Positions 1 to 64,000 of a stretch of DNA of 64,000 nt are shown piece by piece. Location of the stretch: assembly GCA_900318645.1 (NCBI GenBank), contig ONLH01000009.1, positions 1 through 64,000 of the forward strand. The letters run 5' to 3'. The position numbers and the translations under genes were made by a program. Position 1 is the stretch's first letter, and the number at the start of each line of letters is the position of its first letter. Source of the DNA: an uncultured Prevotellaceae bacterium (GTDB lineage: Bacteria; Bacteroidota; Bacteroidia; Bacteroidales; Muribaculaceae). Below the pieces are notes generated by a model. That model made no database searches. It saw only the letters and a program-made list of their open reading frames with translations, and was not told where the DNA came from.

Positions 1-393
1 AAGCTCATCGAAGATGAGCGCAGCTTGGTGGCTGCCAAATCAAGTGGAAAGTGCGTCGAAGACGAACTTCTACATACGCCCAAAGCCTGTCAATCACAAT
101 GTTCCTCTTCGAGGCACTTGCAATATTCAGTTCATGGACCAAGCTGCGAACCTCTTCGAGGTTCTTGCATGGTCTTTCTCATTGAAATCGGTTCTTCGAA
201 CCGCTGACATCTTTCGATGTTTCCCCGGACACTGATAATAAAGTTTATCGGTAAGTTAGCCCCTTGCAAGCTTTGAAGGTGTTTCATAATTCATTTGTAG
301 CATTTTATGTCGTGCTTTGCGTGAGCACCTTTTGCTCTGCGAAGCCAAATTGAACAAAATAAATTATTATTTTAATTATATTAATAATAATGT
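1..393. other. Non-coding left edge with serial small hairpins
   Basis: No convincing gene is seen; the short open frames lack homology and codon character. The stretch contains a series of perfect short stems with 3-4 nt loops: 3-19 (GCTCATC/GATGAGC, loop GAA), 54-64 (CGTC/GACG, GAA), 104-114 (CCTC/GAGG, TTC), 148-164 (GAACCTC/GAGGTTC, TTC), 189-203 (CGGTTC/GAACCG, TTC) and 207-220 (ACATC/GATGT). The first five are spaced roughly 40-50 nt. An AT-rich inverted segment (about 362-393) lies just after the stop codon of the minus-strand GH9 gene. The element may continue outside the window. Confidence 0.5.
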
Positions 394-2910
394 TTAATAT
401 AGCAGTAGGGTAGGGAGCGACACGAAGCTGTAGCCCTTTTTCTTCAGTTCCTTGATGAGTGCGGGCAGACGGTCGTAGAATTTCTCGGTGCGACGCTCGT
501 CGGTCCCGAAGTGTATCATCAGCAGGTGGCCATTGAGGGTCTTCTCCTTCTCGCAGCGCATGATGCGGTCCCACAGCCACTTGTTGTCACGATAGGGGTT
601 GCCGCCGGTGATGCCTGGATAGGTGTAATCCATGCTGCTCAAGGTGCCGGGCGAAAAATTCACCAATTGCAGGCCCATCTCTTTTGCCCAGGCCGCTATG
701 GTGGCGTTGTGCCACTCATAGGGCGGAATCATCCAGGGTGCTTCCTGTGGCGTGATACCGAACTTTGCCAGTTGCTCAAAACTCTTGATGATGTCATTGC
801 GGAATTCTTCTCGTGTCACCAGTAGCGAGTCGCGCTTTTCCCATGAGCAATACACCAGGTGACCATAGCTGTGGCTGCCCACGTAGTGCCCGTCACCCAC
901 AAGCCGCTTGACTATATCAGGATAAAGGTCAAAGAAGCGTCCCGTGAAAAAGAATGCCCCCTTGATGCCGTTCTTCTTGAGTGTCGTGATGATGCGCTCG
1001 GCACCATCGGCACGATCGTCGGCGGTAAAGACTAGGCAAATCTGCTTTTTTGTCGTGTCGCCGCGCACGATGGCTCCCTCATCCCATAGGAAACGGCCGC
1101 TTGCTTCCTTGCCCTCCATCTCATAGAACGAGAACGGGAATGTCAGCGATGCGGTGCCGTCCATCGTGGGCTCGTTGGTGCTGTAATCGTGGGTGTTGTC
1201 GTGATACACCACGTCACCTGGCTGGAACATCTCATAGGTGTTGCCCTCGATGTTGAGCATGTCATCAGCCAGGTTCACTCCCTTGAGGCTGTTAAAGATG
1301 GTGGCATACACTGGCCCGTCCACCAGGCCTCCCGTGGGCATGCCCACGCGCTCCATGACAAAGTTGCTGTGCGTCGCGTGAGGATAGGTCCCGCCTCGGG
1401 GCAGTTCCACAATCATGCTCGTGCCCCACGGATTGCATCCCAGCAGCCAGTCGCGCAAGGCACTTTCCGTTTCCATGAACTGACGGTCACCCGTCAGTTG
1501 GCGGTAGAGGATGCACTGGGTCAGCAGTGCCGTCGTCAGGTTGTTGCTGCACCAGATGCCCGGCACGCCCCACAGGAAGGGATTGCCCGTCTGCTCGGCA
1601 CGTCCTTGAACACGCTCGATGCCCGCCTTGATGTTGCGGATGAATTCGGCTTCAAGCCGCTTGTTGTCTTTGGCCTCTTGTGCTACACGCACGTGTCCCA
1701 TGTTCATGAACGGGTACCACTGGTAGTGGCGTGCACTGTCGGCACCCATCCACGGTGTGACGGGCTCGCGGCGGCCATATTCCACCGCCTGGGTCAGAAA
1801 CTTCTCGTCACCCGTCATGCGGTAGAGTTCAATCGCCCCCAGTTCCATGTCATCCACCCAGTTGTCTTCCTCGTAGATGTAGGGCGATACCACGCTCACC
1901 GTCTGAGCATTGCCGGGCTTGTCGATGCCCACCTGATAGGCATCGGCGGCCTTGGCGCGGATTTTGGCGGCAAACTCGGGATAATACGGTGCCAATATCT
2001 CGGCTCCCAATGCGAAGTCGCTGGCAAATTTGCCCGCTGTGCTGGCCGCTCCCATCGTCGCGTTCATGAATTTGCCCCGCTGCTGCGGCTTGCCGTCAAT
2101 GTAATAGACGGGCCGTCCGTTATTAGGTCCCCAGCCATAGTCTGCAGGGTCGTCCTTGGGCAGTTTCATCCCGATGTGGTCACGGTCGTCGGCAATCTGG
2201 TTATAGAGTTCCCCCTTGCTGGGGTTCATTTTGTCGAGCCACGTCAGGCCCCAATAGATCTCATCGATGATGTCAGGAATGCCGTTGGCTCCTTTTAGAC
2301 CGTTAGCCTGATACTGGTCTCCGAAGGCGCGTGGGCACTGTTGCCAGGCCAGCATCATCTGGTAGATGGCATTGGCGCTTGTAGTGGTATATTGCAGCAG
2401 GTCGGCGGCATCATGCCAGCCGCCGCGCACATCGATGTGCTGTCCTTCTTTCTCGGGGTGGTAGCGCACATAGGCATCCTTCACATGGCAACTGTCGCGC
2501 TGGAACGGATTGAATCCGCACCGCTGTTGCCGCATGTAGTTCAGCACAAAGTCGGCCGTGCCGTCCCACACCCTGTTGTTGATGGGAAAAACGGGTGACT
2601 CAATGCCGCCTGCCACGATGCGGTAGGCTCCGTCGAGGTTAAAATCGCTGAAGTCCAGTCTGCACGTGGTTGCCATCTGTCCCCATGGCCCCATATCTCT
2701 CGTTTTGGATGAGCGATAGACGGTTTTCCCTGTATAGGCGTCAACGAGTTCAAATCCGGAAATCTGAACCGTTTCCTGGCTCATGAGCACTGCCACCTTG
2801 GTCGCATTGGGCAGGTAACCCAGTTGATTGATACGTATCCAGCCGGCAGCATGGCTGCTGACGAAGCATGTCAGCAGGATGAAGGCTATTGTGATTAGTC
2901 TGATTCTCAT
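394..2910 (-). CDS. Secreted GH9 endoglucanase fused to CE4 polysaccharide deacetylase
   Basis: 838 residues. The start at 2910 gives a clean signal peptide (MRIRLITIAFILLTCFVSSHA); a start further upstream would run through the promoter. Residues about 24-110 form the N-terminal Ig-like CelD_N domain (IRINQLGYLP), about 115-600 the GH9 (alpha/alpha)6 catalytic domain with GGWHDAAD at 163-170 (nucleophile/base Asp pair), the WLLGCNPWGTS region, and a Glu near 580 in the STNEP motif (general acid). Residues 621-838 form a NodB-type CE4 deacetylase: FTADD supplies the two Asp, SHSYGH the metal-binding His pair, IPPY the RxPY-like motif and LLMIHFG the late His. It probably hydrolyses beta-1,4-glucan or a mixed-linkage glucan and deacetylates an attached or nearby sugar, in the periplasm or outside the cell. 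GH9 with CelD_N is common in gut Bacteroidetes; the C-terminal CE4 fusion is the unusual part. It stands alone, with its own promoter. Confidence 0.9.
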   Translation of the reverse strand: MRIRLITIAFILLTCFVSSHAAGWIRINQLGYLPNATKVAVLMSQETVQISGFELVDAYTGKTVYRSSKTRDMGPWGQMATTCRLDFSDFNLDGAYRIVAGGIESPVFPINNRVWDGTADFVLNYMRQQRCGFNPFQRDSCHVKDAYVRYHPEKEGQHIDVRGGWHDAADLLQYTTTSANAIYQMMLAWQQCPRAFGDQYQANGLKGANGIPDIIDEIYWGLTWLDKMNPSKGELYNQIADDRDHIGMKLPKDDPADYGWGPNNGRPVYYIDGKPQQRGKFMNATMGAASTAGKFASDFALGAEILAPYYPEFAAKIRAKAADAYQVGIDKPGNAQTVSVVSPYIYEEDNWVDDMELGAIELYRMTGDEKFLTQAVEYGRREPVTPWMGADSARHYQWYPFMNMGHVRVAQEAKDNKRLEAEFIRNIKAGIERVQGRAEQTGNPFLWGVPGIWCSNNLTTALLTQCILYRQLTGDRQFMETESALRDWLLGCNPWGTSMIVELPRGGTYPHATHSNFVMERVGMPTGGLVDGPVYATIFNSLKGVNLADDMLNIEGNTYEMFQPGDVVYHDNTHDYSTNEPTMDGTASLTFPFSFYEMEGKEASGRFLWDEGAIVRGDTTKKQICLVFTADDRADGAERIITTLKKNGIKGAFFFTGRFFDLYPDIVKRLVGDGHYVGSHSYGHLVYCSWEKRDSLLVTREEFRNDIIKSFEQLAKFGITPQEAPWMIPPYEWHNATIAAWAKEMGLQLVNFSPGTLSSMDYTYPGITGGNPYRDNKWLWDRIMRCEKEKTLNGHLLMIHFGTDERRTEKFYDRLPALIKELKKKGYSFVSLPTLLLY

Positions 2911-2940
2911 TTTTTCTTTAATCCTTTTCTTGTTGAGCAA

Positions 2941-2971
2941 CAAAGGTAGAACAATTTTTTCAATACCACAA
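2941..2971 (-). promoter_or_regulatory. Promoter of the GH9-CE4 gene
   Basis: On the minus strand, a TTG at 2971-2969 lies 20 nt from TACCTTTG at 2948-2941, matching the Bacteroidetes -33/-7 consensus. The ATG at 2910 follows after about 30 nt. Confidence 0.75.
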
Positions 2972-3046
2972 TAGGGCATTTCACGGTTTATAGGGTCGCT
3001 ATCCTACTCTAAAAGAGTGGTTTTTGAAACTATTTTCAACAAAAAG

Positions 3047-3077
3047 TTGCACGTTTTAATAATTGTCTATACCTTTG
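3047..3077 (+). promoter_or_regulatory. Promoter with long 5' leader for the dockerin gene at 3251
   Basis: TTG at 3047-3049, a 20-nt spacer, then TACCTTTG at 3070-3077. The coding start is about 170 nt further on, so the mRNA leader is unusually long. The leader contains a small stem around 3111-3128 (GGAAGC / GCTTTCC). No known riboswitch is recognisable. Confidence 0.75.
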
Positions 3078-3250
3078 CCGATTGTGTTGAAGTGGGTTAC
3101 AGTGGGAAGCATATTGCTTTCCTAATAGGACTGTGGATTTAGTTTTCACGATCGCGCGTGATGTGCGATGGTTGTTGCCTATGATGCCTTCTGATACATC
3201 AGTGATGATGAATTAATCATGTTTAAACCTATTAAATATTATTGCTTCTA

Positions 3251-4561
3251 ATGATGAAACGCTTTTTACTTGCTGTAGTGTGTGTGATTATTGCTACTGC
3301 TGCGTTCGCACAGTTTGACCAAGCTGGCTTTTATCGTGTTCATAGTGTTAATACTGACAGCTACATCTGCATCAGGGGTACAAAGTATATGAAGTCCTAC
3401 CAGGCTGATGCTTTCTGGCCTTGTGTACTGATGCTGAATGACTCGGCACAGGTGAGTGATCCGGGTTCAATCATTTACATTCCTGCTCTGTCGCAAACCA
3501 GTCTCTATGCACAAGGTGTGGACACCTATTCACTGACTAACTTGAGTATTGATGTTGAAACATCAGAGGCTCGTGAGAATGGACTGGACACCTATCTGGC
3601 TATTACCAAGTATAATAATTATCCATGCTATTTCCGTGACTATGGTTTCGGCATGACCTCTGGTTTTGGTGACAAGACCGAAACCAGGTGGTGGATTGAG
3701 CCCGTCAACGCTGGCTCTATCGACACTTCCTTCTTCGGTGTGAAGCCGGTGAATGAGGCCGTTTGTGATGCCGAGGGTTGGTACTGGACTACCATCTGCT
3801 GCGACTTCCCGTTCATGTTGCCTTTGGGCGGTGGCGTTGAGGGTGCTTACACGATTCAGGAGGTCAAGATGGGTATCGACAGCATGTATTATGCCGAGCC
3901 CGTCAAATTGTACGGTCAGGGTGATATCGTTTCTGCAGCTACTCCGGTTCTGCTCAAGTGCAAGGCTGCTTATGCCAGCGGCAACAAGGTCGTTCCTGTT
4001 GGCGAGATTGCCAATCACAGGAATATGCCCATCGCGAATGATTTGTTGATGGGTAACTACTTCAGCAGTTTCTATAACCACGCTTCTTTGATCGACACCT
4101 TTGCTGTCAAGCAGTACATCCCTGAGCAGGCTACCTTGGCAACGGACGAGAACCTGGCACTCGGTGTGGACGCTGACGGCAAGTTGGGCTTCTTCCCCTT
4201 GCAGCACAACCAGGAGGAGGACATCTTCATGGCTGCCAACACCGCTTGGCTTTCTGTCGAGCTTATGGGCGAAGATTTTAAGGGTCTGACGTCTGTTTAT
4301 CTGGGTAAAGCTCCCGAGGCAGAACCTGAACCCGAGCCTGAAATCATTGATGGTGACGTCAATGGCGATGGCGAGGTATCAATCAAGGATGTATCGTCGC
4401 TCATTGAGTTGTTGATTACTGGTGGCGCTGATAACGATTCCAGGGCTTTGAAGGCTGAATACGAGGCTGCAGATCTGAATCATGATGGCAAACTGTCAGT
4501 CAAGGATGTGTCACTGCTTATCGAACTATTGATGGGCACAGAAGCTGACGTAGAGCAATAA
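3251..4561 (+). CDS. Secreted protein of unknown function with C-terminal dockerin-type repeat
   Basis: 436 residues counted from the first of two tandem ATG codons. A signal peptide (MMKRFLLAVVCVIIATAAFA) is followed by about 330 residues that match no family I recognise. They are Tyr/Asp-rich, contain PCYFRDYGFGMTSGFGDK, and look like a beta-rich extracellular module. An acidic Pro/Glu linker (EAEPEPEPEII) leads to two EF-hand-like calcium loops, GDVNGDGEVSIKDV and ADLNHDGKLSVKDV (encoded from 4352 to about 4540). These pairs are typical of dockerin domains; in cellulosomes dockerins bind cohesins, but the partner in Bacteroidetes is generally unknown. No cohesin is encoded nearby. It is a single-gene unit between its own promoter and a terminator. 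Confidence 0.75.
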   Translation: MMKRFLLAVVCVIIATAAFAQFDQAGFYRVHSVNTDSYICIRGTKYMKSYQADAFWPCVLMLNDSAQVSDPGSIIYIPALSQTSLYAQGVDTYSLTNLSIDVETSEARENGLDTYLAITKYNNYPCYFRDYGFGMTSGFGDKTETRWWIEPVNAGSIDTSFFGVKPVNEAVCDAEGWYWTTICCDFPFMLPLGGGVEGAYTIQEVKMGIDSMYYAEPVKLYGQGDIVSAATPVLLKCKAAYASGNKVVPVGEIANHRNMPIANDLLMGNYFSSFYNHASLIDTFAVKQYIPEQATLATDENLALGVDADGKLGFFPLQHNQEEDIFMAANTAWLSVELMGEDFKGLTSVYLGKAPEAEPEPEPEIIDGDVNGDGEVSIKDVSSLIELLITGGADNDSRALKAEYEAADLNHDGKLSVKDVSLLIELLMGTEADVEQ

Positions 4562-4606
4562 TCAACGATATTTCAGAGTCTCTCAAATCGGGACTCATCA
4601 AAATAG

Positions 4607-4639
4607 ATTGGGCGCGCTAAACCAGCGTGCCCAATTTTA
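4607..4639 (+). terminator. Terminator after the dockerin gene
   Basis: Arms ATTGGGCGCGCT (4607-4618) and AGCGTGCCCAAT (4624-4635), with one G-T pair, a 5-nt loop and a short T run on the + strand. Confidence 0.8.
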
Positions 4640-4732
4640 TTAATGTATAGTGAGCTCAATGAAATGATACTCTATAGCTCAACGAGTATCCACCAGAGAA
4701 TTGTAGGGGCTATGTCATAATTCGCCTCAAAT

Positions 4733-4753
4733 GTATAATCGGCCTAATGGCCG
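4733..4753 (+). repeat. GTA-hairpin repeat, copy 1
   Basis: GTATAAT foot, then CGGCC / GGCCG arms around TAAT. Member of the eleven-copy family described in the findings. Confidence 0.5.
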
Positions 4754-4778
4754 AGAAATTAAGCCGGCTTAATTTCTC
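4753..4778. repeat. Perfect 26-bp palindrome
   Basis: GAGAAATTAAGCC is followed directly by its exact reverse complement. It could form a cruciform, or bind a dimeric protein. Confidence 0.7.
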
Positions 4779-4900
4779 GCGCGAAGCGCGATTCAATTTT
4801 CAACTAATGAAATATGACACAGTCTCCATTCGTTAGACCTGAGCATCTATAGGCCATTGTTTTGTTTCTTGCTTGAAGCGCGAATCTTGTTGCGGGTAGG

Positions 4901-5443
4901 TCAGAAAACGAGCAGGCCCGTGATGCCGGCAAGGATAATCACCAGGATAGGGTGGATGCGCGTGAAATAGACGATGCAGAACGATGCTACGCAGATGGCG
5001 ATGGTGATCATGCGTTCACTGTTCAGGTAGCCGAAGTTCTCGCTGTTCATCAGCAGCAAGGCGGCCGAGGCAATCAGTCCCACCACCACGGGTCGTAACC
5101 CCATGAAGGCACCCTTGATAAAGGGACTCTGGCGATGGCGCTCAATGTAGTGGCTGGCGATGAGTGTGAGGATGAACGGCGGCAGAACCACTGTGAGCGT
5201 TGCCACAATCGAACCGAATACGCTACCGGTGACTACATAGCCGATGTAGGTCGCACTGTTGATGCCGATGGGGCCCGGTGTCATCTGCGAGATGGCGACG
5301 ATATCGGTAAACATCTGGCTCGTGATCCATCCCGAGTCCACGACTTCGCGCTGAATGAGCGACAGCATCGCATAGCCACCACCGAAGCCGAATAACCCAA
5401 TCTTCAGATAAGCCCATATCAGTTTCAAGTAGGTCTCAAGCAT
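4901..5443 (-). CDS. Chromate-transporter-family half protein (second of pair)
   Basis: 180 residues, the length of one CHR domain; long ChrA proteins have two. Near the N-terminus is the CHR signature FGFGGGYAMLSLIQREVV, then SQMTPGPIGINSATYIGY, with about five to six hydrophobic segments. Its start overlaps the end of the upstream half protein by 8 nt, so the two are probably co-translated and form a heterodimeric transporter. Family members export chromate by exchange with sulfate, but many short-chain pairs have no tested substrate. It is the last gene of the ileS-led minus-strand run. Confidence 0.88.
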   Translation of the reverse strand: MLETYLKLIWAYLKIGLFGFGGGYAMLSLIQREVVDSGWITSQMFTDIVAISQMTPGPIGINSATYIGYVVTGSVFGSIVATLTVVLPPFILTLIASHYIERHRQSPFIKGAFMGLRPVVVGLIASAALLLMNSENFGYLNSERMITIAICVASFCIVYFTRIHPILVIILAGITGLLVF

Positions 5444-6080
5444 GGCTTTCCACCTCCTCTCTGTTTGCTTCGTTGCCTCCGTTCTCTCCGTTGTCTCCCT
5501 TCATCAGCGACCTCAGATAGTAGATATAGCCTCCGATGGCTCCCAGCACGATGAAGATGATGGGGTTGGAGATATAGGGCAGCTTGCTGTAGATGAGCAA
5601 CGCCACTGTCACAGGGATGATAATGGTTTTCCAGTTGATGCCGGCGCTCTTGGCCGTGGTGAGAACGGGAGCGATAATCAAGGCAACGACGGCGGGGCGG
5701 ATACCCTTGAAGATGCGACTCACTACGGCATTGTTCTTGATGGTATCAGGCGTGAGGAAGATGGCGATAGCAAGAATCATCAGGAATGATGGCATGATGG
5801 TGCCTAAGGCGGCACAGATGCTACCCTTCAGCCCCTTCAATCGGTCACCGACAACGACACTGATGTTCACAGCCAGGATGCCTGGCATGGACTGTGCCAC
5901 TGCCAGCAGGTCAAGGAACTCGTCAAGGGCAATCCACTTGTGCTTTTCAACGATTTCACGCTGGATGATGCTGATCATAGCCCAACCACCACCAAAGGTG
6001 AACGCTCCAATCTTGCAGAACGTCAGAAACAGTTGCAGGTACAACCCGCTAGTTGATTCTCGCTTGTCAGTTAATTGCAC
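5436..6080 (-). CDS. Chromate-transporter-family half protein (first of pair)
   Basis: 214 residues. The CHR motif FTFGGGWAMISIIQREIV and SMPGILAVNISVVVGDRLKG are clear, with several membrane segments after them. PGILAVN here corresponds to PGPIGIN in the partner, so the halves differ at the usual signature and are not interchangeable copies. The C-terminus ends in a polar Gly/Asn/Glu tail (GDNGENGGNEANREE) encoded by a 9-bp-period TCTCCGTT-type DNA repeat, and so is probably not part of the conserved fold. It overlaps the next gene by 8 nt. Inorganic anion transport is the likely role; the substrate is not known. Confidence 0.88.
   Translation of the reverse strand: MQLTDKRESTSGLYLQLFLTFCKIGAFTFGGGWAMISIIQREIVEKHKWIALDEFLDLLAVAQSMPGILAVNISVVVGDRLKGLKGSICAALGTIMPSFLMILAIAIFLTPDTIKNNAVVSRIFKGIRPAVVALIIAPVLTTAKSAGINWKTIIIPVTVALLIYSKLPYISNPIIFIVLGAIGGYIYYLRSLMKGDNGENGGNEANREEVESHA
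5475..5501. repeat. 9-bp-period TCTCCGTT repeat inside a coding end
   Basis: Tandem CCTCCGTTC / TCTCCGTTG / TCTCC units at the 3' end of the first chromate-type gene; the same unit recurs at 7092-7135 and 26656-26697. Confidence 0.6.
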
Positions 6081-6105
6081 AACCTCTCCTCCTAAAAAGT
6101 TTACG

Positions 6106-6149
6106 ACCTAAAGTCTAACGTCTGATATCTAACGTCTAACGTTTAAAAC
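6106..6149. repeat. CTAAC-type short tandem repeat
   Basis: The gap between two minus-strand genes consists mostly of CTAAAGT, CTAACGTCT and CTAACGTTT units, spaced 7-9 nt or with small insertions. Similar tracts lie at 19305-19332, 20022-20040, 30620-30650 and 58502-58545. Confidence 0.5.
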
Positions 6150-7028
6150 CTACTTCTTCCGCTCAAATGTGCGTTGTACATGAATCAAGCCATAGTTGCT
6201 CTTGTTCAATCGGGTACGCATGAGCATCAGGCTGTCAACGTATGCCGTGCGTCCACGCTTGATGTCGTAACTCACGTAGCCATAGATGCGGCGAACGAGG
6301 CGCGTGGTGTCACTCTGGATGTCAAGACTCACCCAGCCGTCACTGTTAGTACCGCGTGTGATTTGGGCAGTGCCTCCGTCGCTGTAGTCGATATTCAGGC
6401 TCACTTTGAACTCATTGCCTCCACGCAGCAGCTTGTAGGAAAGCTGATAGCGGTCTCCGGGCTGTTTATTGGCCTCAGGCGGGAAATCAAAGGTGATGAA
6501 ACCGCGACGGGCCCCTGCAGTGAGCATATAATCGCGTGGACCTTTCCACAGGTCGGCACTGTCGCTGTTGATGTCGGTCTTCAGGTTCCTCAGGTGCTTG
6601 CCGTTGGGGCCGCCAGCGCGGGGCTGGGGGCTATGGGTCGGCGCTCCAGTGGGACCTGCCATCATATCCTCGGGTTGACTGTTGTCACGCGGGTCGAGCT
6701 TATCATAGCGTTCCTTGAGCTTGTTGACGGCTTTATCGTAGGCCTTGTTGTAGTCTTCCATGTTGTGGGCATACCACACTAGCGACGAGTCATAATCCTC
6801 TTGGGTAATGCCGTGTTTCTTGAAGATGGATTGCTTCATGACCAGCATGCTTGAGTCGCTCTCATAGTCCATGGAATGGCTGTCAATGTAAGCGTCGGCG
6901 AGTTGCAGGTCAACAATCAGGTCGGCCATCTCGTTGACACTGAGAACTCCGTCGGGCGTTCTGCCACACGACAGCAGGGCCAGCGTGATAGTGAGCAAGA
7001 ATGATATCTGAAGCAGGGCGTTGCGCAT
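6150..7028 (-). CDS. DUF4296 lipoprotein
   Basis: 292 residues with a lipoprotein signal ending LALLSCG. Residues about 25-115 form the DUF4296 domain (LSVNEMADLIVDLQLADAYIDSH, then KHGITQEDYDSSLVWYAHN), a helical Bacteroidetes-only module. After a low-complexity Pro/Gly linker (GPTGAPTHSPQP), the second half (about 150-290) is beta-rich and ends MRTRLNKSNYGLIHVQRTFERKK. It lies 11 nt after lspA. The DksA-like / lspA / DUF4296 order is common in Bacteroidetes. The function is unknown; it probably sits on the periplasmic face of a membrane. Confidence 0.85.
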   Translation of the reverse strand: MRNALLQISFLLTITLALLSCGRTPDGVLSVNEMADLIVDLQLADAYIDSHSMDYESDSSMLVMKQSIFKKHGITQEDYDSSLVWYAHNMEDYNKAYDKAVNKLKERYDKLDPRDNSQPEDMMAGPTGAPTHSPQPRAGGPNGKHLRNLKTDINSDSADLWKGPRDYMLTAGARRGFITFDFPPEANKQPGDRYQLSYKLLRGGNEFKVSLNIDYSDGGTAQITRGTNSDGWVSLDIQSDTTRLVRRIYGYVSYDIKRGRTAYVDSLMLMRTRLNKSNYGLIHVQRTFERKK

Positions 7029-7039
7029 GGAAAAATTCT

Positions 7040-7747
7040 TTATTCTTCCTCAGGATTGACTTCAATAGCTTGATCAGTAGCAGCCGTCGGATCTTCTCCG
7101 TTCTCTCCGTTTTCTCCATCCTCTCTGTTCTCTTCACTGCCGGTAGCAGTGGCCAGGTAGCGGGCATAGAACAGGATGAGCACAATGACGCTCACGCTCA
7201 ACGATGCGTCTGCTACGTTAAAGATGGGCTGGAAGAACACGAAGTGGTTACCACCGATCCAGGGCATCCAGTCGGGCCAGTTCCACTCACACAGCGGGAA
7301 ATAGAACATATCCACAACCCTGCCGTTGAACAGGCTGGCATAGCCGCCTTCGGGCGGGAAAAACTGTGCCACTTGAGGTGGCATAGGGCTGTTGAAAAGC
7401 AGGCCGTAGGCAATACAGTCAATGACATTGCCCAGTGCTCCTGCGGTGATCAGTGCGATGCAGGCGATGTAACCTTTGGGTATATCGCCACGCTTGCGCA
7501 GACGCCACAGGTAATAGATGAAGGCGCCCGATGCGATGATACGGAACAGCGTGAGCAGCAGTTTGCTGCCCAGTTCCATACCGAAGGCCATTCCGTTATT
7601 CTCGATGAATACCAGCCTGAACCAGGAGGTGATCATCAACTCTTCGCCATAGTAGAAATGGGTCTTGACCCAAATCTTCACGGCTTGGTCGATGACAATA
7701 ACCAGCGCGATAAGGAGCGCTGCAAGTTTGCCGTTAGAAAGTTTCAT
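7040..7747 (-). CDS. lspA: Signal peptidase II (lipoprotein signal peptidase)
   Basis: 235 residues from the ATG at 7747; the upstream in-frame start would overlap the preceding gene, and MKLSNGKLAALLIALVIVIDQ is the typical N-terminus. Four membrane segments are visible. The catalytic Asp pair lies in GALGNVIDCIAYG and FNVADASLS; NNGMAFGM matches the conserved NxGxAFG block. It cleaves prolipoproteins before the lipid-modified Cys in the inner membrane. As in other Bacteroidetes there is an insertion between the two Asp motifs (FPPEGGYASLFNG...). The C-terminal tail EENREDGENGENGEDP comes from a 9-bp-period repeat and is probably dispensable. It is 10 nt after the DksA-like gene. Confidence 0.95.
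   Translation of the reverse strand: MKLSNGKLAALLIALVIVIDQAVKIWVKTHFYYGEELMITSWFRLVFIENNGMAFGMELGSKLLLTLFRIIASGAFIYYLWRLRKRGDIPKGYIACIALITAGALGNVIDCIAYGLLFNSPMPPQVAQFFPPEGGYASLFNGRVVDMFYFPLCEWNWPDWMPWIGGNHFVFFQPIFNVADASLSVSVIVLILFYARYLATATGSEENREDGENGENGEDPTAATDQAIEVNPEEE
7092..7135. repeat. 9-bp-period TCTCCGTT repeat in lspA 3' end
   Basis: Units CTCCGTTCT, CTCCGTTTT, CTCCATCCT and CTCTGTTCT run in tandem and encode the acidic Glu-Asn-Gly tail of LspA. Confidence 0.65.
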
Positions 7748-7757
7748 GACGATAACG

Positions 7758-8144
7758 TCAACGTTTCTTTTTGCTCTTGGCTTCAATCTCCTTGCCCTCA
7801 ATCGACAGGGTAGTGTGGGGAACGGCTAGCAGGCGCTCCTTGGGGATGAGCTTACCCGTGATGCGGCAAACACCGTAGGTCTTGTTCTCGATACGCACCA
7901 GAGCTCCCTGCAGCTTGCGGATAAACTCCAGCTGACGTTGCAGCTGTTGGCTTGAGATCTCCTTCTGTTGGGTCGAGGCGCCCTCCTCCATCATCTTGAA
8001 GGTGGGATTGGACTCATCCACCATGATGTCGTTCTTGAGCTGCTCGTAGTTCTCTTGAGCCTGTTTGAGCTTGGCCAAGATGAGTTCTTTGAACTCTTGC
8101 AGTTCGGCATCGCTGTATCTAACTTTCTCTTGCTTTTTGTCCAT
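7758..8144 (-). CDS. DksA/TraR-family regulator without full zinc-finger cysteines
   Basis: 128 residues. A charged coiled-coil N-terminus (about 10-90, with ELQEFKELILAKLKQAQENYEQL) precedes a DksA/TraR C-terminal segment, YGVCRITGKLIPKERLLAVPHTTLSI. Canonical DksA has four Cys; only one is visible here, so the fold probably does without zinc. Family members bind the RNA polymerase secondary channel and adjust initiation. It sits between ileS and lspA, an order seen in many Bacteroidetes. A role in transcription is inferred from the family. Confidence 0.85.
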   Translation of the reverse strand: MDKKQEKVRYSDAELQEFKELILAKLKQAQENYEQLKNDIMVDESNPTFKMMEEGASTQQKEISSQQLQRQLEFIRKLQGALVRIENKTYGVCRITGKLIPKERLLAVPHTTLSIEGKEIEAKSKKKR

Positions 8145-8184
8145 ATTCAGGATATGATTGATGATAATCTGATATTCTTCGGGA

Positions 8185-11100
8185 TTAAGCTTTCTCGACT
8201 TTCACGGGAAGCGTCCAGCCGTCCATATCGAGTTCGACAGCGTCAGCAGGAGCAACCTCACCGATGGTGATGCTGTTAGCGAGCACCTGATGGGCGATGT
8301 AGTCGCCGTAGGTCTTCACTGCCCCGTCGGTGCGCTCGTCGGGAGCGATGGTGACGTTGATCTTGTCGGTGATGTCAAAGTCCTTGCTCTTACGCACGTT
8401 CTGGATGCGGTTCACCAGTTCGCGGGCGATACCCTCAAGGCGCAATGCGTCGGTGACGGTGATGTCGAGGGCGACGGTCAGGTTGCCTTCGTTGGCGACG
8501 AGCCAACCGGGGATGTCCTCGCTGATGATTTCCACATCGGCAAGTTCGACAACGGCCTGCTGTCCGTCGAGGTCAACGGTGAATTGACCGTCTTTCTCAA
8601 ACTGGTTAATCTCGGCCTGTGACATGCTGGTGATCTTGGCTGCAAGAGCCTTCATCACCTTACCGTACTTCGGGCCTAACTTCTTGAAGTCGGGCTTTAC
8701 ACGCTTGACAAGGATGCCGGCGTCATTGCCCACAAGCTTGATCTCCTTGACGTTCACCTCACCCTTGATGAGGTCGGCAACGGCCTCGATGTCGGCATGC
8801 TGCTGCTCGTCAAGAACGGGCACCATGATGGCCTGCAGCGGCTGGCGAACCTTCAGGTTCTGCTTGCGGCGCAGCGACAGTACCATCGAGGTGATGTCCT
8901 GAGTCGTCTGCATGCGCTGCTCGAGTTGCTTGTCGATGGCGCTCTCGTCACACTTGGGGAAGCTGGCCAGATGAACCGAGTCCTCACTGTGCGTGAGGTC
9001 GCGGTACAGGCGGTCGCTGTAGAAGGGTGCCACAGGAGCCATAAGCAGGGCAACGGTCTTCAGACACTGGTACAGCGTCTGATAAGCAGCCAGCTTGTCG
9101 GTGGTCATCTCTCCGCCCCAGTAGCGCTTGCGGTTCAGGCGAACATACCAGTTGCTCAAGTGGTCACCAACAAAGGTGCTGATGGCACGGGCAGCCTTGG
9201 TGGGCTCGTAGTCCTCCAGGTCGGCCTGTACCTCGGCTATGAGGGTGTTGAGCGACGAGATGATCCAGCGGTCGATTTCGGGACGTTCGTTCAGGGGCAC
9301 CTGCGGGGCTTCGGGGTCAAAGTTGTCCACGTTGGCATACAGGGCAAAGAACGAGTAGGTATTGTAGAGCGTACCGAAGAACTTGCGGGCTACTTCGGTC
9401 ACACCTGCCTCGTCAAACTTCAGGTTGTCCCAAGGCGATGAGTTGCTGATCATGTACCAGCGCAGCGGGTCGCTACCGTATTTCTCAATGGCGCCGAACG
9501 GGTCAACGGCGTTGCCCAGGCGCTTACTCATCTTGTTGCCGTTCTTGTCAAGCACCAGGCCGTTGCTGATGACGTTCTTGTAGGCCACGCTGTCAAACAC
9601 CATCGTGGCGATGGCATGTAACGTGAAGAACCAGCCACGGGTCTGGTCAACGCCCTCGGCGATGAAGTCGGCAGGGAAATAGCGACGGCTGTCCACGGCT
9701 TCCTTGTTCTCAAACGGGTAGTGCAGCTGGGCATAAGGCATCGCACCGCTGTCAAACCACACGTCGATCAGGTCGAGTTCGCGCTTCATGGGCTTGCCGC
9801 TTTCGCTCACCAGCATGATGTCGTCAACGTAGGGGCGATGGATGTCGATTTTATTGTAGTTCTCCTCGCTGTAGTCACCGGGGACGAAGCCTTTGTCCTT
9901 GTAGGGATTGCTCTTCATCACGCCGGCGGCGACAGCCTTCTCGATTTCATTGTACAGTTCCTCGATGCTGCCGATGCACTTCTCCTCGCCGTCCTCGTTG
10001 CGCCAGATGGGCAGCGGGGTGCCCCAGTAGCGGCTACGGCTCAGGTTCCAGTCGTTCAGGTTCTCCAACCACTTGCCGAAACGGCCCGTACCGGTGTGCT
10101 CGGGCTTCCAGTTGATGGTGTGGTTGAGCTCGATCATGCGATCGCGGCTCGCGGTATCGCGGATGAACCAACTATCCAGCGGGTAGTACAGCACGGGCTT
10201 GTCGGTACGCCAGCAGTGGGGATAGTTGTGGGTGTGCTTCTCCATCTTGAAGGCGGTACCTTCCTGCTTCATGCGGATGCAGATGTAGATGTTCAGGTCC
10301 TCGGCCTTGTTGGCGGCAGTCTCGTCAAACTTGCCCCCAACAGTATATTGCGGGTCGTAGGCGTTCTTCACCCAGCGGCCGGCATATTCTTTGTACAGGT
10401 CCACGTTGACGAACTCTTCAACGAATTTCTCGTCAAGGTCCTCAATGAGGTAGTATTTACCCGTGAGGTCCACCATCGGGCGGGTCTCTAGCTTCTTGTT
10501 GATCATGTACAGGGCGGGGATGCCGGCGGCCTTGGCAACGCGGGCATCATCGGCACCGAAGGTGGGTGCGATGTGAACGATACCGGTACCGTCCTCGGTG
10601 GTCACATAGTCACCGGGGATGACACGGAAACCATTGTCGTTACCGACAACCTTGCCGTCAACCTTGTCAACGGGCTTCACCCAGGGGAACAGCTGGGCAT
10701 AGCGCATCTCCAGCAGGTCCTGACCCTTGAACTGGGCGATGACCTTCCAGGGAACAACCTTGGCACCATCGGTGAACTCCAGTGGCTGGTCCTTGCCGTC
10801 GGCCTTGAAGTAGGCATCGACGCGGGCCTCGGCCAGCAGGTAGATGGCGGGCTTGCCGTTATAGGGATTGAAGCTCTCGACAGCGACATAGTCAATCTTG
10901 TTGCCAACGCACAGGGCGGTGTTGCTGGGCAACGTCCACGGAGTGGTCGTCCACGCCAGCACATAGGCGTCGTTGAAACCTTCGTCGGCAACCTCGTGAA
11001 TCTTTTTGATCACGGGGTGCTCGTCACCGCTCAACACGGTAAACTGGGCAGTCACGGTCTGGTCCTTCACGTCGCGGTAGCAGCCCGGCAGGTTCAGCTC

Positions 11101-11679
11101 GTGCGAGCTCAGACCGGTGCCGGCAGCGGGCGAGTAGGGCTGGATGGTATAACCCTTGTACAGCAGACCCTTGTTGTAGAGCTGCTTCAGCAGCCACCAC
11201 AGGCTCTCGATATAGCTGTTCTTGAACGTGATGTAGGGGTTATTCATATCAACCCAGTAGCCCATGCGGTGGGTCAGGTCTTCCCATTCGCGGGTGTATT
11301 TCATCACCTCCTTACGGCAGGTGGCGTTATACTCGTCAACCGAAATCTTCTTGCCGATATCTTCCTTGGTGATGCCCAGGGCCTTCTCTACACCAAGCTC
11401 TACGGGCAGACCGTGGGTGTCCCAACCGGCCTTGCGCAGCACCTGATAGCCCTGCATCGTCTTGTAACGGCAGAAGATGTCCTTGATGGTCCTGGCCATC
11501 ACGTGGTGGATGCCCGGCATACCGTTGGCACTGGGAGGACCCTCATAGAATACATACGACTGCGCGCCGTCGCGCTCACTAATGCTGCGACCAAACACAT
11601 CTTCCTTGTCCCACTGCTGCAGGACTTCTTTGTTGATATCTGACAGGTTAAAACCGTTGTACTCGTTGAATTTTTTCAT
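8185..11679 (-). CDS. ileS: Isoleucyl-tRNA synthetase
   Basis: 1164 residues, class Ia. The HIGH-type signature is the Bacteroidetes variant PPSANGMPGIHH near residue 50, and the second signature KMSKR lies in NGNKMSKRLGNAVDPFG. AGWDTHGLPVE, the editing-domain segment AWTTTPWTLPSNTALCVG and the DQTRGWFFTL block are all present, followed by the anticodon-binding region (NRKRYWGG) and a C-terminal extension. It charges tRNA-Ile and edits Val-tRNA. The length is normal for the long eukaryote-like bacterial type. It leads the minus-strand run ileS / DksA-like / lspA / DUF4296 / two chromate-type halves. Confidence 0.98.
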   Translation of the reverse strand: MKKFNEYNGFNLSDINKEVLQQWDKEDVFGRSISERDGAQSYVFYEGPPSANGMPGIHHVMARTIKDIFCRYKTMQGYQVLRKAGWDTHGLPVELGVEKALGITKEDIGKKISVDEYNATCRKEVMKYTREWEDLTHRMGYWVDMNNPYITFKNSYIESLWWLLKQLYNKGLLYKGYTIQPYSPAAGTGLSSHELNLPGCYRDVKDQTVTAQFTVLSGDEHPVIKKIHEVADEGFNDAYVLAWTTTPWTLPSNTALCVGNKIDYVAVESFNPYNGKPAIYLLAEARVDAYFKADGKDQPLEFTDGAKVVPWKVIAQFKGQDLLEMRYAQLFPWVKPVDKVDGKVVGNDNGFRVIPGDYVTTEDGTGIVHIAPTFGADDARVAKAAGIPALYMINKKLETRPMVDLTGKYYLIEDLDEKFVEEFVNVDLYKEYAGRWVKNAYDPQYTVGGKFDETAANKAEDLNIYICIRMKQEGTAFKMEKHTHNYPHCWRTDKPVLYYPLDSWFIRDTASRDRMIELNHTINWKPEHTGTGRFGKWLENLNDWNLSRSRYWGTPLPIWRNEDGEEKCIGSIEELYNEIEKAVAAGVMKSNPYKDKGFVPGDYSEENYNKIDIHRPYVDDIMLVSESGKPMKRELDLIDVWFDSGAMPYAQLHYPFENKEAVDSRRYFPADFIAEGVDQTRGWFFTLHAIATMVFDSVAYKNVISNGLVLDKNGNKMSKRLGNAVDPFGAIEKYGSDPLRWYMISNSSPWDNLKFDEAGVTEVARKFFGTLYNTYSFFALYANVDNFDPEAPQVPLNERPEIDRWIISSLNTLIAEVQADLEDYEPTKAARAISTFVGDHLSNWYVRLNRKRYWGGEMTTDKLAAYQTLYQCLKTVALLMAPVAPFYSDRLYRDLTHSEDSVHLASFPKCDESAIDKQLEQRMQTTQDITSMVLSLRRKQNLKVRQPLQAIMVPVLDEQQHADIEAVADLIKGEVNVKEIKLVGNDAGILVKRVKPDFKKLGPKYGKVMKALAAKITSMSQAEINQFEKDGQFTVDLDGQQAVVELADVEIISEDIPGWLVANEGNLTVALDITVTDALRLEGIARELVNRIQNVRKSKDFDITDKINVTIAPDERTDGAVKTYGDYIAHQVLANSITIGEVAPADAVELDMDGWTLPVKVEKA

Positions 11680-11711
11680 TTTTAAATAATGTAACTTCTC
11701 AAATTTGGGTG

Positions 11712-11719
11712 CAAAGGTA
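11712..11719 (-). promoter_or_regulatory. -7 box of ileS promoter
   Basis: TACCTTTG on the minus strand about 33 nt before the ileS ATG. No TTG lies at the usual distance, so only the -7 element is supported. Confidence 0.5.
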
Positions 11720-11784
11720 CAACAATTTTGGGCAACTAGAGCACAAAAGCCTATAATTTTGACTTAGGAGCCTCATGATAGGCA

Positions 11785-11824
11785 GCGAAGGCGCTAAGAT
11801 TCTTGGTTTTCTTAGCGCCTTCGT
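11785..11824 (-). terminator. Stem-loop between the PAP2 gene and ileS
   Basis: Arms GCGAAGGCGCTAAGA (11785-11799) and TCTTAGCGCCTTCGT (11810-11824) with a 10-nt loop. There is no clear T run on the minus strand, so termination is likely but not certain. Confidence 0.6.
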
Positions 11825-11867
11825 GAGTGTAAGTGAGCTTTTTCGTTACTATGTCAACGGTCGTTGA

Positions 11868-12719
11868 TCAGTTTTTGAGGATTTTCTTTCCGTCTTTGAT
11901 GATGATGCCGCGAGTGTCCTCGGTAGCCTGGATGCCGTCAAGACGATAGGCTTGGCTGCTGGTAGCGAGGGTTGAAGGCACAACCTCGGCAATATTAGAG
12001 GACTGGCCGGTCTTTTCACGGTACTCTTCCTGGGCCTTGGCCATCTGCTCGCGGAACTCGGGGCTGCCGTGAAGGGCGCAGACAGCTATGCTGGCGGCAA
12101 CACGGCTGGCATCAACGTCGCTCTGCCAGTGGGCACCAACGATTACTCGGCTCTCACCGTACATCCAGCCACGGGCAAAGATGGTATCGGCGGCGGCAGG
12201 ATTGACCTCGGCAAGCAGCAGGGCGGCAGTCCAGCCACGCATGGTGTGGCCTGAAGGATAGGAACCTTCACCGGTCAGTTCAGCCTCCTCGTCGGTGAGC
12301 ATCTTGTCCTGGAAGCGCTCGAAGGGGCGCTGGCGGTGGTAGTAGGCCTTGGGAGCAACGCGCATGGCGTCGGTCGTGGTCATGCTGGTCACCATCAGTT
12401 TCCAGATTTCGGGAGTGTTCTCGGGGCTCATATGCAAGCCGAAGGGCACGTCAAACTCAGCCAGCAGGGCCTCGTAGGACCACACGGCGTCACGCTTGGC
12501 GATTTCGGCGCGTTCGGGGTCGAGGCGCTGTTGTTTGCCCCATGCAAAGCGCATCATGTCGTTGGCAAACTCGGGACTGTCAAATGCAGGAGGTGCAGGC
12601 AGGCACTTGATGAGGTCAGGTAGTTGATCTACAGAGAAATAGGGTTGCACCTCATCCTGTGCATTCAGCATCATGGTGGCCATCAAGGCGGCCATGACAG
12701 TAACAAAATACTTCTTCAT
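11868..12719 (-). CDS. Secreted PAP2-family acid phosphatase
   Basis: 283 residues with a signal peptide (MKKYFVTVMAALMATMMLNAQ). The three phosphatase motifs are complete: KAYYHRQRP (KX6RP), YPSGHT and SRVIVGAHWQSDVDASR (SRX5HX3D). This is the class A non-specific acid phosphatase type (PhoN-like), and the pair of His residues forms the phospho-enzyme and proton donor. It would release phosphate from organic monoesters in the periplasm. The C-terminal 50 residues (from about QSSNIAEVVPST) are an extra tail of unknown role. It has its own promoter and a downstream stem-loop. Confidence 0.9.
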   Translation of the reverse strand: MKKYFVTVMAALMATMMLNAQDEVQPYFSVDQLPDLIKCLPAPPAFDSPEFANDMMRFAWGKQQRLDPERAEIAKRDAVWSYEALLAEFDVPFGLHMSPENTPEIWKLMVTSMTTTDAMRVAPKAYYHRQRPFERFQDKMLTDEEAELTGEGSYPSGHTMRGWTAALLLAEVNPAAADTIFARGWMYGESRVIVGAHWQSDVDASRVAASIAVCALHGSPEFREQMAKAQEEYREKTGQSSNIAEVVPSTLATSSQAYRLDGIQATEDTRGIIIKDGKKILKN

Positions 12720-12751
12720 AATAAAAATTAATTAAAAATCTTTTGACCCCG

Positions 12752-12780
12752 CAAAGGTACACCAAAAAATCGTTTCACAA
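12752..12780 (-). promoter_or_regulatory. Promoter of the PAP2 gene
   Basis: Minus-strand TTG (12780-12778), 18-nt spacer, TACCTTTG (12759-12752), about 32 nt before the ATG. Confidence 0.65.
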
Positions 12781-12863
12781 GAAAACAAGGAAGAGAAAAT
12801 GCACCGCCAGTCCTCTATCCCACGTGCTGCAGTCCAGTCGTGTCCCCGCGCCTGTCGTGTTCC

Positions 12864-12886
12864 GTGGGCGGTGGCTTGCCACCGTC
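12864..12886 (+). repeat. GTA-hairpin repeat, copy 2
   Basis: GTGG foot, arms GGCGGTGGC / GCCACCGTC around TT, in the gap between divergent genes. Confidence 0.5.
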
Positions 12887-12969
12887 AGCATCGTCATCCC
12901 GGTCACTAAGTTTCAACGTCGTTCACGTTATTTAGTGGGGATTTAATCTTTTTTTAGACGGGAAGGTAT

Positions 12970-12977
12970 TACCTTTG
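12970..12977 (+). promoter_or_regulatory. -7 box upstream of mscS-type gene
   Basis: TACCTTTG, 21 nt before the chosen ATG at 12999. It overlaps the upstream alternative start codon at 12975, which is therefore unlikely to be used. Confidence 0.6.
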
Positions 12978-12998
12978 TGCCTGAAAAATAGAACAACT

Positions 12999-14153
12999 AT
13001 GCTGAACAAGATACTCATGCAGATTCCCGTTGCGGCCCCCGATACCGCGGCTGCCAACAAAATCAAGGAGGCGACTAACGTCGTCACGGCTCACGTGGAC
13101 TCGTTGGCCAATCAGTTGCACCCCGATTCCATCGCAGCTATGACTCCCGATAAGATCGTTGACAAGTTCAAGTACCTCGACCTTGGTAGCCTTGTGACCT
13201 CGCTTTCTAGCCAGCTGATTTCTTTGGGATTACGCATCCTTGCCGCCATCTTGATTTTCTACGTCGGCAAGTTCATCATCAACAAGATTTACAGCGTGGT
13301 GCGTGCCATCATGATACGCAAGGACTTCGACCGCTCGTTGATCTCGTTCTTGCTGTCGTTCATCAAGATTACGCTGCTCTTCCTGCTCATCATCACCGTC
13401 ATCGGTGTGTTAGGCATTGAGACCAGTTCCTTCATCGCCATCTTTGCCAGTGCCGGTGTCGCCATCGGTATGGCACTGAGTGGAACGCTGCAGAACTTCG
13501 CCGGAGGCGTCCTCATCCTCCTGTTGAAACCTTACAAGGTGGGCGACTACATCGAGTTCGGCGAGCTGAAGGGAACCGTGCGCGAGATTCAGATCTTCAA
13601 CACCATCATCAATACCTATAATAACGACCGCATCGTCATCCCCAACGGCGGTCTCGCTACCAGTTCGCTCAAGAACTTCAGTGCCGAGCCCTATCACCGT
13701 GTGGAGTGGCGCGTGGGCATCAGCTACGGTGATGACGTGGACACCGCCCGCAAGGTCGCCCTCGACATCCTTGCCGCCGATGCACGCATTGTCCACACCG
13801 ATGCCGACGTCAAAGAGGAAGAACAACAAGCCGAAGAGTCCCACGAGGAGCAAGTGGATGCTCCCATGCCCTGGTGGAAACGCCTCTTCCACTGGCATCG
13901 TCGCCGTGCCGAGGAACTGCGTGAGGAGCACGAGGCTAAACTCGCTTCCCTCATCCCCAAGCCCAACTACTCTCCCAGTGTCAATGTTGAGAGCCTGGAC
14001 GACAGTCAGGTAACCCTCATCGTTCGCGCCTGGACCGAAATCCCCAACTATTGGCAGGTCCTCTACGACGTCAACGAGCAGATCTACAAGCAGTTCCCGC
14101 AACATGGCATCCACTTCCCCTTCCCCCAGATGGATGTCCACGTCAATAATTAG
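12999..14153 (+). CDS. MscS-family mechanosensitive channel
   Basis: 384 residues. After a variable N-terminus there are about three membrane segments (residues 60-170). The pore helix is followed by the MscS beta domain: GVAIGMALSGTLQNFAGGVLILLLKPYKVGDYIE, then RIVIPNGGLATSSLKNFS. The soluble domain contains an acidic insertion (about 275-300, KEEEQQAEESHEEQ) followed by a basic one (WWKRLFHWHRRR), before the final alpha/beta module ending FPFPQMDVHVNN. It protects against osmotic downshock by letting solutes out. The charged insertion is longer than in short MscS proteins. It is followed 39 nt later by a TPR gene, so the two are probably co-transcribed. Confidence 0.92.
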   Translation: MLNKILMQIPVAAPDTAAANKIKEATNVVTAHVDSLANQLHPDSIAAMTPDKIVDKFKYLDLGSLVTSLSSQLISLGLRILAAILIFYVGKFIINKIYSVVRAIMIRKDFDRSLISFLLSFIKITLLFLLIITVIGVLGIETSSFIAIFASAGVAIGMALSGTLQNFAGGVLILLLKPYKVGDYIEFGELKGTVREIQIFNTIINTYNNDRIVIPNGGLATSSLKNFSAEPYHRVEWRVGISYGDDVDTARKVALDILAADARIVHTDADVKEEEQQAEESHEEQVDAPMPWWKRLFHWHRRRAEELREEHEAKLASLIPKPNYSPSVNVESLDDSQVTLIVRAWTEIPNYWQVLYDVNEQIYKQFPQHGIHFPFPQMDVHVNN

Positions 14154-14192
14154 AATGACCCACCCGTTATATCCGTTATCCCCTAGGCAAGA

Positions 14193-15122
14193 ATGAAGAA
14201 TATTTCCTGGTTATCGCTTGTTGTCCTCATGCTGTCGCTGGCGTGGCAGCAGGGTGGGGCACAGGTCATCAACTCCATCGGCGACGAGAACATGAAGGTC
14301 CCCCAGGGCATGAAGCCGCAAGAGAAAAAGGCCGAGAGCCCCTATATCGCCGACATCGACACCGAGACACCTTATTTCCAATACATTGATTCGGCCCAGA
14401 CCTGCATCTATAGTCACGATTGGTCTGCCGCCGAGCTGTGGCTCCTCAAGGCCTTCAAGACCGACCCCGATAACCCAGGCAACTCAATGGTGCTCAGCAA
14501 TATTGCCACTCTGCAACGCTATCAGGGCAAATTGACCGATGCGGTCAAGAATTACTCCCTCGCCCTCGATATGACGCCTCACGCCGTCACCCTGCTGCTC
14601 AACCGAGCCGCCCTATACGTCGAGCTGGACAGCATGCAGCGCGCCATCGACGATTATGAACGTGTCTGCGAACTCGACCTCTATGATACCGAGGCGCGCT
14701 ACTCACTTGGAGTGATTGCGATGGAGCGTGGGGATACCAAGCGTGCCGAGGACTACTTCAACGAGATCAAGCGCATCAACCCCAATTCAGGCCTCTATCA
14801 CGAGGGCATGGGGCTGCTGTACAAGAAGGCCGGCAACCACTCCCGCGCCGCTGAACTCTTTACCCAGGTCATCAAGGTTCAGCCCAGTGCACAGCTCTTA
14901 GCTCATCGTGCTGACTGTTACCTTGCCATGAAACGTCTCAACGATGCCGAGGAAGACATCCGTACCGCCCTGGAATTGGCCCCCGATGACCCTTATCTCT
15001 ACCTCCTCCGTGCCAAATTAAACAAGCTCCGTTTCCAGCGCGATGACATGAACCGCGACATCGACACCGCTGTCACCCTTGGCCTCCCCCGCGACTACAT
15101 CAACACCGCCCTCAACGAGTAA
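14193..15122 (+). CDS. Exported TPR protein
   Basis: 309 residues with a signal peptide ending QQGGAQ. From about residue 65 there are six to seven tetratricopeptide repeats, for example AAELWLLKAFKTDPDN, DAVKNYSLALDMTPH, RAIDDYERVCELDLYD, RAEDYFNEIKRINPN and DAEEDIRTALELAPDD. TPR arrays bind protein partners; no catalytic domain is visible. The signal peptide places it in the periplasm. It is co-directional with, and 39 nt behind, the MscS-type channel. The specific role is unknown. Confidence 0.85.
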   Translation: MKNISWLSLVVLMLSLAWQQGGAQVINSIGDENMKVPQGMKPQEKKAESPYIADIDTETPYFQYIDSAQTCIYSHDWSAAELWLLKAFKTDPDNPGNSMVLSNIATLQRYQGKLTDAVKNYSLALDMTPHAVTLLLNRAALYVELDSMQRAIDDYERVCELDLYDTEARYSLGVIAMERGDTKRAEDYFNEIKRINPNSGLYHEGMGLLYKKAGNHSRAAELFTQVIKVQPSAQLLAHRADCYLAMKRLNDAEEDIRTALELAPDDPYLYLLRAKLNKLRFQRDDMNRDIDTAVTLGLPRDYINTALNE

Positions 15123-15200
15123 CTCAATTTCGGCCCGTCCCGGTTCCCCCCGTGCCGCGGCTCAGTCACGCCCCATCCTCCTCGACGGCATCATGTCGAA

Positions 15201-15222
15201 GTATTGCAAGCCTTGGGCTTGC
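15201..15222 (+). repeat. GTA-hairpin repeat, copy 3
   Basis: GTATT foot, arms GCAAGCC / GGCTTGC, loop TTG, preceded by a C/T-rich stretch (about 15125-15185). Confidence 0.6.
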
Positions 15223-15406
15223 ACAATCGCTATATCCCCCGTCCAGTACTTGAACTGTCTAATTATTTGACACTTTCTCCCAATATGCCAGTTAAATTTT
15301 GTTAATAGGTACTTTTCCTCTTGATATAGAGAATAAAACTGAGTTAATTTGTGAGTAATTTCCAAAGTTGTCACATTTAGCAATTGCTCATTAAAATATC
15401 CTCATC

Positions 15407-17734
15407 ATGAGACGTATCATACTTACCCTCATTTGCGCCAGCATGGTGCTCTCCATACTGGCCGAAACACCTCGTTTGACCCGCTCCCAGCTCAAACAGG
15501 CCACGGCAATCAAGGACCAGTCCGTTAAGCCTTCACAGGTTGCTGGACGAGACAAGTCTCTTTCGCTTCAGCAGGTCTTGAAGGAGCGCCATCTCACTCT
15601 CGATGACAACAAGCTCAATAGCAAGGCAACGTCCGGTGATTTGATTCGGATGGGTGACTATATAGCCTCATTTGATCTCTATGACTTTGATTGGGACGAT
15701 GAGAATGCTATTGCTACCGTAATAGATTCTACTGGTGCCATGATGGGAAAGAAATGCAGACTTATACACAACCTTGGAGCATTAACCAATTGGTACATTG
15801 AGTCTCTTTATGGCGATTACAATATTCCCATTAAAGTTAATGTCCTAGCTGGTACCGTGACGCTTTCTGCTGGCGTGAAGTTGGATGATATGACCACCAT
15901 TGTTGAAAGTGAAGGAGCTAGAGGCACGGTTCTCCATGAACACCTGTGGACAATATATGCCATGCCCTTGTCTTGGCTGGAAGGTGATAGTGCCTATCAT
16001 GATATTAAGGGCGTGATACATGATGGTACAATAGAGTTTAATGATGATTTCGGTTTTTTGGTGGAAGAAAGATTTAAGTATTCCAATGGGGAATTATCGG
16101 AGCCGATTTCATGGGGGCTGTCTCCAATTTTTGAGAACTTCACCTTATATGTGCCCAATGCAGTCCACAATTACGATACTGATATTTATGCTGCTTTAAT
16201 TGACGAATCTATGGTCTTAGTCAATGCTTATCCTATGGGCAGCGGAGGGTCGGTGCCAAAACCCATTAAGCCTCGACCTGCTACCATCAGCAACACAGGA
16301 ACCGCTAAGCCCATTACCCCACGCAATTTTAGGCCGACGTTCAGTACCATGCCTCCCGATCAAGAAAGTTGCGACTCTCATGAGGCTCGTAGTGAAAACA
16401 CCAATCTCGAGCTTGATTTCAATCCGACTGTTCTTCATGGTAGTCAACCTATTTATTTCTATCAGTTGGATGATACGACATTAATGGTCTATAACCTGTT
16501 CGGCGAGGATTACTGCTGGAATTATATGAATATCTACCCCGATGGCTCCGTCTTTATCCCTGCTCAGCCGATAGCTGTCAATAACAAGGGCCAAGAGTTA
16601 TATAACTGCTCGAAAATCAATGCCGATACTCTGGTGTGGGGCAATCAAGGCATATACTCTCAGAACTGCATCACATTGGAGAAAACCTACTGCTGTAGTG
16701 AAAGCAATACCGATGGCCTTTACTCCATTAATAGAAAGTATTGGAATAATGTAATAGTCTTTTGTGGTGATGGTGCTGTTGCAGGGGTGCTTACAGAACC
16801 AGAGAACCTAACCGTACAACCCACGTCCACTACTGCCTGTGTGGCATGGCAAGATACGCTCAACACGTCATGGAATCTGCGATACAGGCCTTGGGTGGAC
16901 CCCTCCACTTTAGCTTTTCATTGCGACATGAATGGTAACTATGACGATGTCCTGGTTGACTTTGACCAGAATTGGCTTCTCTTGGATGAAGACGGTGATG
17001 GTCAGTCATGGAATATCGCAACGGTCTCTAATGGCGATTATTGCTTCATGTCGGAATCATGGGCTTCAGGGCTGGGCGAGATTACACCTGACAACTGGCT
17101 CATTTCACCCCTGGTGGACCTGCAAGGTGAACTCAGGTTCACGGTTTGGGACGATGGATTGTATCAAGATAAACTGTGGCTATACGTTTGCATAGGAGAA
17201 CCTGAGACGACAGATGACTTTACTATCCTTACCTATAAAGATATTGTTATTACAAGTGGGAAAATAGAATACACCTTCAACCTGAGAACTCATGCAGGTA
17301 AAAAGGGGCATATTGCTTTCCGTCACTATAACAGTTGTGGTATGAATGCAGTTTTTCTTGATGACATCTTCGTCTGTGATACCCCGCTATACGAGTGGAC
17401 GTGTGTCAACGGCCTCACTACAACCGACAGCACTATTTCGAGCCTCACCCCAGAGACTACCTACGAGGTTCAGGTTCAAGCCATTGAGCAGAATGTCTTG
17501 ACAAGTAATTGGACTAAATCTGTTGTCTTTACCACATGGCCTGATATCCAGCCTGGTGACGTGAACGGCGACGGACAGGTGAAAATCAACGATGTGAGCG
17601 CTCTGATCAGCTACCTGCTCGGCGATTCCACCACGGGAATCAATCTCATTGCCGCCGACTGCAACTACGATGGAGAGATAAGGCTTAACGACGTCAACCT
17701 CCTCGTTAACTACCTCATCTCTGGTTCCTGGTAA
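15407..17734 (+). CDS. Secreted multidomain protein: unknown N-domain, adhesin-like module, FN3, dockerin
   Basis: 775 residues with a signal peptide (MRRIILTLICASMVLSILA). The N-terminal part (about 20-410) has no family I recognise but clearly resembles the protein encoded at 22847: LKERHLTLDDNKL, the VYNLFG...PDGSVFIPAQPI block and KPI.PR motifs (PKPIKPRP, KPITPRN). Residues about 505-660 look like a cleaved-adhesin/MAM-like beta module (DENWL-type QNWLLLDEDGDGQSWNI, PDNWLISPLVDLQGEL, AFRHYNSCGMNAVFLDDIFV). A fibronectin type III segment follows (SLTPETTYEVQVQAI), then a dockerin pair GDVNGDGQVKINDV / ADCNYDGEIRLNDV at the end (from 17555). It probably acts on the cell surface or outside the cell. 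Confidence 0.75.
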   Translation: MRRIILTLICASMVLSILAETPRLTRSQLKQATAIKDQSVKPSQVAGRDKSLSLQQVLKERHLTLDDNKLNSKATSGDLIRMGDYIASFDLYDFDWDDENAIATVIDSTGAMMGKKCRLIHNLGALTNWYIESLYGDYNIPIKVNVLAGTVTLSAGVKLDDMTTIVESEGARGTVLHEHLWTIYAMPLSWLEGDSAYHDIKGVIHDGTIEFNDDFGFLVEERFKYSNGELSEPISWGLSPIFENFTLYVPNAVHNYDTDIYAALIDESMVLVNAYPMGSGGSVPKPIKPRPATISNTGTAKPITPRNFRPTFSTMPPDQESCDSHEARSENTNLELDFNPTVLHGSQPIYFYQLDDTTLMVYNLFGEDYCWNYMNIYPDGSVFIPAQPIAVNNKGQELYNCSKINADTLVWGNQGIYSQNCITLEKTYCCSESNTDGLYSINRKYWNNVIVFCGDGAVAGVLTEPENLTVQPTSTTACVAWQDTLNTSWNLRYRPWVDPSTLAFHCDMNGNYDDVLVDFDQNWLLLDEDGDGQSWNIATVSNGDYCFMSESWASGLGEITPDNWLISPLVDLQGELRFTVWDDGLYQDKLWLYVCIGEPETTDDFTILTYKDIVITSGKIEYTFNLRTHAGKKGHIAFRHYNSCGMNAVFLDDIFVCDTPLYEWTCVNGLTTTDSTISSLTPETTYEVQVQAIEQNVLTSNWTKSVVFTTWPDIQPGDVNGDGQVKINDVSALISYLLGDSTTGINLIAADCNYDGEIRLNDVNLLVNYLISGSW

Positions 17735-17782
17735 TCTTGTCACTGCCCCTCTCGAGTGTGATAGACCTCACCTCCTGTAATC

Positions 17783-17806
17783 GTAGCGCGAGCCTTCGGC
17801 TCGTGC
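17783..17806 (+). repeat. GTA-hairpin repeat, copy 4
   Basis: GTAG foot, arms GCGCGAGCC / GGCTCGTGC around TTC. Confidence 0.6.
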
Positions 17807-17847
17807 GTGCTCACGTAGTGTTCTCAGCATCAAGTTGTGCTGAAGTG

Positions 17848-17878
17848 TTGTGAGTTTTCACGGGTTTTAGTACCTTTG
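17848..17878 (+). promoter_or_regulatory. Promoter of rlmD with almost no leader
   Basis: TTG (17848-17850), 20-nt spacer, TACCTTTG (17871-17878). Only 8 nt separate the -7 box from the ATG at 17887, so the mRNA is leaderless or nearly so. Confidence 0.8.
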
Positions 17879-17886
17879 CAGCCACG

Positions 17887-19293
17887 ATGAGAAAGAAGAA
17901 AGACATTCCGGTAATTGAGAATTTTGAGATAACGGGCGTTGCGGCCGAGGGCAAGAGCCTCGGTCGCTGGAACGACCTCGTAGTATTTGTCCCCTTCGGT
18001 GCACCTGGCGACGTCATCGACCTGAAGATCGACCGCAAGAAACACAGCTTCGCCGAGGGTCACATCGACCGCATGGTCAAGCCCAGCCCGCTGCGCGTGG
18101 AACCCATGTGCGAGCACTTCGGCCTGTGTGGCGGCTGCAAGTGGCAGCATCTGCCCTATGAGTACCAGCTGCAGTGCAAGCAGCAGCAGGTCGTGGACGC
18201 CATGGAGCGCATCGCCAAGGTACCTATTCCTGCCATCAACCCCATTCTGGGCTCGGCGGTGACGACTCATTATCGCAACAAGCTGGAATTTACCTTCTCC
18301 AACAAGTGCTGGCTTACCCGCGAACAGCTCGACAGCGGTGCCGACTTCCCCGACCGTAACGCCGCCGGTTTCCACATTCCTGGCGCCTTCGACAAGGTGC
18401 TTGACATCAAGCGATGCTGGCTGCAGGACGACATCAGCAACGAGATGCGCCTGTTCATCCGCAATTACTGCGTCGAGCGGGGTTACTCTTTCTACGACAT
18501 CCGTGGTCAGCAGGGCTTCATCCGCATGACCATGACGCGCACCGCTAGCACTGGCGAGGTGATGGAGGTCATCGTCTTTGGCCAGGACAACCAGGCCGCT
18601 ATCGACGACGTGATGACTGCCGTGCGTGACCGTTTCCCGCAGATCACATCACTCCTCTACGTCGTCAACCTCAAGGTCAACGACTCGCTTGCTGATCAGG
18701 AGTTTGTGACTTTCAGCGGACGCGATTACATTGAGGAAGAGATGGAAGGACTGCGTTTCCGTGTAGGCCCTAAGTCCTTCTATCAGACCAACTCCCGCCA
18801 AGCCTACGAGCTCTACAAGGTAGCCCGACGCATGGCCGCCCTCACGGGCAATGAACTCGTCTATGACCTCTACACCGGCACGGGCACCATCGCCAACTTC
18901 GTCGCCCGCCAGGCCCGTCAAGTCATCGGCATCGAGTACGTCCCCGAAGCCATTGAGGACGCCAAGCTCAACTCCCGCGTCAACAATATTGATAATACCC
19001 TCTTCTATGCCGGAGACATGAAAGACGTCCTTACCGACGCCTTCATTGCCGAACACGGCCGTCCCGAGGTCATGATTATCGACCCGCCCCGTGCTGGCAT
19101 GCACGAGGACGTTGTCAAGGTCATCCTCAACGCCGAGCCAGGGCGACTAGTCTATGTCAGCTGCAATCCTGCCACCCAGGCACGTGACATCGCTATGCTC
19201 GACGAGAAATATCGTGTTGTGGAAATCCAGCCCGTGGACATGTTCCCCCACACCCATCACGTCGAGAACGTCACCCTCCTGGAATTAAAGTAA
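17887..19293 (+). CDS. rlmD: 23S rRNA (uracil-C5)-methyltransferase, RlmD/RumA type
   Basis: 468 residues. An N-terminal TRAM-like RNA-binding segment (about 8-70, ENFEITGVAAEGKSLGR) is followed by the iron-sulfur Cys cluster CEHFGLCGGCKWQ. The SAM-dependent methyltransferase half carries the FYQTNSRQAYELY block, DLYTGTGTIANFVA (SAM loop), DPPRAGMH and the catalytic YVSCNPATQARD Cys. It methylates a uridine in 23S rRNA (U1939 or U747 in E. coli numbering; sequence alone does not say which). Bacteroidetes usually carry one or two paralogues. It is a single gene with its own promoter. Confidence 0.93.
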   Translation: MRKKKDIPVIENFEITGVAAEGKSLGRWNDLVVFVPFGAPGDVIDLKIDRKKHSFAEGHIDRMVKPSPLRVEPMCEHFGLCGGCKWQHLPYEYQLQCKQQQVVDAMERIAKVPIPAINPILGSAVTTHYRNKLEFTFSNKCWLTREQLDSGADFPDRNAAGFHIPGAFDKVLDIKRCWLQDDISNEMRLFIRNYCVERGYSFYDIRGQQGFIRMTMTRTASTGEVMEVIVFGQDNQAAIDDVMTAVRDRFPQITSLLYVVNLKVNDSLADQEFVTFSGRDYIEEEMEGLRFRVGPKSFYQTNSRQAYELYKVARRMAALTGNELVYDLYTGTGTIANFVARQARQVIGIEYVPEAIEDAKLNSRVNNIDNTLFYAGDMKDVLTDAFIAEHGRPEVMIIDPPRAGMHEDVVKVILNAEPGRLVYVSCNPATQARDIAMLDEKYRVVEIQPVDMFPHTHHVENVTLLELK

Positions 19294-19304
19294 ATAGATT
19301 TCTT

Positions 19305-19332
19305 AAGGTCCCTAAAACCTAACGCCTAAACT
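19305..19332. repeat. CTAAC-type short repeat
   Basis: CCTAAAACC / TAACGCCTAA units between two convergent genes. Confidence 0.4.
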
Positions 19333-20005
19333 ACATCTCGTTCTTCTCAACGAGGAAGCCGTCCAGCATATTAATCACCCGCTGGGCGTAGGAAGCGTCG
19401 CGCTGGGAGTGTGTCACCATCACGATGGTCGTTCCCTCATCATTCAATTCAGCAAGCAGTTCCATCACTTCCTTGCCGTTCTTCGTGTCCAGGTTACCCG
19501 TCGGCTCATCGGCCAGAATCAGCTCTGGGTCGCAAACCACGGCGCGAGCGATGGCGACACGCTGTTGCTGGCCGCCAGACAGTTGGCTCGGGAAATGGTT
19601 CATGCGGTGGGACATGTTTACCCGCCTCAGAGCCTTTACGGCTTTGGCATGACGTTCAGCAGCAGGTATGCCCATGTACTTCAGTGGCAATTCCACGTTC
19701 TGCTCCACGTCTAGCTCGTCAATCAGGTTGAAACTTTGGAAGACAAAGCCGATTTTGCCTTTTCGCAATGCTGTGCGTTCATTCTCCTTCATGTTGGCCA
19801 CTTCCACACCATTGAGCAGGTAGCTTCCCTCGGTGGGATTGTCAAGCATCCCAATGATGTTGAGCAATGTCGTTTTGCCGCACCCTGACGGCCCCATGAT
19901 GGCGACAAACTCACCCCGATTGATCTTCATGTTGATGCTGCCCAGGGCGATGGAATTGATGTCGCCGTAGCTATACACTCTCTTGATATTATTGAGCTCT
20001 ATCAT
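19331..20005 (-). CDS. ABC transporter ATP-binding protein (MacB/LolD type)
   Basis: 224 residues. Walker A is GPSGCGKTT near residue 37, the Q-loop [12 protein letters not shown], the signature [14 protein letters not shown], Walker [13 protein letters not shown] and the H-loop [10 protein letters not shown]. The length and spacing match the MacB/LolD/FtsE class, which drives lipoprotein release or export of peptides and macrolides by mechanotransmission. It lies 32 nt after the FtsX-type permease gene and surely pairs with it. Confidence 0.95.
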
Positions 20006-20037
20006 AATAATCTCTGTTAATGTCTAGCCCCTAAAAC

Positions 20038-22488
20038 CTACTCACTCTTAATGCTATTAGACGGGGTCTCTATCGCCGTGCGCCAGCTCTTATAAACAAT
20101 TGTCCCGAGCATGAGACCGCCCACCAGCAGCAGAGCCAAGGGGAACAGCCACCAGTGGATGATGGTGTGCTGGGGGAACTGTTTCAGCGTTAGCCACCCG
20201 AAGAATCCCGCCACTGGTGCAGCAATGGCAAAACTGATGAGGACATACAATGCGTAGCGCCGGCACAGCATGTCGATGATTTCACGCGTCGTTGCGCCCA
20301 TTACCTTGCGGATGCCAATCTCCTTGCGACGGTACTCGGTCTCAAACATCGTCAGGCAGAAGATTCCGATCAGCGTGATAATCAAGCAGATGATGCAGAT
20401 GATGACCATCAGGTTCATATACCGGAACTCGTTCTTATAGGTGTCCCTTAACACCTCGTTAAAAAACTTCGTCGGTTTAATCTTGCTGCCATAACGTGCC
20501 GTCAGCACACTGTCAACCTGCTGCTTGACTGAAGCACGGTTCGTGTCATCTTTTAGGAACACGCTCATGTTGGCCAGAAAGGGATAATCTGGTATACAGA
20601 CCATGAAAAATGGCTGGTGCTTATCGATGCGGGTCGTTCCATAACGGATGTCTTCACAGATACCTACCACGACAGCACTGTCGGGCTCTTCATCTGTAAC
20701 TCCGGTCGAAATGACGGAGCCGAGTTTTATCCAGCCAAAACGCTTTTGTGCCGCTTTGTTGACGATGATGGCAGCGGTGTCTTCTTTTATGAAGTTACGG
20801 CCCTCAACAATATGGATGCCCATGGCTGTTGGGAAGTTCTGGCTGCAATGCATGAGCGAGTATTTGAATACGCTATTGCTTTTCGAGCATGTCCACACAG
20901 TGCCATGGCCATCGGTGTTGCCCATCAGGTTGTCCGAGAAGGCTACGTCGGCAATGCCGGGTACCTGCTGTCTCAACAGGTGAGACACATTATCGTTGTC
21001 GGTGTAGCTGTAATTGATGGCGGGCAATTCGGCAGTGATGACCTTGTCCTTGTCATAACCGTAATCCGACTTGATGATATAGCGACTCTGCATGTACAGG
21101 ATACCGACGTAGATGACCATCAGCATGGAAATGAACAACTGGAAACAAGTCAGCCATTGGCGCAGCTTCTGACCGCGTGGTGTCAGCCCGAAACTGCTTT
21201 TCAGCACCATAGCAATCGGGTAGGATGTAGCATGGACGCTGGGATAATGGCAGGCTGCAATGCCGACGGCGATGGCAATGACAAGCATCAGCACCAATAG
21301 GCGCCAGTGGCCCAGTAGCGAGAGGCCGCCTTCGGCGAGCTTGTGCGAAATTGGCAGCATTTGCAGCAGACCACACAACACCATGGCAATGAGGCACGTG
21401 AAAACCGAGATGACAATGCCTTCACTGACCATGCTGCGTCTCAACGCTCGGCGTGACGCTCCCAGCACGAGCCGGGTGTTCAGGCTACGGACGCGTATCG
21501 GACTCTCTGCAAGCGTGAAGTTCAGGAAGTTGATAGCGGCAATCAAGATGACGAGCAGGCATGTCAGTTCCATAATATACAGCAGGCTCTTGAAGCCTCC
21601 TGCGCCCGATGCTGTGAACGACGTGTTCGCAAAGTAGCTGTCCTTCAGGGGAATAAACTTGAAGTTTGACTGATTGATTTCTTCTATCTGAGTGGCAATC
21701 TTGCTCTCCTGACCGTCCTTCAGTAATCCTTCTTTCAGGTGGGCGATGACAGCCTGCTTGTACTCTCGTGTGAACGCTTCCATGTCCTTGGGAATGCTCT
21801 TGAACTTGACGATGCACCTGTAGTTGGCACCGAGGTCTATCGAGTCGGTATTACCATTGTTTAAATAGATACGGTTATACAGCTCGCTTTTCGTCGGGAA
21901 GTCTTCAAATACGCCACGAACAACAAATGTGTATTCAGCAGTATCCTCTTGCTCAACAAAATAAGCTGTCATTGTTTTGCCCTTAACTTTCACGGTGCCG
22001 AAATACTTTCGGGCAATCTTAGCGGGGATAATGATGTCTTCTTCATTGCCATTGCTCCATTGGATCTCACCGTCAAGCACTTTGGGGGAGAACGTACTCA
22101 CAGCGGTATTGTTGGCATAAGTGACTGCAAAGGCATAGTCCGTAGTGTCGCCGGCTTTCTGGAAGTTCCAGGTATAGTAACTCTCGTTGGAGCTGCCGCC
22201 ATAAGTCAGGGAGTAATCCTCTACAACTTCAGGCAGGCGTTGCAAGGCGTCGGCAAATGGACGGGGCACGATATCGCTGTAGTCCCACTCGTTATACACA
22301 AAGTCACTCTCCAGACGATACAAGCGCTCATAGTCCTTAATGCCATGGTTATAGGTGGTCTGATAGATAATCTGCGTCATCAGCAGGTAAAATGCCGTGA
22401 ACGCCACGATCAGACCTATCAGGTTGAGGGCGGTCGCCAGCTTAAACCGCCGGGACATGTAGAAAATATTTCTAAAAACCTCTCTCAT
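20038..22488 (-). CDS. ABC transporter permease, FtsX/MacB_PCD family, duplicated
   Basis: 816 residues. The architecture is the two-lobed Bacteroidetes type: TM1 (LNLIGLIVAFTAFYLLMTQIIY), a large MacB_PCD periplasmic domain, three FtsX helices around residues 295-420, then a second TM at about 440-460, a second periplasmic domain and three final helices (MNLMVIICIICLIITLIGIFCL onward; RKEIGIRKVMGATTREI is the coupling-helix region). It would couple ATP hydrolysis in the cytoplasm to movement in the periplasm. The substrate cannot be read from sequence. Such permeases often lie near two-component systems, and one occurs at 25199-26595. It has its own promoter. Confidence 0.9.
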   Translation of the reverse strand: MREVFRNIFYMSRRFKLATALNLIGLIVAFTAFYLLMTQIIYQTTYNHGIKDYERLYRLESDFVYNEWDYSDIVPRPFADALQRLPEVVEDYSLTYGGSSNESYYTWNFQKAGDTTDYAFAVTYANNTAVSTFSPKVLDGEIQWSNGNEEDIIIPAKIARKYFGTVKVKGKTMTAYFVEQEDTAEYTFVVRGVFEDFPTKSELYNRIYLNNGNTDSIDLGANYRCIVKFKSIPKDMEAFTREYKQAVIAHLKEGLLKDGQESKIATQIEEINQSNFKFIPLKDSYFANTSFTASGAGGFKSLLYIMELTCLLVILIAAINFLNFTLAESPIRVRSLNTRLVLGASRRALRRSMVSEGIVISVFTCLIAMVLCGLLQMLPISHKLAEGGLSLLGHWRLLVLMLVIAIAVGIAACHYPSVHATSYPIAMVLKSSFGLTPRGQKLRQWLTCFQLFISMLMVIYVGILYMQSRYIIKSDYGYDKDKVITAELPAINYSYTDNDNVSHLLRQQVPGIADVAFSDNLMGNTDGHGTVWTCSKSNSVFKYSLMHCSQNFPTAMGIHIVEGRNFIKEDTAAIIVNKAAQKRFGWIKLGSVISTGVTDEEPDSAVVVGICEDIRYGTTRIDKHQPFFMVCIPDYPFLANMSVFLKDDTNRASVKQQVDSVLTARYGSKIKPTKFFNEVLRDTYKNEFRYMNLMVIICIICLIITLIGIFCLTMFETEYRRKEIGIRKVMGATTREIIDMLCRRYALYVLISFAIAAPVAGFFGWLTLKQFPQHTIIHWWLFPLALLLVGGLMLGTIVYKSWRTAIETPSNSIKSE

Positions 22489-22501
22489 TTAAAACACGCC
22501 A

Positions 22502-22531
22502 CAAATATAATCAACATTTCCAAGATATTCA
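22502..22531 (-). promoter_or_regulatory. Promoter of the ABC permease-ATPase pair
   Basis: Minus-strand TTG (22531-22529), 19-nt spacer, TATATTTG (22509-22502). The ATG is only 13 nt further on. Confidence 0.7.
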
Positions 22532-22591
22532 AAACCCTCCCCCAAAAATCAAAGATTCCCCGTGTTCCCTCCATCGGCTGCAAGTTTATAT

Positions 22592-22615
22592 GTATTGCAA
22601 GTTGGCGTTTTGCAA
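22592..22615 (+). repeat. GTA-hairpin repeat, copy 5 (weak)
   Basis: GTATT foot, then TTGCAA repeated after a 9-nt loop; the shortest stem of the family. Confidence 0.4.
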
Positions 22616-22686
22616 TCCTTTGGCTTGTGTGAGTTCTCGTTTCCCCTTGTTTTTGCTGTTAATAAACGTTAATTGACGCCTGCCTC

Positions 22687-22717
22687 TTGTGAAATAAAGA
22701 AAATCTTTGTAAATTTG
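22687..22717 (+). promoter_or_regulatory. Promoter with about 130-nt leader for gene at 22847
   Basis: TTG (22687-22689), 20-nt spacer, TAAATTTG (22710-22717). Confidence 0.75.
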
Positions 22718-22846
22718 GCGCATTATTAAACCCTTGAGGGTGGTTACTTTGGGTCTTTCTTTATTGAATTAATCACATGGCACCTCTTTCAAGGAAACAA
22801 AGTATCATTGAAAGTACTTAATTAAAAACTCTAAACATTTATAGGA

Positions 22847-24928
22847 ATGAAGAATCTTTTTTTGACTATCATGTGCGCTTGCATGGCACTTGCCCTCATG
22901 GCAGCAGTGCCCGAGCCCGACGTCTCCACCTCCAGGCTGACGTCAAAAGACAAATCGTCTGTTCCCCCGGCCAACGTACAAGTTGATAAGACGGGACCGA
23001 AAACCCTCCATCAGTTCATGCGTGAACGCAACCTCACTCCTAACGATAACCGCCTGACCAAGAAGGCTCCACGACGTCTGTCCGAAGAGGACATGATAGG
23101 CCCTCACATCGCTGTCATGGAAGCCCAGGCATTGCAGGATTTTGACAGTGACGGTAACCCCATCCTGAGTGACATTGTCTATTCCCTCGGATGGAGTAAC
23201 GAAATGGATTTTCAGGGGGTGGCCTACTTTGAAGATGGTGTATATGACTGCTATACACTTGACGGTTTCTATGGCAAGTACCAGATTCCTCTCTACGTGA
23301 ACATCGAGACGAGGCAAGCGTTATTGGCCTCAAGTTTCTTAGACATGGATTCTGTGTCATCATCAAGTGGGCGCAATCATAATGACACCATCCGAACAAC
23401 CTGTCTCTTTTCAGTCGGTGATTTCTTCTTTTATAACGATGAATTTTTGTTTGGTGAGATATATGATGATGGATCAATTTGGATTGATGGCAGTTTCTTG
23501 ATTTATACCGAAGAGGTCATTAACGTGTATCGCAACTTCAATCTTGCCTCATCAGACACGACTGCTGCCATTTCACCGATCTTGTCCGGCTTATATTTGC
23601 TTAAACCCAATGGCATACATCAATCTAAATACAGTCATTCTTCTGCATTACTGCCCTATGTGGCCGTTGAGAGTGTTATTGATGTGCAACGGATTTATTG
23701 GGAAGGCGCTATCGACGCCGGACCAGGAAGTGGACATGGTAGTGGGCTTGATGGCACTTGTGGTAGTGGAGGACTTAAACCGAAGCCTATTGGTCCCCGC
23801 AAGCCAAGGTCTTCCAGTCCTTCGTTACCATCGTTGAATAAGGCTAGAGCAGTTCATGAGCTTGGCGGTGGTGGCTTTGCTGAGCAGCCTCTTGGCGGTG
23901 GTGGCCGTCAACTTAAACCGGTCACTCCTCCTGGGCAGTCTCCAGTCAAGTCGCTGGAACCGATAGGACCTACAACTCCAGACAACTCTGGAGTCTTAAG
24001 AGCTGCACAGCACAAACCAAACCTTGATGTGGGTGTGGATAAAAACACCAGTGTCGATAAGGGCGCCCTTGTTGGTCATGAACATGCCAATGTGACCAAT
24101 GGTGGTGGCGGGCGTTCTGTCAAGCCCATAAAACCGAGGACTGCCGGAGAAGAGACCGAAGAAGATGTCATGTTCTGTAGCGCATCTAATGGTATGGCAT
24201 CAGATCTGCCAGGCTCGGATGGAAAGTTGAATCGTGCATCTGTTCTTCCTGGCGCTTCAACTCTTGGGAATGGCGGACGTAGGGAAGGACCGCTGAGGCC
24301 GAGGTCTCTTGGCGATGATTTGAGTTTAGCGCGCATCCCCGATGGCTCTTCACTAGGTGCCAGTCCGATTTTGGAAATCATGCAAGCTCCTGTCTATATG
24401 TTCCAAGTGGATGACTCAATTGTCGTTGTGTACAACCTCTTTGGACTGGGCTCGACAGTCAACGCTATGTTCATTCACGAGGATGGCACTATGACGTTCC
24501 CTGGCCAGGCTTTGTACTATGACCCAGACAAGGACGACGACTTCTGCAACTATTCATTAGAAGAGGACAACTCGTTGTCATTCGGTAACACGGGCTTTGT
24601 CACCACCGACACCATCTCTTGGGGAACAACCGTTCCTCACGGTCTCAATCATGACAGTGGATGGACCTTTAGTTCTAACCGTCTGTTCTTTATCGACGGC
24701 AACGGCTTCGATGTGCCCAATGGTATCCTGCGTGGCGACGTGAACAACGATGGTCTCGTTAAGGTCAATGATGTCTCGGCTTTAATCAACCATTTGTTGT
24801 CAGGCGGTGACGATGACGCAGATGATGTCAACAATGACAACAGTGACACCAACCTGGACAATAAAGTCAGCATCACCGATGTCGCATGGCTAATAGACTA
24901 TCTGTTGACCGGCGCCTGGCCCCAGTGA
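22847..24928 (+). CDS. Secreted Gly/Pro-rich protein with C-terminal dockerin
   Basis: 693 residues with a signal peptide (MKNLFLTIMCACMALALMA). It is a paralogue of the 15407 product: both share an ERNLTPNDNRL-type segment near residue 60 and a VVYNLFG...HEDGTMTFPGQAL block near 530. The middle (about 290-510) is a low-complexity Gly/Pro/Lys region with repeated KPIxPR-like motifs (LKPKPIGPRKP, RQLKPVTPPG, KSLEPIGP, RSVKPIKPR) and Gly runs (GGGGR). It ends in a degenerate dockerin pair, GDVNNDGLVKVNDV and DTNLDNKVSITDV. It lacks the adhesin and FN3 modules of its relative. Function unknown; surface display or extracellular assembly is inferred from the signal peptide and dockerin. Confidence 0.75.
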   Translation: MKNLFLTIMCACMALALMAAVPEPDVSTSRLTSKDKSSVPPANVQVDKTGPKTLHQFMRERNLTPNDNRLTKKAPRRLSEEDMIGPHIAVMEAQALQDFDSDGNPILSDIVYSLGWSNEMDFQGVAYFEDGVYDCYTLDGFYGKYQIPLYVNIETRQALLASSFLDMDSVSSSSGRNHNDTIRTTCLFSVGDFFFYNDEFLFGEIYDDGSIWIDGSFLIYTEEVINVYRNFNLASSDTTAAISPILSGLYLLKPNGIHQSKYSHSSALLPYVAVESVIDVQRIYWEGAIDAGPGSGHGSGLDGTCGSGGLKPKPIGPRKPRSSSPSLPSLNKARAVHELGGGGFAEQPLGGGGRQLKPVTPPGQSPVKSLEPIGPTTPDNSGVLRAAQHKPNLDVGVDKNTSVDKGALVGHEHANVTNGGGGRSVKPIKPRTAGEETEEDVMFCSASNGMASDLPGSDGKLNRASVLPGASTLGNGGRREGPLRPRSLGDDLSLARIPDGSSLGASPILEIMQAPVYMFQVDDSIVVVYNLFGLGSTVNAMFIHEDGTMTFPGQALYYDPDKDDDFCNYSLEEDNSLSFGNTGFVTTDTISWGTTVPHGLNHDSGWTFSSNRLFFIDGNGFDVPNGILRGDVNNDGLVKVNDVSALINHLLSGGDDDADDVNNDNSDTNLDNKVSITDVAWLIDYLLTGAWPQ

Positions 24929-24966
24929 CCACGCCCAGGAAGAGTAACGTTTAAATCCAATAGACC

Positions 24967-25002
24967 GGCAGGCGCTTTTTTTTGAGAAGCGCCTGCCTTT
25001 TC
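24967..25002 (+). terminator. Terminator after the Gly/Pro-rich dockerin gene
   Basis: Arms GGCAGGCGCTT (24967-24977) and AAGCGCCTGCC (24987-24997), then TTTTC. Confidence 0.85.
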
Positions 25003-25042
25003 ACCCTTTATTTTCCGCCCCTTCGTTCACCGTGCCGTCGCT

Positions 25043-25064
25043 GTATTGCAAGCCACTGGTTTGT
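25043..25064 (+). repeat. GTA-hairpin repeat, copy 6
   Basis: GTATT foot, arms GCAAGCC / GGTTTGT with G-T pairs, loop ACT. Confidence 0.55.
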
Positions 25065-25198
25065 AAAAAATCCCGCCCAGCTCAGGAAGCGACACTCGCT
25101 CGATGAAAGAGGGCGTGCGGGGCTTTTAATGCCTCTTGTTCACTTTTTTGTGCTTTTTCGTGCTTTTCTCGGGAATTGTTTGTATCTTCGCTGCCACT

Positions 25199-25726
25199 AT
25201 GCAGAATTACGGAACAATTTTGGTCATTGATGACAACGAGGCAATTCTCACCGCGTTGAGGTACTGCCTGGCTGGCACGTTTGAAAAAGTGATGACGCTC
25301 ACTTCGCCCGAAGGGGTGATTTCACTGCTCGGGCAAGAAGAGGTGAACATCATCTTGTTGGATATGAACTTCACGCTCGGGGTAAACAACGGACAAGACG
25401 GCCTCCTCTGGCTGCAAGCCATTCGCAAACACCATCCCGAGATACCTGTCGTGCTCATTACTGCTTATGCCGATGTTTCCCTCGCCGTGCGAGGACTTAA
25501 GCGTGGAGCAGCCGACTTCATCACCAAGCCTTGGGACAACGAGGAACTGGTCCGCAAGTTGAAAGACGTCCTTGATGCTGCCGACGAGGTGGCAACCCTT
25601 GATGAGTTGGAAGCTGAACACATCCGCAAGGCGATCGACCGTTTCCACGGCAATCTCACCCAGGCTGCCGAGGTCTTGGGCATTACACGCCAGACGTTAT
25701 ATAACAAGATGAAGAAACTGCAATGA
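25199..25726 (+). CDS. Response regulator, receiver plus Fis-type HTH (no AAA+ domain)
   Basis: 175 residues from the ATG at 25199. The receiver domain (1-125) has the acidic pocket (VIDDNE), the phospho-acceptor Asp in IILLDMNF, Thr in LITAYAD and Lys in FITKPWD. A short linker leads to a Fis-type helix-turn-helix (about 135-175, AAEVLGITRQTLYNKMKKL). NtrC-family regulators have a sigma-54-interacting AAA+ domain between these parts; it is absent here, as in the RegA/PrrA/ActR class. The partner kinase follows with a 4-nt overlap (ATGA), so the two are translationally coupled. Confidence 0.92.
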   Translation: MQNYGTILVIDDNEAILTALRYCLAGTFEKVMTLTSPEGVISLLGQEEVNIILLDMNFTLGVNNGQDGLLWLQAIRKHHPEIPVVLITAYADVSLAVRGLKRGAADFITKPWDNEELVRKLKDVLDAADEVATLDELEAEHIRKAIDRFHGNLTQAAEVLGITRQTLYNKMKKLQ

Positions 25727-26595
25727 ACAGTCTGTGGACTGCCATCATTGTCGCTGTTGCGATCGTGGTGCTGCTGGGACTATGGTTCTGGCTGCATCAG
25801 CGTTCGCTCGTGAGGCGTGCCCACATCATGCAAGAGGCGATACGCAACCATGACCTGACTTTTCAGCTCCCCACCAAGCACATGTTCAGCGGAGAAAAAG
25901 CTTTGCAGGAAACGCTCAACCAACTTGGTGAACACATCAGGGAACAGGTCAATCTGGGCGAGGTCGAGTCTTGGGAAAAACTCACCCGCGTACTCACCCA
26001 CGAGATCATGAACGCCACGGCGCCCATTGCCAGCATCAGCCAGTCGATGCTTCATCATCCCGCAGTCAAGAATTCTGACCTAGAAGAGGGTATCAACGCC
26101 ATTCACAACACGGTGGTGCACCTTAACTCGTTTGTGGACGGTTACCGCAAGTATTCCGCTTTGCAGAAACCGGTCCCCAAGCAGGTGGATCTGACTGCTG
26201 TGGTCGGTGAGGTAGAGAAACTGTTCCAGGAAGTGACGTGGAACAGCAATATGCCCGATAGTGTCACTATCAATACCGACCCCAACCTCTTGAGACAGAT
26301 TCTCATCAACCTGGTCAAGAATGCCATTGAGGCCGGTGCCAAAACCATGGGAATGGAATGTGAACGTGGACAGGAAGGCAAAGTCCTGCTCTACATCAGC
26401 AACGACGGCGAAATGATTCCTGCCGATGCGCGCTCCTCCATTTTCATCCCGTTCTTTACCACCAAGCGCAAGGGTAACGGCATTGGCCTGTCTCTCAGTC
26501 GTCGCCTGCTCACCATCCAGGGAGGCATGATGTCCCTGCTCGATCACCCTCACACGGGCTTCCACACCACCTTCCTCCTCGAGTTCCCTGCCTGA
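25723..26595 (+). CDS. Sensor histidine kinase
   Basis: 290 residues. One N-terminal membrane segment (about 5-25, IIVAVAIVVLLGLWFWL), no visible periplasmic sensor domain, then a linker and a DHp helix with the phospho-acceptor His in LTHEIMNATAPI (near residue 88). The HATPase_c domain has the N box NLVKNAIEAG, a G1-type segment (LLYISNDGEMIP) and the G2 box KGNGIGLSLSRRLL. The lack of an extracellular loop suggests sensing within or next to the membrane, or through a partner. It phosphorylates the response regulator at 25199. Its targets may include the nearby ABC exporter, by analogy with other Bacteroidetes loci. Confidence 0.92.
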   Translation: MNSLWTAIIVAVAIVVLLGLWFWLHQRSLVRRAHIMQEAIRNHDLTFQLPTKHMFSGEKALQETLNQLGEHIREQVNLGEVESWEKLTRVLTHEIMNATAPIASISQSMLHHPAVKNSDLEEGINAIHNTVVHLNSFVDGYRKYSALQKPVPKQVDLTAVVGEVEKLFQEVTWNSNMPDSVTINTDPNLLRQILINLVKNAIEAGAKTMGMECERGQEGKVLLYISNDGEMIPADARSSIFIPFFTTKRKGNGIGLSLSRRLLTIQGGMMSLLDHPHTGFHTTFLLEFPA

Positions 26596-26628
26596 ACACC
26601 CTCCTGGCTTTTTCCCCGTCCCGTTGAG

Positions 26629-26652
26629 GTAGTGCAAGCCTCTGGTTTGTGC
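26629..26652 (+). repeat. GTA-hairpin repeat, copy 7
   Basis: GTAG foot, arms GCAAGCC / GGTTTGT, loop TCT, preceded by CCCGTTGAG. Confidence 0.6.
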
Positions 26653-26655
26653 ATC

Positions 26656-26697
26656 CCCTCCGTTGTCTCCGTTCTCCCCGTCTTCACCGTCCCCCTT
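26656..26697. repeat. 9-bp-period TCTCCGTT repeat, intergenic
   Basis: CTCCGTTGT, CTCCGTTCT, CCCCGTCTT, CACCGTCCC in tandem, directly after GTA-hairpin copy 7. Confidence 0.6.
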
Positions 26698-26745
26698 GTT
26701 GATAACTATTTCCATGAAAATGCACCTCCTTTTCATTTTTTGCTG

Positions 26746-26753
26746 TAAATTTG
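26746..26753 (+). promoter_or_regulatory. -7 box of the cell-wall cluster
   Basis: TAAATTTG, 27 nt before the ATG at 26780. No TTG lies at the standard distance. Confidence 0.5.
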
Positions 26754-26779
26754 CTCGTTAAAACAAAAACATAGGTAAA

Positions 26780-28204
26780 ATGAAAGGTAAAAATAGTTTG
26801 TTGGCGCTGGCTTTCAGTGTCTTAGCGTTGGTGAGCGTTGCCGCTACCCCCGATTGGCAGCCTCAAGTGGACCAGCTGATTGCCCAGGGTGAATTTGCCC
26901 GTGCTGAGAAATTGATGAAGTCCCTTCCCAAGAAGGTCCGCGTTGCCGATGCCGTCCGCATCGACTCGCTACGCACCATCATGCAGCGCATTCGCTCCGA
27001 CTTCCGCATCACCCCCGAGGAGGGCGTGAAGAAGATCCGTGAGAAAATGCCCGAGGCCACCGACGCCCAAATCCAGCACTGGAAAGACACCCGCGCCCTC
27101 GAGGTGATGAACATCGACGGTAAGGAGATGTGGTTCCGCAAGAGCGTGGGCAACCTCTGGCTGCTGGGCAAGGAGTTTGCCGCACAGAATGCTGCCGATA
27201 ATCACGAAAGCTTCCTCACGCGCCGCAAGTATTACCTGGAGGCGATGCACACTCCTGCCGATGCGAACAACGTCCGCGACTGGCGCCATGTCAACATTAC
27301 CTTTACCCTCGATGTGGATGCCGATGCCATTCCCGCTGGCGAGACCCTGCGCGTGTGGATGCCGTTCCCCTATGAGAACCTGCGCCAGCGCAACATCCGC
27401 CTCGAGAACAGTAACCGCCCTGTGACCTTCAGCGAGGGAAGTCTCCACCATACGGTCTATATGGAGGCTGTGGCCGAGAAAGGTAAACCCACCCACTTTG
27501 AATACACCTTCTCCTACGACGTGGGAGAGCGCCATTACAGCCAGCAGGACCTCATCGCCATGCTCGAGCCGTACAACAAGAACAGTGAGGTGTACAAGCG
27601 CTACACGGGCGATGAGCCTCGTCACGTCATCATTACCGATGAGATGCGCGCCCTGGCCCGCAAGATTGTCGGCAGCGAGACCAACCCGGTTCTTCAGGCT
27701 GCAAAGATCTACGAGTGGATCGGCTATAACCTGCCTTGGGCCGGAGCTCGTGAATACAGCACCCTGGCCAACATCCCCCAGTATGTCATCGAGAACAATC
27801 ACGGTGACTGCGGCCAGGTCGGCTTGCTTTACATCACGCTGGTGCGTTCCCTCGGCATTCCCGCTCGTTGGGAAAGCGGCTGGATGCTGCACCCCGATGA
27901 AATCAACTGGCACGACTGGTGCGAGACCTATTTCGAAGGCATCGGTTGGATTCCGACTGATCCTTCCTTCGGTCGCAGTGCCGTCGGAACCACGCTCAAC
28001 GACTACTATGCCACGGGTATCGATGTGTACCGCATGGCAACCAACGAGGGAGTGGGCGACAAGTTGAGTCCCCCCAAGACCTACATCCGCAGCGAGACTG
28101 TCGATTTCCAGCCCGGTGAAGTCGAGTGGCGCAAGGGCAATATCTTCTATGACAAGTGGGACAGCCATCTGAAAGTCAATTCAATAACTCCTATAAAGAA
28201 ATGA
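26780..28204 (+). CDS. Exported transglutaminase-like protein
   Basis: 474 residues with a signal peptide (MKGKNSLLALAFSVLALVSVAA). The C-terminal half is a transglutaminase-like cysteine-protease fold: catalytic Cys in NHGDCGQVGLLY, His in INWHDWCETYF and Asp in WIPTDPSFG. The N-terminal 300 residues have no catalytic motif that I recognise and begin with a helical region (FARAEKLMKSLPKKVRV). Its stop codon overlaps the start of the SH3-NlpC/P60 gene by 4 nt. With the neighbouring endopeptidase and Ala-Glu epimerase, a role in cleaving peptides, perhaps murein-derived, is likely; the bond cut is not known. Confidence 0.85.
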   Translation: MKGKNSLLALAFSVLALVSVAATPDWQPQVDQLIAQGEFARAEKLMKSLPKKVRVADAVRIDSLRTIMQRIRSDFRITPEEGVKKIREKMPEATDAQIQHWKDTRALEVMNIDGKEMWFRKSVGNLWLLGKEFAAQNAADNHESFLTRRKYYLEAMHTPADANNVRDWRHVNITFTLDVDADAIPAGETLRVWMPFPYENLRQRNIRLENSNRPVTFSEGSLHHTVYMEAVAEKGKPTHFEYTFSYDVGERHYSQQDLIAMLEPYNKNSEVYKRYTGDEPRHVIITDEMRALARKIVGSETNPVLQAAKIYEWIGYNLPWAGAREYSTLANIPQYVIENNHGDCGQVGLLYITLVRSLGIPARWESGWMLHPDEINWHDWCETYFEGIGWIPTDPSFGRSAVGTTLNDYYATGIDVYRMATNEGVGDKLSPPKTYIRSETVDFQPGEVEWRKGNIFYDKWDSHLKVNSITPIKK

Positions 28205-29355
28205 ACATCAAGTCATTAATCATTGTAATGGTACTGGCTGTGATGAGCATCACAGCCTTCGCGGTAACGCCTGTCGAGGCACTTAAGGACCTCAAGCAAC
28301 GCATCGCTCCCGACAAGAGAACTGCCGTGTGGGACGTCACTGCATCACAGCAGGACGGTAAGTGGGTGCTCTCAGGTACGGTGGGCACTCAGGCCCAGAA
28401 GAATGCCATCTTGGCAGCGATGCTCAAGAATGGCTACAGCAGATACACCGACAAAATCACCGTCCTCGAGAACGGTATTCCTGCAGATCGCAAGTGGGCA
28501 CAGGTCAAGCTGAGCATCGCCACCTTACGTACCGAGCCTAAGCACAGCGCCGAGATGGCGACCCAGGGCATCATGGGCTCTCCGGTCAAAGTTCTAGAGA
28601 AGTGTGATGACTGGTACCGTGTCCAGATGGCGGACGATTACATCGCCTATGTCCCCGAGAGCTCTCTCGCTTTCAAGACCGACGCTCAGATGAAGGCTTG
28701 GCGCAAGGCCAAACGCTACATCGTCACGACTTACGATTCAAGACTCGTGACCCAGGCCAATGGCGACGAGACCGTGAGCGATCTGGTGATGGGCAACATC
28801 CTAGAATACAAGGCCGCTCAGGGCGGATGGCTCAAATTGGCTACGCCTGACGGTAGGGTAGGATGGGTGGCTGCCGCCGATGTGGCAGAACTCTCGCAGT
28901 GGAGCCAGCAAGGCTTTAATGCCGCCCAGATTGAGAAGACCGCTCGCCGCATGATGGGCTCCGGCTACCTTTGGGGTGGAACGACGACCAAGGTCACCGA
29001 CTGTTCGGGACTCACCAAGGTCGCTTACCTGAGTAACGGCATCATCCTGCAGCGTGACGCTTCACAGCAGGCGCTCACGGGCAAAATTATGAAGAAGGGC
29101 ACCGACTGGCGTCAGTATGAGACGGGCGACCTCTTGTTCTTCGGTAACGAGAAGACGGGCCGCGTGACTCACGTGGGTCTCTACCTGCGCGATGGCAAGT
29201 ACATTCACTGCTCGGGACAGGTCAAAATCAACAGCCTGATTCCCACGGTAAGTGATTATCCCTATCTCTATTCCCCGATCACTGCCAGCCGCATCAAGGG
29301 TATGGTGGGGACCAAGGGCATTGTAGCTCTCAAGAATCACCCCTGGTTCTTCTAG
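28201..29355 (+). CDS. SH3-NlpC/P60 murein endopeptidase
   Basis: 384 residues. The ATG at 28201 overlaps the previous stop and begins a signal peptide (MNIKSLIIVMVLAVMSITAFA). Two bacterial SH3-like domains (about 105-160 and 180-235, RVQMADDYIAYVPESS; GWLKLATPDGRVGWV) precede the NlpC/P60 domain. That domain carries the catalytic Cys in TDCSGLTK, the His in RVTHVGLYL and a third polar residue in YIHCSG. Enzymes of this layout (YkfC-like) cut the gamma-D-Glu-diamino acid bond of murein peptides and release L-Ala-D-Glu, the substrate of the epimerase encoded next. Confidence 0.92.
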   Translation: MNIKSLIIVMVLAVMSITAFAVTPVEALKDLKQRIAPDKRTAVWDVTASQQDGKWVLSGTVGTQAQKNAILAAMLKNGYSRYTDKITVLENGIPADRKWAQVKLSIATLRTEPKHSAEMATQGIMGSPVKVLEKCDDWYRVQMADDYIAYVPESSLAFKTDAQMKAWRKAKRYIVTTYDSRLVTQANGDETVSDLVMGNILEYKAAQGGWLKLATPDGRVGWVAAADVAELSQWSQQGFNAAQIEKTARRMMGSGYLWGGTTTKVTDCSGLTKVAYLSNGIILQRDASQQALTGKIMKKGTDWRQYETGDLLFFGNEKTGRVTHVGLYLRDGKYIHCSGQVKINSLIPTVSDYPYLYSPITASRIKGMVGTKGIVALKNHPWFF

Positions 29356-29421
29356 TTAAAAGAGTCCATAATGACTTTAAAGACATTAATTTGTAAACTC
29401 TAAATTTTTAAACTCAAAATA

Positions 29422-30588
29422 ATGGATCGCAGAAAATTTATCGCAGGAATGGGACTGACGGCCATCGCCGCAGCTTCTCCCGTATCAATCGACGCCGTCG
29501 AGCGTGTAGCTAAGAAAGGACGCCGTCGCCCCGTCCCCCGTGTCAACCAGATTCCCAAGACGGGGAAACTGAAACTGTCGTTCTTCCCTTATGAACTCAA
29601 GTTGCGCCATGCCTTTAACTTGGCGCGTTACAGCCGCACCACCACGCCCGATGTCCAGGTGACTCTGGAATATGAGGGCGTCAAGGGATATGGCGAGGCT
29701 TCAATGCCGCCCTATCTGGGCGAGAGCGTTGAGAGTGTGACCACATTCCTCAACAAGCTTGACCTTGACCAGTTCAACGACCCCTTCCGCATCGAGGACA
29801 TCCTGAGTTATGTGGACAGCGTGGACGAGAACAACCGCGCCGCCAAGGCCAGTATCGATATCGCCCTGCACGACCTGCTGGGCAAGATTATGGGACAGCC
29901 CTGGTACAAGATTTGGGGCTATAATCCCGACAAGACGCCCGTGACAAGTTTCACCATCGGCATCGACACTCCCGAGGTGGTTCGTCAGAAGGTGGAAGAG
30001 GCTCGTCCCTACAAGCTCATCAAGGCAAAGATGGGTTTGGATCAGGACCAGGCAACAATCAACATCATCAACGAGATGATGCCTGACGTGCCCATCTGTG
30101 TCGATTGCAACCAGGGATGGAACGACAAGGAATATGCGCTGGAGATGTGCCACTGGCTCAAGGAGCATAACTGTATCTTCGTTGAGCAGCCCTTCGACAA
30201 AACATGGCTTGACGAGACTGCTTGGCTGCGCGAGCGCTCTCCGCTGCCCATCATCGCCGACGAGGCCTTCCAGCGTCTTCCTGACATCGTCAAGTTCAAG
30301 GGTGTCTATGACGGCATCAACATTAAGTTGATGAAGAGCACCGGCCTGTACGAGGCCCACAAGATGGTGACCCTTGCACGTGCCCTCGACATGAAGGTGA
30401 TGATTGGTTGTATGACCGAGACCTCATGTGCCGTGACTGCTGCCGCCAACCTGTCTCCCGTTGTGGATTATGCTGACTTGGACGGCAACCTGCTCATCGC
30501 CAACGACCGCTTTACCGGAATGACCGTCGAGAATGGCAAGATCACTCTCCACGACCGTCCCGGCCTGGGCATTCAGTTATTGAAGTAA
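29422..30588 (+). CDS. Exported L-Ala-D/L-Glu dipeptide epimerase
   Basis: 388 residues, enolase superfamily. The N-terminus (MDRRKFIAGMGLTAIAAAS) looks like a twin-arginine signal, so the enzyme would fold in the cytoplasm before export. The first catalytic Lys pair is in LIKAKMG, the metal ligands in CVDCNQGW, FVEQPF and IADEAF, and the second-half Lys in NIKLMKSTGL. It racemises the Glu of L-Ala-D-Glu so that ordinary peptidases can use it. The preceding NlpC/P60 enzyme would produce this dipeptide, so the two form a murein-peptide salvage route, as in ykfB/ykfC of Bacillus. Here it appears to run in the periplasm. Confidence 0.92.
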   Translation: MDRRKFIAGMGLTAIAAASPVSIDAVERVAKKGRRRPVPRVNQIPKTGKLKLSFFPYELKLRHAFNLARYSRTTTPDVQVTLEYEGVKGYGEASMPPYLGESVESVTTFLNKLDLDQFNDPFRIEDILSYVDSVDENNRAAKASIDIALHDLLGKIMGQPWYKIWGYNPDKTPVTSFTIGIDTPEVVRQKVEEARPYKLIKAKMGLDQDQATINIINEMMPDVPICVDCNQGWNDKEYALEMCHWLKEHNCIFVEQPFDKTWLDETAWLRERSPLPIIADEAFQRLPDIVKFKGVYDGINIKLMKSTGLYEAHKMVTLARALDMKVMIGCMTETSCAVTAAANLSPVVDYADLDGNLLIANDRFTGMTVENGKITLHDRPGLGIQLLK

Positions 30589-30619
30589 AAAAGATATTTA
30601 AATATAAAAACTATAAACG

Positions 30620-30650
30620 AACAGCTAAAGCCTAATAGCTAAAAGCTAAA
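30620..30650. repeat. CTAAA-type short repeat
   Basis: AGCTAAAGC, CTAATAGCT, AAAAGCTAAATAG units between the epimerase and esterase genes. Confidence 0.4.
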
Positions 30651-30654
30651 TAGA

Positions 30655-31458
30655 ATGAACAAACCATATTGGGGACTTTGGGGTCTCCTCTTGACTGCAC
30701 TCATTTTCTTTGTGGTCTTGTCTTTTTGGCAGGACGGCATCCGTATTGGCAGTTTTGAGCTCAAGACGGCATCGTTTGCAAGTGACTTGGGTGCTCCCAT
30801 GAAACATCACAAAGTAGTTAAAAATACCAAAGCTGACGCCGATGGGAAATCGGCCGAGGAACAGCAGGCCAAGGATTGGCGTGCCCCCCTTGATACTACC
30901 GCCAAGAGTATCCTCTTCATCGGTGACTCAATGCTCGAGGGACTGGCGCCTCGTTTGGCAAAGTACTGTGACAAGAATGGCCACACCTTGGTTGAGGTCA
31001 TCTGGTACAGTAGTTCAACCAAGGTCTGGGGTGAGTCGGGTCGTCTGGCGGAACTCATCGCCAAGTATAAACCCAACTACATCTTCATCTGCCTGGGAGC
31101 CAACGAGCTCTATGTCACTGATATCAAACGGGCGCGGCGCCATTATGTTAAGAAGATTTTGGCCGAGGTAGGCGATATTCCTTATGTCTGGATAGGCCCT
31201 CCCAACTGGGACGAGGACACAGGTATCAACGACCTGATTGAGCAAGAAGTCGATGAGGGCTGTTTCTACTTGAGTGCTCACGACCAATTTGAACGCAGCC
31301 GCGACGGAGCGCATCCCACGCGCACATCGGCTCATCTGTGGATGGACCGTGTCGTCAAGTGGTTGGGAGAGAAAGGGGCTCATCCCATTCGTCTTGGCTA
31401 TCCGGGCGAGGGGACTAGCCGTGCTTCACATATAGTTATCTATCAACCCCCAAAGTAA
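30655..31458 (+). CDS. SGNH/GDSL-family esterase or acetyltransferase
   Basis: 267 residues with an N-terminal membrane anchor (about 5-28, WGLWGLLLTALIFFVVLSF) and a periplasmic SGNH domain. Block I is ILFIGDSMLEG (catalytic Ser), the Gly block is near WYSSSTKVWGESG, the Asn block is CLGANELYV and block V is RDGAHPT (Asp-His). The last residue of its stop codon is only 4 nt before the MBOAT gene, so this resembles a PatB/AlgX-type partner that moves an acetyl group from the membrane MBOAT onto a polymer outside the cell. The polymer could be peptidoglycan, given the upstream genes, or an exopolysaccharide. Confidence 0.85.
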   Translation: MNKPYWGLWGLLLTALIFFVVLSFWQDGIRIGSFELKTASFASDLGAPMKHHKVVKNTKADADGKSAEEQQAKDWRAPLDTTAKSILFIGDSMLEGLAPRLAKYCDKNGHTLVEVIWYSSSTKVWGESGRLAELIAKYKPNYIFICLGANELYVTDIKRARRHYVKKILAEVGDIPYVWIGPPNWDEDTGINDLIEQEVDEGCFYLSAHDQFERSRDGAHPTRTSAHLWMDRVVKWLGEKGAHPIRLGYPGEGTSRASHIVIYQPPK

Positions 31459-31462
31459 TGCC

Positions 31463-32938
31463 ATGATACTTGACTCAATCGACATAACTCAGATGCTGTC
31501 GCTGTTTGCTTTCAACCGCGACGAGCCCATGCTGTTCACCAGTGGACTATTCTGGATTTTGTTCCTGTTGTTCCTGCCGGTTTACGCATTCCTCAAGTCA
31601 AGACGCAAGAAGATGATGCTCTTTGTCATCGCCTTCAGCCTTTACTTCTTCTACAAGTCCAGTGGCATCTTTTTCCTCTTGCTCGTGGCGACATCCATCT
31701 TCGACTGGTGGGTGGCTCAGTTCATCGAGTCTAGCAAGAACCGTACCGAGCGGCGCATTGCCCTCACGGTCTCCTTGTTATTCTCCCTGGGCATTCTGCT
31801 GTACTTCAAGTATGGCAACTTCTTCATGTTCAATATTGAAGAACTCATCGGCGGCAACTTCCAGCCCATGGACCTCATCATGCCGGTTGGCATCTCATTC
31901 TATACGTTCCGCACCATCAGCTATGTGGTCGATGTCTATAGAGGCAAGATACAGCCGGTCGATGACTATCTTGACCACCTTTTCTTCCTGTCCTATTTCC
32001 CATGCCTCGTGGCTGGCCCCATTGTCCGTTCCTGTGACTTCAATCCCCAGGTGCAGGCCAACAAGCCCGCCACGCGCGAGATGATCTACGGTGGTCTGTT
32101 CCTCGTCATGCTGGGTATCTTGAAGAAGGCGGTCTTCGCCGACTACATCGCCCAGTACAACAACATCGCCTTCGGCAACCCAACGGGCTACACGGGATTC
32201 GAATTGTTAATGGCTGTCCTAGGCTTCACGATGCAGATTTATTGTGACTTCTCGGGCTATAGCGATATGGCCATCGGTCTGAGCAGCATCATGGGATATG
32301 ACTTGGGCATTAACTTCAATTATCCCTACCGCTCCCTCAACGTGACCGAGTTCTGGCACCGTTGGCACATCTCGCTCTCCACATGGCTGCGTGACTATGT
32401 TTATATCCCCCTGGGAGGCAATCGTAAGGGCAAAGTACGCCAGCACTTCAACCTCATGGTCACCATGCTGCTTGGTGGTTTGTGGCATGGTGCGGCTTGG
32501 ACCTTCGTCGTTTGGGGTGCAGGTCACGGCATAGCCTTGTGTATCCACAAGCTGTGCAAGCCTTGGCTTGACACCATCGCCAGCACTCGCTTCACCCGCT
32601 TTGTCTCCTGGCTGTTGACATTCAGTTTCGTCGCCTTCTTGTGGATCTTCTTCCGAGCTAACACGTTTCAGGCAGCAGGGCACATCATTACCAACATCGT
32701 CACCGACTTCGAGTGGGCTTACGTGCGCGTATTCCTGGCGCGTCGCAGCACCTGGTGCATAATGTTGGCCATCATCTTCGGCCTCCATTTTGTCCCTGTT
32801 CAAATATGGAACCGGTTGCGTGAACGCTTCATTGCTGCCCCCTGGTGGCTCAAGCTGGTCATCTTCATCGTCCTCATCCAACTCGTCCTCCAGTTCGCCA
32901 GCGCCACCGTCCAGCCCTTCCTCTACTCCCAGTTCTAG
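31463..32938 (+). CDS. MBOAT-family O-acyltransferase (AlgI/PatA type)
   Basis: 491 residues with about ten to twelve membrane segments. MBOAT hallmarks are MPVGISFYTFRTISYVVDVYRG, the NVTEFWHRWHISLSTWLRDYVYIPLGGNR block and the catalytic His in GGLWHGAAWTF. It carries acyl, usually acetyl, groups from cytoplasmic donors across the inner membrane. The directly preceding SGNH protein is the likely acceptor or transferase. Together they would O-acetylate a cell-wall or surface polysaccharide. The conserved AlgI fold is complete, and the length is normal. Confidence 0.93.
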   Translation: MILDSIDITQMLSLFAFNRDEPMLFTSGLFWILFLLFLPVYAFLKSRRKKMMLFVIAFSLYFFYKSSGIFFLLLVATSIFDWWVAQFIESSKNRTERRIALTVSLLFSLGILLYFKYGNFFMFNIEELIGGNFQPMDLIMPVGISFYTFRTISYVVDVYRGKIQPVDDYLDHLFFLSYFPCLVAGPIVRSCDFNPQVQANKPATREMIYGGLFLVMLGILKKAVFADYIAQYNNIAFGNPTGYTGFELLMAVLGFTMQIYCDFSGYSDMAIGLSSIMGYDLGINFNYPYRSLNVTEFWHRWHISLSTWLRDYVYIPLGGNRKGKVRQHFNLMVTMLLGGLWHGAAWTFVVWGAGHGIALCIHKLCKPWLDTIASTRFTRFVSWLLTFSFVAFLWIFFRANTFQAAGHIITNIVTDFEWAYVRVFLARRSTWCIMLAIIFGLHFVPVQIWNRLRERFIAAPWWLKLVIFIVLIQLVLQFASATVQPFLYSQF

Positions 32939-32957
32939 CGCCCCCCAGCACCCGAGC

Positions 32958-33074
32958 CCGTGCCGTCCCCGTTGGGACACCCCCTCCGTGCCCGTGCTAT
33001 TTCTGTTGGGACGCCCCCTCCGTGTCCGTGCCGCCCCCGTTGGGACACTCCTTTCGTGTCCGTGCTGTTTCCGT
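32958..33074 (+). repeat. 34-bp tandem repeat, 3.4 copies
   Basis: Three full units at 32958-32991, 32992-33025 and 33026-33059 and a partial fourth to 33074. Each starts CCGTGC and carries the core GTTGGGAC; differences are mostly C/T transitions. It ends directly on the GTATT foot of GTA-hairpin copy 8. Confidence 0.85.
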
Positions 33075-33094
33075 ATTCCGAGCTACCAGCTCGG
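33073..33094 (+). repeat. GTA-hairpin repeat, copy 8
   Basis: GTATT foot, arms CCGAGCT / AGCTCGG, loop ACC. Confidence 0.65.
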
Positions 33095-33140
33095 ACCACC
33101 CGCCCCGCTCCCAGCTCTTCAATCCCGTTAAATAACTCTA

Positions 33141-33177
33141 ATATCCCTCAAGGTCTTGCGCTGTTGAGGGATATTTT
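33141..33177 (+). terminator. Stem-loop overlapping the glyS promoter
   Basis: Arms ATATCCCTCAA (33141-33151) and TTGAGGGATAT (33164-33174), then TTT. The glyS -33 box lies in its loop. Confidence 0.7.
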
Positions 33178-33186
33178 GTACCTTTG
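33156..33186 (+). promoter_or_regulatory. glyS promoter
   Basis: TTG (33156-33158), 20-nt spacer, TACCTTTG (33179-33186). ATG at 33235. Confidence 0.8.
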
Positions 33187-33234
33187 CGGCTTGGTTACAA
33201 GAAAATTATCAAAAACAATTATACAAACAGAACA

Positions 33235-34779
33235 ATGGCAAAACAGGAAGACGTTTTCAAGAAGATCGTTTCACACGCCAAGGAATATGGCTTTGTGTTC
33301 CCCTCAAGTGAGATTTATGACGGCCTCGGCGCAGTGTATGACTATGCTCAGAATGGCGTTGAGCTCAAGAACAATATCAAGCGTTACTGGTGGGAGGCAA
33401 TGACCCTGCTTCACGAGAACATCGTGGGCATCGACAGCGCTATCTTCATGCACCCCACTATCTGGAAGGCATCAGGTCACGTTGACGCATTCAACGACCC
33501 CTTGATTGACAACCGCGACAGCAAGAAGCGCTACCGCGCCGATGTCCTCATCGAGGACGAAATCGCCAAGATCGAGGAGAAGATGAACAAGGAGTGCGAG
33601 AAGGCTGCCAAGCGCTTCGGTGACAAGTTCGACGAGGCGATGTTCCGTGCTACCAATCCCCGCGTCCTCGAGAACCAGAAGAAGCGTGACGAGCTGCATG
33701 CCCGTTACGAGAAGGCTATGAACGACAATGACCTCGCCGAGTTGAAGCAGATCATCGTTGATTACGAGATTGTAGATCCCGTCAGCGGTACCAAGAACTG
33801 GACCGACGTTCGTCAGTTCAACCTCATGTTCAAGACCCAGATGGGCAGCAGCGCCGACGCCACCATGGACGTCTATCTGCGTCCCGAGACGGCTCAAGGT
33901 ATCTTCGTTAACTTCCTGAACGTCCAGAAGACCGGCCGCATGCGCATCCCCTTCGGCATCGCACAGATCGGTAAGGCCTTCCGTAACGAGATCGTGGCCC
34001 GTCAGTTCATCTTCCGTATGCGCGAGTTTGAACAGATGGAGATGCAATTCTTTGTACGTCCTGGTGAGGAGTTGAAGTGGTTCGACTACTGGCGTGAACA
34101 GCGCCTCCGTTGGCACAAGGCCCTCGGTCTGGGTGATGAGAAGTATCGTTTCCACGACCACGAGAAATTGGCCCACTATGCCAACGCCGCTACCGACATC
34201 GAGTTCAAGATGCCCTTCGGCTTCAAGGAGGTAGAGGGTATCCACAGCCGCACCGACTTCGACCTGAGCCAGCACGCCAAGTTCTCTGGCAAGAAGATTC
34301 AGTACTTCGACGCCGAACTCAACGAGAGCTACATTCCCTATGTCATCGAGACTTCCATTGGCGTGGACCGTATGTTCCTCTCGGTGATGTGCTCCAGCTA
34401 CGAGGAGCAGCAGCTTGACGGTGGCGACACCCGCGTGGTGCTTCACTTGCCCAAGGCTCTCGCTCCCATTAAGTGCGCCATCCTGCCGCTCGTCCGCAAG
34501 GACGGCATGCCCGAGAAGGCCCACGAAATCATGAACATGTTGAAGTTTGACTTCGCCTGCCACTACGAGGATAAGGACACCGTCGGCAAGCGTTATCGTC
34601 GTCAGGATGCCATCGGCACCCCCTATTGCATCACCGTCGATGGTCAGACCCTCGAGGACAACACCGTCACCCTGCGTGATCGTGACACCATGCAGCAGGA
34701 GCGCGTCGCCATTGCCGACCTCCCCGCTATCCTCGCCCGCGAGTGCAGCCTCAACAATGTTCTCCGCAAACTGATGTAA
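33235..34779 (+). CDS. glyS: Glycyl-tRNA synthetase, alpha2 type
   Basis: 514 residues from MAKQEDVFKKIV; an earlier in-frame Met (33184) lies right after the promoter and is less likely. This is the single-chain dimeric class II enzyme. Motif 1 region IYDGLGAVYDYAQNGVELKNNIK, RPETAQGIFVNFLN, motif 2 FRNEIVARQFIFRMREFEQMEMQ and motif 3 ETSIGVDRMFLSVM are all clear, followed by the anticodon-binding domain (LPLVRKDGMPEKAHEI). It charges tRNA-Gly. The FKBP lipoprotein gene follows after 22 nt and is probably in the same transcript. Confidence 0.97.
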   Translation: MAKQEDVFKKIVSHAKEYGFVFPSSEIYDGLGAVYDYAQNGVELKNNIKRYWWEAMTLLHENIVGIDSAIFMHPTIWKASGHVDAFNDPLIDNRDSKKRYRADVLIEDEIAKIEEKMNKECEKAAKRFGDKFDEAMFRATNPRVLENQKKRDELHARYEKAMNDNDLAELKQIIVDYEIVDPVSGTKNWTDVRQFNLMFKTQMGSSADATMDVYLRPETAQGIFVNFLNVQKTGRMRIPFGIAQIGKAFRNEIVARQFIFRMREFEQMEMQFFVRPGEELKWFDYWREQRLRWHKALGLGDEKYRFHDHEKLAHYANAATDIEFKMPFGFKEVEGIHSRTDFDLSQHAKFSGKKIQYFDAELNESYIPYVIETSIGVDRMFLSVMCSSYEEQQLDGGDTRVVLHLPKALAPIKCAILPLVRKDGMPEKAHEIMNMLKFDFACHYEDKDTVGKRYRRQDAIGTPYCITVDGQTLEDNTVTLRDRDTMQQERVAIADLPAILARECSLNNVLRKLM

Positions 34780-34801
34780 AGGCTAAATGCTTAACAAAGA
34801 A

Positions 34802-35338
34802 ATGAAGAAGTTTTTCTATACAGTCATCATGGCAATCGTGGCGGTCACGATGCTTGACTCCTGCTTGGGAAAGACCGTTGAGGACGAGTACAAGAGTTGG
34901 CGTGAGTCCAACGAGACATGGTTCCAGCAGCAGATGGCATCAGGCCAGTACACCGTGCTCACGGCACCATGGGATGCCTCGGCCAAGACGCTTATCCGCT
35001 GGCACAATGACACCATGCTGACCAAGGGCAACCTCAAGCCTCTTCTCACGTCCACTGTCGATGTGAAGTACCACTTGAGCCTTTATAACGGCACACCTGT
35101 GGACTCGTCTTATTATATGACCACTCCAGCAGACAGCATCTATCGTTCCGTTGTCAATCAGAACGTTGAGGGCTGGATGATTGCCCTCACGCGCATGCAC
35201 GTGGGAGACAGTTGCACCGTCATAGTCCCTTATCAGCAAGGCTACGCTTCTACCAAGAAGTCCGACGAACTCGTGCCCTACAGCACCCTCGTCTTCAAGA
35301 TGAAGCTCGTGGACATCTACAAGTACAGAGCCAATTGA
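34802..35338 (+). CDS. FKBP-type peptidyl-prolyl isomerase lipoprotein
   Basis: 178 residues from the second Met (MKKFFYTVIMAIVAVTMLDSC), which gives a lipoprotein signal with Cys 21. Residues about 75-178 form an FKBP fold: VDSSYYMTTPADSIYRSV, then GWMIALTRMHVGDSCTVIVPYQQGYAS and the final LVFKMKLVDI. It would assist folding of exported proteins on the periplasmic side. The GIPPN loop of classic FKBPs is replaced, which is common in Bacteroidetes lipoproteins, so activity is uncertain. It is co-directional with glyS and followed by a strong terminator. Confidence 0.82.
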   Translation: MKKFFYTVIMAIVAVTMLDSCLGKTVEDEYKSWRESNETWFQQQMASGQYTVLTAPWDASAKTLIRWHNDTMLTKGNLKPLLTSTVDVKYHLSLYNGTPVDSSYYMTTPADSIYRSVVNQNVEGWMIALTRMHVGDSCTVIVPYQQGYASTKKSDELVPYSTLVFKMKLVDIYKYRAN

Positions 35339-35357
35339 CGATTGCTCATCAATAACA

Positions 35358-35386
35358 AGAAAAGCGGGCCCATAGCCCGCTTTTCT
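35358..35386. terminator. Bidirectional terminator
   Basis: Arms AGAAAAGCGGGC and GCCCGCTTTTCT with loop CCATA, between convergent genes. Confidence 0.9.
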
Positions 35387-35402
35387 GTTATCAATTGTTG
35401 TG

Positions 35403-35424
35403 GTATTGCGGGCCATTGGCCCGT
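35403..35424 (+). repeat. GTA-hairpin repeat, copy 9
   Basis: GTATT foot, arms GCGGGCC / GGCCCGT, loop ATT. Confidence 0.65.
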
Positions 35425-35432
35425 ATGCCGAT

Positions 35433-36530
35433 TCACCTCAGCGACAGCTGGTAATTGTAATACTTCTCGTTGCCGGTGATGTCCTCTACCACCTTGATGA
35501 ACGGCGGCATCTCCACCTTGTCGCCTTCCTTGACGCCCTCGAGCTCCAGAATCTGCATGCCCAGCTTCGGCTCGATGTAGGTGTCTAGCTCAAAGTAGCG
35601 GTTTTTCCACACAAAGCATTTACGCATCTTGCTGATGGGCTTGCGGTTAGGATCGGCCAGTTGCAGCAGGTCAACATACTGCTGGGCTGTGATACGGCGC
35701 TCGGTCTCGATCTGCTTGTCGCTGCTCACGGTCTTCTTAATGGTCTGGAAATAGACATAGCTGCCTTGCCAGCCGCGTTTGCGTACGCGCATCTCTGTGC
35801 CAGGCTCGCTCAGCAGATAGGTCTGGGTGATTTCGCTCTCGGTGTAGTCGGGGATGTCGCCCGTCACCTCGACGATATATTTCCGCTCTTGTTCGATGGG
35901 GCTGGGAACGCCCAGCACTGTCGAAATCTCGTTCAGTACATGGCGCAGCTTGTCATCAAAGTCCATGTGGTTACCAATCACACGCAGGTGGGGATGACCC
36001 GTCCAAGCGCTCAATACCTTGCGGTCGAGCTCACGTGCCAGCTCCACGTCCTCGCTGCGGAACTTGTTGTTCTCGTTGGTATAGAACTGCTCGGCGCCGG
36101 CAGCGGCGGTTACCATGTGCAGGATGGCCTCATAGCGGGCATCGCGCAGCTTCACGGTGTTAGTGCCCATCTCCTCGGTCAGCGCCTCCCAAATCTCAGG
36201 GGAAACATAGGCACTGATGTCCATCGTGCCGCGGTCGCACACGATGAGCACGGGCTTGCTGCATTGAGCCGCCATCTTGGCGAAATGATCCTCCAGTTCC
36301 AGCTGGATATTGAGCGTCGATTTCTCGGCTTCAAAGAACAAAGCCTTGTTCTGAGTCAGGTAGTTGATGCCTGCGCTGCTGAACATCGTCGGCACCTCAG
36401 GAATCGCAAACACCTGGAATCCCAAGCCGCTAAAGTGCTCAATGATCCTCGCCATAGCGGTGGTCTTACCGGCACACGGCCCACCTGTCAATACAATCTT
36501 TGTGATCTTATTGGTAATCTTATCGGTCAT
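35433..36530 (-). CDS. AAA-type NTPase fused to CYTH domain
   Basis: 365 residues from the ATG at 36530 (MTDKITNKITKIVLTGGPCAGKTT). The N-terminal domain (about 8-185) is a P-loop NTPase of the AAA_28 type: Walker A GGPCAGKTT and a Walker B-like VLIVCDRGTMD. From about residue 190 a CYTH fold follows: the signature IEQERKYIV (EXEXK-like), then RVRKRGWQGSYVYFQTIKK, KMRKCFVWKNRYFELDTYI and LEGVKEG. CYTH enzymes act on triphosphates or inorganic polyphosphate. The same two-domain layout is known in the eukaryotic TTD14-type proteins. The substrate here is not known. Monocistronic with its own promoter. Confidence 0.87.
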   Translation of the reverse strand: MTDKITNKITKIVLTGGPCAGKTTAMARIIEHFSGLGFQVFAIPEVPTMFSSAGINYLTQNKALFFEAEKSTLNIQLELEDHFAKMAAQCSKPVLIVCDRGTMDISAYVSPEIWEALTEEMGTNTVKLRDARYEAILHMVTAAAGAEQFYTNENNKFRSEDVELARELDRKVLSAWTGHPHLRVIGNHMDFDDKLRHVLNEISTVLGVPSPIEQERKYIVEVTGDIPDYTESEITQTYLLSEPGTEMRVRKRGWQGSYVYFQTIKKTVSSDKQIETERRITAQQYVDLLQLADPNRKPISKMRKCFVWKNRYFELDTYIEPKLGMQILELEGVKEGDKVEMPPFIKVVEDITGNEKYYNYQLSLR

Positions 36531-36579
36531 TTTTTCGTGATTGGATATTATCAAAATTCGGTTTTCAAGAAACAAATGC

Positions 36580-36610
36580 CAAATTTACAACTATTCTGCC
36601 ACCCCCACAA
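36580..36610 (-). promoter_or_regulatory. Promoter of the AAA-CYTH gene
   Basis: Minus-strand TTG (36610-36608), 20-nt spacer, TAAATTTG (36587-36580). Confidence 0.75.
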
Positions 36611-36684
36611 TCTTTTCCTCCTAAAAGATGTGAAAAACACCTTCAACCACCAGGATGGAATACCTCTTCGTCACGCCCCCACCT

Positions 36685-38178
36685 TCAGCGCTTTGTGGGA
36701 AAAAGAATCGTGAGCAGCGATGCTCCCAGCCCGTAGTAAACGGCATCGCCTGGCAGCGACAAGGCATTGGCTAACAGCATCGCGGCCACGCCGATTGGCA
36801 TCGACAACAGCACGCGGCGAGCTTGGAATCGGCCGGGGCACCAAAGCGCAAAACTCAACGGGAACAAGATTGCCACAGCTCGCAAGCCCAACGACAGGAA
36901 TCCCAGGTCGTTGATGAAACTGCCGTTGAACAGTATCGCTACGATGAACGCCATCATCAGGATGCCGACAATCGACAGACGCGTCTGGGTCAGAGGCGAT
37001 AGGGGAGAGTCCTTCATGCCCAAGCGCCGTTTCAGGTTACCGTACACGTCACGAACTAGAATCGTCGAGGCCCCTAACGAGAGTCCGCTACCGCACCCCA
37101 GGATATTGATCAGCATGGTACCCAGCAACAAACCACCGAGCCAGGCTGGCAAGTGCTCCAACACAAAGGTAGGAAACGCCAGCGCTGTACCGTCGATGAC
37201 TCCTAAACCAGCCGGCACTTTTTCACCCATTTGCTGGATTCCAGCCAATTCGCTGCTCGTGATATAATGTCCGCGCATGTACAGCCCCACCAGTGTGCAT
37301 GCCGCACCGATGATGGGCATAAACAGCGAACACAACACGGCGCCGCGGCGTGCCTTGCGCGTCGATGCCGCTGACCATATGCACTGAGCGTAGGTTTGGG
37401 TGGACACGACGCCCAGGATAAGCGACAGGCATCCACCCATATCCTTAAAGAAACCGCGGGCAAATGGACTGCCGTAACGGTGATGGATGCTCTCGATGTC
37501 GGTCAAGTTATTGAGTCCTGCCAGTTGGGGAGTGTCCATGTAAACGTGGTCAATGCTCTCGCGCAGGCCTGTCCAGCCGCCAGCGATGTGCCACACAACG
37601 ACACCGGCTACCACCGAACTGATATACAGAAGCACCAGCTTGACGATGCCACTGGCCCCGGCACTACGGATGCCACCAAATAGTACCAGCAGCATGATGA
37701 GCACAGCACTCACTACCGACGCCCATATCAGATGAATGCCGAACAGGCTGGTAATCATTGCCGACGATGACAACACTTGTGACACGATGCTGATGAAAAT
37801 ACCGATCAGGAACAGGATAGAACCCACGGTCTCGGCCTTGTGCCCGTATTCGCGGCTCACCACCTCAAGTAGGGTAGAGCACCCGCTACGACGCAATGGC
37901 CCGGCATAGAGAAGTCCTAATATTAACGAGCCCAGGCCTGCTCCAATGGTGAACCACCATGCCGACACGCCGTAGCAGAAGGCCAGCTGTGCTGTGCCGA
38001 TGGTGCTTTGACCGCCTGCCAGCGTGCCCAACAGCGCACCGCACACCATCCAGCTGCCACTATTGCCGCCGGTAGTGAAACTTTGGGCGTCCTTGACTTT
38101 GCGACCTGACAGCCAGCTCACGGCAAGCAGTAGGGTCACTGTCAGCACGATACCTGCAATATGTACAATCGATACCAT
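36685..38178 (-). CDS. Sodium:solute symporter family transporter
   Basis: 497 residues with about thirteen hydrophobic segments. SSS hallmarks are the N-terminal TM1 and SFTTGGNSGSWMVCGALLGTLAGGQSTIG, the WWFTIGAGLGSLILGLLYAGPLRR block and the middle GGCLSLILGVVSTQTYAQ. It probably imports an organic solute with sodium. The substrate (sugar, amino acid, nucleoside or other) cannot be assigned, and no catabolic genes lie beside it. It lies 154 nt upstream of the AAA-CYTH gene on the same strand, with a separate promoter between. Confidence 0.88.
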   Translation of the reverse strand: MVSIVHIAGIVLTVTLLLAVSWLSGRKVKDAQSFTTGGNSGSWMVCGALLGTLAGGQSTIGTAQLAFCYGVSAWWFTIGAGLGSLILGLLYAGPLRRSGCSTLLEVVSREYGHKAETVGSILFLIGIFISIVSQVLSSSAMITSLFGIHLIWASVVSAVLIMLLVLFGGIRSAGASGIVKLVLLYISSVVAGVVVWHIAGGWTGLRESIDHVYMDTPQLAGLNNLTDIESIHHRYGSPFARGFFKDMGGCLSLILGVVSTQTYAQCIWSAASTRKARRGAVLCSLFMPIIGAACTLVGLYMRGHYITSSELAGIQQMGEKVPAGLGVIDGTALAFPTFVLEHLPAWLGGLLLGTMLINILGCGSGLSLGASTILVRDVYGNLKRRLGMKDSPLSPLTQTRLSIVGILMMAFIVAILFNGSFINDLGFLSLGLRAVAILFPLSFALWCPGRFQARRVLLSMPIGVAAMLLANALSLPGDAVYYGLGASLLTILFPTKR

Positions 38179-38200
38179 TGCTTCATCAACAAATAGACCG

Positions 38201-38208
38201 CAAAGGTA
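38201..38208 (-). promoter_or_regulatory. -7 box of the symporter gene
   Basis: TACCTTTG on the minus strand 22 nt before the ATG; no matching TTG. Confidence 0.5.
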
Positions 38209-38340
38209 GCAAAAATTTCATTATCCCGTTCATCGGATTCTTCACCGTTTTTGGACAACTTTTTCTTCTGTTTGATGAAAAAAGTGATCACTTTTAGATG
38301 AAAAACCCGAAACTGTTAATAAATAATGTGTGCTAAAAGT

Positions 38341-38370
38341 TTGTTTCTTGTGTTTTTTGATGTAATTTTG
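38341..38370 (+). promoter_or_regulatory. Promoter of the dockerin/vWA/FGE gene
   Basis: TTG (38341-38343), 19-nt spacer, TAATTTTG (38363-38370). A leader of about 65 nt precedes the ATG at 38441. Confidence 0.75.
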
Positions 38371-38440
38371 TAGGTTGAAAGTTGCGCCTCGCTTTGGACG
38401 CACGATAGCAATGATAATAACACTAAATATTTGAACCAAT

Positions 38441-40417
38441 ATGATGAGATTAACTACTCTTTTTTCGTTGTGTTTACTCTCAGTAGCCATCGCTTTTGCC
38501 GGACCTCGGCATTACTCGAGTAATATTGAGGGTGACGTGAATGCTGACGGTGATGTGAACATTGCCGACATCAATGTGGTGACCGATGCCATCCTGTCTA
38601 ACTTGCACGACAGCAAGTGTGACGTCAACCAGGACGGAGACATCAACATTGCCGACCTCAACTACCTGATTGACCTGATCCTTACCGGTCCCGTCAAGCC
38701 GACTGTAGATACTGGCATGTACATGGGCGTGATCGGTTACAACCAGACCTTGATGACCAAGGAGATCTCATTCCTTGACTCAACGACAGTTGCAGACTTC
38801 AATGATTTCATTGATGGACGACTCTACACCCAGCAGGGACGTCTGCTCTATTACTCTGTTGATCAAGCGCTTGACATGCTTAATAGAGCAAAGTATCCGC
38901 AGAACCTCCAGAATGTCGCTATTGTCACTGTCACCAAGGGACTCGATCAGGGTTCGCTCATGATGACCGACAAGTATGACACCGAGGCTGAGTATGCTCA
39001 GGCATTGCAATCACGCATCGCCGACGAGCGAATCTACGGACGTGCTATCAAGGCCTACACCGTCGGACTGCTTAACCCGACAGTCAAGGACGAGACCCAG
39101 TTCCGTGCCAACCTCTACGCTCTGGCAAGTGATTCTACCAAGGCCATGGAGGTCAACAGCAACGCTGACGTAACTGCCAGTTTCCATGCTATTGCCGATG
39201 ACCTGGTTGCTCACAACATGTCTGAGAACCTCACGCTCGTATTCCCCGGTGTGGGAACGGGAACGCGCATCCGCTTCACGCTTGACGATGTCAACGAGGA
39301 GACCGTTAATGACTCACAGGTTTACATCGAGGGTACCTTCTCGCTCAAGACCCGCAGCTTGACCGATATCACCTATCAGGGCATGACTTGCAATGCAGGT
39401 GACAGCGTCGCTGCTTCTAGCGTTGACGGTATGTTCGTTTCGCTGCTCTTCACTGGCATTCAGTTGTATACCGAGGAACCCATTGAGAAGGAGAAGATTC
39501 AGGAGTGGTACTGGGTAGAGGACCAGGAGACTTGGGCTCTTAGCACCGAGTTCTCACCCTACCGCCTCCCCGAGGTTGAAAGTACCTACTCAAGCGCTCT
39601 GGTAATGCTTCTGCTCGACTGCAGTTCAGTTCTTGAAGACGAATTTGGCGAGCTTCAGACGGCCGCCAAGAGCTTCATTGACCGTATGCAGAACTACACC
39701 GCTACTCCTGACACCATCCCCGGTCTCTACACCGTCAATGGCGTATCGTTCCAGATGGTTGACATCGAGGGCGGAACCTTCACGATGGGTGTGGACAGTG
39801 CCGTTGTCTATACCGGTGAGGCCAACATCGATGAGATGCCCGCTCATGAAGTGACCGTTTCATCCTTCTCGATGTGTGAAACCGAAGTGACTCAGGAATT
39901 GTGGCACGCAGTGATGGGAACAAATCCCAGCAATTTCACCGATGATCCTCAGCGTCCTGTTGAGAATGTCAGCTGGGAGGACTGCCAGGAGTTCATTTCT
40001 CGACTCAACGAGCTCACGGGCAAGAATTTCCGTCTGCCCACCGAGGCCGAGTGGGAATTTGCCGCCCGCGGTGGTAACTTGGCTAACGGTTCGCTCTTCT
40101 CTGGTAGCAACAACATTGATGATGTGGCTTGGTTCTACTTCAATAGTGAATTTGGAACCCATGCCGTTGCCTCAAAGTTGGCCAATGAGCTTGGTCTGTA
40201 TGACATGAGCGGTAACGTGGGTGAGTGGTGCAGCGACTGGTATGGCACATATCCCGTTGAGCCTCAGGTTGACCCCGTTGGTCCTGAGAATGGCACACGT
40301 CGCGTATTCCGTGGTGGTAGCTGGCGCTGCATCAGTCGTGAGTGCCGCAACACCTCGCGCAACTCCGACGCCCTCAACTTGGGATCTGATGAGGTAGGTC
40401 TGCGTCTCGCTCTGTAA
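38441..40417 (+). CDS. Secreted protein: N-terminal dockerin, vWA-like and FGE/SUMF1 domains
   Basis: 658 residues. A signal peptide (MRLTTLFSLCLLSVAIAFA) is followed at once by a dockerin pair, GDVNADGDVNIADI / CDVNQDGDINIADL (from 38531); in the other dockerin proteins here it is C-terminal. Residues about 90-290 resemble a vWA-type domain (YYSVDQALDMLNRA, NVAIVTVTKGLDQGS, AYTVGL). The C-terminal 220 residues are a formylglycine-generating-enzyme domain: GGTFTMGVD, EMPAHEVTVSSFSMCETEVTQ, NVSWEDCQEFISRLN, LPTEAEWEFAARGG and LYDMSGNVGEWCSDWY. The ending RGGSWRCISREC keeps Cys at both active-site positions of catalytic FGEs. No sulfatase gene lies nearby, so the role may be binding or structure. 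Confidence 0.82.
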   Translation: MMRLTTLFSLCLLSVAIAFAGPRHYSSNIEGDVNADGDVNIADINVVTDAILSNLHDSKCDVNQDGDINIADLNYLIDLILTGPVKPTVDTGMYMGVIGYNQTLMTKEISFLDSTTVADFNDFIDGRLYTQQGRLLYYSVDQALDMLNRAKYPQNLQNVAIVTVTKGLDQGSLMMTDKYDTEAEYAQALQSRIADERIYGRAIKAYTVGLLNPTVKDETQFRANLYALASDSTKAMEVNSNADVTASFHAIADDLVAHNMSENLTLVFPGVGTGTRIRFTLDDVNEETVNDSQVYIEGTFSLKTRSLTDITYQGMTCNAGDSVAASSVDGMFVSLLFTGIQLYTEEPIEKEKIQEWYWVEDQETWALSTEFSPYRLPEVESTYSSALVMLLLDCSSVLEDEFGELQTAAKSFIDRMQNYTATPDTIPGLYTVNGVSFQMVDIEGGTFTMGVDSAVVYTGEANIDEMPAHEVTVSSFSMCETEVTQELWHAVMGTNPSNFTDDPQRPVENVSWEDCQEFISRLNELTGKNFRLPTEAEWEFAARGGNLANGSLFSGSNNIDDVAWFYFNSEFGTHAVASKLANELGLYDMSGNVGEWCSDWYGTYPVEPQVDPVGPENGTRRVFRGGSWRCISRECRNTSRNSDALNLGSDEVGLRLAL

Positions 40418-40444
40418 TCAAGAACGAAGACTCTGAGAAACATG

Positions 40445-40491
40445 TTGCGCCCTGATGATGACGGCTCTCGTCTCATCGGGCGCAATTTTTT
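40445..40491 (+). terminator. Terminator after the FGE-domain gene
   Basis: Arms TTGCGCCC(T)GATGA (40445-40458) and TCATCGGGCGCAA (40473-40485), then six T. Confidence 0.9.
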
Positions 40492-40492
40492 A

Positions 40493-40523
40493 TTGGCAAT
40501 TATGCCTTTTTGTACTATCTTTG
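40493..40523 (+). promoter_or_regulatory. Promoter of the PrsW-type gene
   Basis: TTG (40493-40495) begins 2 nt after the terminator; 20-nt spacer; TATCTTTG (40516-40523). Confidence 0.75.
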
Positions 40524-40551
40524 TCCTCTGTTGATAAAAACCGATTGAATT

Positions 40552-41355
40552 ATGTTGCTCATTATTGCTACAGCATTGTTGCCGGTCTTCATCCTCGGCT
40601 GGTGGATATACAGGAAAGACGCGATAAGACCTGAACCGTTGAAACAGCTGCTTGCTGCTTTCTTCTATGGTGTGGGATCCGCATTTGTCGCGATGGTGTT
40701 GGCCACCCCGTTGACCTTGATGATTGGGTTCAATTCTCTTGAGCAGATGAATACCTTGGGTGATGCCTTGTCGGTGGCGCTGTTTTCTGCGGCGATACCC
40801 GAAGAAATCGCCAAGCTCACGATGCTCTGGCTCTTCCTGCGCAGGAATCCTTATTATGACGAGTACCTTGACGGTATCGTCTATGCCGCCTGTGTCGGCT
40901 TGGGCTTTGCGGGGGCCGAGAATATCCTCTATCTGTTCCAGAGTCCGGACTGGCTGATTACCGGTGTAATGAGAGGACTCACCGCAGTGCCCGCCCATTT
41001 CGCCATTGCTTGTGCCATGGGTTATTTCTACAGCAAGCGCCACTTCGGTGACCGCAGCAAACTGACGGCTGCCTGTGTGCTGGGTGTGCCTATTCTCATC
41101 CATTGGATTTATGATGCTTTGGCCTTCAGCGAGGGCATATTTCCCGCGATTTCGGTGCTCATCAGCATCCTGTTCGTATTGCTCATTTGGCGGGTTTACA
41201 AGAGCACCATGCGCCGCATTAACGCCCTGGAGCAGTTAGACCGGGCCCGCATGACACCTCCTCCTTTCCCCGGAGGCCTTTCCTCTCCCGGTGGCAGCCC
41301 CCTGCCGCCCCCTCTTCCTCCTCACAATAATAACAATAACACTCCCCTGGCCTAA
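40552..41355 (+). CDS. PrsW-family intramembrane metalloprotease
   Basis: 267 residues with seven to eight membrane segments. PrsW/CPBP-like motifs are IPEEIAKL (Glu pair), GLGFAGAENILYLF, VPAHFAIACAMGYFY and ILIHWIYDALAF, which together give the Glu and His ligands. Bacillus PrsW cleaves an anti-sigma factor; no sigma/anti-sigma pair is encoded here, so the substrate is unknown. The C-terminal 35 residues are a cytoplasmic or periplasmic Pro-rich tail (PPPFPGG, PPPLPPHNNNNN). Its stop codon lies in the loop of a terminator hairpin. Confidence 0.87.
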   Translation: MLLIIATALLPVFILGWWIYRKDAIRPEPLKQLLAAFFYGVGSAFVAMVLATPLTLMIGFNSLEQMNTLGDALSVALFSAAIPEEIAKLTMLWLFLRRNPYYDEYLDGIVYAACVGLGFAGAENILYLFQSPDWLITGVMRGLTAVPAHFAIACAMGYFYSKRHFGDRSKLTAACVLGVPILIHWIYDALAFSEGIFPAISVLISILFVLLIWRVYKSTMRRINALEQLDRARMTPPPFPGGLSSPGGSPLPPPLPPHNNNNNTPLA

Positions 41356-41370
41356 ATCCCAGGGGAGTGT
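41339..41370. terminator. Terminator hairpin overlapping a stop codon
   Basis: Arms ACACTCCCCTGG (41339-41350) and CCAGGGGAGTGT (41359-41370). The TAA stop of the PrsW-type gene (41353-41355) is in the loop. On the minus strand a T-rich run follows, so it can also end the convergent S41 transcript. Confidence 0.8.
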
Positions 41371-41398
41371 GAAATAACAATATTAACCTTTAAAACTA

Positions 41399-41450
41399 CT
41401 ATAGCCACCTATATCACTATAGCTTCTATAGTATCTTTTACTTCTATAGG
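41399..41450. repeat. CTATAG short tandem repeat, locus 1
   Basis: Several CTATAG copies at about 9-19-nt spacing between convergent genes. Confidence 0.65.
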
Positions 41451-41451
41451 C

Positions 41452-43077
41452 TCACTTCACTAGCCTCTCATACTCTGGATTACCTTCCCTCAGCAGGCGG
41501 TCATAGCGCTCGCGGTCATTCAATACCTCTACGGCGGCTTGCAGGTCGCGGTTACGGTGGTTGATGATCACGTTATAGGCGCTGGAATCTCCGTACACTC
41601 CTCGAGCGATAAGCCCCTTGATAATCGCTTTCAGCAGCTGTTCGCTCTGGCGGTACTTCTCCTCGTCATATTTGATGCTGTCCTGCTCTCCCATCGCGAT
41701 AAAGTCACGCATCATCTCGTCGGTGACAACAAAACCGTTATCAAAGTCTTTCAGGTTCTTGAACTGCTTTGAGACTTGCTTGCGGTTCTTGTCCACATAC
41801 TTGATCGAGTACTGGTTGATGATACCCTTGGCGCTCAGGTCGCGATAGTAGGTGCTATATTCTGTCGTGTCGATGGGAACATACACATCGGGCATCACAC
41901 CGCCACCGCCATAGATGGTACGGCCGTTCAGCCGCGTGGTATAGCGCAGCGAGTCGTTGAACTGGATGCTGTCCAGGCAGTAGTATTCGCCTTCGTTGGC
42001 ACGGTCAAGCAGCTCGTGCTCGTAGGCTTTCTTGTCACCGCGGTGATAGGGCTTCTGGATGCAGCGTCCGCTAGGCGTGTAGTAGCGTGCTACGGTCAGG
42101 CGCATCATCGAACCGTCCTCAAACTTGAACGGCCTCTGCACCAGCCCCTTACCGAAGGTCCTCCGGCCAACGACTACAGCGCGGTCCCAGTCCTGCATCG
42201 CACCGGCAAAAATCTCTGCTGCCGAGGCCGAGTACTGGTTGACAATCACAACCATGTGAAGGTCTTTATAATCGCCCCAACCATTGGCATTGGCCTCGTT
42301 GCGGGGCGAGTTGTCTCCCTCGGTATAGACCATCAGTTGGCCACGCTCCAGGAACTCGTTGCACATGTCGATAGCGGCATTCAAGTAACCACCGCCGTTG
42401 TCGCTCAGGTCCATCACCAGCTGGGTCATGCCTTGCTTCTGCAGCTCTTTCAGCGCGTCGATCATCTCCTCGTGGGTCTTGGCTCCAAAACGTGAGATGC
42501 GCAGGTAACCCGTGCGTTCATCGAGCATGTACTTTGCGTCGATGCTGTACACGGGGATGTTGTCGCGTGTGATGCGGAAGGTGATTAATTCTTTCACGCC
42601 GGGACGTTTCACCTTGATGGTGACATTGGTGCCCTTCTTGCCACGCAGGCGTTTCTGGATATCACTGTTTTTCATCTTCACGCCCGCTATGGTCGTGTCG
42701 TTCACATAGATGATACGGTCACCTGCCAACACGCCTACGCGCTCGCTCGGGCCTCCAGGAACGGTCTGGATAACGTAGAGCGTGTCGTTGCTCATGTTGA
42801 ACTGGATACCCACGCCGCTGAACTCGCCCTGCAGGGGCTCTTCCAGTTCCTTGGTCTCCTTGGCATCGGTGTAGCTCGAGTGGGGGTCAAGACTTTCAAG
42901 CATCCCCTTGATAGCATCCTCCACAAGCTTTTCCTCGTTCACTGTATCAACGTATAGGCTTGAGATAGCATACTCAGCATTCAGCAGTTTCTGCATCGCC
43001 TGGGGCATATTCCTCTGTGCCGTCATCGTAAATGACAGCACAGCCCCCATTATCACAGCAAATAATATCTTCTTCAT
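41452..43077 (-). CDS. S41-family C-terminal processing protease with PDZ domain
   Basis: 541 residues with a signal peptide (MKKILFAVIMGAVLSFTMTAQ). The S41 N-cap (AMQKLLNAEYAISSLYVDTV, LDPHSSY) precedes a PDZ domain (about 85-165, GEFSGVGIQFN, VGVLAGDRIIYVNDT) and the catalytic core: MDLSDNGGGYL, the nucleophile Ser in NQYSASAAEIFAGA and the general-base Lys in RRTFGKGLVQ. A 170-residue C-terminal region follows, typical of Bacteroidetes CtpA-like enzymes. It trims or degrades periplasmic proteins from the C-terminus. It ends the minus-strand run parE / coaD / S41. Confidence 0.95.
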   Translation of the reverse strand: MKKILFAVIMGAVLSFTMTAQRNMPQAMQKLLNAEYAISSLYVDTVNEEKLVEDAIKGMLESLDPHSSYTDAKETKELEEPLQGEFSGVGIQFNMSNDTLYVIQTVPGGPSERVGVLAGDRIIYVNDTTIAGVKMKNSDIQKRLRGKKGTNVTIKVKRPGVKELITFRITRDNIPVYSIDAKYMLDERTGYLRISRFGAKTHEEMIDALKELQKQGMTQLVMDLSDNGGGYLNAAIDMCNEFLERGQLMVYTEGDNSPRNEANANGWGDYKDLHMVVIVNQYSASAAEIFAGAMQDWDRAVVVGRRTFGKGLVQRPFKFEDGSMMRLTVARYYTPSGRCIQKPYHRGDKKAYEHELLDRANEGEYYCLDSIQFNDSLRYTTRLNGRTIYGGGGVMPDVYVPIDTTEYSTYYRDLSAKGIINQYSIKYVDKNRKQVSKQFKNLKDFDNGFVVTDEMMRDFIAMGEQDSIKYDEEKYRQSEQLLKAIIKGLIARGVYGDSSAYNVIINHRNRDLQAAVEVLNDRERYDRLLREGNPEYERLVK

Positions 43078-43107
43078 TCTCTTATTAAAAAACGTTCAAT
43101 GAACCCC

Positions 43108-43145
43108 CTATAGCATCTATAGTATCTATAGCTTCTATGTTCCTA
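43108..43145. repeat. CTATAG short tandem repeat, locus 2
   Basis: Units CTATAGCAT, CTATAGTAT, CTATAGCTT, CTATG, a clean 9-bp period, between the S41 start and the coaD stop. Confidence 0.75.
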
Positions 43146-43153
43146 TTGCCCCA

Positions 43154-43660
43154 TTAGTTTTTTACTCCTAACTCCTCCAGATCCACTCCTTTTGGCAGAT
43201 AGGCTCTCACGTCCTGGCCATACTTGAACAACTCCCTCACAATGCTGCTGCTGATGTGGCTGTCCTCGGGCAAGGTGTACAGCAGGATGGTCTCGATGCC
43301 GCTCAAGTCGCGGTTCACCTCGGCGAGGTGTTTCTCGTTTTCGAAGTCCTGAATCAGGCGGACGCCACGAACGATGAACTGGGCACCCACTTCCTTGGCG
43401 ATGTCAACGGTCATGCCGGTATAGGTCACTACTTCCACCTTGGGCTCGTCCTTGAAGACGCGTTCGATCCATTCCTTGCGCTGTTCCATTGTCATAAAAG
43501 AACGCTTATCGGCATTCACGCCGATGGCGATGACAAATCGGTCAAACATGGGCAAGGCGCGCCTCACGATAGACTCATGGCCACGGGTAAATGGATCAAA
43601 CGACCCCGGGAATATCGCCACGCGCTTTCCTTCACTATCAATGTACTGTGATGTCTTCAT
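43154..43660 (-). CDS. coaD: Pantetheine-phosphate adenylyltransferase
   Basis: 168 residues. The nucleotidyltransferase fold begins [15 protein letters not shown], with the HxGH motif seen as TRGH, and continues with [13 protein letters not shown] and the C-terminal [10 protein letters not shown], which binds the phosphopantetheine arm. It makes dephospho-CoA from 4'-phosphopantetheine and ATP. The start at 43660 gives a 12-residue extension and overlaps the end of parE by 23 nt; a start nearer to VAIFPG may be used instead. The parE-coaD adjacency is common in Bacteroidetes. Confidence 0.96.
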
Positions 43661-45632
43661 CGTCTTCGTTCACTAGGTTGTCAATAATGAATCCCTGGCG
43701 CTCCATGGTATTCTTGCCCATGAAGAAGGCCAGCATCTGCTTTACCGAGTCCTCTTTACGCAACTGTACACGGTCCAGACGCATCTCGGGGCCGATGAAG
43801 TCCTTGAACTCGTCAGGAGAAATCTCTCCGAGACCTTTAAATCGAGTGATTTCGGCATTTTCTCCCAGCTTGTTGAGGGCATTCAACCGTTCCTCGTCAC
43901 TGTAGCAGTAGTAGGTCTCGACTTTTTGAGGCTTTGCCTCGCGTTTGTTTGTGCGGTTTTTGCGCTTAGCGTCTTTCTTGTTAAGCACGCGGAATAGGGG
44001 AGTCTGCAGGATGTAGAGGTGTCCTGTCTTGATCAATTCAGGGCAGAACTGCAGGAAGTAGGTCAGCAGCAGCAGGCGGATGTGCATGCCGTCAACATCG
44101 GCATCAGTAGCGATGATGACTTTGTTGTAGCGCAGGCCTTCAATGCCGTCCTCGATGTTGAGTGCCGACTGCAGCATGGCAAATTCCGTGTTGACGATGA
44201 CCTTCTTGGGGTCAAGACCATAGGTGTTCAGCGGTTTACCGCGAAGCGAGAACACGGCTTGCGTCTCCACGTCACGGATCTTGGTAATTGAGCCACTTGC
44301 GCTCAGTCCCTCGGTGATGAATATACTGGTCTCGTCACGGCGGTCATTATCCTTGGGCGCTCTCGAGTCATTGAAGTGTACTCGGCAGTCGCGCAGCTTG
44401 TCGTTGTGCAGCGTGGCCTTTTTGACGTTCTCGCGCACCTGTTTGCTCACTCCGGCGATGGCTTTGCGCTCTCGCTCGTTGTCCTGAATCTTCTTCAGCA
44501 GCACTTCGGCAGTCTCGGGTGCCTTGTGCAGGTAGTTGTCAAGTTCGCGCTTGATGAAGTCGTTGATGTATTTATAGATCGTGGGGCCGTCTTTCCACAT
44601 GATACTGCTGCCCAGCTTGATCTTGGTTTGAGACTCAAACACGGGTTCCTCGACCTTGATGCTGATGGCTGCGACAATGCCGTTGCGGATGTCACTGTAC
44701 TCGAAGTTCTTGCCGTAGAACTCCTTGATGGTCCTTGACAAGGCCTCGCGGAAGGCGCTCTGGTGTGTGCCACCTTGTGTCGTGTGCTGGCCGTTGACAA
44801 ACGAGTAGAACTCCTCGCCCAACTGGGCAGCGTGGGTGATAACGACCTCGATGTCATCGCCCGTGAAGTGCATCAGCGGGTACAAGGGGTCGTTGGTCAT
44901 GTTCTCCTTCACTAGGTCGCTCAAGCCGTTCCGCGAGTGGTACTTCTTGCCGTTGAACATGAGCGTCAGGCCGGTGTTCAGGTAAGAGTAGTTCTTGATC
45001 ATCTGCTCGATGATGTCCTCACGGAACTCATAGTTCTTGAAGATACTTGCATCGGGAGTGAAGCGAACCAGGGTGCCGTTTTCCTCGCCTTCATTAGCGG
45101 GGATGATGCCGCTCTCTTCCTTGGCCACGCCCTCATGGTAGGTCACCGATGAGCATTGCCCGTCACGCACGCTACGGATGTAGAACTCGGTGGACAAGGC
45201 ATTAACCGCCTTGATACCCACACCATTCAAGCCCACTGAGCGCTTATAGGTCTGCGTGTCATACTTGGCACCGGTGTTCATCTTTGAAGATGCTGCCTTG
45301 ACCTGGTCAAGGGGGATGCCACGGCCGTAGTCACGGATGGTCACAGTGCCCTCGGCAACGTCGATGTCTATCGTGGGTTTGGCATAGCCCGTGTTGAACT
45401 CATCGATACTGTTGTCGATCACCTCCTTGATGAGGACATAAACGCCGTCATCGTTTTGGGAGCCGTCGCCCAGCTTACCGATGTACATGCCCGGTCGTTG
45501 GCGGATGTGCTCACGGGGAGACAGCGTCACCAGGCGGTCATAACCGCCAAAGTCGCTCGCTCCGCCTCCTGTCTGCTGACCCGCATCCACAGTAGCCTCT
45601 TCTATGATTGGATTCTCTTTATCTTGTGACAT
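43638..45632 (-). CDS. parE: DNA topoisomerase IV subunit B
   Basis: 664 residues. The ATPase domain has [21 protein letters not shown] (Glu base, Asn-Mg), IRDYGRGIP and SVGLNGVG. The transducer and TOPRIM domains follow: [20 protein letters not shown] supplies the catalytic Asp pair, and the Glu motif reads ITEGLSASG instead of the usual EGDSA; codon CTG stands where Asp is expected (near 44308). KGLGEISP is near the C-terminus. Bacteroidetes ParE lacks a long C-tail, as here. With ParC (not in the window) it decatenates daughter chromosomes. Confidence 0.94.
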
Positions 45633-45757
45633 TTATTGTGATTTCTGTATTATTTAACCTACAAAATTACAAAAAATCCCGCAAACATCATGCCACCTCC
45701 CTCAACAATAAGTTTTATTAACGAAAAAATCCCCCTCTCGTCCTCCATCCTGTTGGG

Positions 45758-45779
45758 GTATTGCAAGCCTCTGGCTTGC
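45758..45779 (+). repeat. GTA-hairpin repeat, copy 10
   Basis: GTATT foot, arms GCAAGCC / GGCTTGC, loop TCT; preceded by CTGTTGGG. Confidence 0.65.
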
Positions 45780-45794
45780 ACAATTTACAAGTCA

Positions 45795-45831
45795 AGGTGC
45801 TTGCCTTTCCCATCAGGAAGGACAAGCACCT
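45795..45831 (-). terminator. Stem-loop after the HIT gene
   Basis: AGGTGCTTG (45795-45803) and CAAGCACCT (45823-45831) with partly paired inner arms; no clear T run, so its role as terminator is tentative. Confidence 0.5.
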
Positions 45832-45862
45832 CTTCAATCTTCTTGCATTAACAGCTCTCGCT

Positions 45863-46255
45863 TTACAGCTTCGCTGCAATCGCAGCTGCGATTTCCTGCA
45901 TCTCCTCGGCAGGGAGTGTCAGCTTCGGACCACCGAAAGCCATATCTTTCTCGCTCTGCAGGGGAACGAGGTGGATGTGGCAGTGGGGGACCTCAAGACC
46001 CAGAACACCGATGCCGATACGCTTGCACGGAATAGCCTGTTCCAGAGCCATAGCCACTTTGCGGGCAAATGCCCAAAGACCCAAATACTCTTCCTCACTG
46101 AGGTCAAACATGTAATTAACCTCATGCTTGGGAATTACCAGGGTGTGGCCCTTGGCCATCGGGTTGATATCAAGGAATGCAAAGTAATTTTCATCCTCTG
46201 CTACCTTATAGCTGGGAATCTCGCCAGCGGCGATTCTACTGAATATCGTTGCCAT
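45863..46255 (-). CDS. HIT-family nucleotide hydrolase
   Basis: 130 residues. The histidine-triad motif is VPHCHIHLVPL near residue 95, with upstream blocks ENYFAFLDINPMAKGHTLVIPK typical of the Hint branch. The family cleaves AMP-lysine-like or other nucleoside phosphoramidates; the natural substrate in bacteria is not settled. It follows greA after 8 nt, so the two form an operon; this order is common in Bacteroidetes. Confidence 0.95.
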   Translation of the reverse strand: MATIFSRIAAGEIPSYKVAEDENYFAFLDINPMAKGHTLVIPKHEVNYMFDLSEEEYLGLWAFARKVAMALEQAIPCKRIGIGVLGLEVPHCHIHLVPLQSEKDMAFGGPKLTLPAEEMQEIAAAIAAKL

Positions 46256-46263
46256 AATGCTGA

Positions 46264-46734
46264 TTATACTTCAATTTTCAGGATTTCAAACTTCATCAGG
46301 CCGGCAGGGGCATGAACTTCAACCTTGTCGCCAACCTTGTGGCCCAGCAGACCCTTAGCAATAGGAGTAGTGATGGAAATCTTACCCTCGCGCAGGTTTG
46401 CTTCGGTCTCAGTAACAATGGTATAGGTCATCGTGGCCTTGTTCTTCAGGTTCTTGATGGTAACCTTGGTGAGCAACTGTACCTCATCCGTGCTGATTTT
46501 ACTCTCGTCGATGATGCGGGCCGATGCAATCAGGCTCTTCAACTCGGCAATCTTGGCCTCGAGCATGCCCTGACGTTCTTTGGCGGCATCATATTCTGCG
46601 TTCTCTGAAAGGTCGCCCTTGTCACGCGCCTCGACAATGGCACGAACAACCTCGGGACGTTCTACGTTCTCAAGATGGGAAAGTTCCGCCATCTTTTTGT
46701 CGTAACCTTCCTGTGTCATGTAAGTAATAGCCAT
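46264..46734 (-). CDS. greA: Transcription elongation factor GreA
   Basis: 156 residues. The N-terminal coiled coil (about 8-75, including LENVERPEVVRAIVEARDKGDLSENAEYDAAKERQ) carries the acidic tip residues; the C-terminal FKBP-like domain has TYTIVTETEANLREGKISITTPIAKGLLGHKVGD. It restarts backtracked RNA polymerase by stimulating transcript cleavage. The first gene of the greA-HIT pair, with a -7 box (TATCTTTG, minus, 46843-46836) about 100 nt upstream. Confidence 0.97.
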   Translation of the reverse strand: MAITYMTQEGYDKKMAELSHLENVERPEVVRAIVEARDKGDLSENAEYDAAKERQGMLEAKIAELKSLIASARIIDESKISTDEVQLLTKVTIKNLKNKATMTYTIVTETEANLREGKISITTPIAKGLLGHKVGDKVEVHAPAGLMKFEILKIEV

Positions 46735-46835
46735 GCTAAATACTGTGTCTTTTAAATTTTTAAAGTCTCAAAAAATGAGAAGAATCTCAACTATTTGCTG
46801 GTGAGATCCCTCGCGGTTAATATCTTTCAACGCTG

Positions 46836-46843
46836 CAAAGATA
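46836..46843 (-). promoter_or_regulatory. -7 box upstream of greA
   Basis: TATCTTTG on the minus strand; no TTG at the standard distance. The 100-nt leader contains short AT-rich inverted repeats. Confidence 0.45.
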
Positions 46844-46958
46844 GGCAAAATTTTTGATTAGTATTGTCGGATTGTTAATAAAATCACGTCTTTTTTAAAA
46901 AATTAACCGATGATGGTGGTTTTGCTATGGTTTTCGGTGATACTTGGCGACCATTTTG

Positions 46959-48395
46959 TCAATGGCGCCACAGGGTAATAATCTGCCTGGCGGCAATCAA
47001 TACGCTCACAGTGGTGATGATAGCAGCAATAAGCAATTGGCCAGTCTCCATACAGGCCATCACGACCGATGCAACTGCGAGTGTCCACAGCAGGTTGTAC
47101 AGACTGGCTCGACTGACGCTCAATCGGTAGAGCTTGAAGTAAACCACCGCTACGATGAGCGTGTACAGCAAGTAGGACACCAGGAATGCGACACCCAGTC
47201 CGTTCAGGCCCCACCACTGGTAGAACACGATGTTCAGCACCAGGTTGATTACAGCACTTGCTACCTCGGTCCACAAGTAGGTCTTGCCGTCTCCCTTGGC
47301 TAGGATGGTAAACGCTAGGCACCACGACAGCGTCCTCAGGATGGTTCCTATCATCCCCCACGATACAAAGGTGAGAATCACGTTAAACTCGGGCGTGTAC
47401 AGCAGCCACACCACGAGTTCGCGCAGCAGGATGAACAGAGCCACTACCGGAGCCATCACAGCGATGGCGACGTTGATTTCCTGGGATACAAATGCTCGCA
47501 GGCGCAGGCGGCTCTCGGCAACACGTGACAAGCGGGGATAGTATTCCATTCCCAGTGCGGTCAGTATCAGACCTGTATATTTGTTGATTAGCGTGTAGCC
47601 CGCTTGATAGAAGCCCACTTGGTCGGTGCCCGCATGCACGTTCAACCAGGCATTGAAGGCATAGCTGGCCAGGATACTGGCAAAGTTGCCAAGGGTCATG
47701 AAGATGCCCAGTCTCACAAATCCTTTACCCATGTCAAACGTCTCTTTGCCACCGACGCTGGCATTCGCATAGTCACGGTTGCGGAATACCCATGCAAAGG
47801 CTGCCAGCGCTAGGGCGTAGGCGATGATTGACGGCAGGATGCTACGCTCTCGCAGCAGGTAGAACAGTGGAACAGATACAGCTAAGCCGACAATAGTACC
47901 CCACAGGGTCACGCTCGCCAGTCGTTTTAGATGCGCTGTTCCTTGCAGCACAGCATATTCGCCATTGGTCAGCGCCTGCAGCAGTACGGCAATACTCAAT
48001 GCGACAAAGCCCCAAATGTGAGAGGAGTCGCCAAAGGTGACCTCGCTCAGCAGGGGTGCCAGTGATAAGGTCAGCAAAGCTCCGGCCAAGCCTAACCAAA
48101 GCGACCATTTCCTCACAACGGCTACCATCTTGGCGACAAGGCCCTCGTCACGGCCTTCAAGCGCTTGGGAGATGTCACGCACGCTGCTCGAGCGGATGCC
48201 CAGGTTGGTGCCCGTCGAAATCATTTCCAACGCATTGTTGAACAGGCCGAACAACCCGATGCCGACAGGGCCAATCCACAGGGCAACCAGCTTGGTGCGG
48301 ATGATGGAGCACAGGATGCCCATGACTTGAACGCCACCGAACAGCCCCATCGCCTTCATTGCCATGCGTGATATGTTTCCCTGCTTGCTGGACAT
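46959..48395 (-). CDS. Wzx-type oligosaccharide flippase
   Basis: 478 residues with about twelve to fourteen membrane segments and no soluble domain. The N-terminus (FGGVQVMGILCSIIRTKLVALWIGPVGIGLFGL) and PVVALFILLRELVVWLLYTPEF are typical of the polysaccharide-transport branch of the MATE/MOP superfamily (O-antigen translocases). It would flip lipid-linked glycans across the inner membrane. The GNAT/FemAB-like gene lies just upstream in the same orientation, and glycosyltransferase genes occur at the right edge. The gap to that gene is 40 nt. Confidence 0.87.
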   Translation of the reverse strand: MSSKQGNISRMAMKAMGLFGGVQVMGILCSIIRTKLVALWIGPVGIGLFGLFNNALEMISTGTNLGIRSSSVRDISQALEGRDEGLVAKMVAVVRKWSLWLGLAGALLTLSLAPLLSEVTFGDSSHIWGFVALSIAVLLQALTNGEYAVLQGTAHLKRLASVTLWGTIVGLAVSVPLFYLLRERSILPSIIAYALALAAFAWVFRNRDYANASVGGKETFDMGKGFVRLGIFMTLGNFASILASYAFNAWLNVHAGTDQVGFYQAGYTLINKYTGLILTALGMEYYPRLSRVAESRLRLRAFVSQEINVAIAVMAPVVALFILLRELVVWLLYTPEFNVILTFVSWGMIGTILRTLSWCLAFTILAKGDGKTYLWTEVASAVINLVLNIVFYQWWGLNGLGVAFLVSYLLYTLIVAVVYFKLYRLSVSRASLYNLLWTLAVASVVMACMETGQLLIAAIITTVSVLIAARQIITLWRH

Positions 48396-48435
48396 GTTAA
48401 TACCTTTACATTATATAAATAACGCTTTGACTTTT

Positions 48436-49377
48436 CTACCACTTGATGTCAAACACCTGATAGGCAATGCCTCGGCCCCCCAGGCGACATTTCTGGCGAA
48501 CAAGCCCCTCGTTCAGGTAGCGGCCATGGTCCTCGTTGCTGATGCCGAAGTCGAAATAGCGGTACCCGTCTTCAGCGCTCTTCTTGATAAGATTATCAAA
48601 CAGCAGGGTCAATGCCTTGCTGTCTTTGCCACGAGGCGATGCCCCGATGTATTGGCAGTGAGCAACGGGTTGGGAATAGTACATGACCACGCCTGCCAGC
48701 AGTTCGCCGTCTAGGGTGGCAGTATATAGTTTGATGTTCTCGGGGAAACGCCCGACCAGCAGCTTGATCTCTTCAAGCGTGTGGACCGGTCGTGTACTGT
48801 AACGTTCGCCAAGCAGCGATGACAGCAACTCCCAGTAGCCTTCCCAATCATCGCTCTGACCTGTCTTGATGCCGGCTTTGCGGGCTGCATTAGAGCCGCT
48901 CTTGTTGCCGCGGTCAAGCGGTAACGGGCATGTCAGGTCGATGGTGGTAGATATGTTCGTCTCAATCAGCGATGAACCGTGGCGGAATAGGGCATACAGG
49001 TCTTCCTCACAGGGGTAGCGGTGATAGATGTGGGGCACGGCTTTATAGACAAACTTCTTGAGACCGTTTCCCTGCATCCAGGCTATGGCGGCATCCATCA
49101 CCTCGACCATCACAGTGGTGTCAAAGTGCTTCAGTGGCACGATCCACCCGCCGTAGGTCAACCCGCGGTGTGACCACAACGTGTCTCCGTCGATATTGGC
49201 AGGCAGCAGACCGCACATCTTACCGTCGCGTAGTGCGACAAGTGAGCAATCCGTGAAGCGGTCACTGTGATAATCCATATATCCACGCTCATGAAGGAAC
49301 GTCCCGTTACGGCTGTTCTTCACCATTTCGTCCCACTGGCCCTTCATTGAGCCGTCATATTTCACAATTTCTATCAT
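48436..49377 (-). CDS. GNAT/FemAB-like acyltransferase
   Basis: 313 residues from MIEIVKYDGSMKGQWDEMV; the upstream 22 codons are unlikely to be translated. Residues about 150-300 form a GNAT-type fold (LYTATLDGELLAGVVMYYS, YIGASPRGKDSKALTLLFDNLIKKSAEDGYRYFDFG). The N-terminal half (NGTFLHERGYMDYHSDRF) resembles the lipid-linked-sugar and FemAB-like acetyltransferases found beside polysaccharide genes. It probably adds an acyl or aminoacyl group to a sugar or peptide. It is co-directional with the flippase, which supports a role in surface-glycan synthesis. Confidence 0.78.
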   Translation of the reverse strand: MIEIVKYDGSMKGQWDEMVKNSRNGTFLHERGYMDYHSDRFTDCSLVALRDGKMCGLLPANIDGDTLWSHRGLTYGGWIVPLKHFDTTVMVEVMDAAIAWMQGNGLKKFVYKAVPHIYHRYPCEEDLYALFRHGSSLIETNISTTIDLTCPLPLDRGNKSGSNAARKAGIKTGQSDDWEGYWELLSSLLGERYSTRPVHTLEEIKLLVGRFPENIKLYTATLDGELLAGVVMYYSQPVAHCQYIGASPRGKDSKALTLLFDNLIKKSAEDGYRYFDFGISNEDHGRYLNEGLVRQKCRLGGRGIAYQVFDIKW

Positions 49378-49469
49378 TTTTTCAAATAAAATGTAATCCG
49401 CCAATCCCAGTAGATATCGGTCCTGTCCGTCATCTATGCTCAATCCGTCAACTCCTCAAGAATAAAACG

Positions 49470-49477
49470 CAAATTTA
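49470..49477 (-). promoter_or_regulatory. -7 box for the GNAT-flippase pair
   Basis: TAAATTTG on the minus strand, about 90 nt before the ATG; the nearest TTG lies 23 nt upstream, slightly too far. It is next to the divergent plus promoter. Confidence 0.45.
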
Positions 49478-49490
49478 GCAATAAAAGTAT

Positions 49491-49498
49491 TACCTTTG
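49491..49498 (+). promoter_or_regulatory. -7 box of the DAACS gene
   Basis: TACCTTTG, 21 nt before the ATG at 49520. Confidence 0.6.
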
Positions 49499-49519
49499 CA
49501 CAAAATTAAAATAAATCAT

Positions 49520-50704
49520 ATGAATCTTAGAAGAATACCACTCCTCCCTCGTGTCATCATCGCAATCATTCTGGGTGTTGTCTGTGGCATGTTTTTCCCT
49601 GAATGGGCAGTTAGATGCTTCGTGACTTTCAACAGCATCTTCAGTCATTTCCTTTCATTCTTGATTCCGCTCATCATCGTGGGACTGGTGACCCCGGCCA
49701 TCGCCGATATCGGAAAGGGAGCGGGCAAGTTGCTCCTTATCACCGCATTGATTGCTTATGGCGACACCGTTTTTTCGGGTTTCTTGAGCTATTTCACCAG
49801 TGTCGGTGTGTTCCCGTCGCTCATTGATCGCGCTCAGGCCGCTGAGGCGGTAGCGACCGCCAAAGAGTTACAGCCCTTCTTCACTATCGAGATTCCGCCT
49901 CTGCTCGACGTGATGAGTGCATTGATAACGGCATTTGTCTTGGGCTTGGGTATTGCCTTCTTTGAATCGTCTAACCTAAAGAAAGCTTTCGACGAGTTCC
50001 GCGACATCATTGCCAAGACCATCGAGGTGGCGCTCATTCCCATCCTACCTTTATATATCTTCTCTATCTTCCTCAACATGTCGTTCTCGGGACAGGCATG
50101 GCGCATTATCCAGGTCTTTATTGCCATCATCGGAGTCATCTTCTTGATGCACATCTTGCTGTTGGTGTTCCAGTATTGTCTTGCAGGACTCATTGCTCAT
50201 CGCAATCCTTTTAGGGCATTATACAATATGTTGCCTGCCTATTTCACTGCTTTGGGCACCTCGTCCTCGGCCGCGACCATCCCTGTCACTATGCGACAGG
50301 TGAAGCTCAATGGCGTCAGTGAAGGCATCGCTGGCTTTGTAGTGCCCCTGTGTGCGACAATTCATTTGTCGGGAAGTGCTATGAAGATAACGGCTTGTGC
50401 CGTCGCCTTGCTCATCATGCAGGGTGGGGTCATCGACATCGCACATTTCGCGGGCTTTATTCTCATGCTCGGCGTGATGATGGTAGCAGCACCGGGTGTC
50501 CCTGGTGGCGCTATCATGGCCGCCCTCGGTGTCTTGCAGTCTATCCTGGGCTTCACTCCCGAGCAACAGGCAATCATGATTGCTCTATACATCACCATGG
50601 ACAGTTTCGGCACCGCCTGCAATGTCACTGGCGATGGCGCGATAGCGCTCGTTGTGGACCGCATCTACACGGGAAAATCTCAATCTCAAAGGAGCGCATT
50701 GTAG
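49520..50704 (+). CDS. Dicarboxylate/amino acid:cation symporter (DAACS)
   Basis: 394 residues with eight or more membrane segments and two re-entrant loops. The family is shown by LSFLIPLIIVGLVTPAIADIGKGAGK near residue 50, the Ser-rich hairpin TALGTSSSAATIPVT, VPLCATIHLSGSAMK and the second hairpin APGVPGGAIMAALG, with the final MDSFGTACNVTGDGAIALVVDR block. It imports glutamate, aspartate, serine or C4-dicarboxylates with sodium or protons; the exact substrate is not clear. It stands alone. Confidence 0.93.
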   Translation: MNLRRIPLLPRVIIAIILGVVCGMFFPEWAVRCFVTFNSIFSHFLSFLIPLIIVGLVTPAIADIGKGAGKLLLITALIAYGDTVFSGFLSYFTSVGVFPSLIDRAQAAEAVATAKELQPFFTIEIPPLLDVMSALITAFVLGLGIAFFESSNLKKAFDEFRDIIAKTIEVALIPILPLYIFSIFLNMSFSGQAWRIIQVFIAIIGVIFLMHILLLVFQYCLAGLIAHRNPFRALYNMLPAYFTALGTSSSAATIPVTMRQVKLNGVSEGIAGFVVPLCATIHLSGSAMKITACAVALLIMQGGVIDIAHFAGFILMLGVMMVAAPGVPGGAIMAALGVLQSILGFTPEQQAIMIALYITMDSFGTACNVTGDGAIALVVDRIYTGKSQSQRSAL

Positions 50705-50794
50705 CTCAGGCAACTAATGAAGTGTGAAAAATGCTCAATCTGTGGCTTTTTTAGAGGAAAACGAAGTTTTTTTAAAAAAAAGTATGAAAAAATT

Positions 50795-50823
50795 TTGTAT
50801 GTGAGAAAATGATATTAACTTTG
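50795..50823 (+). promoter_or_regulatory. Promoter of a candidate small RNA
   Basis: TTG (50795-50797), 18-nt spacer, TAACTTTG (50816-50823). Confidence 0.65.
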
Positions 50824-50828
50824 TAGCG

Positions 50829-50917
50829 CATAAAAGGGAAAAATCGATTTTGATTTATCAAAGAGTTTCGGATTAACTTACTGTCGTGATTGATAGAATG
50901 GTTAATCCATTTTTTTT
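50829..50917 (+). ncRNA. Candidate small RNA of about 90 nt
   Basis: A promoter-like pair lies directly upstream and the segment ends in a stem GGATTAAC (50870-50877) / GTTAATCC (50901-50908) followed by eight T (50910-50917), a textbook intrinsic terminator. No open frame with a start codon fits between. The start is estimated from the -7 box. The sequence does not match an RNA family I recognise; it could also be a leader or an attenuator of the downstream gene. Confidence 0.5.
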
Positions 50918-50918
50918 G

Positions 50919-50985
50919 TCCTTACCCCAACCCCCCATAGCTCCTCATCACCCCCCGTGACCCCCTATTTCCCCTTTCCCTGACC
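50919..50985 (-). other. G-rich tract with G-quadruplex potential (minus strand)
   Basis: Read on the minus strand, runs of three to six G separated by short loops occur five or more times (GGGG, GGGGG, GGGGGG, GGGGGG, GGGG). Confidence 0.6.
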
Positions 50986-51043
50986 ATTAAAAAATCATTT
51001 CATACATTAATCCTACCACTTCATCCAATACGTTTCAATTTCT

Positions 51044-51075
51044 TTGGATAACCCCCATCGGCCGTCATAACTTTG
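51044..51075 (+). promoter_or_regulatory. Promoter of the beta-barrel gene
   Basis: TTG (51044-51046), 21-nt spacer, TAACTTTG (51068-51075), ATG at 51116. Confidence 0.7.
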
Positions 51076-51115
51076 CATCATCAAACAAATAATAACCACT
51101 AAAAAATCAAAAGTT

Positions 51116-51751
51116 ATGACAACCAAGACTTCTAACATGGACAAGGTCCTCAACGTGAACTTCAACAAGAGTGTTAATCAATCAGTAAAGCGTATCGCTT
51201 GGACTTCGATGCTGACTCTGGCATTGATTCTGTTCGCTGCAGTACCCGCAACTGCCCAGATTAGTTTGGGCGTCAAGGGTGGCGTCAAACTTGAGAATGC
51301 TCGAATGAGCAGCGACGTCATTGACAGCGATAATCGCATCGGCAGCTCACTCGGTGTGGTGATGGATGTGAATATCCCCATCATCGGGCTGGGAGTAGAA
51401 ACTGGTGCGATGTTTACCACTCGCTCCTATGGTGATAATGGACGCAAGCTCCATTCTATTGATATCCCGGTCAATGCGCGTTACCGTTTCTCACTGCCGC
51501 TGGTCGAGAAGATTGTTGCTCCCTTCGCTTTTACGGGCCCTGAGGTTTCAGTAAGAATGAATATGGGTGCTTGGGGCAATGCTGGTGATGGCAGTCCCAT
51601 TGAAAGCAAAACAAGTCTCTCCTGGAACGTAGGCGCTGGCGTGGATCTGATCAAGCACGTGCGTGTGGCTGCTGCCTACAATATCTCTTTATCCAAGGAA
51701 AAGATGTATCGCGACAACTCTTGGAGCCTCAGTGCCGCCTACATGTTCTGA
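51116..51751 (+). CDS. Outer-membrane beta-barrel protein (PorT/OmpX-like)
   Basis: 211 residues. A long N-terminal segment precedes the hydrophobic core of the signal (SMLTLALILFAAVPATAQ, cleavage near 48); a second Met at residue 8 is an alternative start. The mature part alternates hydrophobic and polar residues in eight strands, from ISLGVKGGVKLENARMSS to LIKHVRVAAAYNISLS and the final SWSLSAAYMF with terminal Phe, the C-terminal signal for the BAM complex. It belongs to the small opacity/PorT-like barrel group. The function is unknown; adhesion or membrane stability are possible. Confidence 0.85.
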   Translation: MTTKTSNMDKVLNVNFNKSVNQSVKRIAWTSMLTLALILFAAVPATAQISLGVKGGVKLENARMSSDVIDSDNRIGSSLGVVMDVNIPIIGLGVETGAMFTTRSYGDNGRKLHSIDIPVNARYRFSLPLVEKIVAPFAFTGPEVSVRMNMGAWGNAGDGSPIESKTSLSWNVGAGVDLIKHVRVAAAYNISLSKEKMYRDNSWSLSAAYMF

Positions 51752-51771
51752 GCCCTCTAATTACTAATGCA

Positions 51772-51805
51772 ACAGGAGCGCCGACGGTCTAGTCAGCGCT
51801 CCTGT
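51772..51805. terminator. Terminator between convergent genes
   Basis: Arms ACAGGAGCGC (51772-51781) and GCGCTCCTGT (51796-51805) with a 14-nt loop. Confidence 0.8.
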
Positions 51806-51829
51806 GTTTATATAACCCTTGTTAGTGGA

Positions 51830-54800
51830 TTAGTTGGCCAGGATGATGTCAAGCAGTGCATTGACGTCGGCAATGTTCACCTCACCGTCGCCGTTCACAT
51901 CAGCAGCCTTGCTGAATGTGTTGCTCAGGATGTGGTCGATAACGGCATTAACGTCAGCGATATTGATTTCTCCATCACCATTCACGTCACCGGGCTTCTC
52001 GACGGGCTGAGGACCAGGCTCAACATACGTCGAACCACAGACACCGTAAGCCTCTACACCCTCAACAGCAAAGCTGATGGTAGTCGGCATCGTGCCGTCC
52101 TCGTTGGCCTTGGCGGGCAGGCACTTGATACCACTGTGGTGCAACGGGTTGTTGACATCCAGGGAAACGCTGTTGCGGATGGACTCTTCGTCGCTGTTCG
52201 GTGCGATGTAGCTCCAGTAGATATAGTCTCCATCTCCGTTGATCTGAGCAACGTTAGCCAGCTCGCCACTGTCCTCAGCGCCCTCGACCTTGATGGGAGA
52301 GTCGTCAATGAGTTCGCAGTCGGCGATGCGCAGGTTTTCGTTACCCGCAAGGTCGGCACCGGTCTCCAGGTTCTCGATCTTGCTCAAGGCGATGCGGTAG
52401 ATGCCGGGAACACAGCCATAGGGGTCGGTCTGCACTTGCATGTACAGGTAGCCGTTCTCCTCGTCGAGGTAGAAGGTCTTGATGATGGCATCCTTGAACA
52501 AGGCATTATAGTGTTTGGGCTTGCCTTGGCCGCCATCAGGATAGATGTCGTTCTTCTTGAAGCGCAGCAGGCAGATGCCGTTGAACTTCTTGCTCATCCA
52601 GAAGATGCCGTGCTTGTCCTGGGTGAAGCCGCCGGTGATTGAACCCCAGCTGATCTCATCGTTGTAGTAGGGCAGCCACTGGTTCTGCAACAGGAAGGGC
52701 TGCTGGCCGTACAGGCCCGTGGTGTCGGCGTTCATCTCATGGATACCCACATTGCGGTCGCTGATGTAGATCTTGTTCTCATTCTTGTCAATGAACATGG
52801 TGAACGGGTCCTCACTGGGAGCGTAACCCACATTATTTAATACGGTCACGCGGTAGAAGATGCCGTTGGTGTTGTTCACATAGAACAGCTCACCGTCACC
52901 CAGAGGCTGGTTGGGATCCTGATAGGTGAAGCGGTCACCGGCAACGGCGACATACACGCGGTTCTTGTAGCTTTGCAGTGTGAAGGCGTGCTTGCCGGCG
53001 TTGAAGTTGGTGTTCACAATGTTGCCGTCCTCGTCCTTGTACATCAGGCTGCCGTTAGTGGTGGAGAAGTAAAGACCGGTCGGGCAACCCAGCGTCGAGC
53101 CTTCACCCGAAATGCTCTCGTCTGCGACGATGTTCAGGTAACGCCACTGGTTGGCGCTCTTGAAAGCATTTACCGAGCTGGGAGCTACCTTACAGATGAC
53201 GTCGCTCTGGCTCTCGTTGAATACGCCGGCGGCAAGAGCGGGCGTGTTGACATTGAGCACGCGCAGCTCCTGGATGGTGGCGGGAACAGAACCTGGCTCC
53301 ATGTAGTTCACGTTGGCGGGAATCTCCATGCTGTTAAGAGCAGTGCACCCCTCAAAGCAGTTGCGCATCATGTTGGTCGTGCTGGTGGGTAGTGTGACAC
53401 TGGAGAGTTGCTGGCAACCGGCGCACAATCCCTGTGGTATCTCGTTACGGCCCTCGGCGATGACGATTTCTTTCAGAGCCGAGCCGGCAAAGACGTTCTG
53501 CCCGACAGTAACATTATTCTCGAGCGTGTAGGACTCGATGTCGCTGTAGGCGAAGCCAAAGTTGCCGATGGTGGTCAAGGCGGGCAGGTCAACACTCGTG
53601 AACGGGGCATAAGCCAGACCGTAGTTGTCAATGTTTGTTACGGTAGCATTGCTGTAATAGGTACTGATTTCGCCCTCATGAGCACTTACCAGCAGGCGGG
53701 TGCCGTTGGCATTAAGCAGTACGCCGTTGTCAAGTTTGAAACTGGGATTACCCTCGGCGAGGGTGATGTTGGCTAGTGTGGGGATGGGAGCAAATGCTCC
53801 AGTGCCAATGCTGGTTACGCTAGCAGGAATGATGACATGCGCTATCTGGGTGCCTGCAAAGGCTTGAGTGCCAATCGCGGTCAACTGTTCGGGAAGCGTA
53901 ATTTCACCATTAAGCTGAGTGTTCTCAAAGGCACTTTGACCGATTGACGTCAATGCGCTGGGGAAGTGGAAAGATGTCAGCCCCGTGTTGTAGAACGCCG
54001 TGATGCCGATGCTGGTCACGTTTTCACCCATGCTCACACTACGCAGGTTGCGGCAGCCGTTGAAGGTGCTCTGCTCGATGGTCGTGACGGCAGCGGGAAT
54101 ATCGATGCCCGTCAGTGACGTGCAGCTTGCAAAGGCGCTGTTGCCGATACTGATCACCTTGTTGCCTTCCTCGAAGCTGACATTATTCAATGCCGTGCAA
54201 CCTTGGAAGGTGGTACCCTGGATCGTGGTCGTCTCGCCGCCAATAACCAGCGTCTTGAGCGCGCCCATGTTGTGGAACGGCTGCTCGTTGTTCAAGTAGG
54301 CGCTGGCATCCACGTTTCGGCCCATGTAGATGTACTCAATGCTGTTGAGGGCGCCACGTGCTTCGGCATTGGCACCAAAGGCTGTCACCTTCATCACAAC
54401 AGCGTTCTCGCCTTCAGCAATGATAAAGCGTTTCAAGTTCGGGCAGTTCGCAAACTCCTCACTCACGGGTTTGCTCCAGCCGGGAACAATCGTGACTTCC
54501 TCAAGTCGCGTACAGCCGTTGAACACGCCGGTACCGATGTTGGTCGCTGTGAGGGGAATGGGGCTCGCCAGCAGTGAGGTACAGCCCTTGAAGCAGTTAC
54601 GGCCGATGGTAACACATGTCGCAGGCAGCTGCAACGAGGTCAGGTCCCTGCACTCAAGAAACGAATTGGCTGCAGTTCCCACTACTGTGTACTCCGTGCC
54701 TTCATAGGAAATCTTCTCGGGAATCACGATGTCGCCGCTGTAGAAAAGCGTGTCGGCAGGTGTGTCGGCAGTCGCCTTGATGATGGTGTACTTGGCGATG

Positions 54801-54943
54801 GTCGCGGTGCCATCGTTCTTGGTCGTGTAGTTGATGCCGTCAACTGTGATGCTGGCTGCTTGCACAGCAGTTGCCGTGGCAATGCAGCACACGGCTAGCA
54901 GCAGACGACTCAACCATTTCTTGTGAGTAAAAATTTTGTTCAT
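51830..54943 (-). CDS. BspA-type leucine-rich-repeat surface protein with dockerin
   Basis: 1037 residues with a signal peptide (about 1-29, ending TATAVQA). Residues about 80-580 hold around twenty LRR_5 (BspA/Treponema-type) repeats, for example ITSIGQSAFENTQLNGEITLP, LTAIGTQAFAGTQIAHVIIP and VTSIGTGAFAPIPTLANITL. A non-repetitive region follows (about 615-960), with beta-propeller-like features such as NRVYVAVAGDRFTYQD, KIYISDRNVGIHEMNADT and KHGIFWMSKKFNGICLL. The end is a dockerin pair, GDVNGDGEINIADV / ADVNGDGEVNIADV. BspA-type repeats mediate binding to host proteins or other bacteria. It is the largest exported protein in the window and has its own promoter. Confidence 0.9.
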   Translation of the reverse strand: MNKIFTHKKWLSRLLLAVCCIATATAVQAASITVDGINYTTKNDGTATIAKYTIIKATADTPADTLFYSGDIVIPEKISYEGTEYTVVGTAANSFLECRDLTSLQLPATCVTIGRNCFKGCTSLLASPIPLTATNIGTGVFNGCTRLEEVTIVPGWSKPVSEEFANCPNLKRFIIAEGENAVVMKVTAFGANAEARGALNSIEYIYMGRNVDASAYLNNEQPFHNMGALKTLVIGGETTTIQGTTFQGCTALNNVSFEEGNKVISIGNSAFASCTSLTGIDIPAAVTTIEQSTFNGCRNLRSVSMGENVTSIGITAFYNTGLTSFHFPSALTSIGQSAFENTQLNGEITLPEQLTAIGTQAFAGTQIAHVIIPASVTSIGTGAFAPIPTLANITLAEGNPSFKLDNGVLLNANGTRLLVSAHEGEISTYYSNATVTNIDNYGLAYAPFTSVDLPALTTIGNFGFAYSDIESYTLENNVTVGQNVFAGSALKEIVIAEGRNEIPQGLCAGCQQLSSVTLPTSTTNMMRNCFEGCTALNSMEIPANVNYMEPGSVPATIQELRVLNVNTPALAAGVFNESQSDVICKVAPSSVNAFKSANQWRYLNIVADESISGEGSTLGCPTGLYFSTTNGSLMYKDEDGNIVNTNFNAGKHAFTLQSYKNRVYVAVAGDRFTYQDPNQPLGDGELFYVNNTNGIFYRVTVLNNVGYAPSEDPFTMFIDKNENKIYISDRNVGIHEMNADTTGLYGQQPFLLQNQWLPYYNDEISWGSITGGFTQDKHGIFWMSKKFNGICLLRFKKNDIYPDGGQGKPKHYNALFKDAIIKTFYLDEENGYLYMQVQTDPYGCVPGIYRIALSKIENLETGADLAGNENLRIADCELIDDSPIKVEGAEDSGELANVAQINGDGDYIYWSYIAPNSDEESIRNSVSLDVNNPLHHSGIKCLPAKANEDGTMPTTISFAVEGVEAYGVCGSTYVEPGPQPVEKPGDVNGDGEINIADVNAVIDHILSNTFSKAADVNGDGEVNIADVNALLDIILAN

Positions 54944-55009
54944 TTGCGATAAGTTTTAATGATTAATATTTAATGTGATTAGTCAATTCAATCTGATAGT
55001 TTCAACCCA

Positions 55010-55038
55010 CAAATTTAATCAATAATTCTATAAGTCAA
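55010..55038 (-). promoter_or_regulatory. Promoter of the LRR/dockerin gene
   Basis: Minus-strand TTG (55038-55036), 18-nt spacer, TAAATTTG (55017-55010). Confidence 0.65.
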
Positions 55039-55175
55039 TCACATTCCCCACATTTTTTTATTTCTCCATTCCTTTCCCCCTCTTTTTCCGTCATCCTCCG
55101 TCTCTCTCCATCAGGGTCGCTCTGTACTGTGGCTCCAGTCTCGATCCCTTGTTCTCCCTTTGTTGTTATTGTCCC

Positions 55176-55199
55176 GTAGGCGGCGGCTTTGCCGCTGTC
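55176..55199 (+). repeat. GTA-hairpin repeat, copy 11
   Basis: GTAG foot, arms GGCGGCGGC / GCCGCTGTC, loop TTT. Confidence 0.6.
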
Positions 55200-55215
55200 C
55201 CCTCGCAATATAACA

Positions 55216-55247
55216 ATTCCCGCCACGATACTCATCGCAGCGGGAAT
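55216..55247 (-). terminator. Terminator of the HU gene
   Basis: Arms ATTCCCGC (55216-55223) and GCGGGAAT (55240-55247); a T-rich stretch follows on the minus strand. Confidence 0.75.
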
Positions 55248-55276
55248 TCAAGATCTTTCAGTAAGCAATGCTTATT

Positions 55277-55543
55277 TTACTTGAGATCCAGGTCGGTACC
55301 GGGTTTGAACTTAACCACCTTCCTTGCGGGGATAGTGATTTTCTCCTTGGTGGCGGGGTTGATGCCCTGACGTTCTTCCTTCTTGACTACCATGAAGGTA
55401 CCAAAGCCGATAAGAGCAACCTTATCATCCTTCTTCAAAGCGCCTGCGATTGACATGAGAGTTGCATCCAGAGCAGCCTTAGCCTGAACCTTAGTCAGAT
55501 TGGTTTTCTCAGCAATTGCTTGTACTAATTCAGTCTTGTTCAT
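55277..55543 (-). CDS. HU-family DNA-binding protein
   Basis: 88 residues, the standard length. MNKTELVQAIAEKTNLTKVQAKAALDA forms the dimerising helices; IGFGTFMVVKKEERQGINPATKEKITIPARKVVKFKPG is the DNA-binding beta-arm with the GxNPxT Pro that intercalates. It bends and compacts DNA as a dimer. Whether it is a homodimer or pairs with another HU elsewhere is not known. It is monocistronic with a good promoter and terminator, as expected for an abundant nucleoid protein. Confidence 0.97.
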   Translation of the reverse strand: MNKTELVQAIAEKTNLTKVQAKAALDATLMSIAGALKKDDKVALIGFGTFMVVKKEERQGINPATKEKITIPARKVVKFKPGTDLDLK

Positions 55544-55603
55544 AGTTTGAAATAATTAATTAAGTTAGTTAAGTGAATAAAATGAATTGTTGTTTTCTTG
55601 TCG

Positions 55604-55633
55604 CAAATATAAGTATAACAACGGGTTCAGCAA
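55604..55633 (-). promoter_or_regulatory. HU promoter
   Basis: Minus-strand TTG (55633-55631), 19-nt spacer, TATATTTG (55611-55604). Confidence 0.8.
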
Positions 55634-55726
55634 AAAAAAACCAAAAAAAAATGATAAATTTTACCTAAAAATGACGCTTTTAGGCTTTTTTGCATTGAAA
55701 ATAGCTGTAAATAGGGACTTTTTCTT

Positions 55727-55734
55727 TACTTTTG
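55727..55734 (+). promoter_or_regulatory. -7 box of the rhomboid operon
   Basis: TACTTTTG, 22 nt before the ATG at 55757; no TTG at the usual distance. Confidence 0.5.
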
Positions 55735-55756
55735 TGCCATAAAAAATTAAGAACTA

Positions 55757-56464
55757 ATGCAATACAATAATCGGTCGTTTTTGTCTTCGATAGCACCTGT
55801 CACAAGGCATCTGCTCATGATCAATATCATCATGTGGCTCGCCACAATCGTCCTACTGCGCTACAACATCATTGATCTGAATCAGTTACTTGGACTCCAT
55901 TTCTGGAAAGGTTCCGATTTCGGGATTTGGCAGCCTTTCACCAGCATGTTCATGCATGATGATCGCAACATGTTGCACCTCTTCTTCAATATGTTCTCCC
56001 TGTGGATGTTCGGTAGCTTGCTGGAACGGGTGTTAGGCTCAAAGCGCTACCTGATTTATTATATCATCTGTGGTTTAGGGGCTTCCTTGGCTCAGGAATT
56101 GGTATGGCAATTCACTTGGTCGGGAATGTACCAGGATTTACTTGTGCATTATCCCGGTCTTCCTGTGGAGCAATTCTACAATGTTCTGCTGACTGTTGGT
56201 GCATCGGGTGCTGTGTTTGGCATTCTGCTGGCATTTGGTATGATTTTCCCCAATATGCCCATGTACATCTTCTTTATCCCGGTACCCGTCAAGGCCAAGT
56301 GGGTCGTGCTTGGATATGGACTTCTTGAGCTTTATTTCGGTATCTCAGGCAATCAGCCGGGAGTCGCCCATTTTGCCCATCTGGGTGGAATGATTGCGGG
56401 TATCATTTTGATATTGTATTGGAGGTACAACGGCACGCTACGCAAGAGTAATGGCTTTTATTGA
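55757..56464 (+). CDS. Rhomboid-family intramembrane serine protease (first)
   Basis: 235 residues with six to seven membrane segments. The family is shown by WQPFTSMFMHDDRNMLHLFFNMFSLWMFG (the H-x3-N region), the nucleophile Ser in VGASGAVFGIL and the His of the dyad in VAHFAHLGGMIAG. It cleaves transmembrane helices within the inner membrane; natural substrates are unknown. It overlaps the second rhomboid by 14 nt, so the pair is probably co-translated. The rhomboid-rhomboid-EEP order is widespread in Bacteroidetes. Confidence 0.95.
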   Translation: MQYNNRSFLSSIAPVTRHLLMINIIMWLATIVLLRYNIIDLNQLLGLHFWKGSDFGIWQPFTSMFMHDDRNMLHLFFNMFSLWMFGSLLERVLGSKRYLIYYIICGLGASLAQELVWQFTWSGMYQDLLVHYPGLPVEQFYNVLLTVGASGAVFGILLAFGMIFPNMPMYIFFIPVPVKAKWVVLGYGLLELYFGISGNQPGVAHFAHLGGMIAGIILILYWRYNGTLRKSNGFY

Positions 56465-57365
56465 CGATATCAAGCGCAGCTACCTGCAGGGGTCGATGTT
56501 GTTGAAGATTATCTTCATCAACGTCGCGGTCTTTATTTTGCTTAACCTGGTGGTGATTGTGGCCATGCTATTCAACGTCGATGGACGGGAATGGGTATCA
56601 TGGACTGAATTGCCCGGCGATTGGTCGCTGCTCATCAGGCGCCCGTGGACTCTCGTCTCCTACATGTTTGTCCATTACAGCTTCTTGCACATCCTGTTCA
56701 ACATGCTGTGGCTCTATTGGCTGGGACGCATCTTCATGGAGTTCTTTTCTCCCAAGCAGCTCACGGGACTATACCTGCTCGGCGGCTGGGGTGGGGCAGT
56801 GCTCTTCCTGCTCGCCACCTGTCTGTTGCCCTACTTCACGAGCCAACCCGTAACTTTTTATTTGTACGGGGCATCGGCATCGGTAGTAGCGATAGTGGTC
56901 GCCACGGCTGTCTATGCGCCCGATTACAAGATCGGGTTGTTGTTTCTGGGCGAAGTCGCTATCAAGTGGATTGCACTCGTCACGGTACTCATCTCGCTGT
57001 TCAGCCTGGATGGCGGTAATGCCGGCGGCAATATTGCACACATCGGTGGCGCCATTGTGGGAGCATGGTTTGCGCTGCGCATCAAGCGCGGTCGGGACAT
57101 CACCCGTCCCCTGAATGCGGTGATAGATGCCTGCTTCGGCCTCTTCAATGGCCGCTCTTTCAAGATGCCTAAATTTAAGCGTTCTTCTCAATCTGCTAAG
57201 CAGGGTGGGGCACAACAGCCCATCAGCAATAATCGTCCTGCCGACTTGGTGAGTGAAGAGGAACTGGATAATATTTTAAAGAAAATCAAGGTCGCTGGCT
57301 ATGACGCGCTTTCCGACGAGGAGAAGGATAAACTCTTCAAGGCCTCACGGCGGCGATCCCCTTAA
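56451..57365 (+). CDS. Rhomboid-family intramembrane serine protease (second)
   Basis: 304 residues. Motifs are VHYSFLHILFNMLWLYWLGRIF, the Ser in LYGASASVVAIVV and the His in GGNIAHIGGAIVGAW. After the membrane domain there is a cytoplasmic C-terminal tail of about 90 residues (from RDITRPLNAVIDACFG) ending in a conserved SEEELDNILKKIKVAGYDALSDEEK segment, which recurs in Bacteroidetes rhomboids and may bind a partner. It shares one base with the next start codon (TAATG), so translation is coupled to the EEP hydrolase. Confidence 0.93.
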   Translation: MAFIDDIKRSYLQGSMLLKIIFINVAVFILLNLVVIVAMLFNVDGREWVSWTELPGDWSLLIRRPWTLVSYMFVHYSFLHILFNMLWLYWLGRIFMEFFSPKQLTGLYLLGGWGGAVLFLLATCLLPYFTSQPVTFYLYGASASVVAIVVATAVYAPDYKIGLLFLGEVAIKWIALVTVLISLFSLDGGNAGGNIAHIGGAIVGAWFALRIKRGRDITRPLNAVIDACFGLFNGRSFKMPKFKRSSQSAKQGGAQQPISNNRPADLVSEEELDNILKKIKVAGYDALSDEEKDKLFKASRRRSP

Positions 57366-58516
57366 TGGCTGATAGTATAACATATCATGGCAATGGGTCC
57401 CATCCCAGGAAACGTCGCAAACTGGTTTTTGAATTTGTGGCGGCATTGTTGGCACTCTTGCTTGTCTTGTGTGCTTATTCAGGCAAGTTCAACCCCGACA
57501 ACTTCTTCCCGGCTCCTTTCTTGACCCTGGCTTTCATGCCGGTACTCATCTTTTCGGCTGTGGTGCTGGTGATTGCTCTTCTTCGCAGGCGTTTTATTGC
57601 GGTGTGCACACTCTTGCTGGCTTTCATCATCTCATGGCCGGTATTCAAGATGTATGTGCCGCTCAACGATAAGGCTGACTTGACGTCGGTGCCTGTTGAC
57701 TCCTCATCAGTGCTCAAGGTGATGACCTATAATGTCCTCTCTTTTAATTACAACGACCCTACCGTTGAGGGACAAGACTCCAAGTCGATGAAACTGATTC
57801 TCGATGCCGCCCCCGATGTCGTGATGTTGCAGGAAGGAGGGGCCGCTGGCATCAATTGGATGGATATCCCGTCACTGCAACCTTATCTTGACAGAATCAA
57901 GGCTCAGTATCCTTATACCTACAGCAGCCCCGAGGGCTTGAACATCCTTTCCAGATTCCCGTTCACCACCGAGGCTTTAGGTGAACCTCAATACCTGCGT
58001 TCGGTATTAGGATATAATCGCGAAAACTATGCTTATCTTGCCAGGGCTTATGACTTGCAAATGCCATCAGGCAAGCAGCTCAGGCTCATTGACTTCCGAT
58101 TGCAGTCCTATCACTTGAGCTTTGGCAAAAATATGAATGTCCGCATTTCGCCGGATGTGAAACCATCACCGCTGGAGCGCATGAAACGTTCCTTCTCGCT
58201 GCGTGGGAAAAATGCCGAAGCCATTCGACAGGCTATTGACAACTCCCCGGACAATCTCATTGTCTGTGGTGACATGAATGATGTCACGACATCGCATGTC
58301 TATCGCGTCATCAAGGGCCACGACATGACCGATGCGTGGGCCGAGGTGGGCAATGGTTATGCCTATACCTTCAACCGTCATCACTTGCCGTTCCGTATCG
58401 ACCACATTCTCTATCGTGGCGATCTGCAGGCTCTTGTCGCCCAGCGCATCGCCGGTGGCAGTAGTGACCACTATCCCTTGATGGTCACCTTTAACCTCAG
58501 CACAACTGACAACTAA
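57365..58516 (+). CDS. Membrane-anchored endonuclease/exonuclease/phosphatase-family hydrolase
   Basis: 383 residues with two to three N-terminal membrane segments (about 20-100: FVAALLALLLVLCAY, VLIFSAVVLVIALLRRR). The EEP domain follows: metal Asn in MTYNVLSFNYN, Glu in VVMLQEGG, the His/Asp pair in CGDMNDV and FRIDHILYRG, and the final SSDHYPLMV. Family members cut phosphodiester or phosphomonoester bonds in nucleic acids, lipids or other molecules. Its place at a membrane and next to rhomboids suggests a lipid or periplasmic substrate, but that is inference. Confidence 0.9.
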   Translation: MADSITYHGNGSHPRKRRKLVFEFVAALLALLLVLCAYSGKFNPDNFFPAPFLTLAFMPVLIFSAVVLVIALLRRRFIAVCTLLLAFIISWPVFKMYVPLNDKADLTSVPVDSSSVLKVMTYNVLSFNYNDPTVEGQDSKSMKLILDAAPDVVMLQEGGAAGINWMDIPSLQPYLDRIKAQYPYTYSSPEGLNILSRFPFTTEALGEPQYLRSVLGYNRENYAYLARAYDLQMPSGKQLRLIDFRLQSYHLSFGKNMNVRISPDVKPSPLERMKRSFSLRGKNAEAIRQAIDNSPDNLIVCGDMNDVTTSHVYRVIKGHDMTDAWAEVGNGYAYTFNRHHLPFRIDHILYRGDLQALVAQRIAGGSSDHYPLMVTFNLSTTDN

Positions 58517-58545
58517 CAACTTATAACTAACAACTAAAAACAAAA
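58502..58545. repeat. CAACTAA-type short repeat
   Basis: ACAACTGAC, AACTAACAA, CTTATAACT, AACAACTAA run 9 bp apart, from the end of the EEP gene to the start of the M3 gene. Confidence 0.5.
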
Positions 58546-58547
58546 AA

Positions 58548-60624
58548 ATGAAGAAGCTTTTATTAACCATTCTCGCTCTCACGGCAATCATGTTCGTGAG
58601 CTGCGATCAGAAAAAGTCATCTGAGAACAATCCGTTTATGTCGGAGTACGCTAACGAGTACGGCATTCCGCCGTTTGACAAGATCACCTATGCTGACTAC
58701 GAGCCTGCCGTTGATGCCGGTATCGAGCAGCAGAACGCCGAGATTGATTCCATCATCAAGAACACGGCCGAGCCCAATTTTGAGAACACCATCCTGGCAC
58801 TGGACAACAGTGGCCGCATCCTGGACAAGGTGTCCAGAGTATTTAACGCATTGAGCAGCAGTGACAACACCCCCGAGATGCAGAAGCTCTCCGAGGAACT
58901 GCTTCCCAAGCTGACCGCCCAGAGCGACGGCATGTACATGAATGCAGGCCTCTTTGACAAGGTAAAGGCCGTTTATGACAACGCCGACAAGCTGGGTCTC
59001 GATCCCATCCAGAAGCGCCTCACCGAGAAGTACTACAAGGAGTTCGTACGCAATGGTGCCCTCCTCACCGATGCCCAGAAGGACAGCCTCAAGGCCATCA
59101 ACAAGCAGCTGGGTGACTACAAGCTCAAATTCGGTAACAATGTGATGCACGACATGGACAACTGCGTATTCTTCATCGAGAAGGAAGAGGACCTCAAGGG
59201 TCTGCCCCAGGGCATCATCGACAATGCCGCCAAGCTCGCTGCCGACAAGGGCAAGAAGGGCCAGTGGGCATTCACCGCTACCGCTTCGACCCGTCTGGCT
59301 GTCCTGACCTACGCCGACAGCCGCGACCTGCGCCGCAAGATGTACGAGACTTACACCACCACTGCCAGCCACGGTGACGAGTGGGACAACAGCGAGAATA
59401 TCCGCAACATCCTGCTCCTCCGTCAGCAGAAGGCCAACTTGCTCGGCTTCAACACCTATGCCGACTATGCCGTTGACCCCTACATGGCCAAGACGCCCAA
59501 GGCTGCCGAAGACCTGCTGATGTCGCTCTTCCGTCCCGCCATCAAGAAGGTGGACGAGGAGGTTGCCGATATGAAGGCTTATGCTGCCGCCCACGGTGAC
59601 ACCGCCCAGTTCGAGGCTTGCGACTATTACTACTATGCCGAGAAGGTAAAGAAGGACAAGTTCAATTTCAGCGAGGATGACGTTCGTCCCTACTTCGCAC
59701 TTGACAGCGTGGTGAAGAACGGTATCTTCTTTGCCGCTAACAAGCTCTATGGCCTCACCTTCGAGGAGATGCCTGATGCTCCCAAGTATCACCCCGAGGT
59801 TAAGGTCTATGACGTGAAGGATGCCGAGGGCAAGCACCTCGCCGTCTTCATGACCGACTACCTGCCCCGTCCCGTCAAGGCTCAGGGCCATCCGTCCCAT
59901 CATCTACAATGTGGCCAGCATGACGCCTCCCTCAGGCGACACTCCCTCGCTGCTCACCTGGGATGAGGTACAGACCGTCTTCCACGAGTTTGGTCACGCC
60001 CTCCACGGCATGTTGACCCGCGTGCAGTATCGTGGCCTGGCCGGTACCAACACCGACCGTGACCTCGTCGAGATGCCCTCACAGATTAACGAGCACTGGG
60101 CATTTGAACCCGAGGTACTGAAGAACTACGCTCGTCACTACAAGACTGGTGAGGTGATCCCCGATAGCCTCGTGAAGAAGCTGAACGAGACCGCTCAGTT
60201 CAACATGGGCTTCATGACCACCGAGCTCGTAGGTGCCGCTCTGCTGGATATGTACTGGCACAAGAAGGCTTGGACCCCCGAGGAGGTTAAGGCTATCGAC
60301 GTCAAGGCCTTTGAGCAGGAGGTGAAGAACCAGATCAACATGCCCGCCCTCGTCGAGTTCCGCTATCGCAGCCCCTACTTCAAGCACATCTTTGCTGATG
60401 ACCAGTATGCTTGCGGTTACTACACCTATCTGTGGTCACAGGTACTGGAGGCCGACGGTTACATGGCATTTGAGAAGGCTGGTTGCTTCGACAAGGCTAC
60501 TGCCGATGCCTTCCGCAAGCTTCTGGAGTCGGGTGACACCATGGATCCCATGGAGCTCTACAAGCAGTTCCGTGGCCAGGCTCCGACCTCCGACGCTCTT
60601 CTCCGCAACCGCGGCTTGAAGTAA
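58548..60624 (+). pseudogene. M3-family (Dcp-type) metallopeptidase lipoprotein, broken by internal deletion/frameshift
   Basis: The two halves lie in different frames. The first (58548-59966) has a lipoprotein signal (LTAIMFVSC) and the M3 N-domain; it follows the family up to VFMTDYLPRP at about 59873 and then runs out of frame. The second resumes in another frame at RPIIYNVASMTPPSGDTPSLLTW (from 59893) and holds the zinc motif FHEFGHALHG and the Glu in EMPSQINEHW. Relatives have about 20-25 residues (PSKRGGAW-like) between these points; only about 20 nt lie here, so a segment of about 50 nt appears to be missing. A direct repeat CGTCCC(G/A)TC flanks the gap. Dcp removes dipeptides from peptide C-termini; this copy is probably inactive unless it is a sequence or assembly error. 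Confidence 0.85.
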
Positions 60625-60643
60625 TCAAGCACCTATATCAATA

Positions 60644-60690
60644 ACAATAATCGGGACCTGCAACCGCATGGCCCCGATTATTGTATTTTC
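60644..60690 (+). terminator. Terminator after the M3 gene
   Basis: Arms ACAATAATCGGGACC (60644-60658) and GGCCCCGATTATTGT (60670-60684) with one mismatch, then ATTTT. Confidence 0.8.
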
Positions 60691-60717
60691 CTTGAATGTC
60701 TCAGCCTCTCAGGGCCC

Positions 60718-62709
60718 CTAAAATGGCCGTCGCATCAACCGCAGCGAGTTCAGCACGCACAACAGTGCCACACCCACGTCGGCAAACACGGCCTCCCACA
60801 GGTTGGCAATGCCTAGCACGCCCAGCACCATCACGAGCACCTTTACTCCGATGGCCAGAGCAATGTTCTGTGTGACGATACGGCGCGTGCGGCGCCCAAT
60901 GGTCACGGCCTCGGACACATGTGATGGCTGGTCGGTCTGGATAACCACGTCAGCTGTTTCCACGGCCATGTCGCTTCCCAAGCCACCCATCGCAATGCCG
61001 ACGTCACTCAGTGCCAGCACGGGTGCATCGTTAATGCCGTCACCGACAAAGGCCACCTGCTTGGCTCCCTGTTTGAGTTGCTCGATGTGTGCCACCTTGT
61101 CCTGTGGCAGCAAGTCACCATGAGCCTGGCGAATGCCCAATTGATGAGCCACCTGCTCGGCCAGAGCCTGCTTGTCTCCCGACAGCATCACAGTCTCGAT
61201 GCCTAGGCCGTTCAACGCTCCGACGCCTAGAGCCGCGTCCTCTTTCGGCATGTCGCTCAACATGATGTATCCAGCATAATGACCTTCAATGGCCACTGCA
61301 ACCACTGTCCCGACGACCTCAGCCACCTTCTCAGGCACTTCGACGCCTTCGCGTTCCAGCAGCCGCAGTGTGCCTGCCAGCCACTTCTTGCCGTCAACCA
61401 ATGCACTCAGTCCAAAACCTACGATATTTCTCAGGTCACTGACTTGAACTTGCGCTGGCTTGCAATGCTTGTTGATGGCGTGGGCGATGGGGTGGTTGCT
61501 GTCTTTCTCGATGGCTGCTACGGTGGCCACCTGCTCTTCGGTCAGTCCTTCCACGTGGCTCACGGCAAACTGGCCAGTTGTCAATGTTCCCGTCTTGTCA
61601 AATACCACCGTGTCGACCCGTGCAATGGCGTCAAGGTAGTTGCTCCCCTTGAACAGGATACCCCGTCGTGAAGCGGCCCCGATGCCGGCAAAGTAACTCA
61701 GCGGGATGCTGATGACCAGCGCGCATGGGCATGAAATCACCAGAAAGACCAGCGCGCGATGTAGCCACTGGATAAAATGATACTCAAATGACGGTACAAC
61801 GAGTGAATAGATCCACGGCATTGCCACCACAAGCGCAGCAAGTCCAACGACAATCGGGGTATAGATCCTTGCAAATCGGCGGATGAACAGCTCGGCTGGT
61901 GATTTGCGTTCAGTGGCTTCCTCTACAAGGTGCAGGATACGCGATACGGCACTCTCGCTGGCGGGACGCATGGCCTTGAGCCTCACGACACTTTCACTGG
62001 CAATCATACCAGCTAGCACCTCATTGCCGGGCTCGATGACTCGCGGCACGCTCTCTCCGGTCAATGCCGCGGTGTCAAATGCCGCTGCCTCGCCTGTCAA
62101 TATTCCGTCAATGGGTACACGCTCACCAGGCTTCACCTCCACGATGTCGCCTACTTTGACTTCGGCTGGTTCGACTGTCTTGTGCAGGTCACCCTCGACA
62201 ATTACGGCATGATCGGGCCTAAAGGCAATCAGGGACTTGATGTTGCCACGTGCACGGCTCACGGCACGATCTTGCAGCGCCTCGCCGATGCAATACAGGG
62301 CCATCACTGCCACGGCCTCGGGATACTCACCGATGGCAAACGCGCCGATGCTGGCCACCGTCATCAGCAAGAACTCGCTGAAGAATTCTCCCTCACGGGC
62401 TTCCTCGATGGCCTCACGCAGCACGTCCAGCCCCGTAGGTAGCCATGCGGCAAGATACCACAAGAGTCTGATCCATGTGCTCTGGAACCACTGCACATCC
62501 ATTGCGCTCAAGGCCATTCCTATCGCCAGCAGCGTCAGCGACAATGCGGGTTTCCACCAGCTCATCTCTTCATCTTCACCATGCTCATGGCTATCATTGC
62601 AGCAGGCACAACCGTGGCTTCTGCCTGTCTCCTCATGGGAGCAGCAATCGCCATGAAGTTCCTGCTCATGGCATTGGCAATGTGACTCGTGATTGTGGTC
62701 GTGTGTCAT
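60718..62709 (-). CDS. Heavy-metal P1B-type ATPase (Zn/Cd/Pb class) with His/Cys-rich N-terminus
   Basis: 663 residues from the ATG at 62709; the longer frame starts inside the promoter. The N-terminal 45 residues are a metal-binding tail (HDHNHESHCQCHEQELHGDCC, then CACCNDSHEHGED) instead of a ferredoxin-like HMA domain. Eight membrane segments carry the CPC motif in VISCPCALVISIPLSY; DKTGTLTTG is the phosphorylation site, ALTGESVPRV the actuator, SNHPIAHAI the HP-type motif of the nucleotide domain and GDGINDAPVLALSDVGIAMG the hinge. CPC plus the late-TM pattern GGLGSDMAVETADVVI fits zinc/cadmium/lead export (ZntA/CadA). It has a -7 box and a palindrome just upstream. Confidence 0.93.
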   Translation of the reverse strand: MTHDHNHESHCQCHEQELHGDCCSHEETGRSHGCACCNDSHEHGEDEEMSWWKPALSLTLLAIGMALSAMDVQWFQSTWIRLLWYLAAWLPTGLDVLREAIEEAREGEFFSEFLLMTVASIGAFAIGEYPEAVAVMALYCIGEALQDRAVSRARGNIKSLIAFRPDHAVIVEGDLHKTVEPAEVKVGDIVEVKPGERVPIDGILTGEAAAFDTAALTGESVPRVIEPGNEVLAGMIASESVVRLKAMRPASESAVSRILHLVEEATERKSPAELFIRRFARIYTPIVVGLAALVVAMPWIYSLVVPSFEYHFIQWLHRALVFLVISCPCALVISIPLSYFAGIGAASRRGILFKGSNYLDAIARVDTVVFDKTGTLTTGQFAVSHVEGLTEEQVATVAAIEKDSNHPIAHAINKHCKPAQVQVSDLRNIVGFGLSALVDGKKWLAGTLRLLEREGVEVPEKVAEVVGTVVAVAIEGHYAGYIMLSDMPKEDAALGVGALNGLGIETVMLSGDKQALAEQVAHQLGIRQAHGDLLPQDKVAHIEQLKQGAKQVAFVGDGINDAPVLALSDVGIAMGGLGSDMAVETADVVIQTDQPSHVSEAVTIGRRTRRIVTQNIALAIGVKVLVMVLGVLGIANLWEAVFADVGVALLCVLNSLRLMRRPF

Positions 62710-62743
62710 ATCTTTTGTCTCCGTTTTGTTGTTATTCTGGTGG

Positions 62744-62751
62744 CAAAGGTA
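62744..62751 (-). promoter_or_regulatory. -7 box of the metal ATPase gene
   Basis: TACCTTTG on the minus strand, 34 nt before the ATG. Confidence 0.6.
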
Positions 62752-62763
62752 CACACAATCCCG

Positions 62764-62778
62764 TGCAACCGGGTTGCA
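62764..62778. promoter_or_regulatory. Palindrome upstream of the metal ATPase -7 box
   Basis: TGCAACC-G-GGTTGCA, a perfect 15-nt inverted repeat just upstream of the -7 box, where a metal-responsive regulator could bind. Confidence 0.4.
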
Positions 62779-62787
62779 AAGTAATCG

Positions 62788-62836
62788 CTATAGTCCCCTA
62801 TTCATCTATAGAGTCTATAGCAACTATAGCATCTAT
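62788..62836. repeat. CTATAG short tandem repeat, locus 3
   Basis: CTATAGAGT, CTATAGCAA, CTATAGCAT, CTAT in a clean 9-bp period, next to the ATPase promoter region. Confidence 0.75.
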
Positions 62837-62844
62837 CCGTGATT

Positions 62845-63825
62845 TCAGTAAAGCAGTCGTGCAATTCTCGCCGATCCCCGCTTACCTGTAGCAATGCGGG
62901 TAAATAACCACTTCGTCATGGGACCGACAAACCACCTCCAGCGGCGGCTGTTGCCGTAGCTCTCCCGCAAGGCATGATAGGCTTGCCGGCATAGCGGCTT
63001 GGACAGCTCGCTGCACCCCTCGCGCTCATATTGGGCCGCGAGCACCATGCGGCGGTATTCCAGCAGTCGATGATAGCGGCGTTTATAGGCCGGCTTGAGT
63101 TGAGAGCACTGCACCTCGGTTTTCATGATATCGATGACGTGTTCCCACTGGCCCTGGCGGCTGTGGAACTCGGTTCCCGTGATGGAATCAGCGCCGTTAT
63201 GGTTGATGATGACCCGTGACTTGCCGCCCATGTAGGCCACATGTGGTTTGGCCAGTAGCAACCTCAATCCCAGTTCCCAATCGTTCCAGCCTGGCAGGTT
63301 GATGTTCCAACCGTCGGTCCCGGCAAAGAACTCACGCCTCACGGCGTAACGCTGTGTGGCAAGCTGCGCATGCAGGATGTGCTGGGCAAACAGGTCGCGC
63401 TTGTGATACGGTGCTGGGCGCTGGCTGCCGTCGGGGAAGACGAGTGTGGATTTGGCACTGATGAGGTCCAGCTGGCGACCGTGCTTCTGGGCCTTCTCGA
63501 TGACTTTGACATAGGATTCAACCAGTCCTTCTTCCATCAGGTCATCGCTGTCAAAGAACAGCACCCACTCGCCTGTGGCCTCTTCAAAGCCGCGGTTGCG
63601 AGCCGCTCCGGCAGTGTGGTGTGCTTCACGGGTGATGACTACGTTGAAGCCATCGCCTGGATGCTCTTTCTTGAAGGTTTCGAGCACTTCCAGCGTATTA
63701 TCGGTGCTGTCATTGTCAACCAGCACGACCTGCAAGGGACGATAGGTCTGTGCTACAACACTTTCCAGTGTTGCAGAGACCACGTTGGCGCGGTTATACA
63801 CGGGTATGACAATGGTAACTTCCAT
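62845..63825 (-). CDS. Family 2 glycosyltransferase
   Basis: 326 residues from MEVTIVIPVYN; the upstream 34 codons pass through the promoters and are not translated. The GT-A fold is clear: VIPVYNRANVVSATLESVVAQTYRPLQVVLVDNDSTDNT, RNRGFEEATGEWVLFFDSDD (DxD motif), then PGWNDWELGLRLLLAKP, which corresponds to the acceptor-binding ED-type region. It adds a sugar from a nucleotide donor to a growing glycan, in the cytoplasm. The divergent partial gene at 63896 is also a glycosyltransferase by its start, suggesting a surface-glycan locus to the right. Confidence 0.92.
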   Translation of the reverse strand: MEVTIVIPVYNRANVVSATLESVVAQTYRPLQVVLVDNDSTDNTLEVLETFKKEHPGDGFNVVITREAHHTAGAARNRGFEEATGEWVLFFDSDDLMEEGLVESYVKVIEKAQKHGRQLDLISAKSTLVFPDGSQRPAPYHKRDLFAQHILHAQLATQRYAVRREFFAGTDGWNINLPGWNDWELGLRLLLAKPHVAYMGGKSRVIINHNGADSITGTEFHSRQGQWEHVIDIMKTEVQCSQLKPAYKRRYHRLLEYRRMVLAAQYEREGCSELSKPLCRQAYHALRESYGNSRRWRWFVGPMTKWLFTRIATGKRGSARIARLLY

Positions 63826-63839
63826 ATTCTTCTCGGGGG

Positions 63840-63870
63840 TAAAGGTACTGCTTTTTTTGATAAACTGCAA
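63840..63870 (-). promoter_or_regulatory. Promoter of the GT2 gene
   Basis: Minus-strand TTG (63870-63868), 20-nt spacer, TACCTTTA (63847-63840); one mismatch in the -7 box. It overlaps the plus promoter below. Confidence 0.6.
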
Positions 63871-63887
63871 AAAATATCCTACTTTTG
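63857..63887 (+). promoter_or_regulatory. Promoter of the partial gene at 63896
   Basis: TTG (63857-63859), 20-nt spacer, TACTTTTG (63880-63887). The ATG follows after 8 nt, so the mRNA is almost leaderless. Confidence 0.75.
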
Positions 63888-63895
63888 CACCCGCA

Positions 63896-64000
63896 ATGAA
63901 GATATTATTCGCTGGTGACGCCAGCAACCTGCATAACTGCCTTGCTCAGCAGCTGCGGCTTATGGGACATGAGGCAACGGTGGCATCCGACGGCTCTCGT
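63896..64000 (+). CDS. Partial gene, probably a GT-B glycosyltransferase N-terminus
   Basis: Only 35 codons are in the window, with no stop. MKILFAGDASNLHNCLAQQL followed by RLMGHEATVASDGS is typical of the first beta-alpha unit of group 1 glycosyltransferases (GT4-like). The strong promoter directly before it supports the start. The identity is tentative because the catalytic half lies outside. Confidence 0.55.
   Translation, partial: MKILFAGDASNLHNCLAQQLRLMGHEATVASDGSR

Follow-up and report, generated by a model that had tools for sequence, protein, structure and literature searches.

Probable REP elements in an uncultured Prevotellaceae bacterium and a candidate RAYT transposase with a predicted DprA-like domain

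Hairpins of the window

The window (the whole 64,000-nt stretch of contig ONLH01000009.1 from an uncultured Prevotellaceae gut bacterium) contained all eleven hairpin sequences of the original prediction, each at the position given there, by which they are named below (Table 1). The eleven had been presented as one family. Seven proved to be members and the copy at 22592 weakly so, the hairpin at 4733 did not belong, and those at 12864 and 55176 had the layout of the family and not its arms. The covariance-model search proposed as a check was run with an independently built model (R2; 26 copies, none taken from the window), and it recovered seven of the eleven (45758, 15201, 25043, 17783, 26629, 35403, and 33073) at E-values of 1.5e-10 to 9.8e-5 (E ≤ 1e-4), with 4733, 12864, and 55176 unmatched in a search up to E 10. 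With model R1, the degenerate 22592 copy scored E 0.012 when 94 kb was searched and E 0.45 genome-wide.

Table 1. Positions of the hairpins in the window and the result supporting each assignment
Feature	Position	Strand	Result
Non-member, belonging to another dispersed palindromic repeat, AATCGGCCTAAYGGCCGAGAAATTAA	4733..4762	+	18 sites
REP-like hairpin of other sequence, GTT at -5, GTGG foot, GGCGGTGG/CCACCGTC	12859..12886	+	Architecture match
REP copy, GTC tag, GTAT foot, 8-bp stem TGCAAGCC/GGCTTGCA, 3-nt loop	15195..15223	+	R2 E 3.2e-10
REP copy, GTA tag, GTAG foot, 9-bp stem GCGCGAGCC/GGCTCGTGC	17777..17806	+	R2 E 1.4e-5
Degenerate REP copy, apparently broken inside the stem	22592..22633	+	R2 E 0.06 (as 22598-22633)
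REP copy, GTC tag, GTAT foot, TTGCAAGCC/GGTTTGTAA	25037..25066	+	R2 E 4.7e-8
REP copy, GTT tag, GTAG foot, GCAAGCC/GGTTTGT	26623..26650	+	R2 E 1.6e-5
REP copy, GTT tag, GTAT foot, TCCGAGCT/AGCTCGGA	33067..33095	+	R2 E 9.8e-5
REP copy, C51-RAYT subfamily, TTGTTGTG then GTATTGCGGGCC hairpin	35397..35425	+	R2 E 2.1e-5
REP copy, GTT tag, GTAT foot, TGCAAGCC/GGCTTGCA	45752..45780	+	R2 E 1.5e-10
REP-like hairpin of other sequence, GTC at -5, GTAG foot, GGCGGCGGC/GCCGCTGTC	55171..55199	+	Architecture match

With the arms left free, the architecture GTY-N2/3-GTR-hairpin occurred 11 times in the window, compared with 0.8 times on average and at most 3 times in 40 resampled windows; 9 of the 11 matches were copies from the prediction, and the remaining two were at 3102 and 28231. 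A looser scan (GT[AG][TG] and any hairpin) gave many additional matches throughout the window, and a foot with a hairpin alone is therefore weak evidence. The hairpin at 4733 was ruled out as a family member, being a separate repeat (AATCGGCCTAATGGCCGAGAAATTAA) with 18 genomic sites at up to 3 mismatches (0 in the control), no upstream GT, and no R2 match. Family membership of 12864 and 55176 is unproved. The arms of 55176 had a single genomic occurrence at up to 3 mismatches, and a second repeated family made up of these two was unsupported, the arm search returning 55176 itself only.

The description of all copies as intergenic held in the window except at 45758, where the copy overlaps a 555-nt ORF with a TTG start; this ORF had no Pfam match and is probably no real gene.

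Genome-wide copies and element design

A total of 45 matches were obtained in the genome at E ≤ 10, the weakest of which are likely due to chance. The list of 32 copies left out 15 of these 45 (ten in the array on contig C51) and added 12864 and 55176. A large proportion (25 of 32) lay outside ORFs, while 7 overlapped ORFs that were 80 aa or longer (1401 nt in one case), and several were located between convergent genes or less than 100 nt from a stop codon. Many copies occurred singly, and others as inverted pairs (contigs C40 and C27).

The layout of the element was GTY-N2/3-GTA(T/G)-hairpin. The GT upstream of the foot (at -6), which the earlier reader had not used, was invariant in the first copies (14/14), and the upstream tag was frequently CGTC or TGTC. 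The G, T, and A of the foot were each retained in 91 of 92 distinct copies, which were gathered with a model that itself contains GTA; the fourth base was T in 71, G in 17, C in 3, and A in 1. The feet GTAT, GTAG, and GTGG had been proposed; among these copies GTAT was the usual form and GTAG a minority. Arms that differ while pairing is kept were borne out by changes on both sides of the stem, found at 7/9 pairs in the 14 copies and at 7/8 pairs in the 92 distinct copies, whose alignment, fitted to the model, had 95.8% of cells paired. The paired percentage of the 14 copies is biased upward because they were selected for having hairpins, and the evidence for covariation is the both-side changes rather than the percentage paired.

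The dinucleotide CA was present in the 3' tail of 11 of 17 GTAG copies versus 28 of 75 GTAT copies, CA being one of eight dinucleotides counted; since the copies are related and eight dinucleotides were counted, this contrast was not used as evidence for a guide rule.

All 13 listed copies on the contig of the window (C35) were on the + strand, 10 inside the window and 3 beyond it. Across six genomes (own, G083, G093, G067, G082, and G069), neighbouring loci were on the same strand in 24 cases versus 4 (P 1.8e-4), and in 14 versus 4 (P 0.03) without C35. In this comparison copies less than 2 kb apart were merged, RAYT-flanking loci were dropped by hand, and 11 copies of C35 were used, with 12864 and 55176 left out; G065, G090, and G077 gave no usable neighbour pair under these rules. 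GC skew at fourfold sites, after correction for the strand of the genes, showed no clear relation of the strand bias to replication.

Candidate RAYT genes and distribution of the hairpins

The proposed search for a Y1 (HUH) transposase gene flanked by such hairpins was successful on contig C40 (36887-37936), where an inverted hairpin pair was found on either side of the gene. A second RAYT, the paralogue on C51, was followed on one side by hairpins of a subfamily, arrayed in tandem with a period of about 78 bp. The hairpin type was GTATTGCGAGCC/GGCTCGC for C40 and GTATTGCGGGCT/AGCCCGCA for C51. The upstream TTGTTGTG was common to the array and the 35403 copy, which on this sequence looks like a stray member of the array subfamily.

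Nine members of the C40 clade were found in the 37 genomes of the genus: the own copy and eight others at 76-81% identity. The GTATTGCGAGCC-type hairpin adjoined the gene in 9/9, and hairpins were found by R1 on both sides in 7/9, with L141 and L146 having one side. A strict GTA hairpin was close to 22 of 43 RAYT-family genes and to 29 of 80 further RAYT loci, some of which resemble chance; random 1100-nt stretches of the own loci had a match in 51 of 400, an inflated control, the loci having been chosen for containing copies. Among 20 trinucleotide feet at the 80 RAYT loci, GTA gave the strongest near/far contrast (0.63 versus 0.08 per kb), followed by GTG (0.54 versus 0.11 per kb).

Hairpin matches were present in 31/37 genus members versus 1/24 genomes of other families (E 0.66). 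In other genera of the same family, clear matches were found in one genus only (g29, 2/2 genomes), which leaves the REP reading unaffected because it does not depend on strict genus restriction. The 30 genus members with a RAYT match had a mean of 14.2 hairpins, compared with 0, 1, 0, 0, 4, 1, and 0 in the seven without (P 1.7e-4); the mean was 24.2 in the nine with the C40 type versus 9.9 in the 21 with other RAYTs only (P 4e-4), P values which ignore phylogeny and come from incomplete and related genomes. Of the 19 genomes from other genera of the family that had a RAYT match, 18 gave no R1 match. The one clear exception to the co-occurrence is G029, a genome of another genus, with 6 R1 matches (best E 3.1e-4) and no RAYT match.

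The RAYT proteins were about 320-350 aa long with an extra C-terminal domain. Residues H132, H134, Y193, N197, and P198 (H-x-H, Y, and NPRR) were invariant in 22 aligned sequences, and the motifs were mostly DHxH with YxxDNPRR. The RAYT passed Pfam Y1_Tnp (23.4 versus a cut-off of 23) and, at 37.3 bits, stayed below the curated cut-off of 80 for NCBIfam REP_Tyr_transpos. Profile matches to DprA, weak alone (5mll, 4ljr, and 4ljk E 0.01; 3uqz 0.22), fell in the C-terminal part, at profile positions 194-274 of 322. A structure model from 37 relatives (pLDDT 92.5) matched IS200/IS605 TnpA and the E. coli TnpA-REP/REP complex 4er8, and also 8zva (1.9e-5), 3maj (7.5e-4), and 4ljk (from 1e-3), the aligned range of these matches not being given. 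The protein is like DprA (5mll, 4ljk, 3uqz, 3maj) and ShosA (8zva) by profile (C-terminal) and by model, and its C-terminal part is predicted to be a DprA-like domain with the Rossmann-type DprA fold. DprA is a stand-alone protein that binds single-strand DNA and loads RecA, and ShosA is a DprA-like defence protein; here, in contrast, the predicted DprA-like domain is fused behind a Y1 transposase.

Interpretation and known systems

The comparison of orthologous gaps, also proposed with the prediction, showed that the copy at 26629 was missing from this gene gap in 16/16 relatives examined, and a copy was likewise absent from orthologous TPR-TrmA gaps in 14/14. The 26629 gap of the window was longer than the shortest gaps of the relatives by more than the element alone, and neither excision nor an insertion junction or target duplication was observed. 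Enrichment and covariation were both present, and the copies were not all fixed as terminators.

The flanked Y1 gene, its 9/9 orthologues, the co-occurrence, and the 26629 gap therefore argue for a REP family with its RAYT, and the C51 array adds to this support for the predicted REP-like family, whose mobilisation by the RAYT is inferred. With high confidence, the hairpins are taken as non-autonomous REP elements recognised by a cognate RAYT/TnpA-REP encoded elsewhere in the genome, most likely spread by the DprA-fused RAYT.

An unlikely alternative is that selection maintains the hairpins as functional elements of the host (terminators, protein-binding sites, or stabilisers of mRNA 3' ends) and that they are not mobile, as the 25 of 32 copies outside ORFs and those between convergent genes or near stop codons would suggest. 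However, no U-run followed the window copies, and a terminator scan of positions 12800-52799, a range with 4733 and 55176 outside it, gave a single weak site overlapping a copy (26626) and totals (20 and 17) no higher than those of shuffles (17.6 and 15.9). Copies absent from both sets of gaps and a hairpin number that tracks the RAYT within the genus also contradict this reading, and terminators in particular were rejected on the scan and on the relatives' 26629 gap without a copy.

A derivation of the hairpins from ordinary IS200/IS605 insertion sequences, as their ends or relics, is very unlikely. In its favour, the RAYT model gave its best structural matches to IS200/IS605 TnpA chains. Against this, NCBIfam favoured REP_Tyr_transpos (E 2.3e-9) over IS200 (E 0.064); the gene, at about 340 codons and with YxxDNPRR, is unlike class 1 in the table of PMC6006769; the protein, with its extra C-terminal domain, differs from the short TnpA (about 150 aa) of IS200/IS605, whose elements have constant left and right ends; and the flanks are REP pairs, with the hairpins in inverted pairs and many lone copies. 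Insertion-sequence ends were set aside as the main reading on the long RAYT, the REP-pair flanks, and the NCBIfam preference. That the eleven are unrelated chance palindromes chosen by eye is hardly credible, as it holds for 4733 regarding the REP family and possibly for 12864 and 55176, but is refuted for the seven recovered by a model built without them and by the architecture count (11 against 0.8).

If a RAYT moves the REP elements, its HUH/Tyr core would bind the stem and the GTA(T/G) foot of the folded strand, nick single-stranded DNA next to the hairpin, and join the hairpin to another site, probably while the DNA is being replicated. The GTY conserved at 2-3 nt before the foot may serve as a second recognition or cleavage tag, the C-terminal DprA-like domain may hold the single-stranded DNA, and a lone copy in a gene gap would be an insertion that decays afterwards. 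It is proposed tentatively, as a possibility, that this is an undescribed Bacteroidales REPtron in which the DprA-like RAYT holds single-stranded DNA or hands it to the recombination machinery and a two-part GTY + GTAT tag replaces GTAG alone; if true, REP spread would be coupled to DNA uptake or recombination. No published fusion of a RAYT or tyrosine transposase with DprA was found in open-licence PMC papers; wider searches for DprA with transposases listed a jumbo-phage paper and a Deinococcus paper, and a search for REPs in Bacteroidales listed a Neisseria paper, so that the absence is weak evidence. The mechanism of REP movement is still unsettled, and here a long, putatively DprA-like RAYT adjoins its REPs, for the closest type in nine genomes of a single genus. 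This arrangement offers natural tests of whether REP spread involves single-strand handling by the recombination system of the host and whether, as predicted by the guide model, a GTAT foot shifts the cleavage site.

The following comparisons are with excerpts of the cited papers. REPINs of Pseudomonas (PMC3116915) are alike in having inverted REP doublets, the probable replicative unit, and a RAYT, whereas the dispersed copies of the own genome are mostly single, with inverted doublets at the C40 RAYT and C27. CGTC-tagged REPs (PMC3733652) are similar in tag, often CGTC/TGTC here, and include Bacteroidetes among their hosts; their CGTC is the element end adjoining the stem with no transposase associated in the excerpt, whereas here GTA separates the tag from the stem and there is an associated RAYT. 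TnpA-Y1 subclasses 2.4 and 2.6 (PMC6006769) share Bacteroidetes hosts and flanking secondary structures, but have NHxH with YIxNNP or YIH[QN]NP, against mostly DHxH with YxxDNPRR here, and the excerpt does not mention for them the DprA-like domain predicted here. REP-flanked RAYT subclasses are 151-213 aa in the table of PMC6006769, and RAYTs with a large C-terminal domain are without REPs in the part seen. The REP/BIME and TnpA-REP systems of E. coli, Stenotrophomonas, and Marinomonas (PMC8266576, PMC6006769) are alike in the 5' tetranucleotide foot, short palindrome, inverted pairs, a RAYT that adjoins its REPs, HUH with a single Tyr, and the fold matched by 4er8. Their classical foot is GTAG or GTGG 5' of a short hairpin, while here the foot is mostly GTAT, the GT at -6 is invariant, and the RAYT is predicted to be DprA-like; as far as these excerpts go, GTAT as the usual foot and the predicted DprA-like domain on the RAYT are departures from the REPtrons in the literature.

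Hairpin family in the window and the genome

All eleven hairpin sequences of the original prediction were present in the window, at the predicted positions. When the search pattern GTATTGCAAGCCNNNGGCTTGC, derived from one copy, was run against the genome (3.6 Mb, 75 contigs) at up to three mismatches, it matched 14 sites, two being reverse-strand readings of copies already counted; reversed, it matched none. Alignment A2, with seven copies from the window and seven from elsewhere, gave the consensus CCTGTCGnnGTATTGCRAGCC-NNN-GGCTYGC. A GT six bases upstream of the foot (the GTAT, GTAG or GTGG 5' of the stem) was invariant in all 14 copies; it was used neither in the prediction nor in the search pattern, and its chance occurrence is about 1 in 16 per copy.

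Coordinates of hairpins, repeats and transposase genes, with matches to the window-independent model R2
Feature	Sequence	Position	R2 result
Copy of palindrome AAGTKCGTCKWMGACGMACTT	window	49-69	
Copy of dispersed palindromic repeat AATCGGCCTAAYGGCCGAGAAATTAA	window	4733-4762	unmatched
Hairpin	window	12864	unmatched
Hairpin	window	15201	matched
Hairpin	window	17783	matched
Degenerate hairpin	window	22592	E 0.06
Hairpin	window	25043	matched
Hairpin	window	26629	matched
Hairpin	window	33073	matched
Hairpin	window	35403	matched
Hairpin	window	45758	matched
Hairpin	window	55176	unmatched
RAYT gene	contig C40	36887-37936	
Divergent RAYT relative (L137)	contig C64	46112-47140	
IS200-like Y1 gene	contig C48	81993-82331	
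Perfect 35-nt inverted repeat, 5-nt spacer	locus L024	1441-1515	

Twenty-six copies from elsewhere in the genome or its relatives would not share window sequence, and the covariance model R2 rests on such copies, chosen among the better matches (alignment A6); the window was scanned with it unfiltered. The claim that the eleven form one family stood for seven (E 1.5e-10 to 9.8e-5) and weakly for an eighth; the other three were not found by R2. A further 20 matches had E values of 0.23 to 10, and the top two of these were copies already found, read on the reverse strand. The architecture GTY-N2/3-GTR-hairpin with free arms occurred 11 times in the window versus a mean of 0.8 and a maximum of 3 in 40 resampled windows; nine of these were predicted copies and all 11 lay on the + strand.

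The proposal that arms vary while pairing is maintained held, with both-side changes in 7 of 9 pairs among 14 copies, aligned without model fitting but picked for having hairpins, and in 7 of 8 pairs among 92 distinct copies from 48 sources, an alignment biased towards structure because it was fitted to the model.

Copy 4733 was rejected as a member, as it belongs to a different repeat with 18 genome sites; by eye, a stretch with CATAATTCGCCTCA in a relative's gap (L252) resembles that repeat. In copies 12864 and 55176 the GTY lies at -5 and the foot reads GTGG and GTAG respectively, but the arms are different, and no second genome copy of 55176 was found at up to three mismatches.

On C35, the contig of the window, loci L119 and L120 included, all 13 listed copies lay on one strand, and neighbouring copies in five other genomes likewise tended to agree with each other in strand. 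The + strand of copy-bearing gaps in the window tended to be C-richer than that of the other gaps listed. Repeated CCGTCC/CCGTG words in these gaps resembled, by eye, the spacers of the hairpin array on contig C51. The AAGTKCGTCKWMGACGMACTT palindrome had 13 genome sites (control 1), lay within 80 bases of the contig start in four contigs, and flanked the IS200-like gene with two of its sites.

RAYT genes and neighbouring hairpins

Five Pfam Y1_Tnp matches were found in the genome, the weakest of which, on contig C40, sits between two GTATTGCAAGCCNNNGGCTTGC-pattern matches. This gene supports the predicted association with a TnpA-REP (RAYT) Y1 transposase, having an inverted hairpin pair on each side. 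Its paralogue on C51 is 53% identical, and downstream of that gene GTATTGCGGGCT/AGCCCGCA hairpins form a tandem array, repeating about every 78 bases; window copy 35403 has the TTGTTGTG lead in common with this array, and nearly the same arms. A third paralogue (C71) has a single decayed hairpin downstream, by eye, and a truncated match (C18) has one GTA hairpin with quite different arms.

A scan around the C64 gene (L137) found no GTA hairpin. This divergent relative and the C40 protein align in their C-terminal parts. Similar genes occur in several genus members, and the C64 gene is possibly a domesticated form. The inverted repeat at L024 lies about 1.3 kb from the hairpin pair of the C40 RAYT. 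Three short Y1 genes (on C58, C48 and C50) each lie between imperfect inverted repeats of 60-85 nt; their YI.NQ..HH motif resembles subclass 1.2, for which the table in the available part of PMC6006769 gives no REP.

A strict GTA hairpin lay within about 500-600 bases of 22 of 43 RAYT loci, including all nine of the C40 clade, and the scan found none at the remaining 21. Covariance model R1 placed hairpins on both sides of seven of the nine C40-clade genes and on one side of two (L141, L146). Other clades showed the same foot with different arms, e.g. GCGCCGC, CCGAGAC and CCGCGAC. A named collection gave at least 331 relatives of the transposase, of which 80 were kept; these come mostly from Bacteroidales assemblies of rumen and gut, often with a Muribaculaceae or Prevotellaceae label, and the host probably belongs to that group as well. 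Of the 80 loci, 29 had a GTA hairpin; GTA gave the strongest contrast of 20 feet tested, with near flanks hairpin-richer for every foot.

Distribution and empty sites in relatives

At E <= 1, R1 matched 31 of 37 genus members (own genome included) versus one of 24 genomes from other families of the order (E 0.66). Six of 56 genomes from other genera of the same family matched: two clearly, both in genus g29 (G049, 13 matches, best 3.0e-5; G029, six, best 3.1e-4), and four with one match each (E 0.11 to 0.92). The hairpin family is therefore centred on this genus without being strictly limited to it.

Of the 37 genus members, 30 had a RAYT match and averaged 14.2 hairpins, versus 0, 1, 0, 0, 4, 1 and 0 in the seven without (P 1.7e-4, kinship ignored); at completeness of at least 80%, 29 genomes with and four without gave P 0.002, kinship again ignored. 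Genomes with a C40-type RAYT (n=9) averaged 24.2 hairpins versus 9.9 with other RAYTs (n=21; P 4e-4, likewise ignoring kinship). Two results count against a simple co-occurrence rule: only one (G049) of 19 RAYT-positive genomes in the family's other genera had R1 matches, and in G029, with its six hairpins, a search with the C40 protein detected no RAYT at E <= 0.001. The silence of R1 in the other 18 RAYT-positive genomes is expected if arms differ, but also if REPs are absent.

A 14.1-kb query matched at least 59 of 61 genomes (own included), and gaps were compared where both neighbours lay on one contig, among the matches listed. In line with the mobility proposed for the hairpins, the gap of copy 26629 had no R1 match at E <= 1 in any of 16 relatives. 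It was short (83-261 bases) in 13, with similar sequence upstream of the downstream gene, and held inserts of 2.0-3.1 kb in three. The family was present elsewhere in all 11 of the 16 relatives that the R1 genome search covered. The TPR-TrmA gap also had no R1 match at E <= 1 in 14 of 14 relatives, a looser comparison because the own-genome interval has an additional dockerin gene.

The transposase protein and known REP systems

H132, H134, Y193 and NPRR were invariant in 22 aligned RAYT sequences (own ones included, selected among open frames). The nearest NCBIfam family was REP_Tyr_transpos, with a score under the cut-off, and a Pfam search of the C-terminal third up to E 1 matched no family. 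A RAYT profile search returned six transposases and four DprA sequences (E 0.01 to 0.22, profile positions 194-274). The structure was predicted for L167, a relative with 51% identity, rather than for the C40 protein itself, using 37 relatives drawn from the 72 loci whose frame is open; mean pLDDT was 92.5 and pTM 0.83. Foldseek matched it to TnpA of IS200/IS605 and to TnpA-REP of E. coli (4er8), followed by ShosA (E 1.9e-5) and structures of DprA (7.5e-4 to 1.5e-2); the latter two were placed on the C-terminal domain because the profile DprA matches map there, Foldseek ranges not being given.

The best reading is that the hairpins are a REP family whose cognate RAYTs are fused to a DprA-like domain. 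As for TnpA-REP in the available part of PMC8266576, the single-strand hairpin would be bound via its foot and nicked, and the strand transferred; the upstream GTY and the DprA-like domain may have roles in this mechanism. The literature search, which covered open-licence PMC papers, found neither a RAYT with a DprA-like domain nor a GTAT-footed REP family. REPs and RAYTs are already known, Bacteroidetes included, from the available parts of PMC6006769 and PMC3733652. The layout of the C40 locus is that of a BIME/REPIN-flanked RAYT. According to the available part of PMC6006769, the subclasses flanked by REPs have short proteins, and subclasses whose C-terminal domain is large lack REPs; the REP search described there demanded GTAG or GTGG, and a GTAT family could therefore have escaped it.
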